Shown here: in pieces, positions 1-64,000 of the stretch | Layout of the letters: every line of letters starts with the position of its first letter | Numbering within the stretch: the stretch's first letter is position 1 | From: Dastarcus helophoroides | Taxonomy: Eukaryota; Arthropoda; Insecta; Coleoptera; Bothrideridae | Direction of reading: 5' to 3' | Length of the DNA stretch: 64,000 bases | NCBI GenBank assembly: GCA_028583605.1 | Contig: CM053326.1 | Span: 35,000,931 to 35,064,930, forward strand | Translations under genes and position numbers: made by a program | The notes under the pieces: model-generated | What the model was told of the DNA's origin: nothing | Databases searched by the model: none | Seen by the model: the letters and a program-made list of their open reading frames with translations, nothing else

Positions 1-2035
1 AGAAATTCAGATTTAGAATTAAGTCGCTGACCGTATATGCACGGATCCTGACGGTTTCATAGAAATGCATTCATTTCATCTTCGAATCTGAATTTCTGAT
101 TCGGAAACCGTACCAGAATTACGTACATATATGGCGGACCTTATAATATCAAAATTTGAAATCTAAACCCTATTTTTACCCTTTTTTATCATTTTTTATT
201 TATTTATTTTTTCGTAAGTTTGAATCAAAACCACAGAGTATTACCTCTGTGTCACAACAGTACATTTGGAGATGAAACGTTCGAAATTTCGATTTCAATT
301 AAATTGATATTGGTCGACATGGCTCCATTATAGAGAAAAAAATACAAAAATTACCCTAAAATGCTTTAAAAGTTAAACAAAAATATTTCTGTTTTGGGGA
401 TTTTTAACAAAAAAAAAGTTGTTTCAGCTCTATTGAACTTATTCCAACTACAGTTTCAACCCTCTGTATCATGCAATAAGAAGAATTCGGCCATCAAACC
501 GTATGGAAACTAGATAATAATTTGATAAATTTCGTTGTTCTTCCTGCTTCTGACTCACTGCTTTTAACTGCGACCCTCAAATTACTGATAACTTTTATTT
601 ACAGCGTGTCGAAAATTATCGATAATTTAAAGTTACCACTAACGTACGAAGTCCTAAAGTGAATGATTATGCTCTATCACTTTTTATTATTGAAATGATT
701 AGGAGAGTAAAATATTCACATTAAAGCGTTATGATTTAATTTTCTCTAACGATATTAAAATGCTTTAATAGCCCTAATATTTGTAAATGATCGCACAACA
801 GATATATTTTCTAATTTGGTAAAAAAAATAGCAACCCTAAGGCTTTATCATGCTGGTAGCTTTTGGTTCGATTTTGACGATGAAAACGTCACTTCTCATA
901 TCTAAAGAAACAACAATTTTTTTTTAAATTTTAGTTAGCTAAAGTCAAAACGTATGTCAATCGGAACGCAAAGAGATATTACATGATAACGAAATTATCG
1001 GCAATCAGCTTTGGCAAAAACCCATGTTCCAATTCTTCAGTACACAAACAGAGTTAGATTATTCAAAATTGAAACCCAAAGACCAATTTCGAAACTATTA
1101 GATCTCTGGCTAGACTCTACACCATTTTAAGTCCAACGAATTCTTTTCTATGTTGCGTCGACCTAAACTCAGTAAATTGCCTATTTGGACGATAAATTAT
1201 TAAATGTCTTTTTAGAAGTGGAGAGGAGAATTTTGGCTCATTTCAGATAAGAGCCTGATTTTATTTTTTAAATTCAATAACGACTTTGTTTATACCGGGT
1301 GTCCATTTAAAAATCAAAAGTTAGTATCAGTTTTAGCGAAAGTGGCAGCAGTAAGGATGTCATTTTTATGTCAAAATTTGACATTTCATAAGTACATCAA
1401 GTGTAGTAAGTTTGAAAATTTTATCTTCGTAAATAAAGAAAAAAAAAGGTGATGCACCATGATCCAGTTATACCCGATATAAAATGAATAATAACGAATA
1501 TTGTTTAAATTTTAATCCGCTCGAAATGTTAAAAAGAATTCTTCAAGCAATGTTCTTTGGTCAAAGAGATTCGAAGCTCGCATACGTAAATATCAAATGC
1601 CTCTACTAAAAGCAGTTTCACAACGATGAGCAACTTTTTTCTGGGAAGTACCATCGAATAGTCATCCAATTAATACTATTTACCTCAACTTTACCAATTA
1701 ACTTTCCGCCGAACTATTAGTTATGTTTGGAATTTTGTATTTTGCGTAAGGTTATTTTGTAAATCATTTCGAATTTAATTCTTAATGGAAATATTTGAAA
1801 TGACAGCAGATTGATTAATTAAAATCTATTTTTTTTATCGCTGAAATTTCATGTCTCGTGAAGGGTTCAAAATATTCATTATTTGCTTGAGATCTGTCAA
1901 CAATGTTCGACAAAAAAGAACTAGGAAATTTGACCCACTTAATATTGGATTCGAATCGTACAGCAAAATTTTAAAATGTCTTATTTTTATAAAATAACTA
2001 ACTGGTATGTTACCCGACCCCATTCACTATTGCCG
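1..2035. other. AT-rich non-coding stretch
   Basis: No exon, RNA gene or clear mobile element is visible on either strand. The sequence is mostly non-repetitive AT-rich DNA. It lies downstream of the POSH first exon on that gene's strand, so it may be POSH intron, but no SH3-coding exon was found. A weak inverted pair around a CGGGT core sits at about 1293 and 1482. Confidence 0.4.
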
Positions 2036-3432
2036 CTTTAACGTGTAAGTGAACCTTTTTTTAGATTTCGACATTTTTCCAAAAGATTTTTTGAAATTTT
2101 AGCCTCTTTAGATATCGTTTTTTTCAAAATTTCTACTTGACAAAACTTCGACTTTCTTGAAAATTTTGATTGTAAATTTGACTTTTTGAAAATTTCAATT
2201 TTTCTTAAATTCAAATTCTTTAAAATTTTGACTTTTAACGAATGTCGATTTATTTAAATAGATTGTTCTTACAATTCCAAAATTTCGACTGTAACTTTTT
2301 CAAACGTCCGCCTTTTTTTAAATGTTCGATTCTACAAATTTTAATTTCATACAAAATTTCGATTTTTTTCAAAATTTTAATTTTTTCAGAATTACGACTC
2401 TTCTGATAAATCCGACTTTCAAAAAAGTTTGTGTTGCGAAAGTTTCAGATTTCTTTGAAAACTTGACTATGAACATTTTTTATGATATCCAGTTTTTTTG
2501 AAAGGTTGCAGAATTTTAATTTTATTTAAAAATTTGGTTTTTTATTGCAAGAGTTCGACTTTAACTTTTTTTTTCGAAAATTTCGACTTTTTTCAAATTT
2601 TCGGCTTTTTTAAAACCCAACCTTTTTCAAAATAATAACTTTATCTAAATTTGAATTTTCTGATAAATCCGACTTGTATCAAAATTTTAACTTTTCCGGC
2701 TTTTTTCAAAATTTCAAATTTATTACGAATTTCGACTTTATTTCAAACTTTAACTTTACCCAGAATTTGGACTTTTTTAAAAATTTAAACTTCTTCAAAA
2801 TTTCGATTTTTCTGATAATTCTAACTTTGTTAATTTTTATTCTGCAAAAATTTCAGATTTCTTTGAAAAATTGACAATGAAAATTTTTGATAATTTACAT
2901 TTTGTTTTAAAAGGTTCCAAGATTTTAGGTTTATTTCAAACTTTCGTTTTTATTGCCAAATTTTAACATCTTGGACTTGTTTAAGGCTTCGACTTTTTCT
3001 CAAAATTTTAACCTTAAACATTTATACTTTTTTTGAAATTTTCGATTTTTTTTTTCGGAAAATTGCGTCTTTTCAAGGTTTAGACATTTAGATTTCATAA
3101 GTTCGATTTTTTTTGGAAATTTTGTCATTTCTTCAAATTTCCATCCCTCCAAAATTATTACTTTTTTTGGAAATTTTGACTTTTTTTTAATTTTCACGGT
3201 TCGAATAATTTCTACCTTTTTAACAATTTCGATTTCTTTTTAAAAATTTCGACTTCTTTTGAAAATTTCAACTTCTGAAAGTTAGGAACTTTTTTCGAAA
3301 ATTTTGCCATTGTTTCAAAATTTCTACTCTGGAAATTCTTACTTTTAAAAATGCAGAAATTTTTGTAATTTTTTTATATTCGACTTTTGGACATTAGATT
3401 TTTTTTTTAATTTCATCTTTTTTTCAATATAT
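2036..3432. repeat. Diverged AAATTTCGACTTTTTT array
   Basis: The stretch is built from degenerate copies of a roughly 18-20 bp unit resembling AAAATTTCGACTTTTTTC, T-rich on the plus strand. Copies vary in length and sequence, so this is an old array. Short reading frames here (for example 2674-2874) are only phenylalanine-rich translations of the repeat. The array continues beyond the solo LTR inserted at its right side. Confidence 0.7.
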
Positions 3433-3778
3433 TGTAACGCAATGTAAATAGATGGAATAGAATTTAGAATAGAAATGTATAATCTAGTAAATAAAAAAGT
3501 TTCTAGAAGGATCTGATAAGGGGAAAGCGGCCGCGATAACGAAACAAATGGCAGATAAGCGTTCCAGAAATTTCGGCAAACGATAAGCCTTATCTGCCAA
3601 AAAGTTCTAGAAGCCGGGGCCAAAACTATAAAAGGCGGTCAGCTTTCCCTCGAGTCAGTCAGTTAGAAGTCAGTGTAGTTAGTGGGTTAGCAATTAGTAA
3701 GTAATAATAATAATAATTTGGTAATAAAGTGGTGTAATTCACACGTGGTAATCTATTCGAACCGATAAGCCCGTAACA
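3433..3778 (+). mobile_element. Solo LTR of a Gypsy-type element
   Basis: The segment begins TGTAACGCAATG and ends CCCGTAACA. It matches, in opposite orientation, the LTR of the Gypsy element at 56065-56440, including a GCGGCCGCGATAACG block, paired GATA-type motifs (CAGATAAG and a CGATAAGCCTTATC inverted pair), and a promoter-like TATAAAAGG at 3627-3635. About 20 bp after the TATA box there is an initiator-like GTCAGTCAG, and AATAAA lies near the 3' end. It is about 30 bp shorter than the other copy because of an internal indel. No clean target duplication is visible. No internal retroelement sequence flanks it. Confidence 0.85.
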
Positions 3779-5870
3779 GCATTAATTTTTTCAAGTACAA
3801 CTTTTTTCAAAATTTCGATTCTAAAAAATGTCAACTATTTTTTTCCCTTCATTTCCTAAAATTTCTGACTCTTTTACACTTCGAATTTATTTATTTATTT
3901 ATTTTTTTAAAGTCCGACTCTTCAACATTTTGACTTTATTCTAAAATTTTCAAAATTGAAATGTTCGACTATTTTGTTATATTTAGATTTTTTTTTGAAA
4001 ACTGCCATTTTTTAAAATTTCGATTTTTTTTTTAAATTATGGCGTTTTATTTTTAATTTCATTATTCTTTTAAAATTTTCAATTGTGTTAAAAAATGTGC
4101 GACTTTTGAATTTGGACTAACCTAATTTTCGAGTGTTTCCAAAGACATCAACTTTTCAAAAATTCGACATTTTTTGAAAATTATGACTTTTCAACATTTA
4201 GACTTTTCCAAAATTTCCATCTTTTTTAAGAATCTTTTAATTTTCTTTAATCTCAACATTTTTTTCAAAATTTTGGTCACTGAAATTTTGGACAGTTTTT
4301 CATATTTTCAATTTTTTAATTGTTAATTTTAGTTTTTAATCTAATTGTTTAAACATCTATATTTCAATTTCTATTTTTTGTTCCAATGTAAAAAAACTAA
4401 GTAACTAACGTATTTTTGTCAGATGGACAGGTGACGTTTTAGAAATTTTAAATATCTTATAGTCGTGTGTCAAAAACTGTTTTCAAAAGTAAACAATTTT
4501 ATTTGCATTTAAATAATAATTTAAATATCTTCAAGCTGGCTCGGTAAACTAAAATAAAAATTTTTGTATTATTTTAAATGCTTCAAAATGTTGACTTTTT
4601 TTTCTCGAAATTAATAACTTTTTAGGAAATTTTAACTTTCTAGAAAAAATTCGACTTTTTCTGAAAATTTGGACTCCAAAATTTTAACTTTTCACGGATA
4701 TTTCAACTTTTTCAAAATTTTCCTACTATTTAAAAACTGGAGTTTTTTTGAAAACTGAATTATTTTTAATTTTTTTGAAAATTTATGTTTTCCAAATTTT
4801 GACATTCTTCGAATTTTTAATTAGAATACCGACTAGGTAATTTCAACGTTTCTTATTTTTGAAAATGTTGACTTTTTTAAACTTAACTTCAAATTTTCTA
4901 TTTTTCAAGTTTCCACTTTTTAAACATTCCACATTTTTGAAAATTCTCTATATTTTTAAATATAATTTTCCACGATTTTACAGTTTCATTCTCTGTTTAA
5001 TACCCCACTGATTTAGATATTTGTTATCTGTCAGTCATTGTTTAGAGATTTATTATGTAGATTTATTATGTAGACGCTGATACCAGCGCCTTCGTCTACG
5101 TGTAGAATAGAAAGAATTCTTGGGTCACTTTTTTAAAAATTCCGACTTTTTTGAAGAATTAAATTTTTATTGAAAATTTCGACAATTTCGAGATTTTAAA
5201 ATACCCACTTTTTTTCAACAATGTCCATCTTTTCTTGTTCGATTTGAAAAATTTCACTTTTTTTTCTTAAAATGTTGACTTTGTGAAAATTCCAACTTCT
5301 CCAAATTCTTTAAAATCCTGGATTATTTGGATATATTTTATTTTGATATTTTTGAACTTTTTTATAACTTTTGTCATTGTTGAACATTTTATTTCTTGGA
5401 AATTTCAACTTTTTTGAAAATTTACTTTCAATATTTCAGTTTTAATATTTTGAATTTACTTTGAAGTTTCGAAGTTTTTCGAAAATTTCGACTTTTTTCA
5501 AATGTTGACCTTTATTGAAATTCAGACTCGAAATTTCATTTTTTTGCAAATTTGACTTTTGAAATTCGATTTTTTCAAAACATTTCAATTCCCTTGGAAT
5601 ATTTGAATTTTTTGATATATTCAACTTTTGAAAACATCGACTCTGTCGAGTGTTTGATTTTTTTTTAATTCAACTTTTTTTAAGTTAGAACCTTTGGTCA
5701 AAATTTTGACTTTTTGAAAATGACGACGTTTTTGAAAAATCTGCCTTCGATTTGTATTGAAAATTTTTAAACATTTTTCGACTTTTTTTTACACATTTCG
5801 TCTTTATATTTTTAAAACTTTGAATTTCAAATTCTCTCATTTTTTTTTATTGCATAAAAACGACTATTTG
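3779..5870. repeat. Diverged AAATTTCGACTTTTTT array, continued
   Basis: This is the same T-rich-on-plus degenerate short repeat as on the other side of the solo LTR, so the LTR element inserted into an existing array. Near 4430-4560 it contains a non-satellite segment with a TTCAAGCTGG core. Related segments occur at 12390-12440 and 20125-20230, which suggests the arrays are parts of longer dispersed repeats. Confidence 0.65.
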
Positions 5871-7949
5871 TACATGGTGATTAGACCCCAATATAGTTTT
5901 TAAAATCTGAATGACGTTATTATATTGTTCAGAATCTTTCCTGAGGTTAGTAAAACCGTAATTATTGCTACTTTTTGATACAAAAACTTAAACATTTTAA
6001 GAATATACCATTTATCAAGTTTTATCAAGTTATACCTTTAATCAAGTCACAATCTAAATAGAAACAATAAAGCAATTGCAATTACATTGATAAGGAAACA
6101 AACAATGCAATTAAATGCATGATCTGTTTTAGATGTTTTGATTTTTATTTTTAAATTCTCCAGAGAGTAATAATTTATGAAGCTCGAGATTAGTTTCATA
6201 ACACAGTTTAAATGTATGTAGTGCGACGTTTATTAAAACCATTTTCTAATAAATTAGAGATGAATTTGGTTTTACAAATGGACCACATGTCAAAAAATAA
6301 AACATCTAAAATGCAAATTTCTTTGTAATCTGCATCAAGTAGGCAGGGGTCAGCTTATTTGACAAAAAACACAAAACTTGTGAAACAAAAAAATAGAAAT
6401 TAAAACCTTCAATTTTTACTTTTTTTCTTACTAATATTTGGACCTTAGTAATAAAATGCCTTAAAATTTTGTAAGATTTTCTTTACATAAATTAGGCCTT
6501 TTTTTCAAAATCCCAAATTTCCGCTCTTTTAGAAACTTCATTTGAAATCTCTAAATTTCAACATTTTTACTGTAATTCTTAAAGTCAAGTTTTTTCCAAC
6601 ATAAACTAAATATTTGCTTTTTCTTCTAATATTTTTTGTTAATCTGAAGACATTTTGAAGGAAAAAATTTTTTTTAACTTCTTTCTCTCAAAATTCATTT
6701 CAAACATAAACTGTTTGTTTTTATCTCAGCATCTAAAGTTTAAACCGAATTTTTTATACTTTCATGGTAACATTCTTTTGTAAAATTTCAATTGAGATCG
6801 CGAAAGCTCTTTTTTTCTTCTTGGAGCTTTACTTTTTCTCTGTTTCACTTCCACTTTTGTTCATGTAAATGTTTCTTTACCAACTCAAAATTCCTACTTT
6901 TTCTAGATTTTTTTTTTAATTTCCTCTTTGTAATAATTTTCACCTCAAAACTACTATGAGTTTTGTTTCAACATTGATATTTGTTGAACATCTTGACTTT
7001 ATTTTAAATTTCAACTTTTGTCTTGAAATGTTGTATATTCTTCCCAAACTGCCAAATTTTCTTTATAAATTTCAAACTCTGAACTTTAATTTTCAACTTA
7101 AGGTTGATTTTGTAAATCTAGAGTTATATTGTTCTTCAAGTTCTGAACTCCTAAGGAACATTCATAGCTACAACTCTCTGAAACTCCTCAGTAATTTGCC
7201 CATGATGATAATGAAAAAAATTAATCAAACAGCCACTTTCGCATCTAATAAGACAACATAGCGAACTCAATAAATCTTCAAGTACATAGTTTTATTTTAT
7301 TGAAGGTAACATGAACATCACTTTCAGGACATGATTGGGCCCATTGTATCTCCCAGCTCAAGAGGTCGGATGAACCCAAAACAATTATAAAATATTAATA
7401 AGTCATAAATATAAAATACCTCGCACATTGGGATCTTCTTGATTATATAATTTTTAGCCATCGAGCTGATATAATCAATAATGGATGCATATATGTAACA
7501 GATCCATATAACCCATTATGGATTTGACAGAAAAGAAATACATGATTTACTTCAGTAGTGTTGTAAAATAACTTGAAGCAAGTGGAAAACGTTCAGTTTT
7601 TTATTAGTGTAAAAATAGAAGTTTTTGTCTAAAATTGCGCCCCACCCCTTACACTTGATGAATTCATATATGCAATAATCAACTACAGAAAGACTAGCAT
7701 ATCTAAAAGGGGCGCTCTATCAAGTGGCCCATTTGTAAAACAACTTTGAAATATTTCGCCTTGTATCTATTATATCAGTTGGTCCAACGGAGGGTTAACA
7801 ATTTTAGGAACTTTAAGAATATGAAATAGATCAAATGTCAAAACAGTCAAATCCTAATTCAGAGTAAATAACTCTGATGAAACCTTTTTCTGCTGAAATT
7901 CTGAAAATTCTCACGAGTCATTTGGATTACTCTTACTTTCTGAACTTAC
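5871..7949. other. AT-rich probable POSH intron
   Basis: The stretch follows the POSH exon's splice donor on the minus strand. I see no recognisable SH3 exon in it. A fainter version of the T-rich short repeat runs from about 6400 to 7060. A sequence at 7322-7440 looks superficially exon-like on the minus strand and is discussed under rejected items. Confidence 0.4.
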
Positions 7950-8389
7950 CCATTTTGCTTCGCAGCGTAATCATACAGTGCTTTGGCATAAGGTTGATGA
8001 TGAATTAAATGTGTTGTCTGTTGCTTATTTGAAATGGTTCTATGATCAGGAGTCCCATGGTTAACTTGATGCACTGGTGTGCACTGTGGTGATTGTTGCA
8101 CAATGTTATTCTGTTGTACACCTCTCACATTCCTTTGGCCTTTCTTAGGAACTGCATTTTTCATACCTTCCAAGATCCTCATTAACAACACATTTGGTGG
8201 CAGGTCATCTATTTTTGGATTTACTAAAATACGACATTCTGGACACCTTAGTTCTTTGTGCTTGTGCACAATTTCTTCCAAACATTTTCTGCAAAAGGTG
8301 TGCTGGCAGGGTAGAACTTTGCTAGAAGTATCTAACCTTTCCAGGCAGACTGAACACTCTAGTAAATCGTTTAACGTTACTTCGTCCAT
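7950..8389 (-). CDS. POSH: POSH/SH3RF RING E3 ligase, first coding exon
   Basis: This exon encodes the N-terminus of POSH (Plenty of SH3s, SH3RF family), an E3 ubiquitin ligase and scaffold in JNK and trafficking pathways. Translation from the ATG at 8389-8387 gives 146 residues plus 2 nt. A C3HC4 RING runs through residues 12-52 (C12, C15, C28, H30, C33, C36, C49, C52), followed by the family-typical [13 protein letters not shown] stretch. A glutamine- and histidine-rich linker follows, and then [11 protein letters not shown], the first strand of SH3 domain 1. The exon ends at a strong donor, GG|GTAAGT, in phase 2. I chose this ATG because the fly protein also starts MDE next to the RING and the context (GAA before, G after) is good; the upstream in-frame GTG is not a start. 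The SH3-coding exons are not in the window. The family assignment is firm. Confidence 0.95.
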
Positions 8390-8760
8390 TTCAAACACAA
8401 CAAAAAACTACTCAATTAGGCATCATAATTTTGTTTTATAATCTTCGATATCTTCCGATTAGATTAGATGATGCAGATACACACAAAATATCGGCACTGA
8501 AACTAAAAATAACAGTTCTAGAAGCACGATTTACGAATTCTTTTGCATATTTATTTGTCCGGACCTCCACCACTTCCGCTTTTAAGGCACACAATCATCG
8601 AGTCATCATTCTTCTCGTAATTTATTCTCGTTTGTCGTTCACTCACCGTTCACTGCGATCAGCGATCAACGGTTGGGTGCGGTGACGAAGCATTGAAGTT
8701 AGACATGCATTTTCCTGCGCATTCATTGGCTTTAGTAGGTGACAGAGTTTATTGTACCCC
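8390..8760 (-). promoter_or_regulatory. POSH 5' UTR and probable promoter region
   Basis: This is the roughly 370 bp upstream of the POSH start. It is less AT-rich than its surroundings and has several CpGs near 8640-8690. There is an initiator-like TTTCAGTGC on the minus strand near 8500 and a donor-like GGTGAGTG near 8645. The transcription start cannot be set from sequence. Plus-strand reading frames here are antisense to the exon and its leader. Confidence 0.35.
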
Positions 8761-8847
8761 CCAGGCAGATATATTCATTTCATTCTTATAAATTCCACAT
8801 ACTAGGGACATGGTGAAGCTCATTGTTTATGTTGCAACTTGAATATT

Positions 8848-8953
8848 GGTGCGTTAGCAACACTTGTAGTGCATAGATATTATGGATATTATGTTCAGTG
8901 ACAATCAAAGTTAAAGAATTGGTACATTGGCAACACTTGTAGAGCATAGATAG
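8848..8953. repeat. Diverged tandem duplication, about 71 bp period
   Basis: ATTGGTGCGTTAGCAACAC at about 8848 recurs as ATTGGTACATTGGCAACAC at about 8919. Both are followed by TTGTAG.GCATAGATA and then by related AA.GTTAAAG/AA.GCTAAAG ends. The two units share most positions and probably arose by tandem duplication. Confidence 0.6.
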
Positions 8954-10280
8954 CGTGTTTGGTGCAAGACAAAGCTAAAGGTATATTCACAAGATAATCA
9001 GCTTCGAATAAAAAATAAAGCTACGTTTTAAGCTCGTAGTGTATAGTTTGGTTAGGTAGGTAATCCCACTGTTGTCGTCCGATTCATATAGTTTGAATCA
9101 GTTGAATCATACCACTCAGTATCAGTGAAACTGATAAAAACTAAATAACACGTGTATTAGAGAAAGGATTAAACTCCCATAAAAAAAAAATACCGTGTAG
9201 AAACTGAGCAATACTATCTCATTTATCAAGAGTGATAGGATTGCTACTATTAATAAAGGATAAGTAAATATTTGTTTATGGTCCATTTCAAATAAGCCTG
9301 TACAAGAGTGGACTTTAAAGTCCTATTTTTGTAGTGGCAACAACAAGAACTAGTAATATTTATACATGGTTCTGTGGCAGCGGTTTAACATTTCTTAATG
9401 GTGTTCTGTGTTCTCAAAATCCTAACCTAAATATCATTAAATATTTTAATTTGTTGTCGGTTGTTTTAAGAATGCTTCTTTTATATTTAATGTCAATTTC
9501 TGCTGAAAATTATTAAAATGTAAGTGATAGTAATAAAAATAATGTGTAAAATCTTTATTCCTATTATTTCTGCCAAACAACTCCTGAAATATAGGCAACA
9601 CATTAATCATCAAAATGTTTACTCGTGAAGCCAGCTTTGGTTCTAGTTAATTTTATTAGTAACTTTTCTAAAGTTTAATTTAATACTTCATGGCCTACTC
9701 TCGTGCAGATTTATCTAAAATAGACTGACTATATGAATAACTTACGGTGCGTTTACACTATACTCTGTTCTCCCAACAGATGTAGTTAAACCACTGCCAT
9801 AAATAACGCCACATATTTGAATGAATTGTTTCTATTTGTTGTATTTGAAAATCTCTCATCACAGACACCAAAATAAATTTGATCGGTCACGTCATTAGTA
9901 ACATTGACATTTAGAGTGATAATTATAACCACACAAGTTTCGTTTTTCGTACTATTTAGTTACAAAACTGCTGAATTGAAGGATCCATCGTGCAAGGGAA
10001 GTCGTCTTATAATTGTAAATAAAAGATGAGAGAAGAGTTTTGTTGAGGCTATAGGGATGTCGATCTGAGATCGATTAATCGAAAAGTCAATTTTTTCGAG
10101 TCTCAAGGTCGATTTTTTAGATTGATCTCAAATATAAGTTCGATCTAATGAACGATTCAAAAATTGGAAGCATCGAATCGATTTATCTTAGATGCAGGTC
10201 ACTGTAAATTTAATAACAATTTTTTTTAATTTTTTATGTAAGTGTATTTATGTCGTTATGTTATCTACTTCCATCTACTA
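8954..10280. other. Intergenic DNA between POSH and the CRACD-like gene
   Basis: No gene is visible. From about 10053 a TAGGGATGTCGATC start with many ATCGAT-type motifs resembles one end of a hAT MITE, but no matching right end is seen. Confidence 0.4.
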
Positions 10281-10738
10281 CAGGGTCTTCATTAATGTCC
10301 GAGTCCCACGTGACTCGGTCTTGTAGGCAACCAAACATACACTTATGCACAAAATAAATAATAAAATCCCTAACTAACAGCTATTCAGTATTCCCTACCT
10401 GTCAGTGGCGTTTCATTCTTGGGGGCATTTTAATTCCGTGTACCACTACGGAAATGCGCCATCAAAATAAAGGCGTCTTGTTCTGGCGTAAAAGGCATGT
10501 TTAGAAAACCAAGCCTAAAACACGTAAAATATTAAGCACAACCTTATTTCACACAAATTATAATTATATAATGTAAATATTTAGCATAAATTATAAGCAC
10601 AAAACGCCCATGAACTGTCAGAATTTTTAGTCACTAGATTATCCTGTCATATTCCCGCACCAAACCTATAGAAATTAAAATAACTAGGAGAGAGAAGCGA
10701 TGCGGTCACGTGGGACTCGGACATTAATGATGACCCTG
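10281..10738. mobile_element. MITE with about 33-bp inverted repeats
   Basis: The element starts CAGGGTCTTCATTAATGTCC and its right end is the inverse complement CAGGGTCATCATTAATGTCC. Identity continues through GAGTCCCACGTGAC with one mismatch in about 33 bp. It is flanked by TA on both sides (10279-10280 and 10739-10740), as expected for Tc1/mariner-like insertion. At 458 bp with no coding sequence it is a non-autonomous MITE. Each end carries a CACGTG palindrome. Confidence 0.85.
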
Positions 10739-11017
10739 TAGTAATAGCTGCGTTAATAAGCCAAAAGATGGCACTTCTTTTCATTCGTTATGTCGTTAAC
10801 TGAATAGAAACTGTAGTGCAGTGTTGCCATATATTTGAAGATACAATTCCGTACATACGCAGTTAAAATTACCATATATTCACAAAAATTACTCTACGTT
10901 ATTTTATTACCTGTTACAGGTCTTAAAAACTTTAATTTAGTGATTGAAAACGTTACACGCTTACCAATAAATACACTACAAAACTTGAAAAAAGTTTATT
11001 TCCTTTTTTTGAAGTAA

Positions 11018-12470
11018 AAATTACAAGAGCGTAGAAAGGACATCAATTTGAAGAAAAAATTATCACGGAATGTTGACTTTTTCTCCTCTAAATCCCGAGA
11101 TTAAAGTCAAAATTTCGACTTTAATATCTAAATTTCGAAAAAAAGTCGAAATTTGGAGTTTAGAGTCGAAATTTCTAGAAAAAAGTAGAAATTTCAATTT
11201 TCGAAACTTAACGAAATATTACCAAGGCGTAGAAAGGACATCGATTAAAAAAAATTGTTATTTTAAAAATTTCGACTTTTTTCTCAAATTTCCACTCTTC
11301 TTAAAATTTACACTTTTTTCTGGACATTTCGACTTTTTTCTGAGAATTTTTTCGAAATGTAACAAAGGCGCACAAAGGAAATTGATTAAAAAAATGTTAT
11401 TTTTACAAATTTCCACTTTTTCTCAAATTTCATTTTGAGCTCGAAATTTCGACTTTTTTCTCAAATTTCGTCTTTTCACTCAAAATTTCGACTTTTTTTT
11501 CAAAATTTTGACTTTTTTCTCAATTTCGATTTTTTTGTCGAAATATCGAAATTTTTCTCAAAACTTCGTTTTTTGTTTCTCAAATTTCGACTTTTTTTCT
11601 CGAAATTTTGACCTTCATATCGAAATTTTTCTCGAAATTTCGACTTTGAACTCACTTTTAACCTTAATATCGAAATTTCGACTTTTTTTTCGAAATTTCG
11701 ACGTTTTTCTCAAATTTTGACCTTAATATCGAAATTTAGACATTTTTCTCGAAATTTCGACTTTAAACTCAACATTTCGACTTTTTTTCCCAAAATTTCG
11801 ACCCTTTTCTTTAATTTCGACTTTTTTCTCCGAATTCGACTTTTTTCTGGAAATTATCTTGACTTTGTTCTGAAAATTTCAACACTTTTTAAATGTTACA
11901 AAGACGCAGAAAGGATATCGACTTTTTTTCTCGAAATATTTCGAAATTTCGACTTTTTTCTCGAAATTTCGACGTTTTTGTCAAATTTCGACTTTTTTCT
12001 CGAAATTTTGATCTTAATATCGAAATGTTGACCTAACTATCAAGATTTCGACATTTTTCTCGAAATTTCGACTTTAAACTCAACATTTCGACTTTTTTTC
12101 TCAAAATTTCGACCTTTTTCTTAAATTCCGACTTTATTCTCAAAATTCGACTTTTTTCTGGAAATTATTTCGACTTTTGTTCTGAAAATTTTAACTTTTC
12201 TTAAATGTTACAAAGGCATAGAAAGGATATCGATTAAAAAAAATGTTAATTTTAGAAATCTCGACTTTTTTCCCAAACTTCGATTTTAAGCTCGAAATCA
12301 CGATTTTTTTCTCGAAATTTCGACTTTTTTCTCAAATTTCGACTTTTTTTTTCAAAATTTCGACTTTTTTCTTGAAAATAAAAATGTAAATATTTCCAAA
12401 CTGGATCATAGAAATGTTAAATAAAATTTAAATTTTCTGTTCTTTTCAGAGAATTTACATAAATTTAAAG
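11018..12470. repeat. Regular 20-bp satellite with higher-order spacers
   Basis: This is the best-preserved form of the window's short repeat. Units are close to GAAATTTCGACTTTTTTCTC, in long runs T-rich on plus, each with a TCGAAATTTCGA palindrome. A second motif, ACAAAGGCGTAGAAAGGA followed by a GATATCGATTAAAA-type tract, interrupts the array near 11025, 11214, 11355, 11893 and 12207. That gives a higher-order structure. Frames across it are artefacts of the repeat. Confidence 0.85.
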
Positions 12471-12585
12471 TTTTTTAATACTTTATTTTTTTGGTGGAAC
12501 GGACTGGTCCTTGATTATCTTCAAAAATTGAAATACAAATCTTGTTCCCTGAAACTAAGAAAGATTAAAAAACACAACAAAGATT

Positions 12586-12627
12586 GCTCTAACGCGTTTC
12601 GATAGCCAAGCCATCATCTTCAGAGAG
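12586..12627 (-). ncRNA. Hammerhead-ribozyme-like motif, copy 1a
   Basis: Read on minus: stem I CTCT pairs with AGAG, the core is CTGAAGA, and stem II is GATGGC/GCTATC (one G-U pair) with loop TTG. The GAAA that follows leads into the self-complementary ACGCGT, then T at the presumed cleavage position. One extra T sits between the core and stem II. Stem III is a short palindrome, as in hammerheads thought to act as dimers. Confidence 0.65.
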
Positions 12628-12699
12628 ATACTGTCAGCAGATATTAATCCAATTTTAGTAGCTACCTTAGAGATTACGTTTTGTAGACCGGAAAGTTTC

Positions 12700-12739
12700 C
12701 CTGTGAAGATGATAGCTTGGCTATGGAAACGCGTTAGAG
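12700..12739 (+). ncRNA. Decayed hammerhead-like motif, copy 1b
   Basis: This is the same layout on plus, but the core's first C is G (CTGTGAAGA instead of CTCTGAAGA). The closing base of stem II is also changed (CTATGG), so the copy is probably inactive. GAAACGCGTTAGAG is intact. Confidence 0.5.
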
Positions 12740-12795
12740 TAACCTTTGTAGTGTTTTTGAATTTTTCTTTGTTTCAGGGGAATAGATTTATATTT

Positions 12796-13549
12796 AACTT
12801 CATTTTTTAACTACGTATTTTAATTAGAAACTTTGGTAAAAAACGACATTTTTTTTAAAAATCGACAAAAAATGAAGTTTTAGATAAAAACCAAAACATC
12901 AAAAAGAATTCTCAAAATTTCCACAAAAATTACACATTAATTTAAATTCCAAATATTCCCCTAAATGTCGATTATTTTTTTTTTCTTCTAGATTTTGCAT
13001 TAGACCAAATGTTATTGATGTTTTAGGTTTTTCTTAAAAACATTGAAGTGTAGACTTGTTTCCGAAGCTATCTCTTTTTTTTCTCTTCAAATTGCAACCT
13101 TTTATTAATGTTTTGAGTTTAAAGTCGAACAGTCAATAGAGTTTTCTCGTTTATATAACAATAACAATTCCAGAAGTTAAATGTAGTTTCCGGACTTCTT
13201 AGTAGGAAATAGGAAGTGTCCAAAATTTTGAGCAACAATGAACTAACTGTAAATGAACTCCAAGCCAAGCATGAATTACAAAGTTAGTTATTTTGAGGCA
13301 ATATCTCTTTTTTTTAGTCATCAAAAATATGTGGGGGTTTGACGTTTTTTTCTTTTAGTCATCAAAATGTGTAAATACATTTTATTTTACTATGACACTG
13401 GTGGTGTCAAGGTAAATTTTTTGCCCCTAGTTTGGAAAAATCATAACTGCTGATAAATCGATTCGATCAGTGATTTTGTGGGCACTGCCAAAAGTAGACT
13501 TCTTGGGGGTAAAATTGTTGAATTAAATGAGACTGTGGTGAATAAATAT
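12796..13549. other. Non-coding DNA downstream of the CRACD-like gene
   Basis: No gene or recognisable element is visible; the sequence is AT-rich with short T tracts. Confidence 0.4.
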
Positions 13550-13555
13550 TTTATT
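13550..13555 (-). terminator. Poly(A) signal of the CRACD-like gene
   Basis: A canonical AATAAA lies on the minus strand about 370 bp after the stop codon at 13927. It is the first such hexamer in the 3' direction, so 13556-13926 is the probable 3' UTR. Confidence 0.6.
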
Positions 13556-13926
13556 GCATCTGATGAACAACGTAATATCAATTATACATATCCCTAACTT
13601 TGTGTAACATACAACTTACTTAAAAGACGATTTGACCCTATAACAACTTCTCTCAAGCACCATTCTCTCAAGGCATCCTCTAAAACGACACATTCAAAAA
13701 CATTACAATAAAAAGTTAAAAAGGCACTTATGTTTAGCTAACGTATAAAATATAATACATACAGTTATACTTAATGCCAAAGTTAAAATGGCACTAACTA
13801 ATAAAAGAATTCATTTTCATAACTTTAAATACACAACACTTATCAAAAAATATATACATGTTAGCGTTAAATGCAAATCACTCGATTTGGCGCAATTACC
13901 TAATTAACGTACTTATTTACGTCAGT

Positions 13927-16475
13927 TCATGGAGTATTTTTCTTTTGCGCCTCCTGCGCCCGTTTCTCCCATTCGGCCTTCCTCTGATTAAAATTTTTCG
14001 TTTCGATGTCTTCCGAATCAGGTGACGTGCTGATTATCTCGCTGTTACCTTTCTCAACCTCGTCGTTTCTAAGATTGAGGTTCCACTGATCGACTTTCTT
14101 CTTGTCAACAGTTTTGAAAGTCTTCCTATAATTGGAATCGTTGTTTTCAGTAGGCTTTTGAACATTTAGGCTCGCAGCTCTTTGGTAAGCTAATATGGAT
14201 GGTTTCCTCAAGGTAACTTCCGCGGATTCGACAAAGTTCTCAGATTTTTGCTTTATGTTCGATTCCGTCAGCGGTTCTTTTTCCTTTACTTTGTTTTCGG
14301 TTTCTTTAGTGAAAGATTTCTTCCTCAGCGAGTTTTCTTCGGTTTTTAACGATTTGGTGTCTTCGCTTAGAGATTTTCTCTGTTCATCATCTTTAAATAT
14401 CGATTTTTTTCTTTCATTTACAGGCGACTCATGATTTTCTTTATCACTATCTCTCGTTTTATCACATTTTTCTTCCAACATCACAGTTAGTTGTTGACTT
14501 ATCACTTCGGTTTCCGAATCTTTTAATTTAAGGGACCTTCTAGCAAACACTTTCATCAGCTCCGGTTCATCATCTTTTTTCTCTTTAAGCGACTTCTTCC
14601 GAAGAATTACAGGTTCAGTGGTGAAGTTATTGTTTTTTTCTTTGGTAACGCTATTGTCTAAATTGTCCAGACTATCTTGAGATGATGATTTATCGGAGCT
14701 TTCAACCTGCTCGTTTTTTAGGGACTCCAAGCTTATTGTCCTGCTACTGTTTTGCAACGATTTCTCCCTCGTTGGCGAATCGGGAGTTATTGAAACCACC
14801 GATGATTTCCTCGACCCATTTTTCTTAAATCTAGGCTGAGGTGTCACAGGCGATGGTGGCGTTACAGCGGCAACGTTAAGTACTAGCGACGTTTTGAACG
14901 GTACTTCCACGATTTCCTCCGTTGTGTCTTTGTCTACGATTTCAACGTCTTCCGAACTAAATTTTCGTACCGGTTTCGCTTTTTCTTTGTCGGTATCAAA
15001 TTGAAAGGCGCTTTTCGGTCTAGTTTCGCTGTTGACGACCTTTGGGGAGTTGATGGTGGAAAAAATCACATTTGTAGGCGACTTTGCTTCTACTTTGTTC
15101 AGCTGCTTATTTAAAAACTCGGGAATAATCGGTTTCTGAAAACTGTCTTGATTTAAATCGCGTTTAAGTTGCTCTTTGCTCACCGAAATTTCCTTTTCTT
15201 TCACTATAATCTCTTTCGTTCCGTCTTTTTCTATAACTTCTACGTTTCTCTCGACTTGGGTAAGGGGTGAATTCTTATTAAAAACATTCACAACTGCTGT
15301 GTGTTTTGGACCACTAACAGTAACATTATTAACTTCTTCATGGTGTTCCTCTAATAGTTTTTTCTTAGTTTTTTGAAAGTATTCCTCAAATTTCTCCTCA
15401 ATGTTGTCATTTTCAGAAATGTGCATCTCGCATTTTATATCAATAATCTGTTGATTTATCTCCCGAATGTGTTCAATTTTTTTATCGGTTACCCCACATT
15501 TTTCCGTGAACGTCTTTCCATTTGGTTTTTCATCTTCTGTGAGAATTTTGACGCTATCCAAGGAAGCGGCCTTCGCTATAGACTTCCTCTTATCGCCATC
15601 ATTCGAAGCTAAATCCTCGACGCTGCCTTTCGACTCAAAACCCTGCTTAGTAGTTTTAAAACTATGGGACTTGGTGACCAGAGGCGTTCTGCTTGAATCA
15701 CTCGGTAGCTCAATCAGCGACTTGCAGGATTCTTGATCCACTTCATCCTCCCCAAGCGACAAAACGCGTTGTTGTAAACTAGACAGCCCAGCTAATTTTA
15801 TTTTATGTCTCGTTTCCTCATTCTTTTTCACCTCAAAATGCTTAGTTGTGGTTGATTTTGCGAAATGTATTTGTTCGTTTTTGACCACTGGAAGAAATTT
15901 GGGACTCCCCGGAGATTTTTGACTAGGTTCTGAAGCTTCTACATGATGCAGATGTTTAAAACGGTTCTCCAATTCAGCCTGCAGTGGCGAAGAAGACATT
16001 TTTTCGGGCGATTCACCTTCCAAATCCCTCTTAAAGACATCTGGCGACGCTGGGATATCAATTGGTAATACTCTCTGTCTGGAAGCAGCGCCTGATCTTG
16101 GAGCTGCAACAGGCCGGTTCTCCTTTTTCTCAACGGGCTTATTATAATTTATGTCGCTAATGTTGTACTCCATGTCATTCTTTTGATATTTCTCTTCGTT
16201 TTCCGCTTTGGCCTCTGCTTTCTCTTTCTCCTCTTTCATTTTTTTCTTTTTAGCGCTTCTTCTCGGGAATAATCTTTCGAAAAAAGATTTCTCCTCCTTT
16301 GCTTCTTCCTCGAGGGCGTCGTGCGATTTGCTTCCGGCGCTCGATCGCGTGCGACTTAATTTGCTTTCTTCGGAGCCAGGCGGCACTACACCGAGCGGGA
16401 GAGAAGAACATTTTAATTGTGTTTCTGTCTGTTGAGGTCGATGTGTGAGTATGCAAGAAGCGTCTGTTATGATGT
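13927..16475 (-). CDS. CRACD-like (KIAA1211 family) protein, terminal exon
   Basis: This is the last and largest exon, 848 codons plus stop, entered in phase at an ATTGCAG|AC acceptor; the preceding G completes an Asp codon. It is charged and low-complexity, as expected for the disordered part of CRACD/CRACDL proteins, which inhibit actin capping protein. Near exon residues 64-90 is SFFERLFPRR followed by a lysine/glutamate-rich run. Between about residues 550 and 790 there are many basic R-K-x-S sites (RKSSVV, LRKKSLKE, RKKSIFK, QRKSLSE, LRKKSFTK, LRKPSIL), likely kinase or 14-3-3 sites. The C-terminus is EWEKRAQEAQKKNTP. No catalytic domain is seen. The ATG at 16500 lies in the intron and is not the start, because the upstream exons splice in frame. 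Frames on the opposite strand are shadows. Family membership rests on the motif exon at 16733-16851; this exon alone would be unassignable. Confidence 0.88.
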
Positions 16476-16595
16476 CTGCAATTAAAAATACAAAAGCCAT
16501 GCTTAAGTAGCCAAAGTGGATGGATATTTTCAGCTGATAATTGTTATGGCGCGTAAATATGAAATTAGCTGAGATGACAAATTAGTGATACCTAC

Positions 16596-16677
16596 CATTT
16601 TTCAGCTTGTGATCTGGAGATACACCTCTAATAGTTTCTTCATTCACTTCTGGAGTTGTCGGTAATGCATTGGCAAG
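16596..16677 (-). CDS. CRACD-like exon before the terminal exon
   Basis: It encodes LANALPTTPEVNEETIRGVSP then DHKLKN, 27 codons plus one base. It begins after a TTTTAG acceptor and ends at G|GTAGGT. The phase (0 in, 1 out) matches both neighbours. The intron on its 3' side is 120 bp and that on its 5' side 55 bp. In vertebrate family members an acidic stretch follows the capping-protein motif at this place. Confidence 0.88.
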
Positions 16678-16732
16678 CTAAAATCGATTAAACTCATTAT
16701 AGCTGACCAAAAATCTTTCTCAGTACGTTTAC

Positions 16733-16851
16733 CTGTGGTACCCTTTTTCGTCGAGGAGCTCCATGTGTTCTTTTAGGTCTAACAGCTACTTTATGATGTG
16801 CAGCACTGTGATTTAAAGGTGTAGAGCTTCCACTTATATCAAGATCGGATT
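16733..16851 (-). CDS. CRACD-like exon with capping-protein-interaction motif
   Basis: This is the diagnostic exon. It gives ESDLDISGSSTPLNHSAAHH continuing KVAVRPKRTHGAPRRKRVPQ. The run L-N-H-S-A-A-x-H-K-x-A-V-R-P-K followed by a basic RRKR tract corresponds to the capping-protein-interaction (CPI) motif and its SAAKHKLAVKPKK core in human CRACD (KIAA1211). That motif binds the actin capping protein and reduces its activity. Splice sites are TTTTTACAG acceptor and CAG|GTAAAC donor. Phase is 1 in, 0 out. The identification is from recalled family sequence and needs an alignment. Confidence 0.9.
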
Positions 16852-16903
16852 CTGTAAAAAAATTAATTAACTAAAAGGAATAATTCATGCAAAAAAATGT
16901 TAC

Positions 16904-16973
16904 CTTGATCTGTGAATCTTTTATCATGTAATGATAATTTGGATGAATGTCTCGAGTGCTGTCCAAAAGAATC
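16904..16973 (-). CDS. CRACD-like exon, serine/histidine-rich
   Basis: It encodes DSFGQHSRHSSKLSLHDKRF then TDQ, with the last base of the exon starting the Glu codon completed by the next exon. A T-rich TTTTTTTTGCAG acceptor and AAG|GTAACA donor frame it. The 52-bp intron to the next exon is near the minimum size. It enters in phase 0 and would splice to the exon 6.8 kb upstream at 23779-23847. Confidence 0.85.
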
Positions 16974-17242
16974 CTGCAAAAAAAAAAGAATTTGTGAGCC
17001 TAAGTAAAAGAAATCTTCACAAAAATTTTATTCTGAAAATTTGCAATTCGTTTAAAATGTTTATTAAATAGAATTTGTTACAATTCACAGCGCCAATTGT
17101 CAAGATATGGAAAATTACAACCAAAAATCAATAACGACTTTTATAATTTCTATTACTTGGCAGTTTGTTATCAACTGACCAAAAGCCTTTGCTTTCTTTT
17201 GTATTAGTAAATGTACATTTAAATCGTTGAGATGCGTTAGGG
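16974..17242 (-). other. Start of the 6.8-kb intron
   Basis: This is intron of the CRACD-like gene. No element is recognised before the hAT-like end at 17243. Confidence 0.5.
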
Positions 17243-17400
17243 CAGCGGTTTTTAATTCTTTTTGGCTCTGGGGCTGGTATCATTGGTGAAAAAATTTCAT
17301 GAGACGAAAAACTTGCGAAAAAATTGCACGAACAATCTAACGAAACGAAAATAAGGCAATAAAATAACAAATATTTAATTACAAAAAAAAACAGCCGCAA
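17243..17400 (+). mobile_element. hAT-like terminal fragment
   Basis: CAGCGGTTTTTAATTCTTTT followed by TGGCTCTGGGGC closely resembles the terminal repeat of Charlie/Tip100-type hAT elements (CAGnGGTTCTCAA...TTTTTGG). Only this end is seen, and the following LINE remnant begins soon after, so it is a truncated copy. Confidence 0.5.
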
Positions 17401-17468
17401 GCCAGTGGCCGGCCGCCCTTAAATAAATTAGAATTAAAATATGCATTTTTAATGACATTTACAATACA

Positions 17469-18895
17469 GGGAACATCCCAAAAGAATGGCTCACCTCGGA
17501 ATTTATAATGTTACCAAAGAAACAGGCAGCCAAAGCATGTGGTGACTATAGAACAATTAGTCTTATGAGTCACATGTTAAAGCTGTTCCTTAAGTTTATT
17601 CATCGAATAAGATTATTATAAGATTATTCACAGAATCTGCGAAGAAAGTGTCAAACGCACAATTTGGTTTTATGAAAGGCATGGAGTACGAGAGATGCAG
17701 TTTTCTGTCTGCAAGTACTATTCCAGCGCTCCAGAGATATGAACTGTGACATTTTTGCATGTTTTGTCGAATTACCAGAAGGCGTTCGATAGAATAAAGC
17801 ACGAAAAGATGATAGAGGTCTTGAGGAATACGTGGATGGATGACAAAGATCTGAGGATCATCTGAAATCTTTACTGGAATCAGACAGCTACTATTAAAGG
17901 AAGAGCAAACTAATGCAATTACCATTCTTCGAGCAGTTAGGCAGGGATGTATTCTTTCGCCATTTATATTTAATTCTTTACTTCAGAGGAACTCTTTTAG
18001 AGAGGCCCTTGAGAATACCGATATAGGAATCCTGCTAAATGGTGAACGAATAAATAACATCCGATACGCGAATGATACTGTGGTTTTCACTGACAACCTA
18101 AACAACTTGAAAGAGCTAATGAACAAAATAAAAGATGTTAGCAGTAACTAAGGCTTAGAAATTAACAGTAGTAAAACCAAATTCATGGTAATTAGTAAAG
18201 TAAGGAGTGGAACATACGACCTAATGGTCAACAACACACAAATAGAGAGTTTCACAGCTCACCTACCTGGGAACCATGATCAATCTCGTTAGGAGTACTC
18301 ACGGGAGATCAGGTGCAGAATGGAGAAAGCAAGGACTGCCTTTAACTAAATGACTAAATTGTTTGACAGTCACTACCTCAAGATCGACATCAGAATTAGA
18401 CTCCTCCAATGCTATATTTTCTCGGGATTTTCTATGGAATGGAGTCATGGACATTAACCGAGGCAACACAAAGAAGACTGGAGGCCTTCTAAATGTGGCT
18501 TTACAGAAGGATGTTAACAATTTCATGGGTGGAAAGTGTGACCAGTAAGGACAGTGATGGAGAGAATGAAGAAGAACTTAGAAATAATGAACATCATCAA
18601 GAGAAGACAACTCGAGTACCTCGGACATATTATGAGGAACGAAACCAAGTATCGCCTACTAACGTCGGTTCTCCAAGGGAAAGTTTATGGCGAAAGAAAA
18701 CCAGGAAGAAGGAGAATATCATGGCTTAAAAACTTGAGAACGTGGTTCTCAAAAACTACTACCGAATTATTCAAAAGCAGACGTGAACAAAGTCATCATA
18801 TCCAGGATGTGCGCCAATATTCGGAACGAATAGCACTCGAAAAAGAAGAAAAGAAACAACACCTTTACTTTGGGCATTATGCAATAAGAAACTGA
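17469..18895 (+). pseudogene. LINE reverse transcriptase remnant
   Basis: Frames disrupted by several stops and shifts spell a non-LTR reverse transcriptase. The order is GDYRTISL, then FGFMKG, then IRYANDTVVFTDNLNNLKEL (the catalytic YADD box changed to YAND), then GLEINSSKTKFMVIS. The C-terminal stretch is intact from 18554 (RRQLEYLGHIMRNE, GERKPGRRRISWLKNLRTWF), a hallmark of an abundant insect LINE class. The copy is dead: the catalytic box is changed and stops are frequent. It is sense on plus, opposite to the host gene. The endonuclease part is missing. Confidence 0.85.
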
Positions 18896-18959
18896 TATTT
18901 TACCTTAAAATTAAGATGTAGTTTACTTTATTTTCTAGATGATACATGGACGATCAGTT

Positions 18960-21850
18960 AAAATTTCGAAACTGAAATTAGAATTTCAAGATTACATGCG
19001 ACATTTATAAAAGATCCAGATTTTTAATTTTATAGTCAAAATGTCAAGAAAAGAACTTGCACACCACGATCGTCGGTCGGTTTTAGGTACTTTCGAAATT
19101 TCAACTTTAACCTCACGGTTTTATTTTCACTTTTGACTTTAACCTCATGTATTCCAATTTTATGTCGAAACCTCAAAATTTGTAGAAATAGATGAATATT
19201 CGAGAGAAAAGTTACAATGTTGATAATAATACTCGAAATGAGTTTTTTTTAACAAATTTGGTTTCTTACAAATTTTAACTATTTTCTTTCTATTTCTGAA
19301 TTAAAATTTCATTTTTTTTTTTTTGAAGACTGACCGAAACTAGATTTTGGCCTAAACCGAAACTGAATTTAGGCTTCTACTCTGATTTTGGCTGAAAACG
19401 AAACCAAAAGTATACACGTACAATTAAAACAAAACAGTAAGAAGCAGTATCAACTTAAATGTTTGGATATTACTTTTTACTTTTACTACTAAATTACCTA
19501 CTTTAAGCTTTAAATTAAACTTGCATTTTTAAAAGTTTTTGAAGAGTTTAAAAATTTCGAAAGAAAAGGCAGCCAACATCTCAGATTTGAAGTACCGATA
19601 CCGAGTTTAGAAAAAGTAAATCAAACAAAAACGTTTTTAAAACTTCCACTGTTTTAAAAAAATTTAAGGTTTCGGGGGAAATTTTCATCTTCAACTTTAA
19701 AATTTTCCTTTTCTAGAAGCTTCTCAACAAAAAGTCGTAATTTTATTAGAATTTTAAGTTATCTTATTTATAAAAATTTCGTGTTAAACGCAGAATTTCA
19801 TTTATGTAAATTATAAGTCTTGCGAAATGTGAAGTTTTTTCTCGAAATATAGTGTTAAAGCACGCGTACGAGCATGAAATTTGACACAGGTGTTTCCCAC
19901 AATACGCAGGTGAGCACTGAGAAAGGATTGTTCAAAATTCAGTCTCTAAGGTGGTATTTAAAGCTGTCTATACGCGTTGAGGGTTAACGTTGTTGATGAA
20001 TGTGTCTCCTGACGAAGTTATCCAAATTTTTAATCAGAGTTCTTTTTTTTTTAATATAAACTTCGAAACATCTAAGTTTTGAACCCGAAATTTTGGCTTT
20101 AATTTGGTTTTAATTTTAAATTTAAATATCACGTAGTCATAGTTCAGAAACTGTTTTAGAACATTATCAACAAACAATAAAAATTTAAATATTTTCAAAC
20201 TGGGCCGAAAAAATGTTAAATAAAATTAATAAACATAAAATTTAATTTGGCACTTCCGATGTTTAACTTGAAATGTTGAGGAATATTTGTTTGTAGAAAT
20301 TTTGAATTTTTTTCTCGATATTTCGATGTTTCCAAGTTTTGCCTTTGAATTCAAAATTTCGAGAAAGTGTTTTGTAGAAATTTTTAATTATAGCCAAAAT
20401 ATTGCTTTGTGCTCTTTTTTTCAAAATTCCTATCCATATTTTCTTTTAAAACTTTTCCGTTGAAACTTGAAAATACAATTCGTTCAAAATTTTAAAAATT
20501 TGAAATTTAGAAAGTCAGATTCTTCAAAAAATAATGAACAAATAAATAAAATTTTCAAAAATAAGTGAATTTTTCAAAAATAAGTGAATTTTTCAAAAAT
20601 TCAAATCTTCGAGAAAAAGGTCAATATTCTCTAAAAGTTTTCAAATAGTCAAAGTTATTACAAAATATCGAAGTTTTGAAAAAAGTTTAAAATCCGAAAA
20701 TAGTTATAACTTTCAGAAAAATTTAAAATTTAATTATAAAATCTCACAATTTTTTTTAAAAGTGAAAATTTTCAAAATTAAGTTGAATATTTCAAAGTAC
20801 AGTTTATTACATAAAAGTCGAAGCATCGAGGAAAAAGTCGAAATGTTTGATAAAAAGTTTTGACTTTTTTCTAGTTTTTCTTTCTTTTTTTCTCTACTTC
20901 GAGGAAATAGTCAAAAGTTTGAAGAAAAGTGGAAATGTTTAAAAACGTGGATATTTTGGAAAACTGTAGAAGCTTTCAAAAAAACAATACTTCAACATAA
21001 TCACATTTTTAAAAAATCAAAATTTTGAAAAAACTGAAAAAAGATGAAAATTTTGTGTGAACATTTTCTAAAAATTCGAAAAATCCTGAATCTTAAAGAG
21101 AAGTGAAATTGTGGAAGGATTGAAATTCACAAAGTAAATTTAAATTGAGAAAAAATGAAAATTAAAAAAAAATGGAAAACTGAAAATTCGGATTTTTCAA
21201 AATATAAAGTAGAAATATTTTTCAAAAATATCATCATTTTCAACAAAAAGTGAAAATTTTAAGGAAAAGTGGAATTTTTTAATAAAAAAAGTTGAATTAA
21301 AAAAATCAAACATTTCAAATGAGTCATAAGTCATAAAATTAAAATTTTCATAAAGAATTCAAATGCTTTTAAAAAATCGAATTCGAAAGCAGTCAACGAT
21401 TAAATTACGGGTCGATCGAAATTTTGAAAAAGGTCCGAAATTTCTAAAAATAAGGTCGAGAATGTGCAAGTCAAAATTGGTCCAAAAACTCAAAACTTCA
21501 AAATAAAGTCAAAATACTTAAGAAAAATTGAAACATTAAAAACGAAATTTTCAAAAAGTTGAAATTTCCAAAAAAAGATATTTTTTATAAAGACGGAAAT
21601 GATCAAAAAAGTTTCCGAAAAAAATCAAAACATCGTACAATATTATACAGAAAAAGCCAGAATTTTAAAGGAATTGGAATTTTCAAAAAAAAGTCAAAAC
21701 TTCGAAATTTTCAAAATTAAGTCAACGTTTCGAGAAAAAGTTGCAATGTTGGGAGTCGAACGAGAAAATGCGAACATTTTGAAAAGAGCTGATATTTTAA
21801 AATGTCAACATTATCAAAATTATTGGAAATTTTCAGTAAAATGAATTCTT
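18960..21850. repeat. Diverged satellite-like array with strand switch
   Basis: This is intronic DNA made of degenerate copies of the AAATTTCGAC-type repeat. It is T-rich or mixed on plus up to about 20450 and clearly A-rich (AAAAAGTCGAAATTTT) from about 20500 to 21850. A patch of repeated ACCGAAACTnnATTT.GG motifs lies at 19326-19410. GC-richer GGGTTGGGTCAAAACCGGAG lies at 21893-21912, perhaps an element end. Lysine-rich reading frames here are repeat translations. Confidence 0.6.
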
Positions 21851-22182
21851 CAAATAAAAATGACCCGAGAAGGCCCCAAAATAGCCCGAAACTTGGGTTG
21901 GGTCAAAACCGGAGCCGAACCTTCGCCGGTCTCTATTTTTTTTTTTACTTTTTTTTTTTCTAGTTATATTCAGATTGTTTTGCAAAGTTTGATTTATTTT
22001 GAAGATACATAATTGGACTTTAATTTCAAAATTTCAGCTTTCCTCTCAAATGGAATTTATACACAAAATGATGAATTCTTCTTTCTCGAGTTTTTCTCAC
22101 AGTTTTGTTTTATACCAGGTCATTCAATAAGTCCGTAGGATAAGTAAAAAAAAAAACAAAATTTTGACAAAACTCGATTTTA

Positions 22183-23319
22183 TTATTCAACATAGTTGCC
22201 TTCGAGGGCGATACAACGAGTATAGCGATTTTCCAACTTTTCGATACCACTTTTATAGTATGATTTCTCTTTCTCGTCAAAATAGGCCTCAGTTTCAGCG
22301 ATTACTTCATCATTGGACTTAAATTTCTTTTCAACAAGCATTCTCTTAAGATCTGAAAAAGAAAAAGTCGCTGGGGGCTAAATCTGGAGAATACGGTGGG
22401 TGGGTAAGCAATTCGAAGCTAAATTCATTCAATTTTGCCACCGTTTTCACCGATTTGTGACACAGTGCATTGTCTTGGTGAAACAACACTTTTTTCTTTT
22501 GCAAATGTGGCCGTTTCTTTGAGATTTCAGCCTTCAATCGATCCAAAAGTGCACAGTAATAGTCGCTGTTGATGGTGGTTCCTTTTTGGAGATAGTCGAT
22601 GAATATTATTCCGTTCGCATCCCAAAATACAGAAGCCATCACCTTAACGATCAACTGTTGCATCTTTGCTCGCTTTGGATTCGGTTCGTCGACTGCTGTC
22701 CACTCAGCTGACCAAAATACAGAAGCCATCACCTTACCGGCCGACTATTGCGTCTTTGGTCGCTTTGGATTTGCTTCGTCGACTGCTGTCCACTCAGCTG
22801 ACTGTCTTTTGGATTCTGGTGTGTAATAGTGAAGCCAAGTCTCATCCATTGTCACATGTCGACGATAGAATTCCATTTTATTGTGGTTTAACTGCGCCAA
22901 ACAATCCTCTGAAGCATCCATTCGTTGCTGTTTTTGGTCGACTGTGAGCTCTCGCGGCATCCACTTTGCACAGAGCTTTCGCATACACAAATGTTCGTGT
23001 CAAATGGTAAAAACACTACCATCTGATATCTTTACAATGTCAGCTAGCTCGTGCACCTTCAATTTGTGATCATTCATAACCAATTTGTGGATTTTTTTTT
23101 GATGTTTTCTGTAATAACAGCCTCATTTGGGCGTCCACTGCGCTCTGCATCATTTGTGCTGGTAGGACCACGTTTAAATTCAGCAATCCACTTCTCTACC
23201 ATTTGTCTCGATGGAGCAGAATTCGGATAATGTTTATCAAGCCATTGTTTGGATTCCACTGTATTTTTTTTCATCAAAAAGCAATGCTTTATCAAAACTC
23301 AAAATTCACTGTTTTCCAT
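22183..23319 (-). pseudogene. Mariner transposase remnant, copy A
   Basis: This is a mariner-type cut-and-paste transposase gene read on minus from the ATG at 23319. An N-terminal helix-turn-helix part (VEKWIAEFKRG, RSGRPNEAV) is followed by a DDE domain with TMDETWLHYYTPES, FHQDNALCH and SPDLAPSDFF, the D, D and D34 positions of the family. It is inactive. Codon 7 is TGA (23301-23299). A one-base insertion lies in the A run near 23090 and a one-base deletion in the T run near 22350. A 90-bp in-frame duplication (22622-22801) repeats the stretch from SAEWTAVDE to KVMASVFW. The reading frame ends GNYVE. Confidence 0.9.
22622..22801. repeat. 90-bp tandem duplication inside mariner copy A
   Basis: Units 22622-22711 and 22712-22801 both begin CCAAAATACAGAAGCCATCA and end CCACTCAGCTGA. 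They differ at a number of positions (for example AACGATCAACTGTTGCATC versus CCGGCCGACTATTGCGTC), which is more than a recent slippage event would leave. Confidence 0.9.
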
Positions 23320-23778
23320 TTTTTTTTCAATAACAAAAGTTGCTTCACACAAAGTGCTATAACTCACGAATCAATAGTCAGATTGCTGTCAAATTTATAT
23401 ACGTATCGTTTGATGGTTAGTACTAAATAAAAATCATATGAAAAAAATTCTAGTAACGCCATCTATGTGTCACATTTTGAATGGACTGTTACAGTAGATA
23501 GAACGTTGATAAAAAATTAAATTGAGGTAGTTTCGTGTAATAAATGAAGGTAATATGCACTTCCTGTATTTTCAGAGTTGAAATTATTTAGAAAATACAT
23601 TTTATTTGAACTTGTAGCACTCCATTAGGAATAGCTACAAAATTTCTGATTAATTAATACGATTTTGAGGAAATATCGATATTCCTTTTAATTAATCTAA
23701 CTATTTAATGAAACATTTGGAAATTTACACTTTATCTTATTATTATTACTGATTACTGTAATAGTGTTGTACTCTTAC

Positions 23779-23847
23779 CTCGTCAATTTCTGAACTGCCC
23801 ATACTAAGTAAAGACCCATCGCTACAAGTACTATGCGTAGGGAGATC
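23779..23847 (-). CDS. CRACD-like internal exon
   Basis: The 69-nt exon encodes DLPTHSTCSDGSLLSMGSSE then IDE, in phase 0 at both ends. A GTTTTTCAG acceptor and GAG|GTAAGA donor frame it. The serine-rich acidic peptide fits the disordered region ahead of the capping-protein motif. It lies alone, between a 22-kb intron and a 6.8-kb intron, both full of transposons. Being a multiple of three it could be skipped without shifting the frame. Confidence 0.85.
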
Positions 23848-24768
23848 CTGAAAAACAAACGTATTACTACATGACCCAAAACAAATTATGTACTAAAACT
23901 ATTCTCTTAATACTAACAAATCAAAGTTTATCCCCTCAGTACCTCGAATATTTTCATCTGTTAGTTTTCCAGAAACCTGAGAACGCGGTGGCGCGAAAAC
24001 CTTTTGTTTTTAGATAATAAAGGTAGTCGAAGGCTCACTCATTAACTGAAATATTAGAAACGTAAACATGGAGAACGAGTACATTTAACTTTTGCATTTC
24101 GACAATGACGAGCTACTTTCTATAAGGTAAACAATACCAACTGAACTAGTACGTTAAATGAAAACTCGTCCATGTTTGCTGTGAACGGCAACGTTTGTTG
24201 TAATTGCTATTATGTAACGTATTTCTCTTTATGCTGCTCCGTTACGCTTCCTACCTGATATCGTCGACGTGGATTTATCTACATTACACAAAAGGTTTTG
24301 TAAAGCGGGAAAACTGGTGTGCGCCTCATGTTTCATCAAAATTGCCAAACCACTGAAATTTTTGCTTTAAAACTGCTGGATACGCGCCCTGGATCTAAGC
24401 CAAAGCTTAGCCAAATTAAGACTGGTAGCAAACTACCAGTCTTCATATGGTCAGGACTAGTCTCTGGTCGGGACAGTCCCGATTTAAGCACCAAAGTCCC
24501 GCGTCTCGATCTTAATATTTTGGAAACCGATTTTTCTCAATAAAATTTAAATGCTGAATTGGTAATTCTAAAATGTAAATGTTCCCTTTTTTATTAAGAG
24601 ATTTTTTGTCGCGAAAATGTTGTGATTGTAACTAAGGATGCAATAATATTGGTCATTTATTAGGATCTTTCTTTTTAGTCCTCAAAAATATTGTACTGTG
24701 GACACCTGTTTCGATTTAATAAAGCAAAAGATGGCAACTGTGTGTGTATCTACAGGTGGCAAACTGAG
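23848..24768. other. Intronic DNA with one strong hairpin
   Basis: No exon is seen. A short frame at 24319-24543 spans the perfect hairpin at 24418 and is not recognisable as protein. Confidence 0.4.
24418..24443. repeat. Perfect 11-bp hairpin
   Basis: AAGACTGGTAG, a CAAA loop, then CTACCAGTCTT. It could be a terminator-like fold or a transposon scar; there is no context for a function. Confidence 0.7.
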
Positions 24769-27700
24769 CAGTGGCGGCTCGTAGCCAAAACTAATAAGGG
24801 TGCTGCGACAATGTTTAGTGTTTTAAAATTTTTAAGATATCGACTAAAAATTTTGACATTTTTAAAAGGTTACTTTTCGTAAATTTTAGATTTCTTTGAA
24901 AACTTGACAATGAAAACTTCTGATAATGTTGCGTTTTTTGAAAGGTTGGATTTTTTCCAAATTTCGACTGCATTGCAAAATTTAGATATTTTCTTGTAAT
25001 CTCGACCTTAGTGAATAGTCTTTTAAAAACGTCAGTATTTTCGTAAATGTTTAGACTTTCAGGTGTTCTGTTTTTTATAATTTTTTTTGAAAATTAATTA
25101 TTACATTTTTTTTTAATTTTTACCATTTGAAAATTCTTCCTTTTTCTGAAAATGTAAATTTTTTCAAGACTGGACTTTTGACTTTTTAAATTTTCGACTT
25201 TTTTCTATATTTCATCTTTGTTTATATATTTTTTAGAACATTATAATTTTTTATAGAAAATTTCGATTTTTAGTCATTTCGACTAGTTTTATTTAAATGT
25301 CAACTATTTTTCAAAGTTTCGATTATTTTTTGATTTTTTTGTTAAAAATTTAGCTACTTCTTAATTTGCGAAATTCTTTCAAAGTTTCGATTTTTTTTGA
25401 AAATTTTAACATTTTATGAAATGTTCGACCTTTTTTCAAAATTTTGATTTCTTTGACCTAAAATTTCAACTTTTTAAACATATTTTCCACTTTGATTCAA
25501 AATTTTAACTACCAAAAATTTAAACTTTTTCCAAAATTTTAACTTCTCAATATTTCGACTTTTGAAAACCTCAATCTATCTGATAATTTTCACTTATTTT
25601 CAATATTTCGGTTTCGAAAATTTAGTTTTTCCTGAAAAGTTAAGTGCAAATTTCCCAACTATTCAAAATTTAAACTTTTTCTAAAATTTTGAATTATTTC
25701 GTAATTTCGATAAAAATTCTGAAATCTTTTACAAATTTTGATTTTTTTCCTAATTTCGACTATAAATTTCAACCTTTTCCTTTTGAAAATTTCCTCTTGC
25801 AAAATTTTGACCTCTTTTAGAAATTTGGAGGATTATGAAAATGTTTGCCTTGTCAAGAAATTTCGACTTTATTAAAAATTTGAACCTTTTCTTAAATCTA
25901 CACTTCTTGAAATTTTCGACTTTTTATTTTAATTCCCACTTTGTTGAAAATTCCGGCCTTTTTCAAATGTTCGAATTTTTCAAAATTTTAGTCATTTTCC
26001 AAAATTTAAAATTTTTGGAAAACTTAAAAATTTTGATTATTTTATTAATTTCAACTATTTTCAAAATTTTAACAGTTTTTGTAAATTGTCGATCCTTTAT
26101 TTGAAAATTGTGATTTTTTTTAAGACATTTCTCTAAACTGTGAAGAATTAAAACCTTTTATTGAAATTTTCGACTCATATTTCGTAAAATTTCGACTCGT
26201 TTTCAAATCTTCGACATTTTTTCAAAATTTCGACTCTTTTTGAAAACTTGACTTTTTTGAAAAGTTCGAAATTTTTTAAAAATTTTATTTATACATTTTT
26301 TTAAACATTTCCAACTAAATCTTCAACTTGAAAGAAAAAATTCTTTTTAAACTTGAAAATTTTGGCTTTTTTCAAAATTTTACCTATTCAAAATTCCAAC
26401 TTTTTGATAATTACCAATTTTTCAATAATTTTAACTTTTTGAAAATTTAATTAAAAGTTCTGTAATTTATTTTAAATGTCGATATTTTTCCAAAAATTCG
26501 TCTTTTATTCACATTCCCAAAATTATTGAAAATGTCGACCATTTTAACAATTAAAATTTTTTTTCGAAATACTTATTTTCTTTTGAAAATTTGACTTCCT
26601 ATGAAAATTAGACTTTCTATGAAAATTTTAAAATTTTTTAATATTTCATTTTAGCTTTATTTTTTAAAAGTGGTAATGGTTTTCTTTTTAAATTTACATT
26701 TTTTGAGAAACATTTGGAAATAACACACGAATTAAAAAAAAAATTAATAACAAAAATTTCTATTTTTAAAATTGTGCAAAGTTTTGAAACAAATTTCAAC
26801 AAAAAAATTGCATTATGTGTACAAATAAATTACCAAAATTTAAATTTTAATCATCAGAAAAAATTGGCTTCAAGCTGGAATATTTAATTTTTGAAATTTC
26901 TCTGGAAATTCAAAATTACTAGAAAAAAATTAAATTAGACAGTAAATTGTTAATGAACTTTTTGAAACATTTTGATTAATTTTAATTTCAAAATTTTGAG
27001 ACTTCTAGAAATGTTGACTCTTTTTCTCAAAAATTTCAATAAATTCCTCTTTAAAAGTCGAAATTATAATCATATTTTTGACAATTAATTTATTTAAAAA
27101 AAAATGTTTTTCTTAATTCCGATAATGTTATTTTCCTTTTGAAAAATGTTGTTTACTAATAAGAAATTTCAACTTTTTCTAGAAATATGATCTGCTTTCT
27201 CTTAAAATTTTGAGTTTAATCTTTAAATTTCGATCTTTTTCTTTATCGAAATTTGAATTTTAAATTCGAACTTGAGAATTTCAAGAATAAATTTAACATT
27301 TCCAGAAAAATTGGAAATTCCAATTCAGAATTTTCTTTGGTCCTGCAATAGTAGTAATTTGTTAGAGAAATATCAAATTGTAAAAAAGGTTAAAATTTAC
27401 AAGGTTCATTTTTTCTTAAAATTTCAATATTTTTCCCAAAGTTTTTTTATTTTTAGGTAGATTTGAAGTTTATTTTCCCTAAACGTATACTTAATAATAT
27501 TCAGTTTTTTATCAAAATTACAAAATAAAATGAACTTTAAAATATTAAAATATCGTTAAAAAACTTTTAAATTTCTACAAGAAAAAATATTTTAAAGACA
27601 AAATCTCCAGGAAAAGTCGAAATTTCAAAAAAAATTCTTTATATAAAATGTTTAGAGCCAAACATAAATTCCATAGGAAAAAAAAAGCAAAATTTCTTGG

Positions 27701-28419
27701 AGAAAAAATCGAAATTTGGAAAAATTCGAAATATTTTTACAAAAAAGTCGAAATTTTTTGTTTTTCCCAAAATGTTGAAATTTTTATAGAGCTTTCAAGG
27801 TTTTTTCCAAACATTTTTTGTCAAAACTACAAAATAAGCAAATTTGAGGAACACAAAAAAAAATCTGGAGAAGTTGGAATTTCTAGACGAAATTTTAAGA
27901 ACACTTTCAGGAAAAATGGAAATTTCAAGAAAATTTCTTTTTATAAAATATTTAGGAAAAATGGAAACTGCAGAAAAAATCAAAATTTTCTAAAAAAATC
28001 GAAATATCTGAAAAAATCTCAAACTTTTTATACAAAATGAGATTTGAGGTAAAAATTCCAAGATACTGTATTAACTTATTTTTTAGATAAATACTAAAAT
28101 GCGAGATGAGTTGGATTTAGATTTTTTTCTTGAAATTTTAATTATTTTTTCAAAATGTTGACATTGTTAAAGAAATTTGAGTTTTTTCTTGCAATTTTAA
28201 TTCCTACTCGAAATATTGATTGCTTCCTTAAAACTTTTACAAAAATTTGTTTTTGAAAATGTGATTTTGATCAAAATTAAAAATAAAATAGGTTTTTAAA
28301 TTTAAAATTTATACAAAAAATTGTGTAATGAAAAGTATTCAGAAAATTTTGAGAAAAAAACTCGTAAGCGAAATTGGGGGTACTGCAGTTCCACAGTGCC
28401 TATACGCCAGCCGCCACTG
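24769..28419. mobile_element. Large non-autonomous hAT-like element
   Basis: The left end CAGTGGCGGCT and the inverted right end AGCCGCCACTG match over 11 bp. The 8 bp outside are identical on both sides: AAACTGAG at 24761-24768 and 28420-28427. An 8-bp duplication and CAG-GG ends are hAT features. The 3651-bp interior has no transposase. It is made almost wholly of the degenerate AAATTTCGACTTTTT repeat, T-rich on plus from about 24820 to 26700 and A-rich from about 27590 to 28030. Confidence 0.85.
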
Positions 28420-28427
28420 AAACTGAG

Positions 28428-29009
28428 GTACCGACCCGGGAAACAATTAGGGTTCCGCAACAATTCCTACAATGAACAGTCAATAGAACAAATTAAATCA
28501 TTTTTTCTTAGGTATCAATTTGAAATTTTGTCCAAATTTTCTTATGTTATAATTAAAAATAAAAAAAATCGTCTATTTTCAGATATACACATTGTTTTCT
28601 ACAATCCAAATATTTATAGAACTGATAACTGTGTTGATAATGTCTCAGATAAAAAGCATTTATTCGCAATAAGTCGATGACTACGAGATCGCCTCGGATC
28701 GCGCTAAAATGTTCGACGCAACGCAACGACTGCGTTGCGTGCAATTTAATAAACTAGTGCTAACCCCGAAGATATTCATCTAAATGAACTAATGTAAAAA
28801 TTTTTTTTTTAATCTGCATTGTATCCTTCAGCTAAATTAAGTTTTTTATTTAAAAGCAATTATTCCTATATGGGTCAGAAAGCCTTGGAATGCAAACGCC
28901 TATTTTTTTTCTCAACAACTATTACGATATCGAAAAATCTGCAGTTTTCCTATATCGTCATGGCCCAATATCTACTAATCCTATTAAAAATTAAATCTTT
29001 AGAAACCTA
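28428..29009. other. Intronic DNA between two hAT-like elements
   Basis: No exon is recognised. It includes a 10-bp GC-rich hairpin at 28716-28740. Confidence 0.4.
28716..28740. repeat. 10-bp hairpin ACGCAACGCA/TGCGTTGCGT
   Basis: This is a perfect inverted repeat with loop ACGAC, in a small CpG-containing patch of otherwise AT-rich intron. Confidence 0.75.
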
Positions 29010-32000
29010 GGAAAACAGGGGGAACGGTCATTTCTGACACATTTTGAGCTGTATCTTTAAGACGATTGGACCGAAAATTATTTAAAAAATCTTTTAGAAT
29101 CCCTAAAGGTAGCTCTTTCAAATGAAACCTCACAAGATATATTAACTAAATATTTGATTTTTCGGAGACGAAATTAACCTCCCATTTTATTCAAAATATT
29201 TTCTTTTTCTAATCGTTGGCTGGCGGTATTTCCGTAGGTCAGGGGTCGACAAACGTTTAAGGCAAAAGGGCCATCCGCAATGAAAAAATTGATTTCGTGA
29301 ATGTCAAAGAGCCACACATTTTTATTTCTTTTACATTTTATTTCAAAATTAAACAGACAAATCCAACAAAATACGGGACAGGGAGAGACCCCTCTGACTC
29401 ATGTAGTCAAACGAAAACATATTCAGTCCAAAAGACCTTTTATTTCTCAAAATTTAGAGCTTTATTGCAAAATTTGCCTTTTTCTGGCAAATTCGACTTT
29501 TTTAACTCTTCTCGGTATTCGTCTTTTTTTAAACTATGTTTTAGACTGTTTTCTCTATATCTTTCTCTCTTCTCAAAACTCGACATTCTGTGAAAATGTT
29601 TACTTTTTTTAATTCGACTTACTGGAAGATTCGACTTATTTCTCAAAAATTCATCTTTTGTAGATTTCGTAATAAAAAAAAGTAAAAATTTGAAGTAATA
29701 ATTTGGAGATGTTAAATAAAATAGTTTTTGAAGATTTCTATCTTTTTCTCAAATTTTCTTTTTTCGAAATTTAGATTATTCTTAAGTTTGATTTTTTTCC
29801 AAAATAATACTTTTTGACTTTGCGACTTTTTTCTTGAAATTTCTATTTTTTTTAAACTACGTTCCTTTTCCAAATTTTACCATTTCCCCCAAACATTGAC
29901 TTTTACTGAAGATTTAAACTTTTATTTATTTTCTGGAAATTTCGATCTGTTTCGGAAAATTAGGTGTTTCTCGAAATTCCAACTTTTAACTGAAAATTCG
30001 GCATTTTATAATGTTTCTGCAAGATGCGATTTTATCGCCCATTTTCAGAATGTTTGACTTTAACTAAAAATTTGATTTTGTTTTTAAAATTTAACTTTCT
30101 CTGGGAAATTTTGACCTTTTTTTAAAATTCAGCACTTTTCTCAAAACAGGAAGTTTTATCCACATTCCTTTTTATTTAAAAATTATTTTAACAATTTTAT
30201 CAAAATTCAAATTTTTCTGAAAATTTGAAGTTTTTTTATTCGTCTTGTTCTCGAAATTTCAAATTTATTCTCAAAATTTAACTTTTTCCAGAAAATTGCA
30301 AATTGTTTATTTTCTTCTTCTCTGAAAAACTTCGACCTTTTAAAAATTCGACAATATTTTCTAAGCTTCGAGGTTTTTATAATTTCTCTTTTTGAGATTT
30401 TACAATTTGTCACAAAATTCAAATTTGTCTCAAAATTTTTGGTTTTTAAATTTGTTCTGGGATCCAATCTATTGTCAAAATTCGACGTTTTTTTTTTCTA
30501 AAATATTGATTTATTGAGAATTTTTGACAAATTCATATTTTTCGAAATCTCTTTTTCTCAAAATTCAGCTTTTTCAGGAAATATCAACTTTTATTTCGAA
30601 CGAAATTCATCTATTTTCAGATCTCAAAATTTGATTTTTTTTTAATTTGACTTTCTCTGGGAAATTTTGACCTTTTTTTAAAGTTTAACGCTTCTCGAAA
30701 TTATTTGAGAACTTTGGACAATTTTTTATAAAATCATTTTTCCCCATTTTTTTCGAAATCTCTTCCTTTTTTAAAAATTCGGCTTTTTCTGGGAAATTCT
30801 GACTTTTTTTAAAGTTAAAAACTTTTCTCGAAATTTTCTTGGAATTTTTCTTCGAAATTATTTTACAAATGTTCTCAAAATTCGAATTTATCTAAAAATT
30901 TGGATTTTTTTTTAAATCGTCTTGTTCTCGAAATTTCAAATTTATTCCCAAAGTTTAAATTTTCTCTGGAAAATTGAAAATTGTTTGTCAAAATTTCGAG
31001 CTGTTCTTAAAATTGTGATTTTTTCCTTGAAACTTTTCCTAAAATTTGACTTTTTTGTTCTCTGAGAAACTTTGACTTTTTTAAATTTCAAGTTTTAAAG
31101 TATTCTTACAATTTATCGACGTTTTTTTCTAAAATCTTGCCTTTTTTAAGAACCTTCGAAAAATTTTTTTTTTTTTAAATTTCTTCCTTTTTCAGAACTA
31201 GACAAATTAATTTTTTTATTCTCTTCATTTTTCAATTTTTTCGAAATCTCTTTTTCTCAAAATTTAGCTTTTTCTAGGAAATTTTGACCTTTTTTTTAAA
31301 GTTCAACACTTCTCGAAATTTTCGTGGAATTTTCCAAATTATTTTACCAATTTTCTCAAAATTCGGTTTTATCTGAAAATTTTGAGTTTTTTTTAATTCG
31401 TCTTGTCCTCGAAATTGCAAATTTATTTTAAAAATTTAGCTTTCTCTGGAAAATTGCTATTTTTTATCGAAATTTCGAATTGTTCTAAACTTTTTCCATG
31501 AAATTCTTCCTAAAATTAAACTTTAAACAATTTGTTTAAGGTGCCAGCTAATTTATACAATTTCTCTTTTTGAAATTTTACTATATTTTAAAGAATTCAA
31601 AATTGTCTAAAAATTTCAGGTTTTTAATTTGTCCTGGGTTTCAATCTATTGTCGAAATTCTACTTTTTGTTTCTAAAATTTTACCTTTTATTGAGAACTT
31701 TTGATAAATTCCTTTATTTCAATTTTTTTAGAAATCTGTTCCTTCTCAATTTTTTCGAAGTCTCTTTTTCTCAATTTTTTCGAAATCTCTTTTTCTCAAA
31801 ATTCGTTATTTTCTGGAAATTTTAGCTTTTATTTTGAACCTTGATATTTGCCGTTTCTGTAAATTTAGATTTTTTTTCTCACAAAAAGTAATTCATATTT
31901 TTTTCACGAAATCTCAAGGTTTTAGGAAATTTACAAATAAAAAAGTAAAAATCATGAGAATAATATTCTTTAGAAATTTTGGCTCCCCAAGTTAGTCTTT

Positions 32001-32432
32001 TCCTAAAAATTTCAAATGTCATGTGTTTTTTTCGAAATGTTAATACAAATCAATCAAAAATTTCGGAAAAATACTTCTTGAAATCCCAACTTTTTGTCAA
32101 AATTTAAGTAAAACGTAAAAATTGCTAGAAAATTATTTTTGAAAATTTCGACTTCTGCAGGTCACTTGTTTAATGAATGCCTGGGTGTCTGTCCGCGCTC
32201 TAGCTTTTAATCATTTATTTTTTTAGGGGAATTTAAAGAGCCGCATGCGGCTCGCGAGCCGCGATTTGCTGACCCCTGGCGTAGGTCATCGAGAACTATG
32301 TGTGCAAAATTTCAAATTTCTACGTTACATAGTTTGGATGAAAACTTCCTTGTGACAGACGGACGGAAAGACATGAGAGTCAGATTATAAGGGTTCCATG
32401 TTTTCCTTTTAAGGTACGGAACCCTAGAAAGA
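29010..32432 (+). mobile_element. RTE-like 3' tail interrupted by a hAT-like insertion
   Basis: Two segments, 29010-29239 and 32287-32432, read as one repeat once the hAT-like element between them is removed. The second ends with GACAGACGGACGGAAAGACA and then AAGGTACGGAACCCTAGAAA, the tail typical of RTE-type LINEs and their SINE relatives in insects. A related tail lies at 63785-63996. No protein is readable. The first segment's left border is approximate. Confidence 0.5.
29240..32278. mobile_element. Second large non-autonomous hAT-like element
   Basis: The left end CAGGGGTCGACAAAC and the right end (inverse) CAGGGGTCAGCAAAT are imperfect inverted repeats. Flanking 8-mers are CCGTAGGT (29232-29239) and GCGTAGGT (32279-32286), 7 of 8 identical. 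The right subterminal region holds GAGCCGCATGCGGCTC and CTCGCGAG palindromes familiar from hAT elements. The 3039-bp interior encodes no transposase and is degenerate AAATTTCGACTTTTT repeat. Confidence 0.82.
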
Positions 32433-33439
32433 TACCGATTGCATACTATTTCAGATCTAGATGGGGGCCGCTGATGCGAAATGTTCCCTTTTATCCAGTT
32501 TTCATTTACTCAAGTAATTATTCCTTACACAAATAGTAAGGATCAAAAGTTTATCTTTCTAGATTGCACTAAATTTTCAAACTGACGAAGACCAGTTCAC
32601 AAAGTTTCGGTAATTTCCTATGCATTATATTTGACTTTATAGATAGCTCCTAATTCAGCTGTTGGAAACCGATCAATAGCTGAAAATGCCAAAGAACGAG
32701 ACCTTTCCGGTTATGTGTAGATTTCAATTAAATTAGCAGGTGTCACTTGACATTTTAGTTAATTACACCCTATTGTGACAAACGCGATTGAAAAACCGTT
32801 TGCGGTATTAATATGTCTGAAAGTAAATACAAGAAACGATAAAAGTAAGTGAATTATTGCCTGATAGAATCGCTGAAAACGTTGTGCAATTTTTAAGATT
32901 AATAAATTATTTTCTTTAGGTTGGCTCAACTAGGGGATTACGAAAGAGAAATTAATGCAATGAGCATAACAAAAAGATTTCTACTCCCTATAAATAATAA
33001 TTATCCTCGCCGAAATTTATGAATAATGTTACGAAACAATCGTACTTTACTAGTTATTGTAATAAGAATACTGAGAAAATATTTATTTAAATTTATACAT
33101 AAATCGGATTATTATACTTGAGAGTTGTTAATATGTATCTCATAAAGGCACGCCTTCGAAAACAATGACATTTATGCGATTATGCACCATTAAAATCATG
33201 GTCATCTAATTCGCTAGAAAGTGTTATTATAGGGATTTTATATAACTATAAAATTGTGTTGGTTTTATTAGTTATTTAAGATGCAAAATTACTTTTCCTG
33301 TAAATCCTGCATATAATAACGTTGTGTTTATGTTAACACATCCTGTAATGTTAATGAATTTCTAAGAGATAAGGGCACATTCCGTACCCGTGCTGTCACT
33401 TCTTGTTGGTTGGTAGACATAATTTGAAGTTATATTATA
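32433..33439. other. Unique AT-rich intron
   Basis: No exon or recognisable element is seen. Confidence 0.45.
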
Positions 33440-34190
33440 CGAGGGTAAATCAATTATAAACCGGAATTTCTATCTTGTCGCCATAAGGACATCGGGAGTG
33501 TGCGCATACTCTTAGACATGTTAGGTGGGGATATCATGTGACTTCCTGCGCTCAAGCGAATTCCGTTCATGCCGTTCGTTAGTTGTAAATACAACGAGGT
33601 TCATCTGCACGTTGCGCAGAGCATTATTATTAAATTTCTTGCCGTTGAAGGTGTAAAGCCCGCCGAAATTCTTCGTAGACTAGAAGCACAGTTTGGGGAT
33701 ACTTGTTTGAAGAAAATTCAAGGGCATGAAATGTACAAAAAAATTTTGGAAAGACCAACTCGAGTTGAAAATGAATCCCACGGCCGTCGTCCTCGGACCA
33801 GTGTGACTGCGGACAAGATTAACGCTGTTTAACGCCTTTTGGAAGGTGATCCCCGTTTAACTGTTGGTGAAATTGCTCAGATAGGGATAAGCTTTGGGAG
33901 TGCTCAATCGATCATTACAGATGAGCTGGGGTTTCGAAAAATTTCTGCCAGTTGCGTACCTCGTTTTTTGAAGAACAGAAACAACAACGTCTGGAAATTT
34001 GTCGTCGCCATCTTGCACGTTTTCAACGTGAAGGTGGAGGTTTTTTGCAACGTATCGTTACATGTCATGAGACTTGGGTCCACCATTACACCACTGAATC
34101 GAAACAAGCATAGAGTGAAGAAGAAAGGGGGAAGGTGCACCCGTCAAGGCAAAAAAATCGCCTCTCAGCTGGAAACGTTCTACAGCTCGT
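33440..34190 (+). pseudogene. 5' half of a mariner-type transposon
   Basis: TA then CGAGGGTAAATCAATTATAA looks like a mariner terminal repeat. Frames from 33569 to about 34190 give GVKPAEILRRLEAQFGDTCL, RVENESHGRRPRTSVTADKI and RLLEGDPRLTVGEIAQ, then GISFGSAQSIITDELGFRKI, the N-terminal DNA-binding half of a SETMAR/irritans-like mariner transposase. Several frameshifts separate them. The catalytic region after the first aspartate zone is degraded, and the element breaks off before the second aspartate. It is a different lineage from copies A and B and from the Mos1-like copy. Confidence 0.85.
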
Positions 34191-34599
34191 GAAACCAGTG
34201 AATTTATGACAGAACGTTCTTGGGAAGGGTGATGATGGGACTCTGCATGCAAATAATGATTAATATGGGTGGGTTAACTTCTTGTTCTGTAGCATAAGCC
34301 ACATTCATGTTTTCCCTGCACAACATTGTTATTAAGCGCTTGTTGTGACCAAAATCAACGCTTGTCAACTATCAAAAAGATAGATGTTTAGATTAAACTA
34401 ATGTTTGAATCACTGTTTAGAGTTTAACTACAAGTAATCAGTTAAACGTCAATTAATAAGTAAAGGAACACACCAGGAGTGATGAAAAAAATTCAAGTCT
34501 TCAAAAAATACAAATCCTATCTTTTAAAACAGTTGAAGTTGAAGGTTTTTCCCTGAGTTCAAATCTGCAATCTTTAATTGCTAATTTCTAAAATGTCAG

Positions 34600-37583
34600 T
34601 TAAAACTCCACACGTGGCATTTTTTTTAATTTCGATTTGATTTCTCAAAATGTCAAATTTAGTCATAAATTTTTGAGTTTTTTTAGAAATATTGAATTTA
34701 AATTCGAAATATCTCGATTTGTTTTTATCTGACTTTGAATTTTTTCCTAGTTGACTGTTTTCTTGAAATTTCGTGTTTAAATTTTAAACTCGAAAAGTTA
34801 AGAATATTTTTATTATAAATTTCGTGGTCTTGGAGGAGGGTAAGGGGGCACACACCCATAGCCATCCTACACTAGCCATATAAAAACCAAGGAATCTACA
34901 AAATTTATAAAGGCATTTCTTCCTTGTCTGGACTTTGTCGGTCTTTATTGTTCTTTTATTAATTTAGAACTTTTATTTTATAACTCTTGATTATCTGATA
35001 CTCATGAAAAAGAAAAAAAACTAAAAAGAATTTGATAGTTTTTTCATAAATGTCGAGTTTTTTCTCGAAATTTTCATTTTTTTTCCCCAAAATTCTGCGT
35101 TTACATTTTAAAATTCTTATCACTTTCGAGATTAATCTAGAAATTTCAAAGAAATCGAAATCTGAAAAATGTTTTTAAAATTGTTGAGATCAAAGATGGA
35201 CAAAGTTGAAAAATTATTAGAAAATTAGAGCAAAAGTCGAGATCCTGAAAATAAGTTACAACTTTCAAAAAAAGCCGAAACTTTGAGAAACCATCGAAAA
35301 TTTGAAAAATGGTTGGAATATTTGATAAAACTCAAAATTGTGAAAAAGAACAAAATTTTTAAAGTCGACCTTTTGAAACAATAACAAAATTGCAAAAACT
35401 TACCGAGACAAAAATTTGTTGTAGAGAAATATGACATTTTGAAGAAAAAAAATCGAAATTTTGAGTACAAAATTTAAAAATCTGTAAAAAATTAAATTTT
35501 GAAAAATTCAACATTTTAAAAATTAAAAAATTCCACAAAAAGTAAATATTTTAATAAAGTTAAAATTTTCTAAAAATGTAAAATTTTTCAAAAATCAAAA
35601 TCTTCAAGTAAAGCAAAAATTAGAGAATAAATCACAATTTTGAATATCGTTCGAAATTTCAAAAAAAAAGTGGTCATTGCTAAAAAAGATCGTTAAATTT
35701 TTAAAGTCAAGATGATAAAATAAAAAATCTCCGAACAGACGAAATTCCTCTAAAAAGTAAACTAGGAAAATAAACATTCTGAACAAATTTTGAAATGTTC
35801 AAAAAAACTCTAATCCCAACAAAGGTCAAAACTTGGAAATATTCAAACCTTACATTGAAACTTGAAAAAAAAATCGAAATTGAAAAAAAAAAGGTAAAAA
35901 TCTTTATTAAATTTTTAAAGAGTCAAAATTTCGAAAAAAGTAGTAAGACATTTTGAGTAGTTTTCAAAAAGTACACAAAAAAAATAGAAGTAAAAATTTT
36001 CAATAAAATCGAAATTTCCAAAAGTAAAGTTTTTCAAAAATTAAAATTTTCGAAAGTTGAAATTGAAGAATTTTTAAAATAAACAAAAATTTGAGAAAAA
36101 GTCATATTTAAAAATATGGAAATTTTGAAAAACTGAAACTGAAAGTTGAAATTTTCAATAGAAGTGTCAACATTTTCAAACAAATCGAAATATTCAAATT
36201 AGTTTAAAAATACGAAATCTCGAAAAAAGTCGATATTTCAAAAAAAATCTAAAAATTTTAAATAAATAGGAATATTCCAAGCAGGTGACCATTTTCAAAA
36301 ATAGTAGAAATTTTGAAAAAAGTTGAATCTTTAAAAAAATGAAAATATTTAAAATGGTGGCGATTTTCAGAAAAGTCAAACCTTCGAATGAAAGTCAATA
36401 TTTTCAAAAAGAGCAAGATTTTGCAAAAAAAGGTCAACTCCTTCATTTAAGACTTGACCTGATGGAAATCGAAAAAAAAGATCCACACCTTTTGAATCGT
36501 AAACGTATTGAAAAATCGCAATTTTTAAGGGTCAAAATTTTAAAAAAAGTTAATAAGTTCAAAAAGACAAAATTTTCAAAAAAAAATCAAAACTTTCAAA
36601 AGGTCAAAAATTTGAGTCGACATTTTTAAAAAAATAGGGATTTTTAAAAAAGCAGATTTTTTTAAAGAAAGACGAAGTGGTAAAAGTAAACATTTCGAGA
36701 AAAAGCCTAAATATTGAAAAATTCAAAATTTTTAAAATCAAAGCCCAATTATGGAGTGAACATATTCAAAAAATTTAAAATTTCGAAAAATAAAGTGGAA
36801 GTTACCAAAGATTCAGCTGAAATTTTAAAAAAGTCGCATGTACATAACCTCCAACAATAAAAATTCATAATATTCAAAAAAAAAAACTCGAAATTTCGAG
36901 GAAAGGTTGAAATTTCGAAGAAAGGTCGAAATTCTGAGAAAAAAATTCAGATTAAAAAAAATCAGTAACAGGTCAAAATTGTCGATTAAAAAATCATACA
37001 TTTTCAAAAAGAGTGGAATTTGATGATTTGAAGAAACGAGTGGGACCTTTCCTCAAATCATCAAGGCAAGAATTGAGAAGTGCATACAAACATGTATTTG
37101 GTTTTGGTCGATTTTTAATCACAAGCGATGCTAGTAACACATAAATAATAAATTCCAACATTTCAGGAATAATTTCGAAACTAAAATAGAAATAACAAAA
37201 GACTGCTTATAAAATTTCGGGAAAAAGTCTATATGATGCTATTAAAATCAACATTTTAGATAAACATTTAAAAACTAAAAGTGTTAACTTTTATTTCGAG
37301 AAAAACTTTAAATTTTGATTTAAAAAAAACTCCTAAATTTTTGAGAATCATAGGCAGAATTAAATTCAAAAGCATTTCGCGATTTTTTGTTTGAAAAAAA
37401 TTATATTTTACATTTTAACTATTATTTTCGTAATTTCAGGAATAAAATTGTTTAAAAACAAATTTAAATTTAAAAATTATTGTCAAGTCTTTGAGAAAAA
37501 GTCGAAATTTCAAATTTAAAGCCAGAATTTGAGAAAACAAGTCAAATTTGAAAATACCCCAAAGACGTCATAATTTCGACATA
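34600..37583. repeat. Diverged satellite-like array, mainly A-rich on plus
   Basis: Degenerate copies of the short repeat appear as AAAAAGTCGAAATTTT on plus from about 35100 to 37010. A less repetitive block containing GGGTAAGGGGGCACACACCC lies at 34840-34920. A 12-bp inverted pair, TTGATGATTTGA and TCAAATCATCAA, sits at 37020-37064. Mariner copy B is inserted at the right edge. Confidence 0.6.
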
Positions 37584-38852
37584 ACAGTCCATAGGATGAC
37601 ACATAGATGGCGTTACTAGAATTTTTCCATATGATTTTTATTTAGTACTAACCTTCAAACGATATGTGTATAAATTTGATAGCAATCTGACTATTGATTC
37701 GTGAGTTATAGCATTTTGTGTGAAGGAACTTTTGTTATTGAAAAAAAAAATGGAAAAAAGTGAATTTCGAGTTTTGATAAAGCATTGCTTTTTGATGAAA
37801 AAAATACAGTGGAAACCAAACAATGGCTTGATAAACATTATCCGAACTCTGCTCCATCGAGACAAATGGTAGAGAAGTGGATTGCTGAATTTAAACGTGG
37901 TCGTATCAGCACAAATGATGCAGAGCGCAGTGGACGCCCAAATGAGGCTGTTATTCCAGAAATCCACAATTGGTTAAGAACGATCGCAAATTGAAGGTGC
38001 ACGAGCTAGCTGACATTGTAAAGATATCAGATGGTAGTGTTTTTACCATTTTACACGAACATTTGGGTATGCGAAAGCTCTGTGCAAAGTGGCTGCCGCG
38101 TGAGCTCACAGTCGACCAAAAACAACAACGAATCGATGCTTCAGAGGAGTGTTTGGCGCTGTTAAACCGCAATAAAATGGAATTCTATCGTCGATATGTG
38201 ACAATGGATGAGACATGGCTTCACTATTACACGCCAGAATCCAAAAGACAGTCAGCTGAGTGGACAGCAGTCGACGAACCGAATCCAAAGCGAGCAAAGG
38301 CGCAACAGTCGGCCGGTAAGGTGATGGTTTCTGTATTTTGGGATGTGAACGGAATAATATTCATCGACTATCTCCAAAAAGGAACCACCATCAACAGCGA
38401 CTATTACTATGCACTTTTGGGCCGATTGAAGGCGAAATCGCAAAGAAACGGCCACATTTGCATAAGAAAAAAGTGTTGTTTTACCAAGACAATGCACCGT
38501 GTCACAAATCGATGAAAACGATGACAAAATTGAATGAATTGGGCTTCGAATTGCTTACCCACCCACCGTATTCTCCAGATTTAGCCCCCAGCAACTTTTT
38601 CCTGTTTTCAGATCTCAAGAGAATGCTTGTTGGAAAAAAATTTAAGTCCAATGATGAAGTAATCGCTGAAACTGAGGCCTATTTTGACGAGAAAGAGAAA
38701 TCGTACTATAAAAGTGGTATCGAAAAGTTGGAAAATCGCTATACTCGTTGTATCGCCCTCGAAGGCAACTGGCTCGAATAATAAAATCGAGTTTTGTCAA
38801 AATTTTGTTTTTTTCTTACTTATTTATCCTACGGACTTATTGAATGACCTGG
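37584..38852 (+). mobile_element. Mariner element, copy B
   Basis: It is flanked by TA (37582-37583 and 38853-38854). It begins ACAGTCCATAGGATGACACA and ends TTATTGAATGACCTGG, matching copy A in reverse orientation. At 1269 bp it is near full length. Relative to copy A it lacks the internal 90-bp duplication. Confidence 0.92.
37750..38781 (+). pseudogene. Mariner transposase remnant, copy B
   Basis: The gene starts at ATG 37750 (MEKSEFRVLIKHCF) and ends GNWLE at 38781. It carries the N-terminal helix-turn-helix region and a DDE domain with TMDETWLHYYTPES and FYQDNAPCH. The third catalytic position reads APSNFF: AAC at 38593-38595 replaces the expected Asp codon. Frameshifts lie in the A run near 37800, around 37962-37972 (where about four codons are also missing compared with copy A), and near 38432. 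The copy cannot make an active enzyme. Confidence 0.9.
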
Positions 38853-38949
38853 TAGGCTTTGATATTTTGTGTTATAAGATACAAAAATTAAATAATTTAA
38901 TCGAAATTTTGAAATAATTGCTACATATGTGTTGACAATTCTGCTTTAA

Positions 38950-39125
38950 AAATTGACATACAAATCTTGTCCCCTGAAACCTCTGAAGATGGTAGTTTGG
39001 CTATCGAAACGCGTTAGAGCAACCTCTTGTGTTTTTTAATCTTTCTTGGTTTTAGGGGACAAGATTTGTTTTTCAGTTTTTGAAGATAACCAAAGACCAT
39101 CCCGTTCCACAAAAAAAAAAATTAG
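38950..39125 (+). mobile_element. Hammerhead-bearing short element, copy 2
   Basis: The copy is flanked by an 11-bp direct repeat, TTCTGCTTTAA, at 38939-38949 and 39126-39136. From the left it has CAAATCTTGTCCCCTGAAAC, the hammerhead core, GTGTTTTTTAATCTTTC, the inverted TTTAGGGGACAAGATTTG and CCCGTTCCAC. It closes with a run of eleven A. The A tail and variable-length duplication point to retrotransposition. Confidence 0.8.
38981..39019 (+). ncRNA. Hammerhead-ribozyme-like motif, copy 2
   Basis: Core CTGAAGA; stem II GGTAGT/GCTATC, with two G-U pairs and loop TTG; then GAAACGCGTT and AGAG. Stem I is shortened to about two pairs because the CTCTCT tract is reduced. Confidence 0.6.
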
Positions 39126-39136
39126 TTCTGCTTTAA

Positions 39137-41628
39137 GCTTACCCTCAACTTTTCATTGATCATTCAACTCATAATCGAAAGTTGTTTTGTTTTAAATTTT
39201 AAAAAATTATGGGGCGGCATTTCGAAAAGTTGCTTCATACTGAGAAAATTTACCGCATGGCCCTGTAAAAAACCCCCTGATTTAAATATATGCCGCATGA
39301 AAATGTGTCCCTCGAATATACAGAGGACCAGTCATATCGTCACCTTCCAGTTACGTCACTGATCAAGACTAAAAAACCTTTTATTCTAAAACATCAGCAT
39401 TCTGTAAATAATATAATTTTAAATATTAATTGGGAAGTTACTCAGTCATGCACTGATCGTCAAATTATAGGTCAATTTCGTGGGTTGCAAATAAACGAAG
39501 AAGAATCTTGGTGTCTAATAATCAAGTGGTACGATGACTAATCGTTCGAGTCTCCGCAGCGTCTTTTAAAAACAACAAAAGCCGTTAAGAATGTCGTATA
39601 TCTATATAAAGTAACACTGATTTTATTAGCTTAACATTCATTCAAACCACCGGTAAAATTTTATTGTTTTGGATTCGTGATTAAATTAAATTAAAATCTG
39701 ACTTTCCCACTGTCCTTGAATGGTTACTATTTCGGTGATAATGTGCTTGACGAACTAAATTAATTAAACTGCCCCTTTTAATTAAATCTAATGGAATCTC
39801 ACTTCTTGATTCATAACACAGTTTTATGATAATAGAACGTTCTTAATACAATGTATCATTGTTTATTACTGTAAGCGTGTCTTAAAAATATTTGATGAAT
39901 AACAAATTTTATTTATTTTAAATCTACTGAACGGTTTCGCAAAACAGTTTTTAGCAGAGACGAAGTATATATTTGTTTATTTATGTGAAACTGCGGTGTC
40001 TTGTAGACAGTTGACAGTTTCTTTAATAGCAAAGAATCTAGATTTACGATCGTAAGTAACCAGTGAATAGTGGTTAAATGCTTAATTGCCAACGGTACAT
40101 AATAAATAGTGCATAAATTATTTCTGAGGATACAATTTCTTAAGGAGGTTGCTAAATTAGCCGATAGTTTCTCTAGTGCCGACTTTGTAAAATAATACTG
40201 TTGAACACATGTTGCTTGCTAACAACAAAAACCAACGTACGGATAACCTGTAAATTTTTACAATAATTACAAGTTAAATTTGCTAATTAATCTCCTACAT
40301 AAATTTCGCGCTTGTTTGACGACATTCTAACAGCAGGCAGCAAATGCCGTAAATTGAGAGAACAAATAAATAACATATGTTCAGAAGTTTTTTTTTAGGG
40401 AAGTACTATTCCTACGAAAGTGGTTTGATTACAGGGCTCGCTCTAAGATTTGCGTCGGATAAGAGCCCAAATTTCCCCACTTTCAGCACATAATTCTTAA
40501 AAATATATTTCATCTAAATGTTATCCAAATATGGTTCCTGAATTGTTATACAGAGTGTCTCAGATATAATGTCACTAATTTTAAACTAAGATAGAGAAAC
40601 ATGAATAAATATGATGCGAATATGTGACTAAAAAGATATATTTTTTTAATCGGTCGATAATGCCTACTTTCTCGCTACAATTCAGGCCCCAAAATACGTT
40701 ATTCCAGTATTTTAGTCCGTTGCTGACGAATCATAACAAAAGAGCCTGAGAAAACTTTTTGCGTCTTAGGCCGAAAAAGTAGGTAACTTTCCTGTGCCGG
40801 ACAAACAAGAAAGGAATAGTGATTGTCAAGGAGATTACTCATAGAAAATTAAATGACAATGAAAAATGTCGTGAATTTATTTTCTTTAATGTAAGTGATA
40901 TTGGTTACGATTTCAGAAAAAAATAGTATGTGTACTTCGTAGTAAAAGTACTTTCCCGGACTTCCATGTTTGTTAGCCTCGGCCACAATTTACATCGTCG
41001 TCCGAGAATATTTTGCTTTTACTACTAGTTACAGAATTAACTATTTCAGGTATATACCGCAACGCTGTTAAAGGAAAAATCATTGTCTCAATATAGGAGT
41101 CCTTGAGAGAAAAAACATCACCTCATCTAGTTCTGAAAATTGGAATTTCTCATTTCAACCCTATAGTATTGTAATGAATATAAAATAATAACTGACAAAA
41201 CGATAAAAAAAATTGTTTTCGATTGCGTTCTTCGAATGAAGAAAAACGTCGCTAATGATAATAATAATAATGAACAAGATTGATATTAGTAACAAACCTA
41301 CATATACGGAATGTTTTAAAAGTGTAGTCCACACACAAACACTATCATTTATTTACTTCACATATATAAATCAAGACATTCACTTGGTATTTTAAACGTC
41401 CGATAAGATCAGTTGCTGGCGTATTAACCTTTGAAATAATTATAACTCATTCGTTTATTCAGAATCATTTCCTATATTATGTATACCTACGAGATTTCTG
41501 CGACAATTATCAAACTATTTATTTTATTTTAAAAAAATCATTCCGTTACTTAAGCCATATTTTTTTATTACGTAAGTAACTTGGTATTTGGATGATTTAA
41601 GATTTTGACTAACTTTACTTACTTACTA
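39137..41628. other. Unique intronic DNA
   Basis: No exon is recognised. A plus frame at 39290-39541 has fairly protein-like composition but matches nothing I know. A TACAGAGTGTCTCAGATATA near 40550 resembles the start of some insect transposons, without a partner end. Confidence 0.4.
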
Positions 41629-42906
41629 GGAATTGGAATTAGTTTTAAAGGTTTTTTTTCCGAAATTTGAGGCTTTATTGAGCAAAAATGGTTACAAATC
41701 GATTATTCAAAATATTGTCCATCGCTAGCAACTACTTTTTTCCATCTTTCTGTCAATTTTCGGATACTAGCTCGGAAGAACAGTTCGTCTTTTGATGCGA
41801 TCCATGCGATCCATTTTTTCGTTTCCGAGTAAGAGGTTAAGTGCTGCTCAGCCAAGCCATGTGCTATCGATCGGAACAAGTAGTAATCGGACGGGGCAAT
41901 ATCTGGGGAATACGGCGGGTGCGGTAGAACATCCCATTTCAACGTTTCCAAGTACTTTTTGACGGGTTTTGCGACATGAGGACGAGCGTTGTCATGTGGC
42001 AAAATGACTTTGTCGTGCCGCTGCTCGAATTGCGGCCGTTTTTCCTTCAATACCCGGCTCAAATGCATCAATTGTGTTCGGTAGAGGTCCCCGGTGATGG
42101 TTTCGTTCGGTTTGAGCAGCTCATAATAAATGACGCCCAGCTGATCCCACCAAATACAGAGCATGAGCTTGGATCCATGGATATTCGGTCTTGGCGTTGA
42201 TGACGATGTGTGGCCGGGGTATCCATACGATTTTTTACGTTTGGGGTTATCGTAATGGATCCACTTTTCATCGCCAGTAACGATGCGATGCAAAAAACCT
42301 TTCCTTTTTTAACGCGCGAGCAGCTGTTTGCAGGTTATAAGCCGCCTCTCCACGTCTCTCGCCTTCAGCTCGTATGGCACCCAATTTCCTTGCTTCTGAA
42401 TCATACCCATGGCTTTGAGACGTTTGCCGACTGTTGGCAAGCCAACTCCCAATGATACGGACCATTCTTGGAGCGTTTGACACGGATGTTCGTCGAGTAA
42501 CGCCTCCAATTCTTCGTCTTCAAACTTTTTCGGCTGACCGGGACGTTCCTTGTCATCGGTGTCAAAATCACCACTTTTGAAACGTCGAAACCAGTACTCA
42601 CATGTCGAAATCGATGGAGTACAACCCCGGTAAGCTTCCTCGAGCAGTAAAGGACTCGCAGCAGCAGTTTTCTTCAAATGGAAGCAGAACAATAAAGCTT
42701 CCCGCAAATTACGTTTATTCGGCACGAAAGTTGACATATTGAATGGTCTTGGAATGTATGTTGTTTACACTTGCGCAAGATGACACATACTAACAATCCA
42801 AACTATAATATAGTGCTTTGGCGCGAATATAGTTTTGGAGTGCCCACATGCAACATACGTTTACAACGCCATCTCTTAGAAAACCTTTAAAACTAATTCC
42901 AGCTCC
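41629..42906 (-). mobile_element. Mos1-like mariner, nearly intact
   Basis: It is flanked by TA (41627-41628 and 42907-42908). Ends are GGAATTGGAATTAGTTTTAA on the left and the complement of GGAGCTGGAATTAGTTTTAA on the right, with identity continuing into AAGGTTTT. The length of 1278 bp is normal for a full mariner, and the structure is complete. Confidence 0.95.
41703..42737 (-). pseudogene. Mos1-like transposase with one nonsense codon
   Basis: This is an almost complete mauritiana-subfamily mariner transposase of 344 codons, against 345 in Mos1. It runs from ATG 42737 (MSTFVPNKRN) to IRKLTERWKKVVASDGQYFE at 41703. It shows FCFHLKKTAA, the WVPYEL and YSPDIAPSDYYLF motifs typical of mariner, and catalytic Asp in VTGDEKW, LPHDNARPH and APSDYY with D34D spacing. 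The only lesion I find is an in-frame TAA at 42311-42309, where Mos1 has Tyr. The frame is the same on both sides. The histidine before DNARPH and the WWDQ.GVIYYELL segment are present. Confidence 0.93.
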
Positions 42907-42908
42907 TA

Positions 42909-43460
42909 TATTAACAAAAAATTTCCAATACAGAGGAAAAGGTATTGTTTCTTTTATTTCATTAACATTTTCAATGGAAGAAAGTTGTCTAAATGGAAAA
43001 AATAAAAATTAGAAATTGTGCTTTTGGTTTTTTTTACTTTGCTTTTGCTTGTAGAATTGAAGTTTTTATGAACAATTTGTTTGCTGAAAACTGTAGACTA
43101 GAGAGGCTAAATATTAGGGTTTTTAATCAAACTTATTTTACTAGATATTTTCATTGTTAGATCATTCTTCCAGAAATCTAATTTTTTTTCATTTTTTTTT
43201 TCATTTCTTTTTCGCTATTACAGCGATTGCGTTAAATCTCTCAGTACAGTTTTGAAGAAAAAGACTAACAAAATTATAATTTTGGCACCCTACTTCTTGG
43301 CTTATTAATCATTATCAATCTAAGGTAATTAATTTCGGTTATATTTTTATCCCAGGAATCTTCCAGGACCTCTGTGTATCCAACATATTAGAATATATCT
43401 TGTGCGTGCGGTTTTTAAGTAATGTCTACTAGACAATTCTAAACTCTCGAAAACGATGAC
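42909..43460. other. Intronic DNA
   Basis: No gene or element is recognised. Confidence 0.4.
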
Positions 43461-44268
43461 TTATTCAGTATAGAATGCAGATACAGACGACAAAATCGGG
43501 ATCTCGAGATTATTCTGGAGTGGGGTAAGAACAATTTGGTCGAATTCAACGCTTCAAAAACTCAGGTCGCGGTTTTCTCTAAGAAAACATCAAGGGATAA
43601 TGCAACAAACATACTAATGGATGGTAAAATCCTTCCGATGGGATCGAATCTATCTATCCTAGGAGTGAATGCGAGCACTAACTTCTATTGGGACGATCAT
43701 GTGGGCGCCATTGCTAAATCCGCCTCAGAAGCTAGGCTTTCTTTTTAGAGCTAAAAAGTACTTCATATCTCATCAGCTACTTACACTATACAAAGCTTAA
43801 GTTAGGCCAACACTAGAATACTGTTCTCATGTTTGGAGTTCAGCCCCAAAACACACTTTAGCTCTCTTGGATTCAATTCAAAGAAGAGCGATTCGCCCAA
43901 TTGATGACGAGACTCTGACCGATTCTCTCGAAATACTAGAGCACAGGCGTATGGTTGGTGACTTGTCTCTTTTCTACAAGTACTATCATGGAAAATGCTC
44001 GCGGGAACTAATAGGATTGATCCCTCCAAGGACAAGATTCTTGAGGCATATTAGACAGTCGGAGACAGCAAATTTCTGTGCGGTCCAGCTTGACACAGTG
44101 AGAACTTGTGTCTACGGAGACCCTTTTTTCTGCAGAACTTCCAAGTTATGGAACTTGTTACCGAAAGGAATCTTCCTCAAAAAGTACAACCTATCCTTGT
44201 TTAAGAAGGCGGTCCATCGCCATCTATCCTTGTTTCCGCATCCTACTCGCAGTGCTTTGAAAGCATAA
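43461..44268 (+). pseudogene. LINE C-terminal reverse transcriptase remnant
   Basis: This is the 3' part of a non-LTR retrotransposon protein. It gives LEWGKNNLVEFNASKTQVAV (thumb region), ILGVNASTNFYWDDHV, RPTLEYCSHVWSSAPKHTLA, LLDSIQRRAIRPIDDETLTD and the C-terminal SLFYKYYHGKCSRELIGLIP, ending at 44268. A one- or two-base shift near 43720-43745 and a TAA replacing a Gln-type codon near 43800 break it. It is in the jockey-like class judged by the RPxLEY and LDxIQ motifs. The 5' end including the catalytic YADD box is missing, as in 5'-truncated LINE insertions. Confidence 0.85.
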
Positions 44269-44389
44269 TGGAATTACCCTTTGCAAGTGGATTAAATTTT
44301 AAAAAAATCTATCAACTTATTTAACCTTTAAAATTAGGTTTGTCAACCTTTAGGGACGGAAAGGTGGGGGTTAAGAATTACATGTTTAA

Positions 44390-45800
44390 ATGGTAATTGA
44401 AAAACAAGAATTTGTACGCAAATTTCTAATTTTTTACCTTCAAGTTATGAGGAAAAGAGTACGAGAGTATCAATTTTTATTGAAAATTTCGATTTTATCA
44501 AAATTTCGACTTTTTGAAAATTTCGACATTTTTAAAAATTTAGACCACAAAATTCAGTCTTTTTTTAAAATTTTACCGAAACTTTTCCTGTTTTTTAAAA
44601 ATTTTTACTTTTTCAATATTATATTTTTTCCGGTAATTTCGACTTTTTGAAAGTAAGTTAAAAATTTCGACTTCTCTTTAAAATTTGAATTTTTTTGAAA
44701 AAATTCGACTTTTCTGAGTTTGGATCTTTTTTGAAAAATTGGAAATCGTTAAAATTTTGATTTTTTTTGCAGAATTTAAAATTTGACCTAGTAAGATGTA
44801 TTTTTCTTTTTTCTTCTTGGAAAATTTCGCACTTTTTGAGTATTTTGACATTTTTGAAAATTTAGACCAAAAAATTGGACACTTTTTTCGAAAATTTAGA
44901 CTCTTTCTAGAAATTCTATATGAAAAGTAGCACTACAACTTTTTTTTTGAAAATTTCATTTGTTTCTAGAATATTTCCTCATAAAATTTTGACTATTTCT
45001 GTTGAAATGTCTACTTTTTGCCGACATTTCAACTTTTTCTGGAATTTCGACTCCTCTTCAAATTTTGAATTTTCTTTAAAAAATTCCACTTTTCTAAATT
45101 TAGACCTTTTTTGAAGAATTGGAATTCCGTTGAAAAATTGATTTTGTTTGCAAAATTTAAAATTTAACTTTGCAAGTTGCATTTCTCTTTTTTTTTTCTT
45201 CTTGAAACATTTCGAACTGTTTGAGTATTTTGACATTTTAGAAAATGTGAATCAAAAAATTTCTCGAAAAATAAATTCATTTTTTCTTAAAATTTTGATT
45301 TTTTTAATAGTTGAAGTTTTGAGTAAAATTTCAAAGAAATTTATTTTTGCTTAATTTCCGTTTTGTGATTAAAATGTTTTTTTTTATTCTTTACGATAAA
45401 TTTTAAGTGTTTTAATTGACTATTTTCTCACAATTCTAAGTTTATCTTAAAATGTTTAAATGATTTTGTTTAGTTTTAATTAGAAATGTTGAGAAAAGGT
45501 CCAAATTTAGAGGAAAGTCAAAAAATTTGAAAATAGTCCCAATCAGTCAAAACTTGGCAAAAATCAACCAGAACAATAATAAAAAATAAAATAGGCTGAA
45601 ATTTGAACTTTTTGATTTCTTTAAGATGAATCCGAACTTAAAATTTGTGGTTTTGTGCCAAATATCTAAGATTAAACTTAAAATTTTTAATTTTTCCCCA
45701 ACATTTTGAATTTAAAATAGAAACTTTCGACTTTTTTCTAGAAATATTAACTTTATTTTGAAATTCCGAGTTTAATTCGATATTTCGATTACTCGGAACA
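44390..45800. repeat. Diverged satellite-like array, T-rich on plus
   Basis: Degenerate AAATTTCGACTTTTT copies. Within it a segment of about 300 bp appears twice in diverged form, near 44640-44900 and 45040-45260 (shared ACTTTTCT.A.TTT and TTCTTCTTG tracts). Confidence 0.6.
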
Positions 45801-46092
45801 TGAAAAAATGAGTATCACATTTTGAATGCATTACAGTTGAAAGTACAATTGTAATTTTACTCTTTCTTTTAATGTGGCTTGATCTTGAAATAAAATTGTA
45901 TAAATAATTGATGTTTCAAACTCAAAAATCATGGCACACTTGATTGATGACTTTTTCAATTGAATCCCCGTATTTAGGAAGCTTCAACTAAGGAAGATTT
46001 AAAAAGTTCCTCAATGTTTACTTTCCAATAACTTCAATAAAGTTGCCTCTAATGCATTCCGTACAGTAATATAAGACAAACATCAAACTTAC

Positions 46093-46224
46093 TTTGTTTG
46101 CAGTCTTGTCGAGTATATTGTCGGTTGTGGTAGGAGAATTGCAGGGACTATGTGGAAGACCTTCATCATCTTCACTGGTATCTCCTCTGCCACGCCTCAG
46201 TCTCAGCCTCTCACTAAGTTCTGT
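46093..46224 (-). CDS. CRACD-like internal exon
   Basis: The 132-nt exon is in phase 0 at both ends. It encodes TELSERLRLRRGRGDTSEDD, then EGLPHSPCNSPTTTDNILDK, then TANK. The acceptor TTTGCAG and donor AAA|GTAAGT are strong. The NILDK element corresponds in position to the conserved N-terminal DNILGK region of vertebrate CRACD proteins. It is isolated between introns of about 22 and 16.5 kb. Confidence 0.88.
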
Positions 46225-47185
46225 CTGCAAACAAAGTTAAAACCTTTTAGCAAATTACGTCAATTAGAAAAAAAAAATACGAGCATTATGATTCATCGCA
46301 TTCGTCTAACGTCTAGTACATTTGTTAATCTGACACAGGATAGCTCTTATCTGGCTTCGCGTTATATAAGGTTAGAAATATTTATGTTGTGACCAAAATA
46401 TCAACAAAGTAGGACGCACATCCCTTTTTGTATAAAATCATTGATAAGTTGGGCGTAATGCATTCATGACGCAAAACGTCACTACAGAAACCACTTGAAT
46501 TATTAACTCACCCAAACTCTTCGCAAAATATTCATGGTTGACTAGCTAAAATATCACACGTCACTTTGAATGGCTTCACGGGACAAATTTCAAAACACCA
46601 ACACTTTCATTACGCTAACAAAAGAAGTAGTTTCATAAATTAAAACATAAGCCACTATACATTTAAAGAGCTATTTACAGTAAATCAGTTTTTAATGGTC
46701 AGATGCACTGTACGACATTAAATTAGTAGTCTTTCAAGGAATACTAGATTTTAAATTATGCGATAAATGGCCACAAACCGCCGCTAAGTTGTTAGGGGAA
46801 ATGACTGGTTTATGATTAATTGAAGTTCGGAGCAGGAAAATCAACAAAAAATGTATGTAAACTTATGACAAATTACGCACGATAAGACCGATTTAAATTC
46901 CATCTTATCTGGGTGCTGTTAATTTATCGATTGTTTGTTTATGATATTGTTTTTGATTTAAATTCATTCATTTAACAACAAAAGATAATCATTCTGAAAT
47001 TATAAACGCAAACGAACCAATCATGCGTGAAATTTGAAGAGGTCGCTGCAAACAGTTTTACAATTTTATTGCCCAAAATGCCCTGATAAATAGAATGATT
47101 AGTAGAGAAAAACTTGTAACCAAACGTAATAATAATACTTAAATTTACAACTTCGATTGTAAATTCGGTAACTGAAAAATATTTT
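46225..47185. other. Unique intron upstream of the 46.1-kb exon
   Basis: No element is recognised. The sequence is less repetitive than its neighbours. Confidence 0.4.
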
Positions 47186-47201
47186 TTTCAATATAAATTA
47201 G

Positions 47202-47354
47202 TGTGGTCCTTGGTTATTTTCAAAAACTGAAATACAAATCTTGTCCCCTGAAGGAGTATCTCTCTGAAGATGATAGTTTAGCTATCGAAACGCGTTAGAG
47301 CAACCTCTGTTGTGTTTTTTAATCTTGCTTGGTTTCAGGAGACAAGATTTGTAT
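47202..47354 (+). mobile_element. Hammerhead-bearing short element, copy 3
   Basis: It begins GTGGTCCTTGG, a truncated form of the GGTGGAACGGACTGGTCC end, and stops within the right arm near TTTGTATTTCA. The sequence TTTCAATATAAATTAG is found on both sides (47186-47201 and 47354-47369). Part of it overlaps the element's own TTTCAA, so the true target duplication is 10-16 bp. Confidence 0.8.
47260..47300 (+). ncRNA. Hammerhead-ribozyme-like motif, copy 3
   Basis: Stem I CTCT/AGAG; core CTGAAGA; an extra T; stem II GATAGT/GCTATC with a terminal G-U and loop TTA; GAAACGCGTT. All hammerhead core positions are retained. Confidence 0.7.
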
Positions 47355-47505
47355 TTCAATATAAATTAGGTTTTTTTGTTCAGAAACTTCGACTTTTATT
47401 ATCAAAAATTTGTTTTCTATTCTTACTTTTTTCCTAAATGTTCGATCCTAAATTCATAATTTCGTTTTTTTTTTATCTAAAAATGTTGTATTGATTTTCA
47501 AATTA

Positions 47506-47779
47506 CAGTGGAATTCCGCCAAAGTTGCGTTCACCGTACTGGATCGACCATTAAAGTTGCTTCTCCCTGTAAGCCCTACCATTGTCGAAAAATATATATG
47601 TTTTATTGTTCCTTGCGCGGTTGAGTGGGTTATTCAAAAGTGGCGCTAAAACTCGGAAGTCCAATTCGTTGTTCGAAAATTAGAGTGGGAGAATATCCGC
47701 GCAACTTTAACGATGGTATCCTGCCAACGTTAACGAGCGTGCAACTTTAACGGCGCGCAACTTTAGCGGGAGTCGACTG
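47506..47779. mobile_element. Pogo/Tigger-like MITE
   Basis: TA-flanked 274-bp element (47504-47505 and 47780-47781). The left end CAGTGGAATTCCGCCAAAGT and inverted right end CAGTCGACTCCCGCTAAAGT resemble the CAGT.GA.TCC ends of pogo/Tigger transposons. The interior repeats an AAAGTTGC or GCAACTTTAAC motif several times, especially near the right end. No coding capacity. Confidence 0.82.
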
Positions 47780-48793
47780 TACTTTTATTTTTTTTTTTAT
47801 ATAAATTATTAGCCTTTCCACAATCACGAGTTTGCACTTCCAACGGTTATTTCTTTATAAAATTTTAAATACGAATTTGTTATTACATTTTATAATCCAA
47901 TAATTCGACAACTTTTCCAAATTTCTCGAAACTCTCATCGATTTTTTTTTAAATGTCCAGTTGAAAGTGTAAATCATGGCTTCCCAACCTGTGAGACCCC
48001 CCAATTAGGACACATTCTGAATTTTTTGTAAATGTTGGTTTTTGAAAAGTTGGATTTTTCCAAAATTTCGATTTTTTTCATAATTTTGTTTTTTCTAAAA
48101 TTTCTGCCTTTCAAAATTAATTTTTATTTATTTCGAGATAATTAAAAAAATTCTGATATCGATTTTTTTTTTAATTCAACTTCGAAAATTGCAACTCTTT
48201 ATAAGTTTTGATTTTTAAACCTTCAGTTTTTTTTGAAAATGTGCAGAATTTTGCGAGGTTGAAATTTTTTCACAATTTTATTTCAGAATTAGGTGGTTTC
48301 TTTTTTCAAAAACCTGGACTTTCTTAAAATTGTCGACTTTTTTTCTTAAAAATGCGACTTTTCCAATATTTTTACTTTTCTAAACTTTCAACTTTTTTGA
48401 AAGGTTTTTTAAACTTTCAACTTTTTTAAAAGGTTTTCTAAACTTTTAACTTTTTGAAAAGATAAACCTTTTAAAAAATTTCGATTTTTTTCGAAAATCT
48501 AGAAATTCCGATTATTTTCGAAAATTTTCACTTTTTTAAAAATCTCAACTTTATTGATAATTTTAACATTTTCTTCAATATTTCAATTGTTTTTATAAAT
48601 ATTACACATTTTTCAAAATTTTATTTATTTTTTTTATATTTCGGCTTTAAAATTTAGACTTTTTTCAAGTTTCAACATTTTTCAAAACTTCGAATTTCTT
48701 TGAAAGTCTTAACTTTGCAAAATTTCAATTTTTTTTCCAAATGACTTTCAAAAAAATATTCACCTTTTTTTACAAATTTCGATTTGTTTCAAA

Positions 48794-49166
48794 GCTCGAT
48801 ATTTCTTTTTGATTATTTTTCGAAGTTTCTACTTTTTTTTGGAAATCTTTACTTTTTTTTGAAATCTTTACATTTTTTGAAAACTTTAAATATTTATTAA
48901 AATTACATTTTCCAAAATTTTAACTTTAAAATTTCGACTCTTTAAAATTTTTGTCACTTTTATTCAAATTTTCGAAAATATTATAATTTTAAAAAATAGG
49001 TAAATTTGAATAAAAGTGACGAAAATTTTAAAAATAGAGTAGAAATTTTAAATTAAAAATTTTGGAAAATGTCAAAATTTTAATAAATATTTAAAATGTT
49101 CAAAGAAAACAGATTTTCAAAAAAAAAGTAGAAACTTCGAAAAATAGTCAAAAAAAAATATTGAGC
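48794..49166. repeat. Large palindrome, arms about 165-178 bp
   Basis: The arm 48794-48971 is the inverse complement of 49002-49166 with scattered differences; the spacer is 30 bp. Shared landmarks include ATTTTTCGAAGTTTCTAC, AAATATTTATTAAAATT and GTCACTTTTATTCAAAT. It could fold into a long hairpin. Confidence 0.85.
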
Positions 49167-49501
49167 ATTTCTCCAAATTTTTAAATTATTTTGAAACTTT
49201 TCTTATTTAAAGTTTCGAACGAATTGTTTTTAAATTTGCTCCTTTTACTGACTTTTTGATTTTTTTTTAAATCGTGCCTTTTGTGCAAAATTTCACCTTT
49301 TTTTTAGTTTTTTGACGTTTTACAAATCTTCTACTTTTTAAAATTATAAATATTTTTGTGAAAATTCAGATTTTTTTGGACATTTTAACACAGTATTAAA
49401 AATTCGGCATTTCTCAAGATGTTACTCTAAAATTTTTATTTTGTTCACATTTTCGCCTCTTTTTTGAGAATTTTGCTTTTTTCAAAAATTTTGAGTTTTT
49501 T

Positions 49502-49669
49502 GAAATACAGGAACCTGTCCCCTGAAACCAAGAAAGATTAAAAAACACAACAAACGTGGCTCTAACGCGTTTCGACAGCCAAGCTGTCATCTTCAGAGAG
49601 ATACTGGTTTCAGGGGACAAGTTCTGTATTTCAATTTTTGAAGATAACCAAGGACCAGTCCGTTCCACC
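49502..49669 (-). mobile_element. Hammerhead-bearing short element, copy 4
   Basis: Read on minus it starts GGTGGAACGGACTGGTCC, runs through ACTTGTCCCCTGAAACCAGT, the hammerhead core, GTGTTTTTTAATCTTTC and TTTCAGGGGACAGG, and ends TGTATTTCA. The 5' end is complete, while the 3' arm is truncated. It lies inside the satellite array. Confidence 0.8.
49560..49600 (-). ncRNA. Hammerhead-ribozyme-like motif, copy 4
   Basis: Stem I CTCT/AGAG; core CTGAAGA; stem II GACAGC/GCTGTC, loop TTG; then GAAACGCGTT. Relative to the other copies both partners of one stem II pair have changed (T-A to C-G), keeping the helix. Confidence 0.72.
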
Positions 49670-51424
49670 TAACTTATCGAGTTTGTTGAAAATTCATTAT
49701 TTTTCAAAAATATGAAAATATTTTAAACCTTACGACGTATTTTGAAAATTTTGTTTCTTAAAAATTTCGATTTTTTTTTTTGAAAATTGCACCATTAAGT
49801 TTTGAATTTTTCGGAAAAACGATTTTTCCAAAATTTCATCTGATTTTAAATTTTTGACTATTTTTCAATATTTCGACTCTTCTAAAAATTGAATAAGATA
49901 TTTTTTTCAAAACTTAATTCTTTGAATTTTTTTTTAATTTTTGACTTTCTATGAAAATTGCCACATTTTTTAATATTTGGATTTTTCAAATATTTTCGAA
50001 TTTATCTAAAAGTTTAATTTTTTTGAACATTTCCACTCTGAAATATTTCAAAATTTCGAAATTTCTAAAAATATGGAATCTTTTGAACATGTCTTATTTT
50101 TCAAATTTTCGAATTAAAAGTTTGGACTATTTTTTTTAAATTTCGACTACTTGCTAAGATTTCAATTTTTGTTTTGAAAGCTTTGACTTTTAAAAACATT
50201 GACGTATACTTTTAATAATTGATTTTTTTTAAATTTAGGGTTTTAAAAGAATTCGAATTTCACAAAATTTTGCACTTTCTGGAAATGACAACTTTTTTTG
50301 AGGAACCTGGCATTTCCATTTTTATTAAGGATTTTGATTTTTTTGATATTTCGTTTTCTTTGTTGGCATATTTCGACATATTTTGAAAATTTCGAATTTA
50401 AAATTTTCCACACTTCCAAATTTTCAACTCTTCCAGAATTTCGTCTTTTTTTAAAATATCGACTTTTTCTGAAAATTTAGACTTTTGGGTTAAGTAGACT
50501 TCGCTGAAAAAATTTGGTTTTTTGTTAATTGAAAATTTGGACTTTTTTTTTAAGCAGATTTATAAAAAACCAAAATTTTGACTTTTGGGTTAAGTAGACT
50601 TCGCTGAAAAAATTTGGTTTTTTGATAATTGAAAATTTTGACTTTTTTAAGCAGATTTATAAAGCCAAAATTTTGAAAAATGTACACAGTATGCATTTTC
50701 AATAAAAAGAATTTTTCAAAAAGTTGAAGTTTTGCTAAAAATTCAAAACTGCGGGAAACCGAAATTTTGAAAAGGAGTCGAAATGTTCAAATCAGCTAAA
50801 ATATCTAAAAAAAAAATAATAATGATAAACAAAAGTCCCGAGAAATCTAAAATTCTTCAAAACATCAAAATACTTGTTACACGAAAAAAGGTAAAATTTA
50901 AAAAAAGTAGAAATAAGAATTTTCAAAAAGTCAAAATTTCGATAAAATGCAAAATGTCCAAAATGAAGTACATTTCGCGTAAGTGAAAATTTACAAAAAA
51001 AGAATCCATGTCCACATCCAAATTTTCAAAAAAAAATCGAAATTAAAAAAAAAGTTGCAATTTTCAAAAAAATTAAACTCTTAAAAAAACACTTTGAAAT
51101 GTTCAATAGTCAATGTTTTCAAAAAAGTCTTAGAAAAAAAAGTAAAAATATTCAAAAGGGGTTAAAATTTTTTAACAAATTTCGAGAAAAGTTGCAATTT
51201 TGAAAAAAGAAGATGGACACCTTCAAATATATCGAAATTTTGAAAAAAGTCGAAATTTAAAAATTTGAATTTTGAAAAAGGTCGAAATTTCCAAAAAAAA
51301 AACATTTTTTGTGTTCTGTTTTTTTAGTCGTCAAAAAGAAAATTAAGAAATAAAATTGTATAATTTTTCTTTTTCTGCTAATTGAATATTTTTTCCCAGA
51401 ACTGTCGGGGGAGGGGGGGGGGGG

Positions 51425-52570
51425 CAGAATTATTATTCATGAACTCCTTATTTTGGAAAACTAATCCAGCACTTCCAACCGGCCATGGGCTTCATAATGA
51501 CCGCATTTTGGTCAGACCTGGCTCACGTCCTTTTAATTTAAGGTCTTCATATAGGCAACCTTCGCGTTTTTGCCAATTCGATCCGTTACTCATGCATATG
51601 ACAATTCCTTTAATTAAATTAAACAGTTTCAGCTGGATGATCAAGTAGCGAAACTGGCTTTTTATATAAGAATAAATTACAGCTACCAGCTACACATCGA
51701 AGCGTAATTAATGACGATTACAGTAGACATCTGACCATATTAGGTAGGAAACGCAAATAACAATTGTGCGCACATCTTAAAATTATTTCACTTAATGATG
51801 TATCCAAATTTGCGTGTACTTGCAAAATCAAATGTTGCACTAGAAACACTTTTTCTGACGGAATAAAGGGACTAAATCGTGTACCATAGTGGCAAACAAA
51901 TTTAAAAGTTGCTCGACCACTCACTAACCGATACCTCGACACGTTAACGGCACCATAACATCAACTAAAACTCATGGGTCATGGTTGTTCCATAATATGA
52001 TGATCAGTGAGCAGTATTAGTCATCAGTTTGACTGCATGTTATACAACAATCTGCGGTTTTGTAATCGATTTGCAGCAGGTACTATTTGCTTTTTAACGG
52101 TCCACTCCTATCGTGTAACTGATAAAAATAATAATAGCGGCCGATTTAAAAACGAAATCTAAAGCGAGCGCAATTTCCGCAACATTGTCTGGGAGGCTAA
52201 TTTAAATATGCCACGATCTCGTTAATTAAAGCGAATATGGAATTCCCGAAATATTACGCTTTCCGTTAATTAGAGCTGAGCTAAACGAGAAACTGTATAC
52301 GCCATATTCATTTTAACGACTTTTAAGAAGGCAGCAATATTGATTCGACCTTTACTCGTCATAAAAATGAAAGTAATGAAGTCACTCATCGCCTCAAGTT
52401 AAGTTTACGAGGTACATAAACAAAATTTAGATCTGCTGTGACCTACAGAGACAGTGTACCTACATCCTACAACCTACAGCCTATAAACTACAGGTCACAT
52501 TTTACAAACTCAGCGGTCAAATACTTAATTACAAAATTTTATCTTTGGTGAAAGATTATTTGGAAGCAAG
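51425..52570. other. Unique intronic DNA
   Basis: No exon or element is recognised. The base composition is less extreme than in the arrays on either side. Confidence 0.4.
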
Positions 52571-52663
52571 TTTGTAATCTGTGATAACTGGCTTCCACTG
52601 CCAGAGTCAGTACAGGATATACTTCTTTCGGGATTGGACCGTGTCAAAGAACTACTAAAAGTG

Positions 52664-52703
52664 TTCGATGTTTCGCCCACCATCGTAGAGGGCTTCTTCA
52701 GGA
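52664..52703 (-). ncRNA. Penelope-type hammerhead motif, sense copy
   Basis: On minus: TTC pairs with GAA as stem I, core CTGAAGA, extra A, stem II GCCC/GGGC, then GAAACATC. The expected GTC before the cleavage point is ATC here, which would weaken stem III. Confidence 0.6.
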
Positions 52704-52930
52704 ATAAAGAAAAGAAGCAATAAATAAAAAGAGAAATATAAGGGAATATGCAAAATTGAAAAGGCCAATTTTAAAACATCAGAGCACGGTAACTCAGTAT
52801 GTCCACCATACCAGAGGCAAAACTCTTCTCAATTGAAAATTGGTACAAAGGATAAGAAAGTTTAGAGTGACGAAACTCTTCTGACAGGAAATAGGGAAAG
52901 GCAAACTTTATATATCATTCGTCTGGGCGA

Positions 52931-53505
52931 TCACTCCCGAAGATGTCCGATGGTTGGTTTCCAGATGGAGGAAAGCATGTAACTGTCGTCTCTGTTAATG
53001 TTTTTGGGGAATTTTTGGATTTCAATGGCCTCGCGTATCTTCCTATTATAGTAATTGCGAATATTGGATATAATTGAAATATTATCAAAGAGAATCTTAT
53101 GTCCGGTCTCATGTTGACGTTTCGCAATGGCTGATTGCGAAAATAAACCAGACCTAAGACCTCTTTGGTGCTCGGATATTCGCGTCTTAAATGATCGCCC
53201 CGTTTCTCCGATGTACACTGAACCACAAGAACAAGGGACCCTGTACACACCATTAGAACAAAAGGATGAAAATTTGTCTTTGAGAGAGAGGAGGAGCTGT
53301 TGGATCTTTGAGGATGATGAAAAAATGGGTTTAATGTTGTGTTTTCTCAATAATTTTCCGATTTGATCTGTTACTCCGTGAACATAAGGAAGAAAGCCTT
53401 TAGAAGGAATTACTGAATTCTGAAGAAGCCCCCTACGATGGTGGGCGAAACGTCGAACACTTTTAGTATTCTTTAATACGGTCCAATCCCGGAAGAAGTA
53501 TATCC
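52931..53505 (-). pseudogene. Penelope-like GIY-YIG endonuclease remnant
   Basis: The C-terminal part of a Penelope-like retroelement protein. It has a linker with GFLPYVHGVTDQIGKLLRKH, then the GIY-YIG endonuclease with GVYRVPCSCGSVYIGETGRS, a conserved R and EH (RISEHQRGL), a SAIAKRQHETGHKI stretch, and a C-terminal tail ending IGHLRE at 52931. The reverse transcriptase that should precede it is absent. The frame instead runs back into the inverted terminal repeat, so the copy is 5'-truncated and its apparent N-terminus (53505-53400) is not protein. The domain itself is open and looks recently inserted. Confidence 0.88.
53418..53457 (+). ncRNA. Penelope-type hammerhead motif, inverted copy
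   Basis: On plus: core CTGAAGA, extra A, stem II GCCC/GGGC, GAAACGTC followed by GAA. Stem III ACGT is the intact short palindrome; stem I is weakened (ATT instead of TTC). Confidence 0.6.
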
Positions 53506-53558
53506 TTTGTAATCTGTGGTTCACCACCTTCCAATAGGATTAGTATACAGTGGCTACA

Positions 53559-55879
53559 TTACCTAAAGTTACACAGACCGCTTTTGAAATATTTCGATTT
53601 CGAAGTGACCCTTATATCCACCATGTCCTCATGGTCCTCAACTCGTCTGCAGTGTTTGCAATCCCCACAAGGTCTTCTGGACAAAGCGTCAGTGTTGTTT
53701 TGCTGTCGTCCCGGTCGATGATGCACCTTAAAGTGATACGGCTGAAGCCTTTCTAACCATCTACCCGTCTGTCCCTCTGCATTCTTCATTGGGAGTATGC
53801 AAGAAAGAGCCGAATGATCTGTCCTGATGAGGAATTCTTGCCCGTACAAATACTTGTGAAAGTGTTCCACGGCCTTCACTATCGCAAGTAGTTCCTTCCT
53901 GGTGGTGCAATAGTTCCTCTCCGGCTTCGTCAGGATCTTGCTGTAATATTCGATCACTCTTTCTTCACCTCCTTGAACTTGGGACAGCACAGCTCCAATG
54001 CCGACGTTGCTGGCATCTGTGTCTAACACAAACTTCCCATCTTGCTGAGGATAAGCCAAGATAGAGCTTGTGCACAAGGCGGACTTCAGTTTTCGAAAAG
54101 CGGTATCACAATCGGGAGTCCAGACATAAGGCACTCTTCCTTCAGTTAGTCGGTGTAACGGCGCAGCGATGATGGCGAAGCCTTTCACAAATCTCCTGTA
54201 ATAGGTGCATAACCCAAGGAACTTCCTCAGTTCATGTTTATCTTTGGGTTTTGGCCAGTCACGGATTGCTTGAGTCTCGCGTGCCACAGTAACCTTGACT
54301 CCTGTGTTCACTGTTGCCTGCACATTCCTTCCATCCACGCTGGCTTCCACCATCAAACTCTCCTTGGTCCTTTTTATCTGTTTGATTGGAAGAGTTTTGA
54401 TGACTGGTTGCTTAACATTAGCTAGTGAGTTCCTCTTCTCGACGTGTTGTTTTCTTACTGTGATACTTGTCGACTTCTTGGGGGTTGACCTGCAGTCCTT
54501 TTTAAAGTGCCCCGGTTTGCCACAGCTGTAACATGTTATGCTTTTGCTGGATCGACCTTTAATAGCTCCCAGCAGTTCTTGAATGCTTGAGTTCATTTCC
54601 TTCATGCTAGCGATTATGTTTGCGTTCATTTCCTTCATTTCCTTCGCGTTAGCGCTTATATTCGCGTTCATCTCCTTTATGTTAGCGCTCATGTTCGCAA
54701 GATCAAGGTCATTTGCAGCCTCTTCGATGTCGGCCTTCCTGATTCTCCGTGACGCCTCTGGCTCCGAAATCTTATAAGCAGCTTCTACTTCCAAAGCTCT
54801 AATCAGTGCCTCCCTTGATGTTCGGAAGTTTGACAAGAGTATCACTCCCTGGACTTCCGAGTCTCGTATTCCTTCTATGAAAATTCTAGCTGTGTAAAGT
54901 TCCAAAAATTCAGTTGGTGCTATTGGATAAGCTGCATGTGCCAGTCTTTTTACGTCCGCCTCGAATTCTTGCTCATCACTTTTCTGCTTCCTTACTAGTA
55001 GTTGCGACTAGGCCACTTGTGGCAAATGATGGTCTCCAAATTTCAGCTCTAAAGCCCTAACTAAATCTTCATAGTTAGCTAGTTCATAGTCAGATAGGGC
55101 GCGGAGTAGTTCCAAAGCTTCTCCGCGCAGGGAAACCACCAATGAGGTCGCGTTTTCGTCTTCGGTCCATCGATTGACTCTAGCAGCAGCTTCGTACTGT
55201 ATTCTGTAAGTCTGGAAGGATGTTTTCCCATCATAGGTCGGAGGTTTCACCTTTTGGGAAGAAATAGCAGATACACTTTCGGATTCGTGTTGTATGGCTT
55301 GTCCACTTGGTAACTTCTTCATGTTATTTTCGATGTTGCTGATCTTCTTCTGTGTTGCATTTTCCAAATCAAGAAGCTTGCTGTTGAATTTTTCCTTTAC
55401 TTCTCCAATTTCGTCCCTGACTTCGCCAATCTCTTCTTGCATTTCTTCTCTCATTCCTGTAATTTGTTCTTTCACTTCTTCTTTCATTTCTTCTCTCATT
55501 CCGGTAATTTGTTCTTTCACTTCTTCTTTCATTTTTTCAGCGTCTACTCCCATTTTTTTACTTATATTTGCTAGTAGACTATGCAATTCTTGTTTTTCTG
55601 CATTCCTTTTCTGATCTTCTTCTTGTTTTTCTTGTCGTCTTCGTTCTTCCTCCTGTTCTTTTTCTTGTCGTCTTCGTTCTTCATCCTGTTCTTTTTCTTG
55701 TCGTCTTCGTTCTTCCTTCTGTTCTTTTTCTTGTCGTCTTCGTTCTTCCTCCTGTTCTTTTTCTTGTCGTCTTCCTTCTTCCTTCTGTTCTTTTTCCTGT
55801 CTTCTTTGTTCCTCCTTTTCTTTTTCTTTTCCTCTTTGTCTTTGAACATTGCTAATAACGCTTGCAATTGTTGTTCCAT
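53559..55879 (-). pseudogene. Gypsy gag-pol remnant
   Basis: Gag begins MEQQLQALLAMFKDKE at 55879, followed by an E/K/R/Q-rich coiled-coil region with repeats, a capsid-like part (PPTYDGKTSFQTYRIQYEAA, SLRGEALELLR) and a CCHC zinc knuckle (CYSCGKPGHFKKDC). Next comes the retropepsin start GRNVQATVNTG, with Asn where the catalytic D-T-G has Asp. From there it jumps in frame to the end of reverse transcriptase (WPKPKDKHELRKFLGLCTYY) and RNase H (FVLDTDASNVGIGAVLSQ, TRKELLAIV, IRTDHSAL, NNTDALSRR). About the first two thirds of the reverse transcriptase is deleted. Other lesions are a shift near 55810 and an in-frame TAG at 55010-55008. Confidence 0.9.
55629..55793. repeat. Five 33-bp tandem repeats in gag
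   Basis: Five near-identical 33-bp units encode 11-residue repeats of the type RQEKEQEEERR, a charged helical segment of gag. The opposite strand gives a spurious hydrophobic Phe/Leu/Ser frame. Confidence 0.9.
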
Positions 55880-56047
55880 TTTGGCCGATTTTATCTCGTA
55901 TCCATAAAGCGTTTTAGAATGTTCAAGATTTTACTTGACGCTCCCCGTATAACTATTTAACTGTTCAAAACGTCCGAGATAAAGTCAACTGCGACACCTG
56001 GCAGGAACTTTTTTTTTTGAGTAATAAAGCACAATCCACGAATAATT

Positions 56048-56062
56048 CCGCTTCTGACACCA
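56048..56062 (-). other. Primer-binding site, tRNA-Leu type
   Basis: TGGTGTCAGAAGCGG lies 2 nt inside the 5' LTR. TGGTGTCAGAAG is complementary to the CTTCTGACACCA 3' end of insect tRNA-Leu, which would prime minus-strand synthesis. Confidence 0.75.
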
Positions 56063-56064
56063 AA

Positions 56065-56440
56065 TGTTACGTGCGTTATCGGTTCGAATTGAGACACGTG
56101 ATGGATTATATTACTTTATTACCAAATTAACTCTGCACACTTCAACTGAACAGTAACTCACTACTTATTTACTAATTGCTAACCCACTAACTACACTGAC
56201 TTCTAACTGACTGACTCGAGGGAAAGCTGACCGCCTTTTATAGTTTTGGCCCCCCCGGCTTCTAGAACTTTTCGGCAGATAAGGCTTATCGTTCAAATTT
56301 CTGGAACGCTTATCTGCCATTTGTGTCGTTATCGCGGCCGCTTTCCCCTTATCAGATCGTTCTAGAAACTTTTTTTTTTCATTTACTAAATTATACAATT
56401 CTATTCTAAGTTATATTTCATCTATTTACGTTGCGTTTCA
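56065..56440 (-). repeat. Gypsy 5' LTR
   Basis: 376 bp, starts TGAAACGCAACG and ends GCACGTAACA (TG...CA). It has the TATAAAAGGCGG promoter box, initiator-like TCAGTCAG, GCGGCCGCGATAACG and GATA-type motifs seen in the solo LTR. The solo copy starts TGTAACG, so one end base has mutated here. Confidence 0.88.
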
Positions 56441-57220
56441 ATATCAATATTTTCTTCAAAATTTGTTTTCTTATAAATTTGATTATTTAGATTCATCGAC
56501 CTTTTTTCAAAATTTCCTCCACTTCTTTTGCGGAAAATTTTAATCTTTTTTTCAAATTTTATCAATTGGTGGAAGTTTTGATTTTTTGAAATTTCGACTT
56601 CTTTTGCAATTTTATTTAATTTTGACACAAAATTTCAATCTTTTCTCAAAATTTCGATATTTTTTTAATTTTTACTTTTTTTGTAAATTCCATTATTTTA
56701 ATTTTTTCTTGAAAACTTCCGGCTTTTTTCAAAATTGTCTCCGCTTGTTTTTAAAAATTCCGATCTTTGTTCAAAATTTTGTTGATTTCTCGAAGTTTCG
56801 ACTTTTCAAAATTTCCTCCACTTTTTTTTGTTGGAAATTTCGATTTTTATTCAAAATCCACAATTTCTCGAAGTTTTGATATTATTGGAATTGCTGCCCC
56901 CCCTACTACCCCCCTCGGTACGCCCATGAATTTTACTTTTATTTTCAATTTCGACTTTTTTGAAAAGTTGGATCTTTTCAAAATCAGGATTTTATTTTAA
57001 ATTTTCGACTTTTCATCATCGAAATTCCGACTTCTTCAAGTTTAGACTTTTTTCAGAATTTGAACTTTCTTCAATAGTTTCATCTTTTTTCGAAATTCCC
57101 GTCTTTTTTTTAAAAAATTTCGACTTACTTTGAAAATTTCCAATTTTTATTTTCTAAGTTTTGACCATTTTTTTTTTAATATTGACCTCTTCTTGAAACT
57201 TGATTTTTTTTTAATTCGTC
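56441..57220. repeat. Diverged satellite-like array, T-rich on plus
   Basis: Degenerate short repeats. At 56888-56931 they are interrupted by a C-rich CCCCCCTCGGTACGCCCATG end, like the right terminus of some hAT-like elements; no left partner is seen. Confidence 0.6.
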
Positions 57221-59215
57221 ACTGTGACATTTTGATAAAAGTTCGATTTTCTGTTAATCATCTGACTAAAGTGCGCGTTTATAGCTTTAATGAATTGTAT
57301 AAAACGAATTCGAAACATAACTCAAATTTGATTTTAAAAAGGAGTATTTTTAAAAGTTTTATCGTATCATTGAAAATTAGGTGTCCTTAAAATTAATTCT
57401 TTATAGATAATTATTAACCTCATAATATTTAGCAGATCATAATAACTTATTACCACTTACTATGTCAGTTACAATTATAATACGTTAATTATATATCACA
57501 ATACCCTAAATACAACTTTCATTTTAGAAGTTTGTTGATTTTGTATGTCATCGTTGTCCATGATACGATAAAGCTTTGAATGCAACTCGATTATTAGCGA
57601 TTTAAACAATCTCGGATGTAGCCAGACGACTCGACTAACGCCTCGTCGCCTGGCAACGTCCTCGATTATTATAAATCGCATAATAATCTCGTTACATTAA
57701 TAGCCATAAACTGAAGGCAGTTAAAAAAGAACTGCTTTATCGTTTATTTAAATATAAAAACTTTTTTTAACCTGAAATGTACTTACGCTCGAATCCATTG
57801 ACTTAAATAAGATTTTCGATACGCCCAAATATTCTCAAATAATACAAGTGAGTACATACAACACTACGTTTTAAACTTATAACAAATGATATAAAACACT
57901 GGATATGTTTACGTTTTAAAATTTAACATTGTCCATTCCATATTACGATAAATATTACGTAATTTTAAATTCCGACACATTTAGGCACTTAATTGGGAAA
58001 CTGCAACCAAAATTCTTTACAGATACACTACTAGAGTAGTAATTTAGTTTTAATATTCAAGTACCAAAATAATGCAACCTTATCTAATCTGCGGTTATCT
58101 ATTACATTGCATGCAGTAACAAAAACAACTTTTTTGGGCATCCAAGAGCCGTTATTATCTAATCTACTCATAATATTGCTTTTTCTAATCAATATTAGCA
58201 GGAGTATTTCTATAATTATTGCGCTTAGATACAAGATGATTAATTTATTGAAATTTTCCGCATCGAATTACCCAAACAAAAATGTGTTTCGCTGTACTTT
58301 TACATAATATTTGTAATTTGTACGAAAATTGAACATTCCAAACAAACTGCGTAATCCATATCGTATCCAACAATTAATTCGGAACGTATATGATTTATAA
58401 TAATTACGAACAATAAGGTTGTATGATTCATTGGTTTAATCAATTGATCTATTTAAAATTGTGTCTAGAGGTCAAACCAAATCAATGTACTAGGTCTACA
58501 GAGCGAGGAAGAAAATCGGGCTTAAAACAACTTTTACCATTTTAATAATTGAGAATTTTATTACACATTAAATATTCGACCAATGGTTTTTGTCGTTTTT
58601 ACGATCTCAGATAATTAACATTACGCAAAAATGAATTAAGTCGTAAAACTTAAGATTTCAAATCTTACCATATGAAGGTAGAATAATAATGTGCAATTTT
58701 AAAAAATGCGTTTTACTTTCACTGAGTAAAAGCCCCGCGTTCAAATAAAACAAAAGTGCATGGCAATTGATACAGCAATCTCTCTGCAATTATTCTTCAT
58801 TAAGGGGAATTGATACTTAATAAAGTAAATTTTATACATTTTAATAATTAATCGGTGAGAGATTTAATGAAAGGGATTTTCGCTTTAAATTCGTTATGAG
58901 GCAGTGGGAAAATAAATAAAAATTGAATAATAATATTTACAAACATTAGTAAGTATTCTACGCAGAAGCGTTTCAACCGGCGTGTATTATTGCGTGTCCA
59001 AACGCAGGCGAACGAATGTTGGAGCGACTAAATTTGCACTCGATAAAAATTTTAATTCACTGATATTGATTTTCGATTTTTTTTTCCTTTAATCTGGACG
59101 GCACTCACTCCATCTGCAACCTCGGGAACAGGCATGTAGCCAACGAGAGGCCAAGAAGATTCCAAACCTCTCCGAAATCCCAAGTAGATTACAGTATAAG
59201 TTGCAAAAATATATT
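57221..59215. other. Unique intronic DNA
   Basis: No exon or transposon is recognised. Frames here are short and unlike protein. Confidence 0.45.
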
Positions 59216-59390
59216 TTTTTTGAAAATTATATATATTTTGGAATACAAATCGTTTCTGGAAAATTTGATTTAAAAAACTAGATTTTCAAAAAAAAACTCG
59301 AATTTTTATTGAAGTGGAGAAATTTAACAAAAATAAATTCGTTTTGAAAAGAAAGTCGAAAATTGAGAAATTTTAAGATTTTTTTTGCGA

Positions 59391-59603
59391 TTATTTTACG
59401 GCAAGCGCCGCCTCTCGCATCCTAGTTTCCACTGCCGTCGGTTGAGGCACGAGATTTTTCGCCTCCATAGCCTCCTGCACATCTTCCTTCCAGAAGCGCT
59501 TTGGTCTACCCCTTCTTCGTCGATTACGCGGACTCCATTCTCATATCCTTTTGGGCCATCTTTCTGTAGACATTCGTTTCAGATGCCCATACCACTTCAG
59601 CCG
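59391..59603 (-). pseudogene. LINE 3'-terminal coding fragment
   Basis: On minus it reads RLKWYGHLKRMSTERWPKRI, a TGA, then EWSPRNRRRRGRPKRFWKED and VQEAMEAKNL.P, ending AALAVK and TAA at 59391. This is the conserved C-terminal end of insect LINE proteins (the RWPKRI...RGRP..W motif). Only about 70 codons remain, inside satellite-like DNA. It differs from the 17.5-kb and 43.5-kb LINEs. Confidence 0.78.
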
Positions 59604-59945
59604 TTAAGGTAAGGGTCAAAATTTCGACCGAAAAACGAAAACATTGATTTGTAAACTGAAAAATTTTGAGAAACAAATCGTTTCCAGAAATTTGGATTTA
59701 AAAAATCGATTTTCAGAGAAGACGAATTTTCCGTTTTTAATAAAATCGAAGTTAAAAATACAATTTTTGAAAAAATAGTCTAAAATATGAAAAAAGTCCA
59801 AATAAGTCGAAATTTTGGAAATAACTTGCAGTTTTAAAACTCGAAGTCGAACATTTAAAAAAAAGTCGGAATATTGAAAAAGGGATCAAAATGTTAAAAT
59901 ATTTTAAAACTTTCAAAAACTATAAATTGTTACGGTTTAAATTTC
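59604..59945. repeat. Diverged satellite-like array, A-rich on plus
   Basis: Degenerate AAAAGTCGAAATTTT copies, also present just left of the LINE fragment (59216-59390). Confidence 0.5.
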
Positions 59946-61520
59946 CGTTAGGAATAGGGCGTGTGGCTAGGCCACCAAACATGCATGGGTTGGTTTTATA
60001 AGTGCTGGCATATCTTCTGTCAGTCTTGGTGTGGGGGAAATCGGCCATCTTCTCTCTTGTCGTTCACTTGGGTGTCATCCTTCTCAAGGTGAGGTTATGG
60101 GATTTTCCAAGTGCATCTTGGTTGGTTTTCCGGTAAGGGATTTAATGTAACCCATCTTCGGACCGTCTGGGGCGATTGTATTTCATGGTGTTACTGAGTT
60201 AGGACGAAAACCTCAGATGGTTCCGGTTTTTCGGGAATAAGAAGGAAGGTGCTTCCCAAGCACGCGGCAGAGCCGACTAATAACCAAGGCTCTTTTTGTT
60301 TGGTTGGGACCCTTGACGGGTTCATTTTTGAATCCTGGTCATCAGGAACCTTGGATCCATCTCTGATCGGCCAAGCAGGACCTGAAAAGGGACACAAGGA
60401 GGTCCAAAGAAGTGGTCCTCGTCTTCTGGAAACCTTCAAGTGTGGGCTTCGAGGACTTCATTGAAGGGAGTTGTGTCAACGATCCAATAGCTGCACGAAT
60501 TCTCAGCATCCCTCTCGACCTGGGACCCTTCATGACAATGACTTAAGTACCCCTTTTTATATTCTTATTTGGGGATTGTCCCAACCCTAGATGTATCAGA
60601 TGTTTGGCTGGCGACCTAAATTATAATACCGTTTTGAATTTTTTTTTTTTACATACAGCCCCTTTTCGGTTGCTTACGTAGCTTGTTGTCTCTTTTTTTT
60701 AATGTCATTTTTTAATCCCATTTGCATTCACTAACCGATAATGTTAAGATAGGAAATATATATATATTAAAGGGAACGGTTACCAACTTTTGTAAACAGC
60801 TGTACGGAACAAAGTGCGCACTTTCCTTCCAACAAATCGTGTCCGTAGTTTAAGACCAGAATAAATAAGTTGTGAAAGATACACGTACATTGAGTGCGTA
60901 CATTATAAACTGTAAAAATACCGTGCGTACGTACATTAGAACTTATTCTGCCCTTTGAAATATTTTGTTTTATTGCTTCGAAAAATTATTTTCCTGTCGG
61001 TCTAACTTGTAAGGTTAAAATATAGACAGCAACCCTCTCAACAAGGTAGGTCACAAAGAGAGGCAACGAGAACGGAAACTACGCCATCTAGGAGTGAATT
61101 GTCCAGCTTCCGTGTTGAGTAACTTATGGTGATTTTTTGACGTCTCTGTTAGGTATATTGCGTGATTCAAAATCACCTGGCGCCCCTTTTTGGTATTCTT
61201 TAGCCGTCGTGCCACGCAATTACCAAACCTAATTCTATTTACGCGGAATCTGGAACTTAGAAATATTTTCGCTCCTGAGTTCCGGACTTGGCAATTTTTG
61301 AAAAGTTTTCCACCCCCTAGATTATCACATCGGCCCAAACGAGGGGTCTTCACAGGGGTGTACGACTCCCAGCCTGTAACAAGAAGAGGCTTTTGCTCTT
61401 TCCCCAACGCTAGCCGGCGATAGTGAAGGAAATTATTTCATAGCTCGATAGTGGCACTTAGAAGAATTTCTTGGAAATTATAAATACTAAGCCACCCTTC
61501 CTTCACTGGGGAAAAATCCC
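59946..61520. other. GC-richer block of unknown origin
   Basis: The block is clearly less AT-rich than its surroundings and sits between satellite tracts. It holds overlapping open frames on both strands near 60191-60533 and 61051-61423, none of which I recognise. It is probably a transposon fragment, such as a LINE 5' region or LTR remnant, but no motif proves this. Confidence 0.4.
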
Positions 61521-61554
61521 GTAACAAAATTCTCAAGTTAAGTTCTTAAAAAGG

Positions 61555-62345
61555 GGGAAATTTTTAAAAAAGTAGCAATTTAAAAAAAAAAGGTCCCAAG
61601 TCCCAAGTTTTAAATAAGTCAAAAATGAAAAACAAGTAAAATATTTAATTCCTTCTCAAATTTTAATTTTTTTATTAATAATTTTGACTTTTTTGAAAAT
61701 TGTGATTTTTTCTCGAAATCGAAATCTTTTGAAAGTTTTGAAAAAAGTGAGGGCTAAGAATATTGGAATTTTCATATTCATAATTTACAACGATTCTAAA
61801 GTTTGAAAGAGAGAGAGTTGAAATTTCCAAAACAGCATTTTTCAAAGAGTAAAAATACTTTTAAAAAAGTAAAAATACTTTTAAAAGTAAAAATTTTAAA
61901 ACGAGGTGAAATTTTTCAAGAGTCAAAATTTTCAAAAAAAAAGTTAATCCTCTAAAAAAAGCACTAGAGTAGAATTTTTCAAAATCCAAACACATTTCAA
62001 GAAAAAGTCGATATTTTGAAAAGGCAGAAAAAGTCAAAGATTCAATTTTCTCTCACTGACTTTCTTGAAATCGAAGTTTTAATAAATTTTGTAAACAATT
62101 GTAAACAAAATATTAAAAAAATATCGAAATTTTTAAATTCAAAATTTTCAGAATGTCAAAGTTTTCGAAAAAAAAGTAAAATATCTTAAGAAAATCAGAA
62201 TTAGAATCTTCCAAAAATACTTGAACGTTTAAAAAAGTCGACATTTACCAAAAAAACTTTTAAAACAAAGTTGCGTTAAAAAAAAATTAAGCGGAAATGT
62301 TAAAACAATGTTAAAACAAGGTGGAAATTTCAATATCGAAATTTT
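61555..62345. repeat. Diverged satellite-like array, mostly A-rich on plus
   Basis: Degenerate short repeats; TACTTTTAAAA.AGTAAAAA is locally duplicated at 61855-61880. Confidence 0.5.
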
Positions 62346-62722
62346 GAAAAAATTCGACAGGATACAATATGAAAGAGACTGTCTTTTGCCTTCTCTTAAG
62401 ATTTAAATACAAAATTTGTTAAAGCGGAATGACGAACAGATACTTTAAGGGTTAAGTAGACTATTTCAAATCTCACAATGAAAACAATTCAAACTATAAA
62501 CAAATATTTAAATATCAACAGTTGCGTTAAAAAGCAATGAAAATTCTTCAGGAATTCTGTAATTACATATGTTCCCTCTTAAAATAGTTCAATGTCATAA
62601 GTTTGGGTTGTAAATATTTACGAATTCCGTTTCATTAGAAATATTCAATATCTTAAAACCTAAATGTGTTGTGTACATAACTTTTATTCTCATACGAAAA
62701 CTAACTGACAATTAAATCTTAC
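62346..62722. other. Intron next to the 62.7-kb exon
   Basis: Unique AT-rich sequence; nothing recognised. Confidence 0.4.
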
Positions 62723-62873
62723 TTGAAGTCTCAAGTCCGCCTGTGGTTGATGTGGTATGTATAAAGATGAGGAACTGTTAGCTCCTTCCAGATCTGCTTC
62801 CGAGCCTGAATGTGGTGAATGGAACACGCTGTCATGAGAAACACTTAAACCAGGATGCATAGATGATCCACTT
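62723..62873 (-). CDS. CRACD-like exon with SHDSVF motif
   Basis: The 151-nt exon completes the Arg codon from the previous exon. It encodes SGSSMHPGLSVSHDSVFHSP, then HSGSEADLEGANSSSSLYIP, then HQPQADLRLQ. SHDSVF followed by an acidic stretch matches the conserved FSHDSIF N-terminal motif of vertebrate CRACD/CRACDL. Acceptor TTTGTACCAG, donor CAA|GTAAGA, phase 2 in and 0 out. It is followed by an intron of about 16.5 kb. Confidence 0.9.
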
Positions 62874-62930
62874 CTGGTACAAAAAACGAATCATTTTTTT
62901 TTAATACAATAACATCAACTTTAAACTAAC

Positions 62931-63084
62931 CTTCTGTGAAGTAAATCTTCAGCCACGGACAGTTCGCTAGTAGACCTGCTACGCAAACTGTCTTTGGGCA
63001 CATCTTCTTCCGGAGGTGAATCTTCTGCGACTTTTTTCTTCCGAAACCAGCGGAGTCCTTTCCAAAATTTTCTCTTAGTAGCTG
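62931..63084 (-). CDS. CRACD-like exon, first seen in the window
   Basis: The 154-nt exon encodes ATKRKFWKGLRWFRKKKVAE, then DSPPEEDVPKDSLRSRSTSE and LSVAEDLLHR. Basic and aromatic residues at its start may form a short membrane- or partner-binding segment. It follows a GTTGCAGCAG tandem acceptor, so it can begin at 63084 or 63081 with loss of one codon. It ends AGAAG|GTTAGT, with a 57-bp intron to the next exon. Entry phase 1 shows that coding sequence lies further upstream, beyond 64000. Confidence 0.9.
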
Positions 63085-63784
63085 CTGCAACAAAACATAA
63101 CAGTAGGAAATAGTAAGCGATAAGCTATTCGTTACTTAGTGTTGTGTATTTCTTCTTGTTTGACATGCTGTTAACATCTAGTCTAATGAATAACAAAAGT
63201 GGTAATAAATCTCCAGTGGGTGTGTTACCGCTATTGTCAATTGTTTTCTGATTGATACTATTCGACTAGGTATGGCTTCAGCGATTATTTATATTTATAG
63301 CATACCTTCCAAAGTTTGAAAAACGGAAAACAAGGTTACGTATTTTTCTACGTCAAAGTAATCAACGCTGAAATTTAAGAGATGCGACATAATAAAGAAA
63401 AATAGTTGAAGTCTCTCTCGGTAATATATTTGGAAGTACATTATGGAATGCGAAGCGTAGGCGTGTCTGGAATATAGGGTGTGCATTTTTTGCACCTGTT
63501 GGTGTATTTGTAGCTTCTAGATGAAAAGTATGAGTCTCCGAGGAATGCAGGAAGTCTCTATATCTTGGAGCAAATGCTGCATTAGCTTCTAACTCTCTTT
63601 AAATATACATGATATGAAACATTGCTCTCTAAACCTAACAATGATATACACTAAATTCATTTTAAGTAACAATGATGTACGATAAAATATCAAACCGTCT
63701 ATATCTAGAAGATGATTATTGGTTATTGTAATTATTATACCAATAAATTCTCAAAAACATTCACATTTATTTAATAAAATTGAA
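63085..63784. other. Intron upstream of the 62.9-kb exon
   Basis: No further exon is recognised between here and the right edge. Confidence 0.4.
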
Positions 63785-63996
63785 GCGTGTAAGTGTCCGT
63801 CTGTCTGCCGATTGATCTCTTGTCCGGGTTAATCTCGGAAATTGCTAAATCGATTTTAATGTATGAAATTCTCAATTTCAATAACACAAGAAAATTCGGA
63901 TAAAATATTGAATTCATACATAAGTAAAAATGATTTAATTCGTGTAATTGGTAATTGGTAGCAGTAATTGGTACGGAACCCTAATAATAATAATAG
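63785..63996 (+). repeat. RTE-type repeat tail
   Basis: It begins with TGTCCGTCTGTCTGCCG and ends GGTACGGAACCCTAATAATA, with an AAT microsatellite end, like the 3' tails of insect RTE LINEs and related SINEs. A cousin lies at 32360-32432. Confidence 0.5.
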
Positions 63997-64000
63997 TGCG

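Follow-up and report, generated by a model that had tools for sequence, protein, structure and literature searches.

What kind of element carries the five hammerhead-like ribozyme cores that lie scattered over a 64-kb stretch of the Dastarcus helophoroides genome (contig CM053326.1, positions 35,000,931 to 35,064,930; hereafter the window), and does their similarity reflect selection on an RNA structure? We approached these questions through the cores themselves, the layout of the insertions around them and a comparison with published retroelements.

Hammerhead-like cores and their stems

A search of the window for the central motif GAAACGCGTT returned exact matches at 12591(-), 12726(+), 39006(+), 47287(+) and 49564(-). 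That the hammerhead-like core marks a dispersed family, with five copies in four elements as originally predicted, is supported, and the matches belong to the following cores:

12587-12627, minus strand: hammerhead core c1, CTGAAGA intact
12699-12739, plus strand: hammerhead core c2, with G in place of C3 and a single mismatch in stem II
38979-39019, plus strand: hammerhead core of the 39-kb copy
47260-47300, plus strand: hammerhead core of the 47-kb copy
49560-49600, minus strand: hammerhead core of the 49-kb copy, with a two-sided stem II change

Judged by their sequence, the five cores are minimal type I hammerhead motifs in which stem III is almost absent, comprising three pairs without a loop (self-complementary ACGCGT) next to the triplet GUU. 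The shared segments described at the outset were all recovered, namely CTGAAGA 5' of GAAACGCGTT in four of the five cores (GTGAAGA in the 12.7-kb core c2), GAAACGCGTT itself in 5/5 and AGAG 3' of it in 5/5, and almost the whole hammerhead core is found among the bases that are invariant in the five copies. The element order CUGANGA, stem II, GAAA, UH triplet and stem I is present in every core except c2, where core base C3 has become G, and 85% of the stem I cells are paired across the five cores.

On its own, GAAACGCGTT is no rarer than chance, as it occurs 6 times with at most one mismatch against 4.7 expected, five of the six occurrences being exact. Scanning the window for CTGANGA, a stem II of at least four pairs and GAAAC produced 6 cores, whereas 60 first-order resamplings gave 0.03 on average and never more than 1; this pattern was chosen after the copies were known, and its six matches are not independent events because they fall into two families. 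In viral contigs, which served as a control only, the core pattern matched 27 stretches by chance and a four-pair stem II was seen in 0/27, and the family's stem II pattern had 0 matches among prokaryote genome contigs, a collection without animals that therefore carries little weight.

The four stem II pairs quoted in the original prediction (GATGGC/GCTATC, GGTAGT/GCTATC, GATAGT/GCTATC and GACAGC/GCTGTC) are present as quoted, and the fifth core, whose stem II had gone unquoted, reads GATAGC/GCTATG with one G-G mismatch, so that 29/30 stem II cells (96.7%, five cores) are paired. A single two-sided change was observed, in the 49.5-kb copy, where C-G replaces T-A. The compensation claimed for this copy is thus real as a change, but it does not amount to significant covariation, since 94 of 500 column shuffles of the five sequences equalled it, and the further claim that covariation demonstrates selection on RNA structure is unsupported in five copies.

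A covariance-model search had been proposed together with the original prediction, the absence of a hit being named as an outcome against it, and the Rfam hammerhead models indeed gave no match. At the gathering threshold there were 0 matches, and the cores of a second family, PLE2 (see below), were likewise unmatched, in a run of the models without a positive control; at E up to 10, hammerhead families were absent among the 10 and 9 matches obtained. We do not take this result as decisive, because hammerheads of Penelope-like elements (PLEs) have been reported without helix III (PMC6155905 and PMC7761336, both drawn on in excerpt). The miRNA-like Rfam matches MIR9563, MIR9486, MIR868 and mir-551 fall on the long inverted-arm hairpin with scores under the gathering values and were set aside. 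In predicted folding, the hammerhead was the lowest-energy fold in 0/5 transcripts and forcing it cost about 7 to 60 kcal/mol; for the 12-kb insertion, the predicted probability of stem II was 0.0 on both strands.

Inverted arms, unequal ends and flanking repeats

All four insertions follow one plan, in which two copies of an end piece of about 131 nt stand head to head between direct repeats of 11-14 bp. Arm ends are numbered below on a 131-nt reference.

12493-12795: 12-kb insertion, two head-to-head arms with a hammerhead core in each, ends 131 (long) and 93 (short)
38950-39125: 39-kb insertion, truncated arm, hammerhead arm and A-rich filler of about 15 nt, long end at 130 and short end at 105 or 99
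47202-47355: 47-kb insertion, truncated arm with the long end (119) next to a hammerhead arm with the short end (97)
49500-49669: 49-kb insertion, hammerhead arm with the short end (96) next to a truncated arm with the long end (131)

The inverted arms of the 12-kb insertion are 84% complementary. Each of the four insertions pairs a long outer end with a short one, the long ends lying at reference 131, 130, 119 and 131 and the short ends at 93, 105 (99 if the repeat is assigned to the target), 97 and 96 for the 12-, 39-, 47- and 49-kb copies, respectively. With PLE2 included, one end extends 22-38 nt beyond the other in 5/5 insertions. While the dispersed hammerhead-like cores of the earlier family description stand, the head-to-head arms, the unequal ends and the following flanking repeats had been overlooked:

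12480-12491: left flanking repeat ACTTTATTTTTT of the 12-kb insertion, partner ACTTCATTTTTT at 12797-12808 (11/12)
38939-38949: flanking repeat TTCTGCTTTAA of the 39-kb insertion, exact partner at 39126-39136
47188-47201: target duplication TCAATATAAATTAG of the 47-kb insertion, exact partner at 47356-47369
49493-49505: flanking repeat GAGTTTTTTGAAA of the 49-kb insertion, partner GAGTTTGTTGAAA at 49679-49691 (12/13)

Repeat scores were judged against 4000 random flank pairs. The score of TCAATATAAATTAG, extended to a 16-bp match, was reached by 0/4000 pairs, that of the 12-kb repeat by 3.7%, that of TTCTGCTTTAA (9 of the 11 bases entering the score) also by 3.7% and that of the 49-kb repeat by 1.8%. 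The real flank pairs scored 9, 9, 10 and 16, compared with a maximum of 8 among 20 cross-pairs, 8 of which, those with PLE2, are not valid. Target duplications are hence strong at 47 kb and at PLE2 and modest at 12, 39 and 49 kb, where the surroundings are AT-rich and repeat-rich. Filler between element and repeat amounts to about 15 nt at 39 kb and 9 nt at 49 kb.

A second family, PLE2, lies 3 kb off and had also been overlooked; it retains an endonuclease-like ORF fragment between inverted hammerhead ends.

52584-53505, minus strand: PLE2, an endonuclease-like ORF fragment enclosed by inverted hammerhead ends
52584-52701, minus strand: PLE2 long arm, core start 52701
53420-53505, plus strand: PLE2 short inverted arm, core start 53420
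52931-53419, minus strand: PLE2 ORF fragment with GIY-YIG relatives (37 homologues), reverse transcriptase part absent
52571-52583: PLE2 target duplication, an exact 13-mer with its partner at 53506-53518

An exact 13-mer of this kind is common to 122 of 200,000 random 36-nt pairs. The PLE2 arms end 100 and 68 nt from the putative ATG. Among the 37 homologues of the ORF, five carry PF01541 and one is named GIY-YIG; a Pfam scan of the 202-aa PLE2 ORF itself yielded no family at E 0.001.

A probable Penelope-like origin and its alternatives

In all five cores an ATG starts on hammerhead position A9, within TGAAG-ATG. The reference frame read from this ATG is open over all 41 tail codons; the arm is free of stops in c2 and in the 49-kb copy (with a 1-nt insertion), and an in-arm stop is present in the 12-kb c1, in the 39-kb copy (after a 2-nt gap) and in the 47-kb copy. 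The A9 ATG presumably opens the ORF of the parent element, and the cores would then sit where PLEs carry their hammerhead, at the junction of the pseudo-LTR (pLTR) with the ORF start.

The four elements are very probably short, 5'-truncated PLE insertions made up almost wholly of the end piece, their cores being the PLE hammerhead; for their origin we propose two-sided priming. PLEs had been among the possible hosts originally considered, and the inverted arms, unequal ends, duplications and A9 ATG now argue for them. We infer the parent of the first family, because neither the window nor the four insertions contain PLE coding sequence joined to it.

On the molecular level, the PLE enzyme would cut both target strands a few bases apart, and each cut end would prime reverse transcription within the element RNA, beginning at either of two start sites that are separated by about 35 nt. 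Once the two cDNAs were joined at their inner ends, the product would be a back-to-back palindrome with a short flanking duplication and outer ends of unequal length, one long and the other short. The occurrence of one long and one short end in all five insertions agrees with a priming of reverse transcription on each of the two target strands, and we tentatively suggest that these insertions may record target-primed reverse transcription from the outer start on one strand and the inner start on the other, the cDNAs being joined thereafter. If true, two-strand priming would explain the frequent inverted PLE ends and the tail on one end only, and it would replace the antisense-RNA self-priming proposed in PMC3846280 (drawn on in excerpt). 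The consistency of the long-plus-short ends over five insertions also suggests a simple genome-wide test of the PLE insertion mode.

The hammerhead in the parent RNA would cut after GUU, directly before AGAG. It would most probably do so in dimeric form or assisted by protein; such help is expected because stem III has three pairs and no loop. The present copies as such likely lack hammerhead function. That the motif is a functionless fossil, inactive in the parent as well and with a core kept by recent common descent, is possible but appears rather unlikely to us. Such a reading would accommodate the non-significant covariation, the failure of the hammerhead to be predicted as the optimal fold, the loss of C3 in one copy and the behaviour of the Anolis PLE, whose hammerhead is dispensable for insertion in vitro and cleaves only with protein added (PMC11167929). 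However, the invariant bases cover nearly all of the core, the layout is common to Anolis and both families of the window, and cleavage of the Anolis motif is seen when protein is present (PMC11167929).

The truncated arms bear on a further alternative, in which the whole palindrome is a non-autonomous mobile unit, an old PLE foldback insertion that is transcribed and copied whole by PLE enzymes. Consistent with such a unit, all three truncated arms have their inner stop at nearly one place (reference 67-71), which independent truncation under the PLE model does not predict, and the inner junction is nearly identical in the 47- and 49-kb copies. Against it, truncation affects the short-ended arm at 39 kb but the long-ended arm at 47 and 49 kb, both arms of the 12-kb copy contain a hammerhead, and the 49-kb copy carries the private changes A84T and T86C in both of its arms and in none of the other six, which fits copying of both arms from one RNA. 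We regard this alternative as unlikely. Later conversion between arms would equally give the shared A84T and T86C. We also considered, by eye only, a cryptic 3' splice site close to the point where the truncated arms break off on the inside, and rejected it as the break position does not fit.

A cut-and-paste DNA element (MITE) with the motif by chance in its terminal inverted repeats would share the inverted arms, short size and flanking repeats, but is highly improbable, largely refuted by the two ends of each insertion stopping differently rather than as fixed terminal inverted repeats; a duplication length that is not fixed (11-14 bp), differing arm truncations and a second family with an endonuclease-like ORF on the same plan also count against it. 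Just as improbable is an animal retrozyme, a small non-autonomous element moving as circular RNA from paired hammerheads: unit size, type I hammerhead, low GC and the suggestion in PMC7229834 (drawn on in excerpt) of PLEs as the mobilising enzyme would suit it, but according to that paper retrozymes form direct tandem units with mostly canonical hammerheads, the copies here are inverted, and no tandem array of the unit, as expected of direct units of about 150-450 bp, appears among 105 rows for the 64-kb window.

Relation to known hammerhead-bearing retroelements

Minimal type I hammerheads number in the thousands in many metazoan genomes, most of them dispersed and some located in PLE pLTRs, as summarised in the excerpted text of PMC7761336. 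Dispersed hammerhead motifs in animal genomes are easily mistaken for new ribozyme elements; within the 64 kb studied here, two families could be traced to PLE ends by architecture, without a full element. A literature search returned no paper linking Penelope, hammerhead ribozyme and Coleoptera. The PLE hammerheads of Cervera and De la Pena (2014) and Lunse, Weinberg and Breaker (2017), as conveyed by excerpts of PMC7761336, PMC6155905 and PMC6466107, have the same minimal type I core and, like the present cores, an almost absent stem III in dispersed copies, located in pseudo-LTRs.

Animal non-LTR retrozymes (PMC7229834, in excerpt) are likewise similar, their units being small and non-coding and bearing a type I hammerhead, but those are direct tandem units with mostly canonical hammerheads, whereas the present copies are inverted and minimal. 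Penelope of the rotifer Adineta vaga, according to excerpts of PMC3846280, shares the head-to-head inverted pLTRs, which take in the first ORF codons, the tail on one pLTR only (31 bp) and the short target duplications; these measure 8-10 bp there, compared to 11-14 bp here, and the present copies are end pieces only. A word search of that paper found no mention of a hammerhead.

In PAc, a Poseidon-type PLE of Anolis carolinensis (PMC11167929), the start codon likewise falls on A9 (ctgaggATG in the RNA, cut 26 bp past the start codon), and by our own reading of the printed RNA a single unpaired base separates A9 from stem II, as in the present cores, whereas stem III has two pairs with GUC, in contrast to the three-pair ACGCGT with GUU described here. 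Both target strands are reported to be cut and extended, reverse transcription to start internally at 111-118 nt into the ORF, and two start sites to bound the known 30-40 bp tail (PMC11167929); the present ends fall some 90 and 125 nt inside the frame. PAc is found as tandem copies with a full ORF, whereas the first family consists of inverted end pieces without one. Both families described here most likely belong to this already known kind, the hammerhead-bearing ends of PLEs.

Insertions built of two opposed arms

Each of the four main-family insertions consists of two oppositely directed arms with their tails outward, measured here against a 131-nt end piece used as reference. BLAST of the elements revealed no further main-family locus in the window, returning short AT-rich matches only, and no parent element of the family was seen.

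Main-family insertions: outer arm ends on the reference; flanking repeat; random flank pairs (of 4000) reaching its score
12 kb: 131 and 93; 12-mer, one mismatch; 3.7%
39 kb: 130 and 105 (99 if the overlapping repeat is assigned to the target); direct repeat TTCTGCTTTAA, exact; 3.7%
47 kb: 119 and 97; direct repeat TCAATATAAATTAG, exact; 0
49 kb: 131 and 96; 13-mer, one mismatch; 1.8%

Extra sequence separates the long end from the flanking repeat at 39111-39125 (about 15 nt, A-rich) and 49670-49678 (9 nt). The reference frame is open for 41 codons; a stop lies inside the arm of the first 12-kb copy (c1), the 39-kb copy (after a 2-nt gap) and the 47-kb copy, while the second 12-kb copy (c2) and the 49-kb copy, which carries a 1-nt insertion, have none.

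The second family (PLE2, 52584-53505), which was no part of the original prediction, has mutually inverted arms of 118 and 86 nt, differing by five substitutions and one gap over 87 aligned columns. An exact 13-bp repeat stands on either side of the insertion, whose long and short ends differ in extent by 32 nt. All five insertions in the window thus pair a long with a short end, which independent, even draws would give about 3 times in 100, a figure from hand arithmetic rather than a test, for copies of the same family that may not be independent. The ORF fragment between the PLE2 arms appears endonuclease-like from its 37 homologues: five carry PF01541, which we take to be the GIY-YIG domain, and one from a cockroach (37%) bears the name GIY-YIG. 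Of the named matches the best, at 52%, is an uncharacterized Megachile (bee) protein, and a Pfam scan of the 202-aa ORF gave no match at E 0.001.

Hammerhead cores, pairing and predicted folds

The positions and common sequence of the five main-family cores in the original prediction were confirmed, except that the 12.7-kb core reads GTGAAGA and has one stem II mismatch. The window holds six hammerhead-like cores of this form, where 60 resamplings gave 0.03 on average; this is far above chance, though for a pattern that was defined after the copies were seen and for cores that are copies of two families. PLE2 contributes cores at 52701(-) and 53420(+), CTGAAGA-A-GCCC/GGGC-GAAAC. One unpaired base, T in the main family and A in PLE2, lies between A9 and stem II, a detail absent from the original prediction. 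The Rfam hammerhead families did not match the cores. Stem II is paired in 29 of 30 cells across the five main-family copies, with one two-sided change; as 94 of 500 shuffles reach that change, five copies are too few to support the step originally taken from covariation to selection on RNA structure.

Predicted folds of the whole-insertion transcripts (n = 5) did not favour the hammerhead, the constraint keeping stem III unpaired. Stem II was predicted in the 39-, 47- and 49-kb transcripts with pair probabilities of 0.87-1.0, and had probability 0.0 in both 12-kb transcripts.

Predicted folding energies (kcal/mol): optimum; hammerhead-constrained
12 kb, minus strand: -127.7; -71.8
12 kb, plus strand: -132.1; -72.5
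39 kb: -67.3; -42.8
47 kb: -55.6; -44.9
49 kb: -68.3; -61.2

Neighbouring features

Other features of the window (GC 31%)
7946-8407, minus strand: RING-finger protein exon
11087-12379: peak density of a window-wide set of very many AT-rich repeats, about 18-20 bp each and in loosely tandem order, around the theme AAATTTCGACTTTTTTCTC
13927-16581, minus strand: long ORF, 65 homologues among 7993 candidates scored, the best 44% (Asbolus verrucosus)
41703-42764, 37946-38781, 22346-22744: Mariner-type transposase remnants, assigned by Pfam matches (41703-42764 and 37946-38515) or by likeness only (22346-22744)
22622-22802: 90-bp tandem duplication overlapping the last of these remnants
43801-44268: ORF presumably resembling the terminal part of a non-LTR retrotransposon polyprotein; Pfam scan without a match
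53559-55913: probable damaged LTR retrotransposon adjoining PLE2, its ORFs on the same strand and encoding RT-associated RNase H domains and a zinc knuckle
55626-55836: 33-bp tandem repeat

The named organisms with homologues of the long ORF are, we believe, all beetles except one cockroach.

Origin of the inverted ends and published elements

In vitro, the protein of PAc, a Poseidon-type Penelope-like element (PLE) of Anolis carolinensis, cuts and extends both target strands (PMC11167929). If two such extensions were made on one RNA and their inner ends were joined, the product would be a head-to-head palindrome plus a duplication. In the 49-kb copy the two arms have the private changes A84T and T86C in common, which fits their descent from a single RNA; conversion between arms would have an equal effect, and the 12-, 39- and 47-kb insertions have no shared private arm changes. 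All three truncated arms stop inwardly at reference 67-71 (38981, 47252 and 49605), which counts against independent events. The PAc start site does not differ between top and bottom strands (PMC11167929), which argues against a fixed strand-by-strand division of the two sites and not against one site of each kind per insertion. That paper uses 'inverted' once, of an inverted dT; the rotifer study proposes an antisense template on which self-priming takes place (PMC3846280). We infer that inverted PLE ends may arise by priming on both strands; no other published treatment of this was recognised in a searched literature poor in subscription journals, and its novelty is not certain.

According to PMC7761336, minimal type I hammerheads occur dispersed and in their thousands in many metazoan genomes, some of them in PLE pseudo-LTRs (pLTRs), and may cleave as dimers. 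Judged from sequence, the insertion layout here agrees with published PLEs in the features compared. PAc RNA, as we read its printed sequence, likewise has an unpaired base between A9 and stem II, and its hammerhead lies at the pLTR-ORF junction with the start codon on A9; its reverse transcription begins internally, two sites bounding a tail (PMC11167929). The rotifer PLE has pLTRs inverted head to head, a tail on one and short duplications (PMC3846280), as the layout here does.
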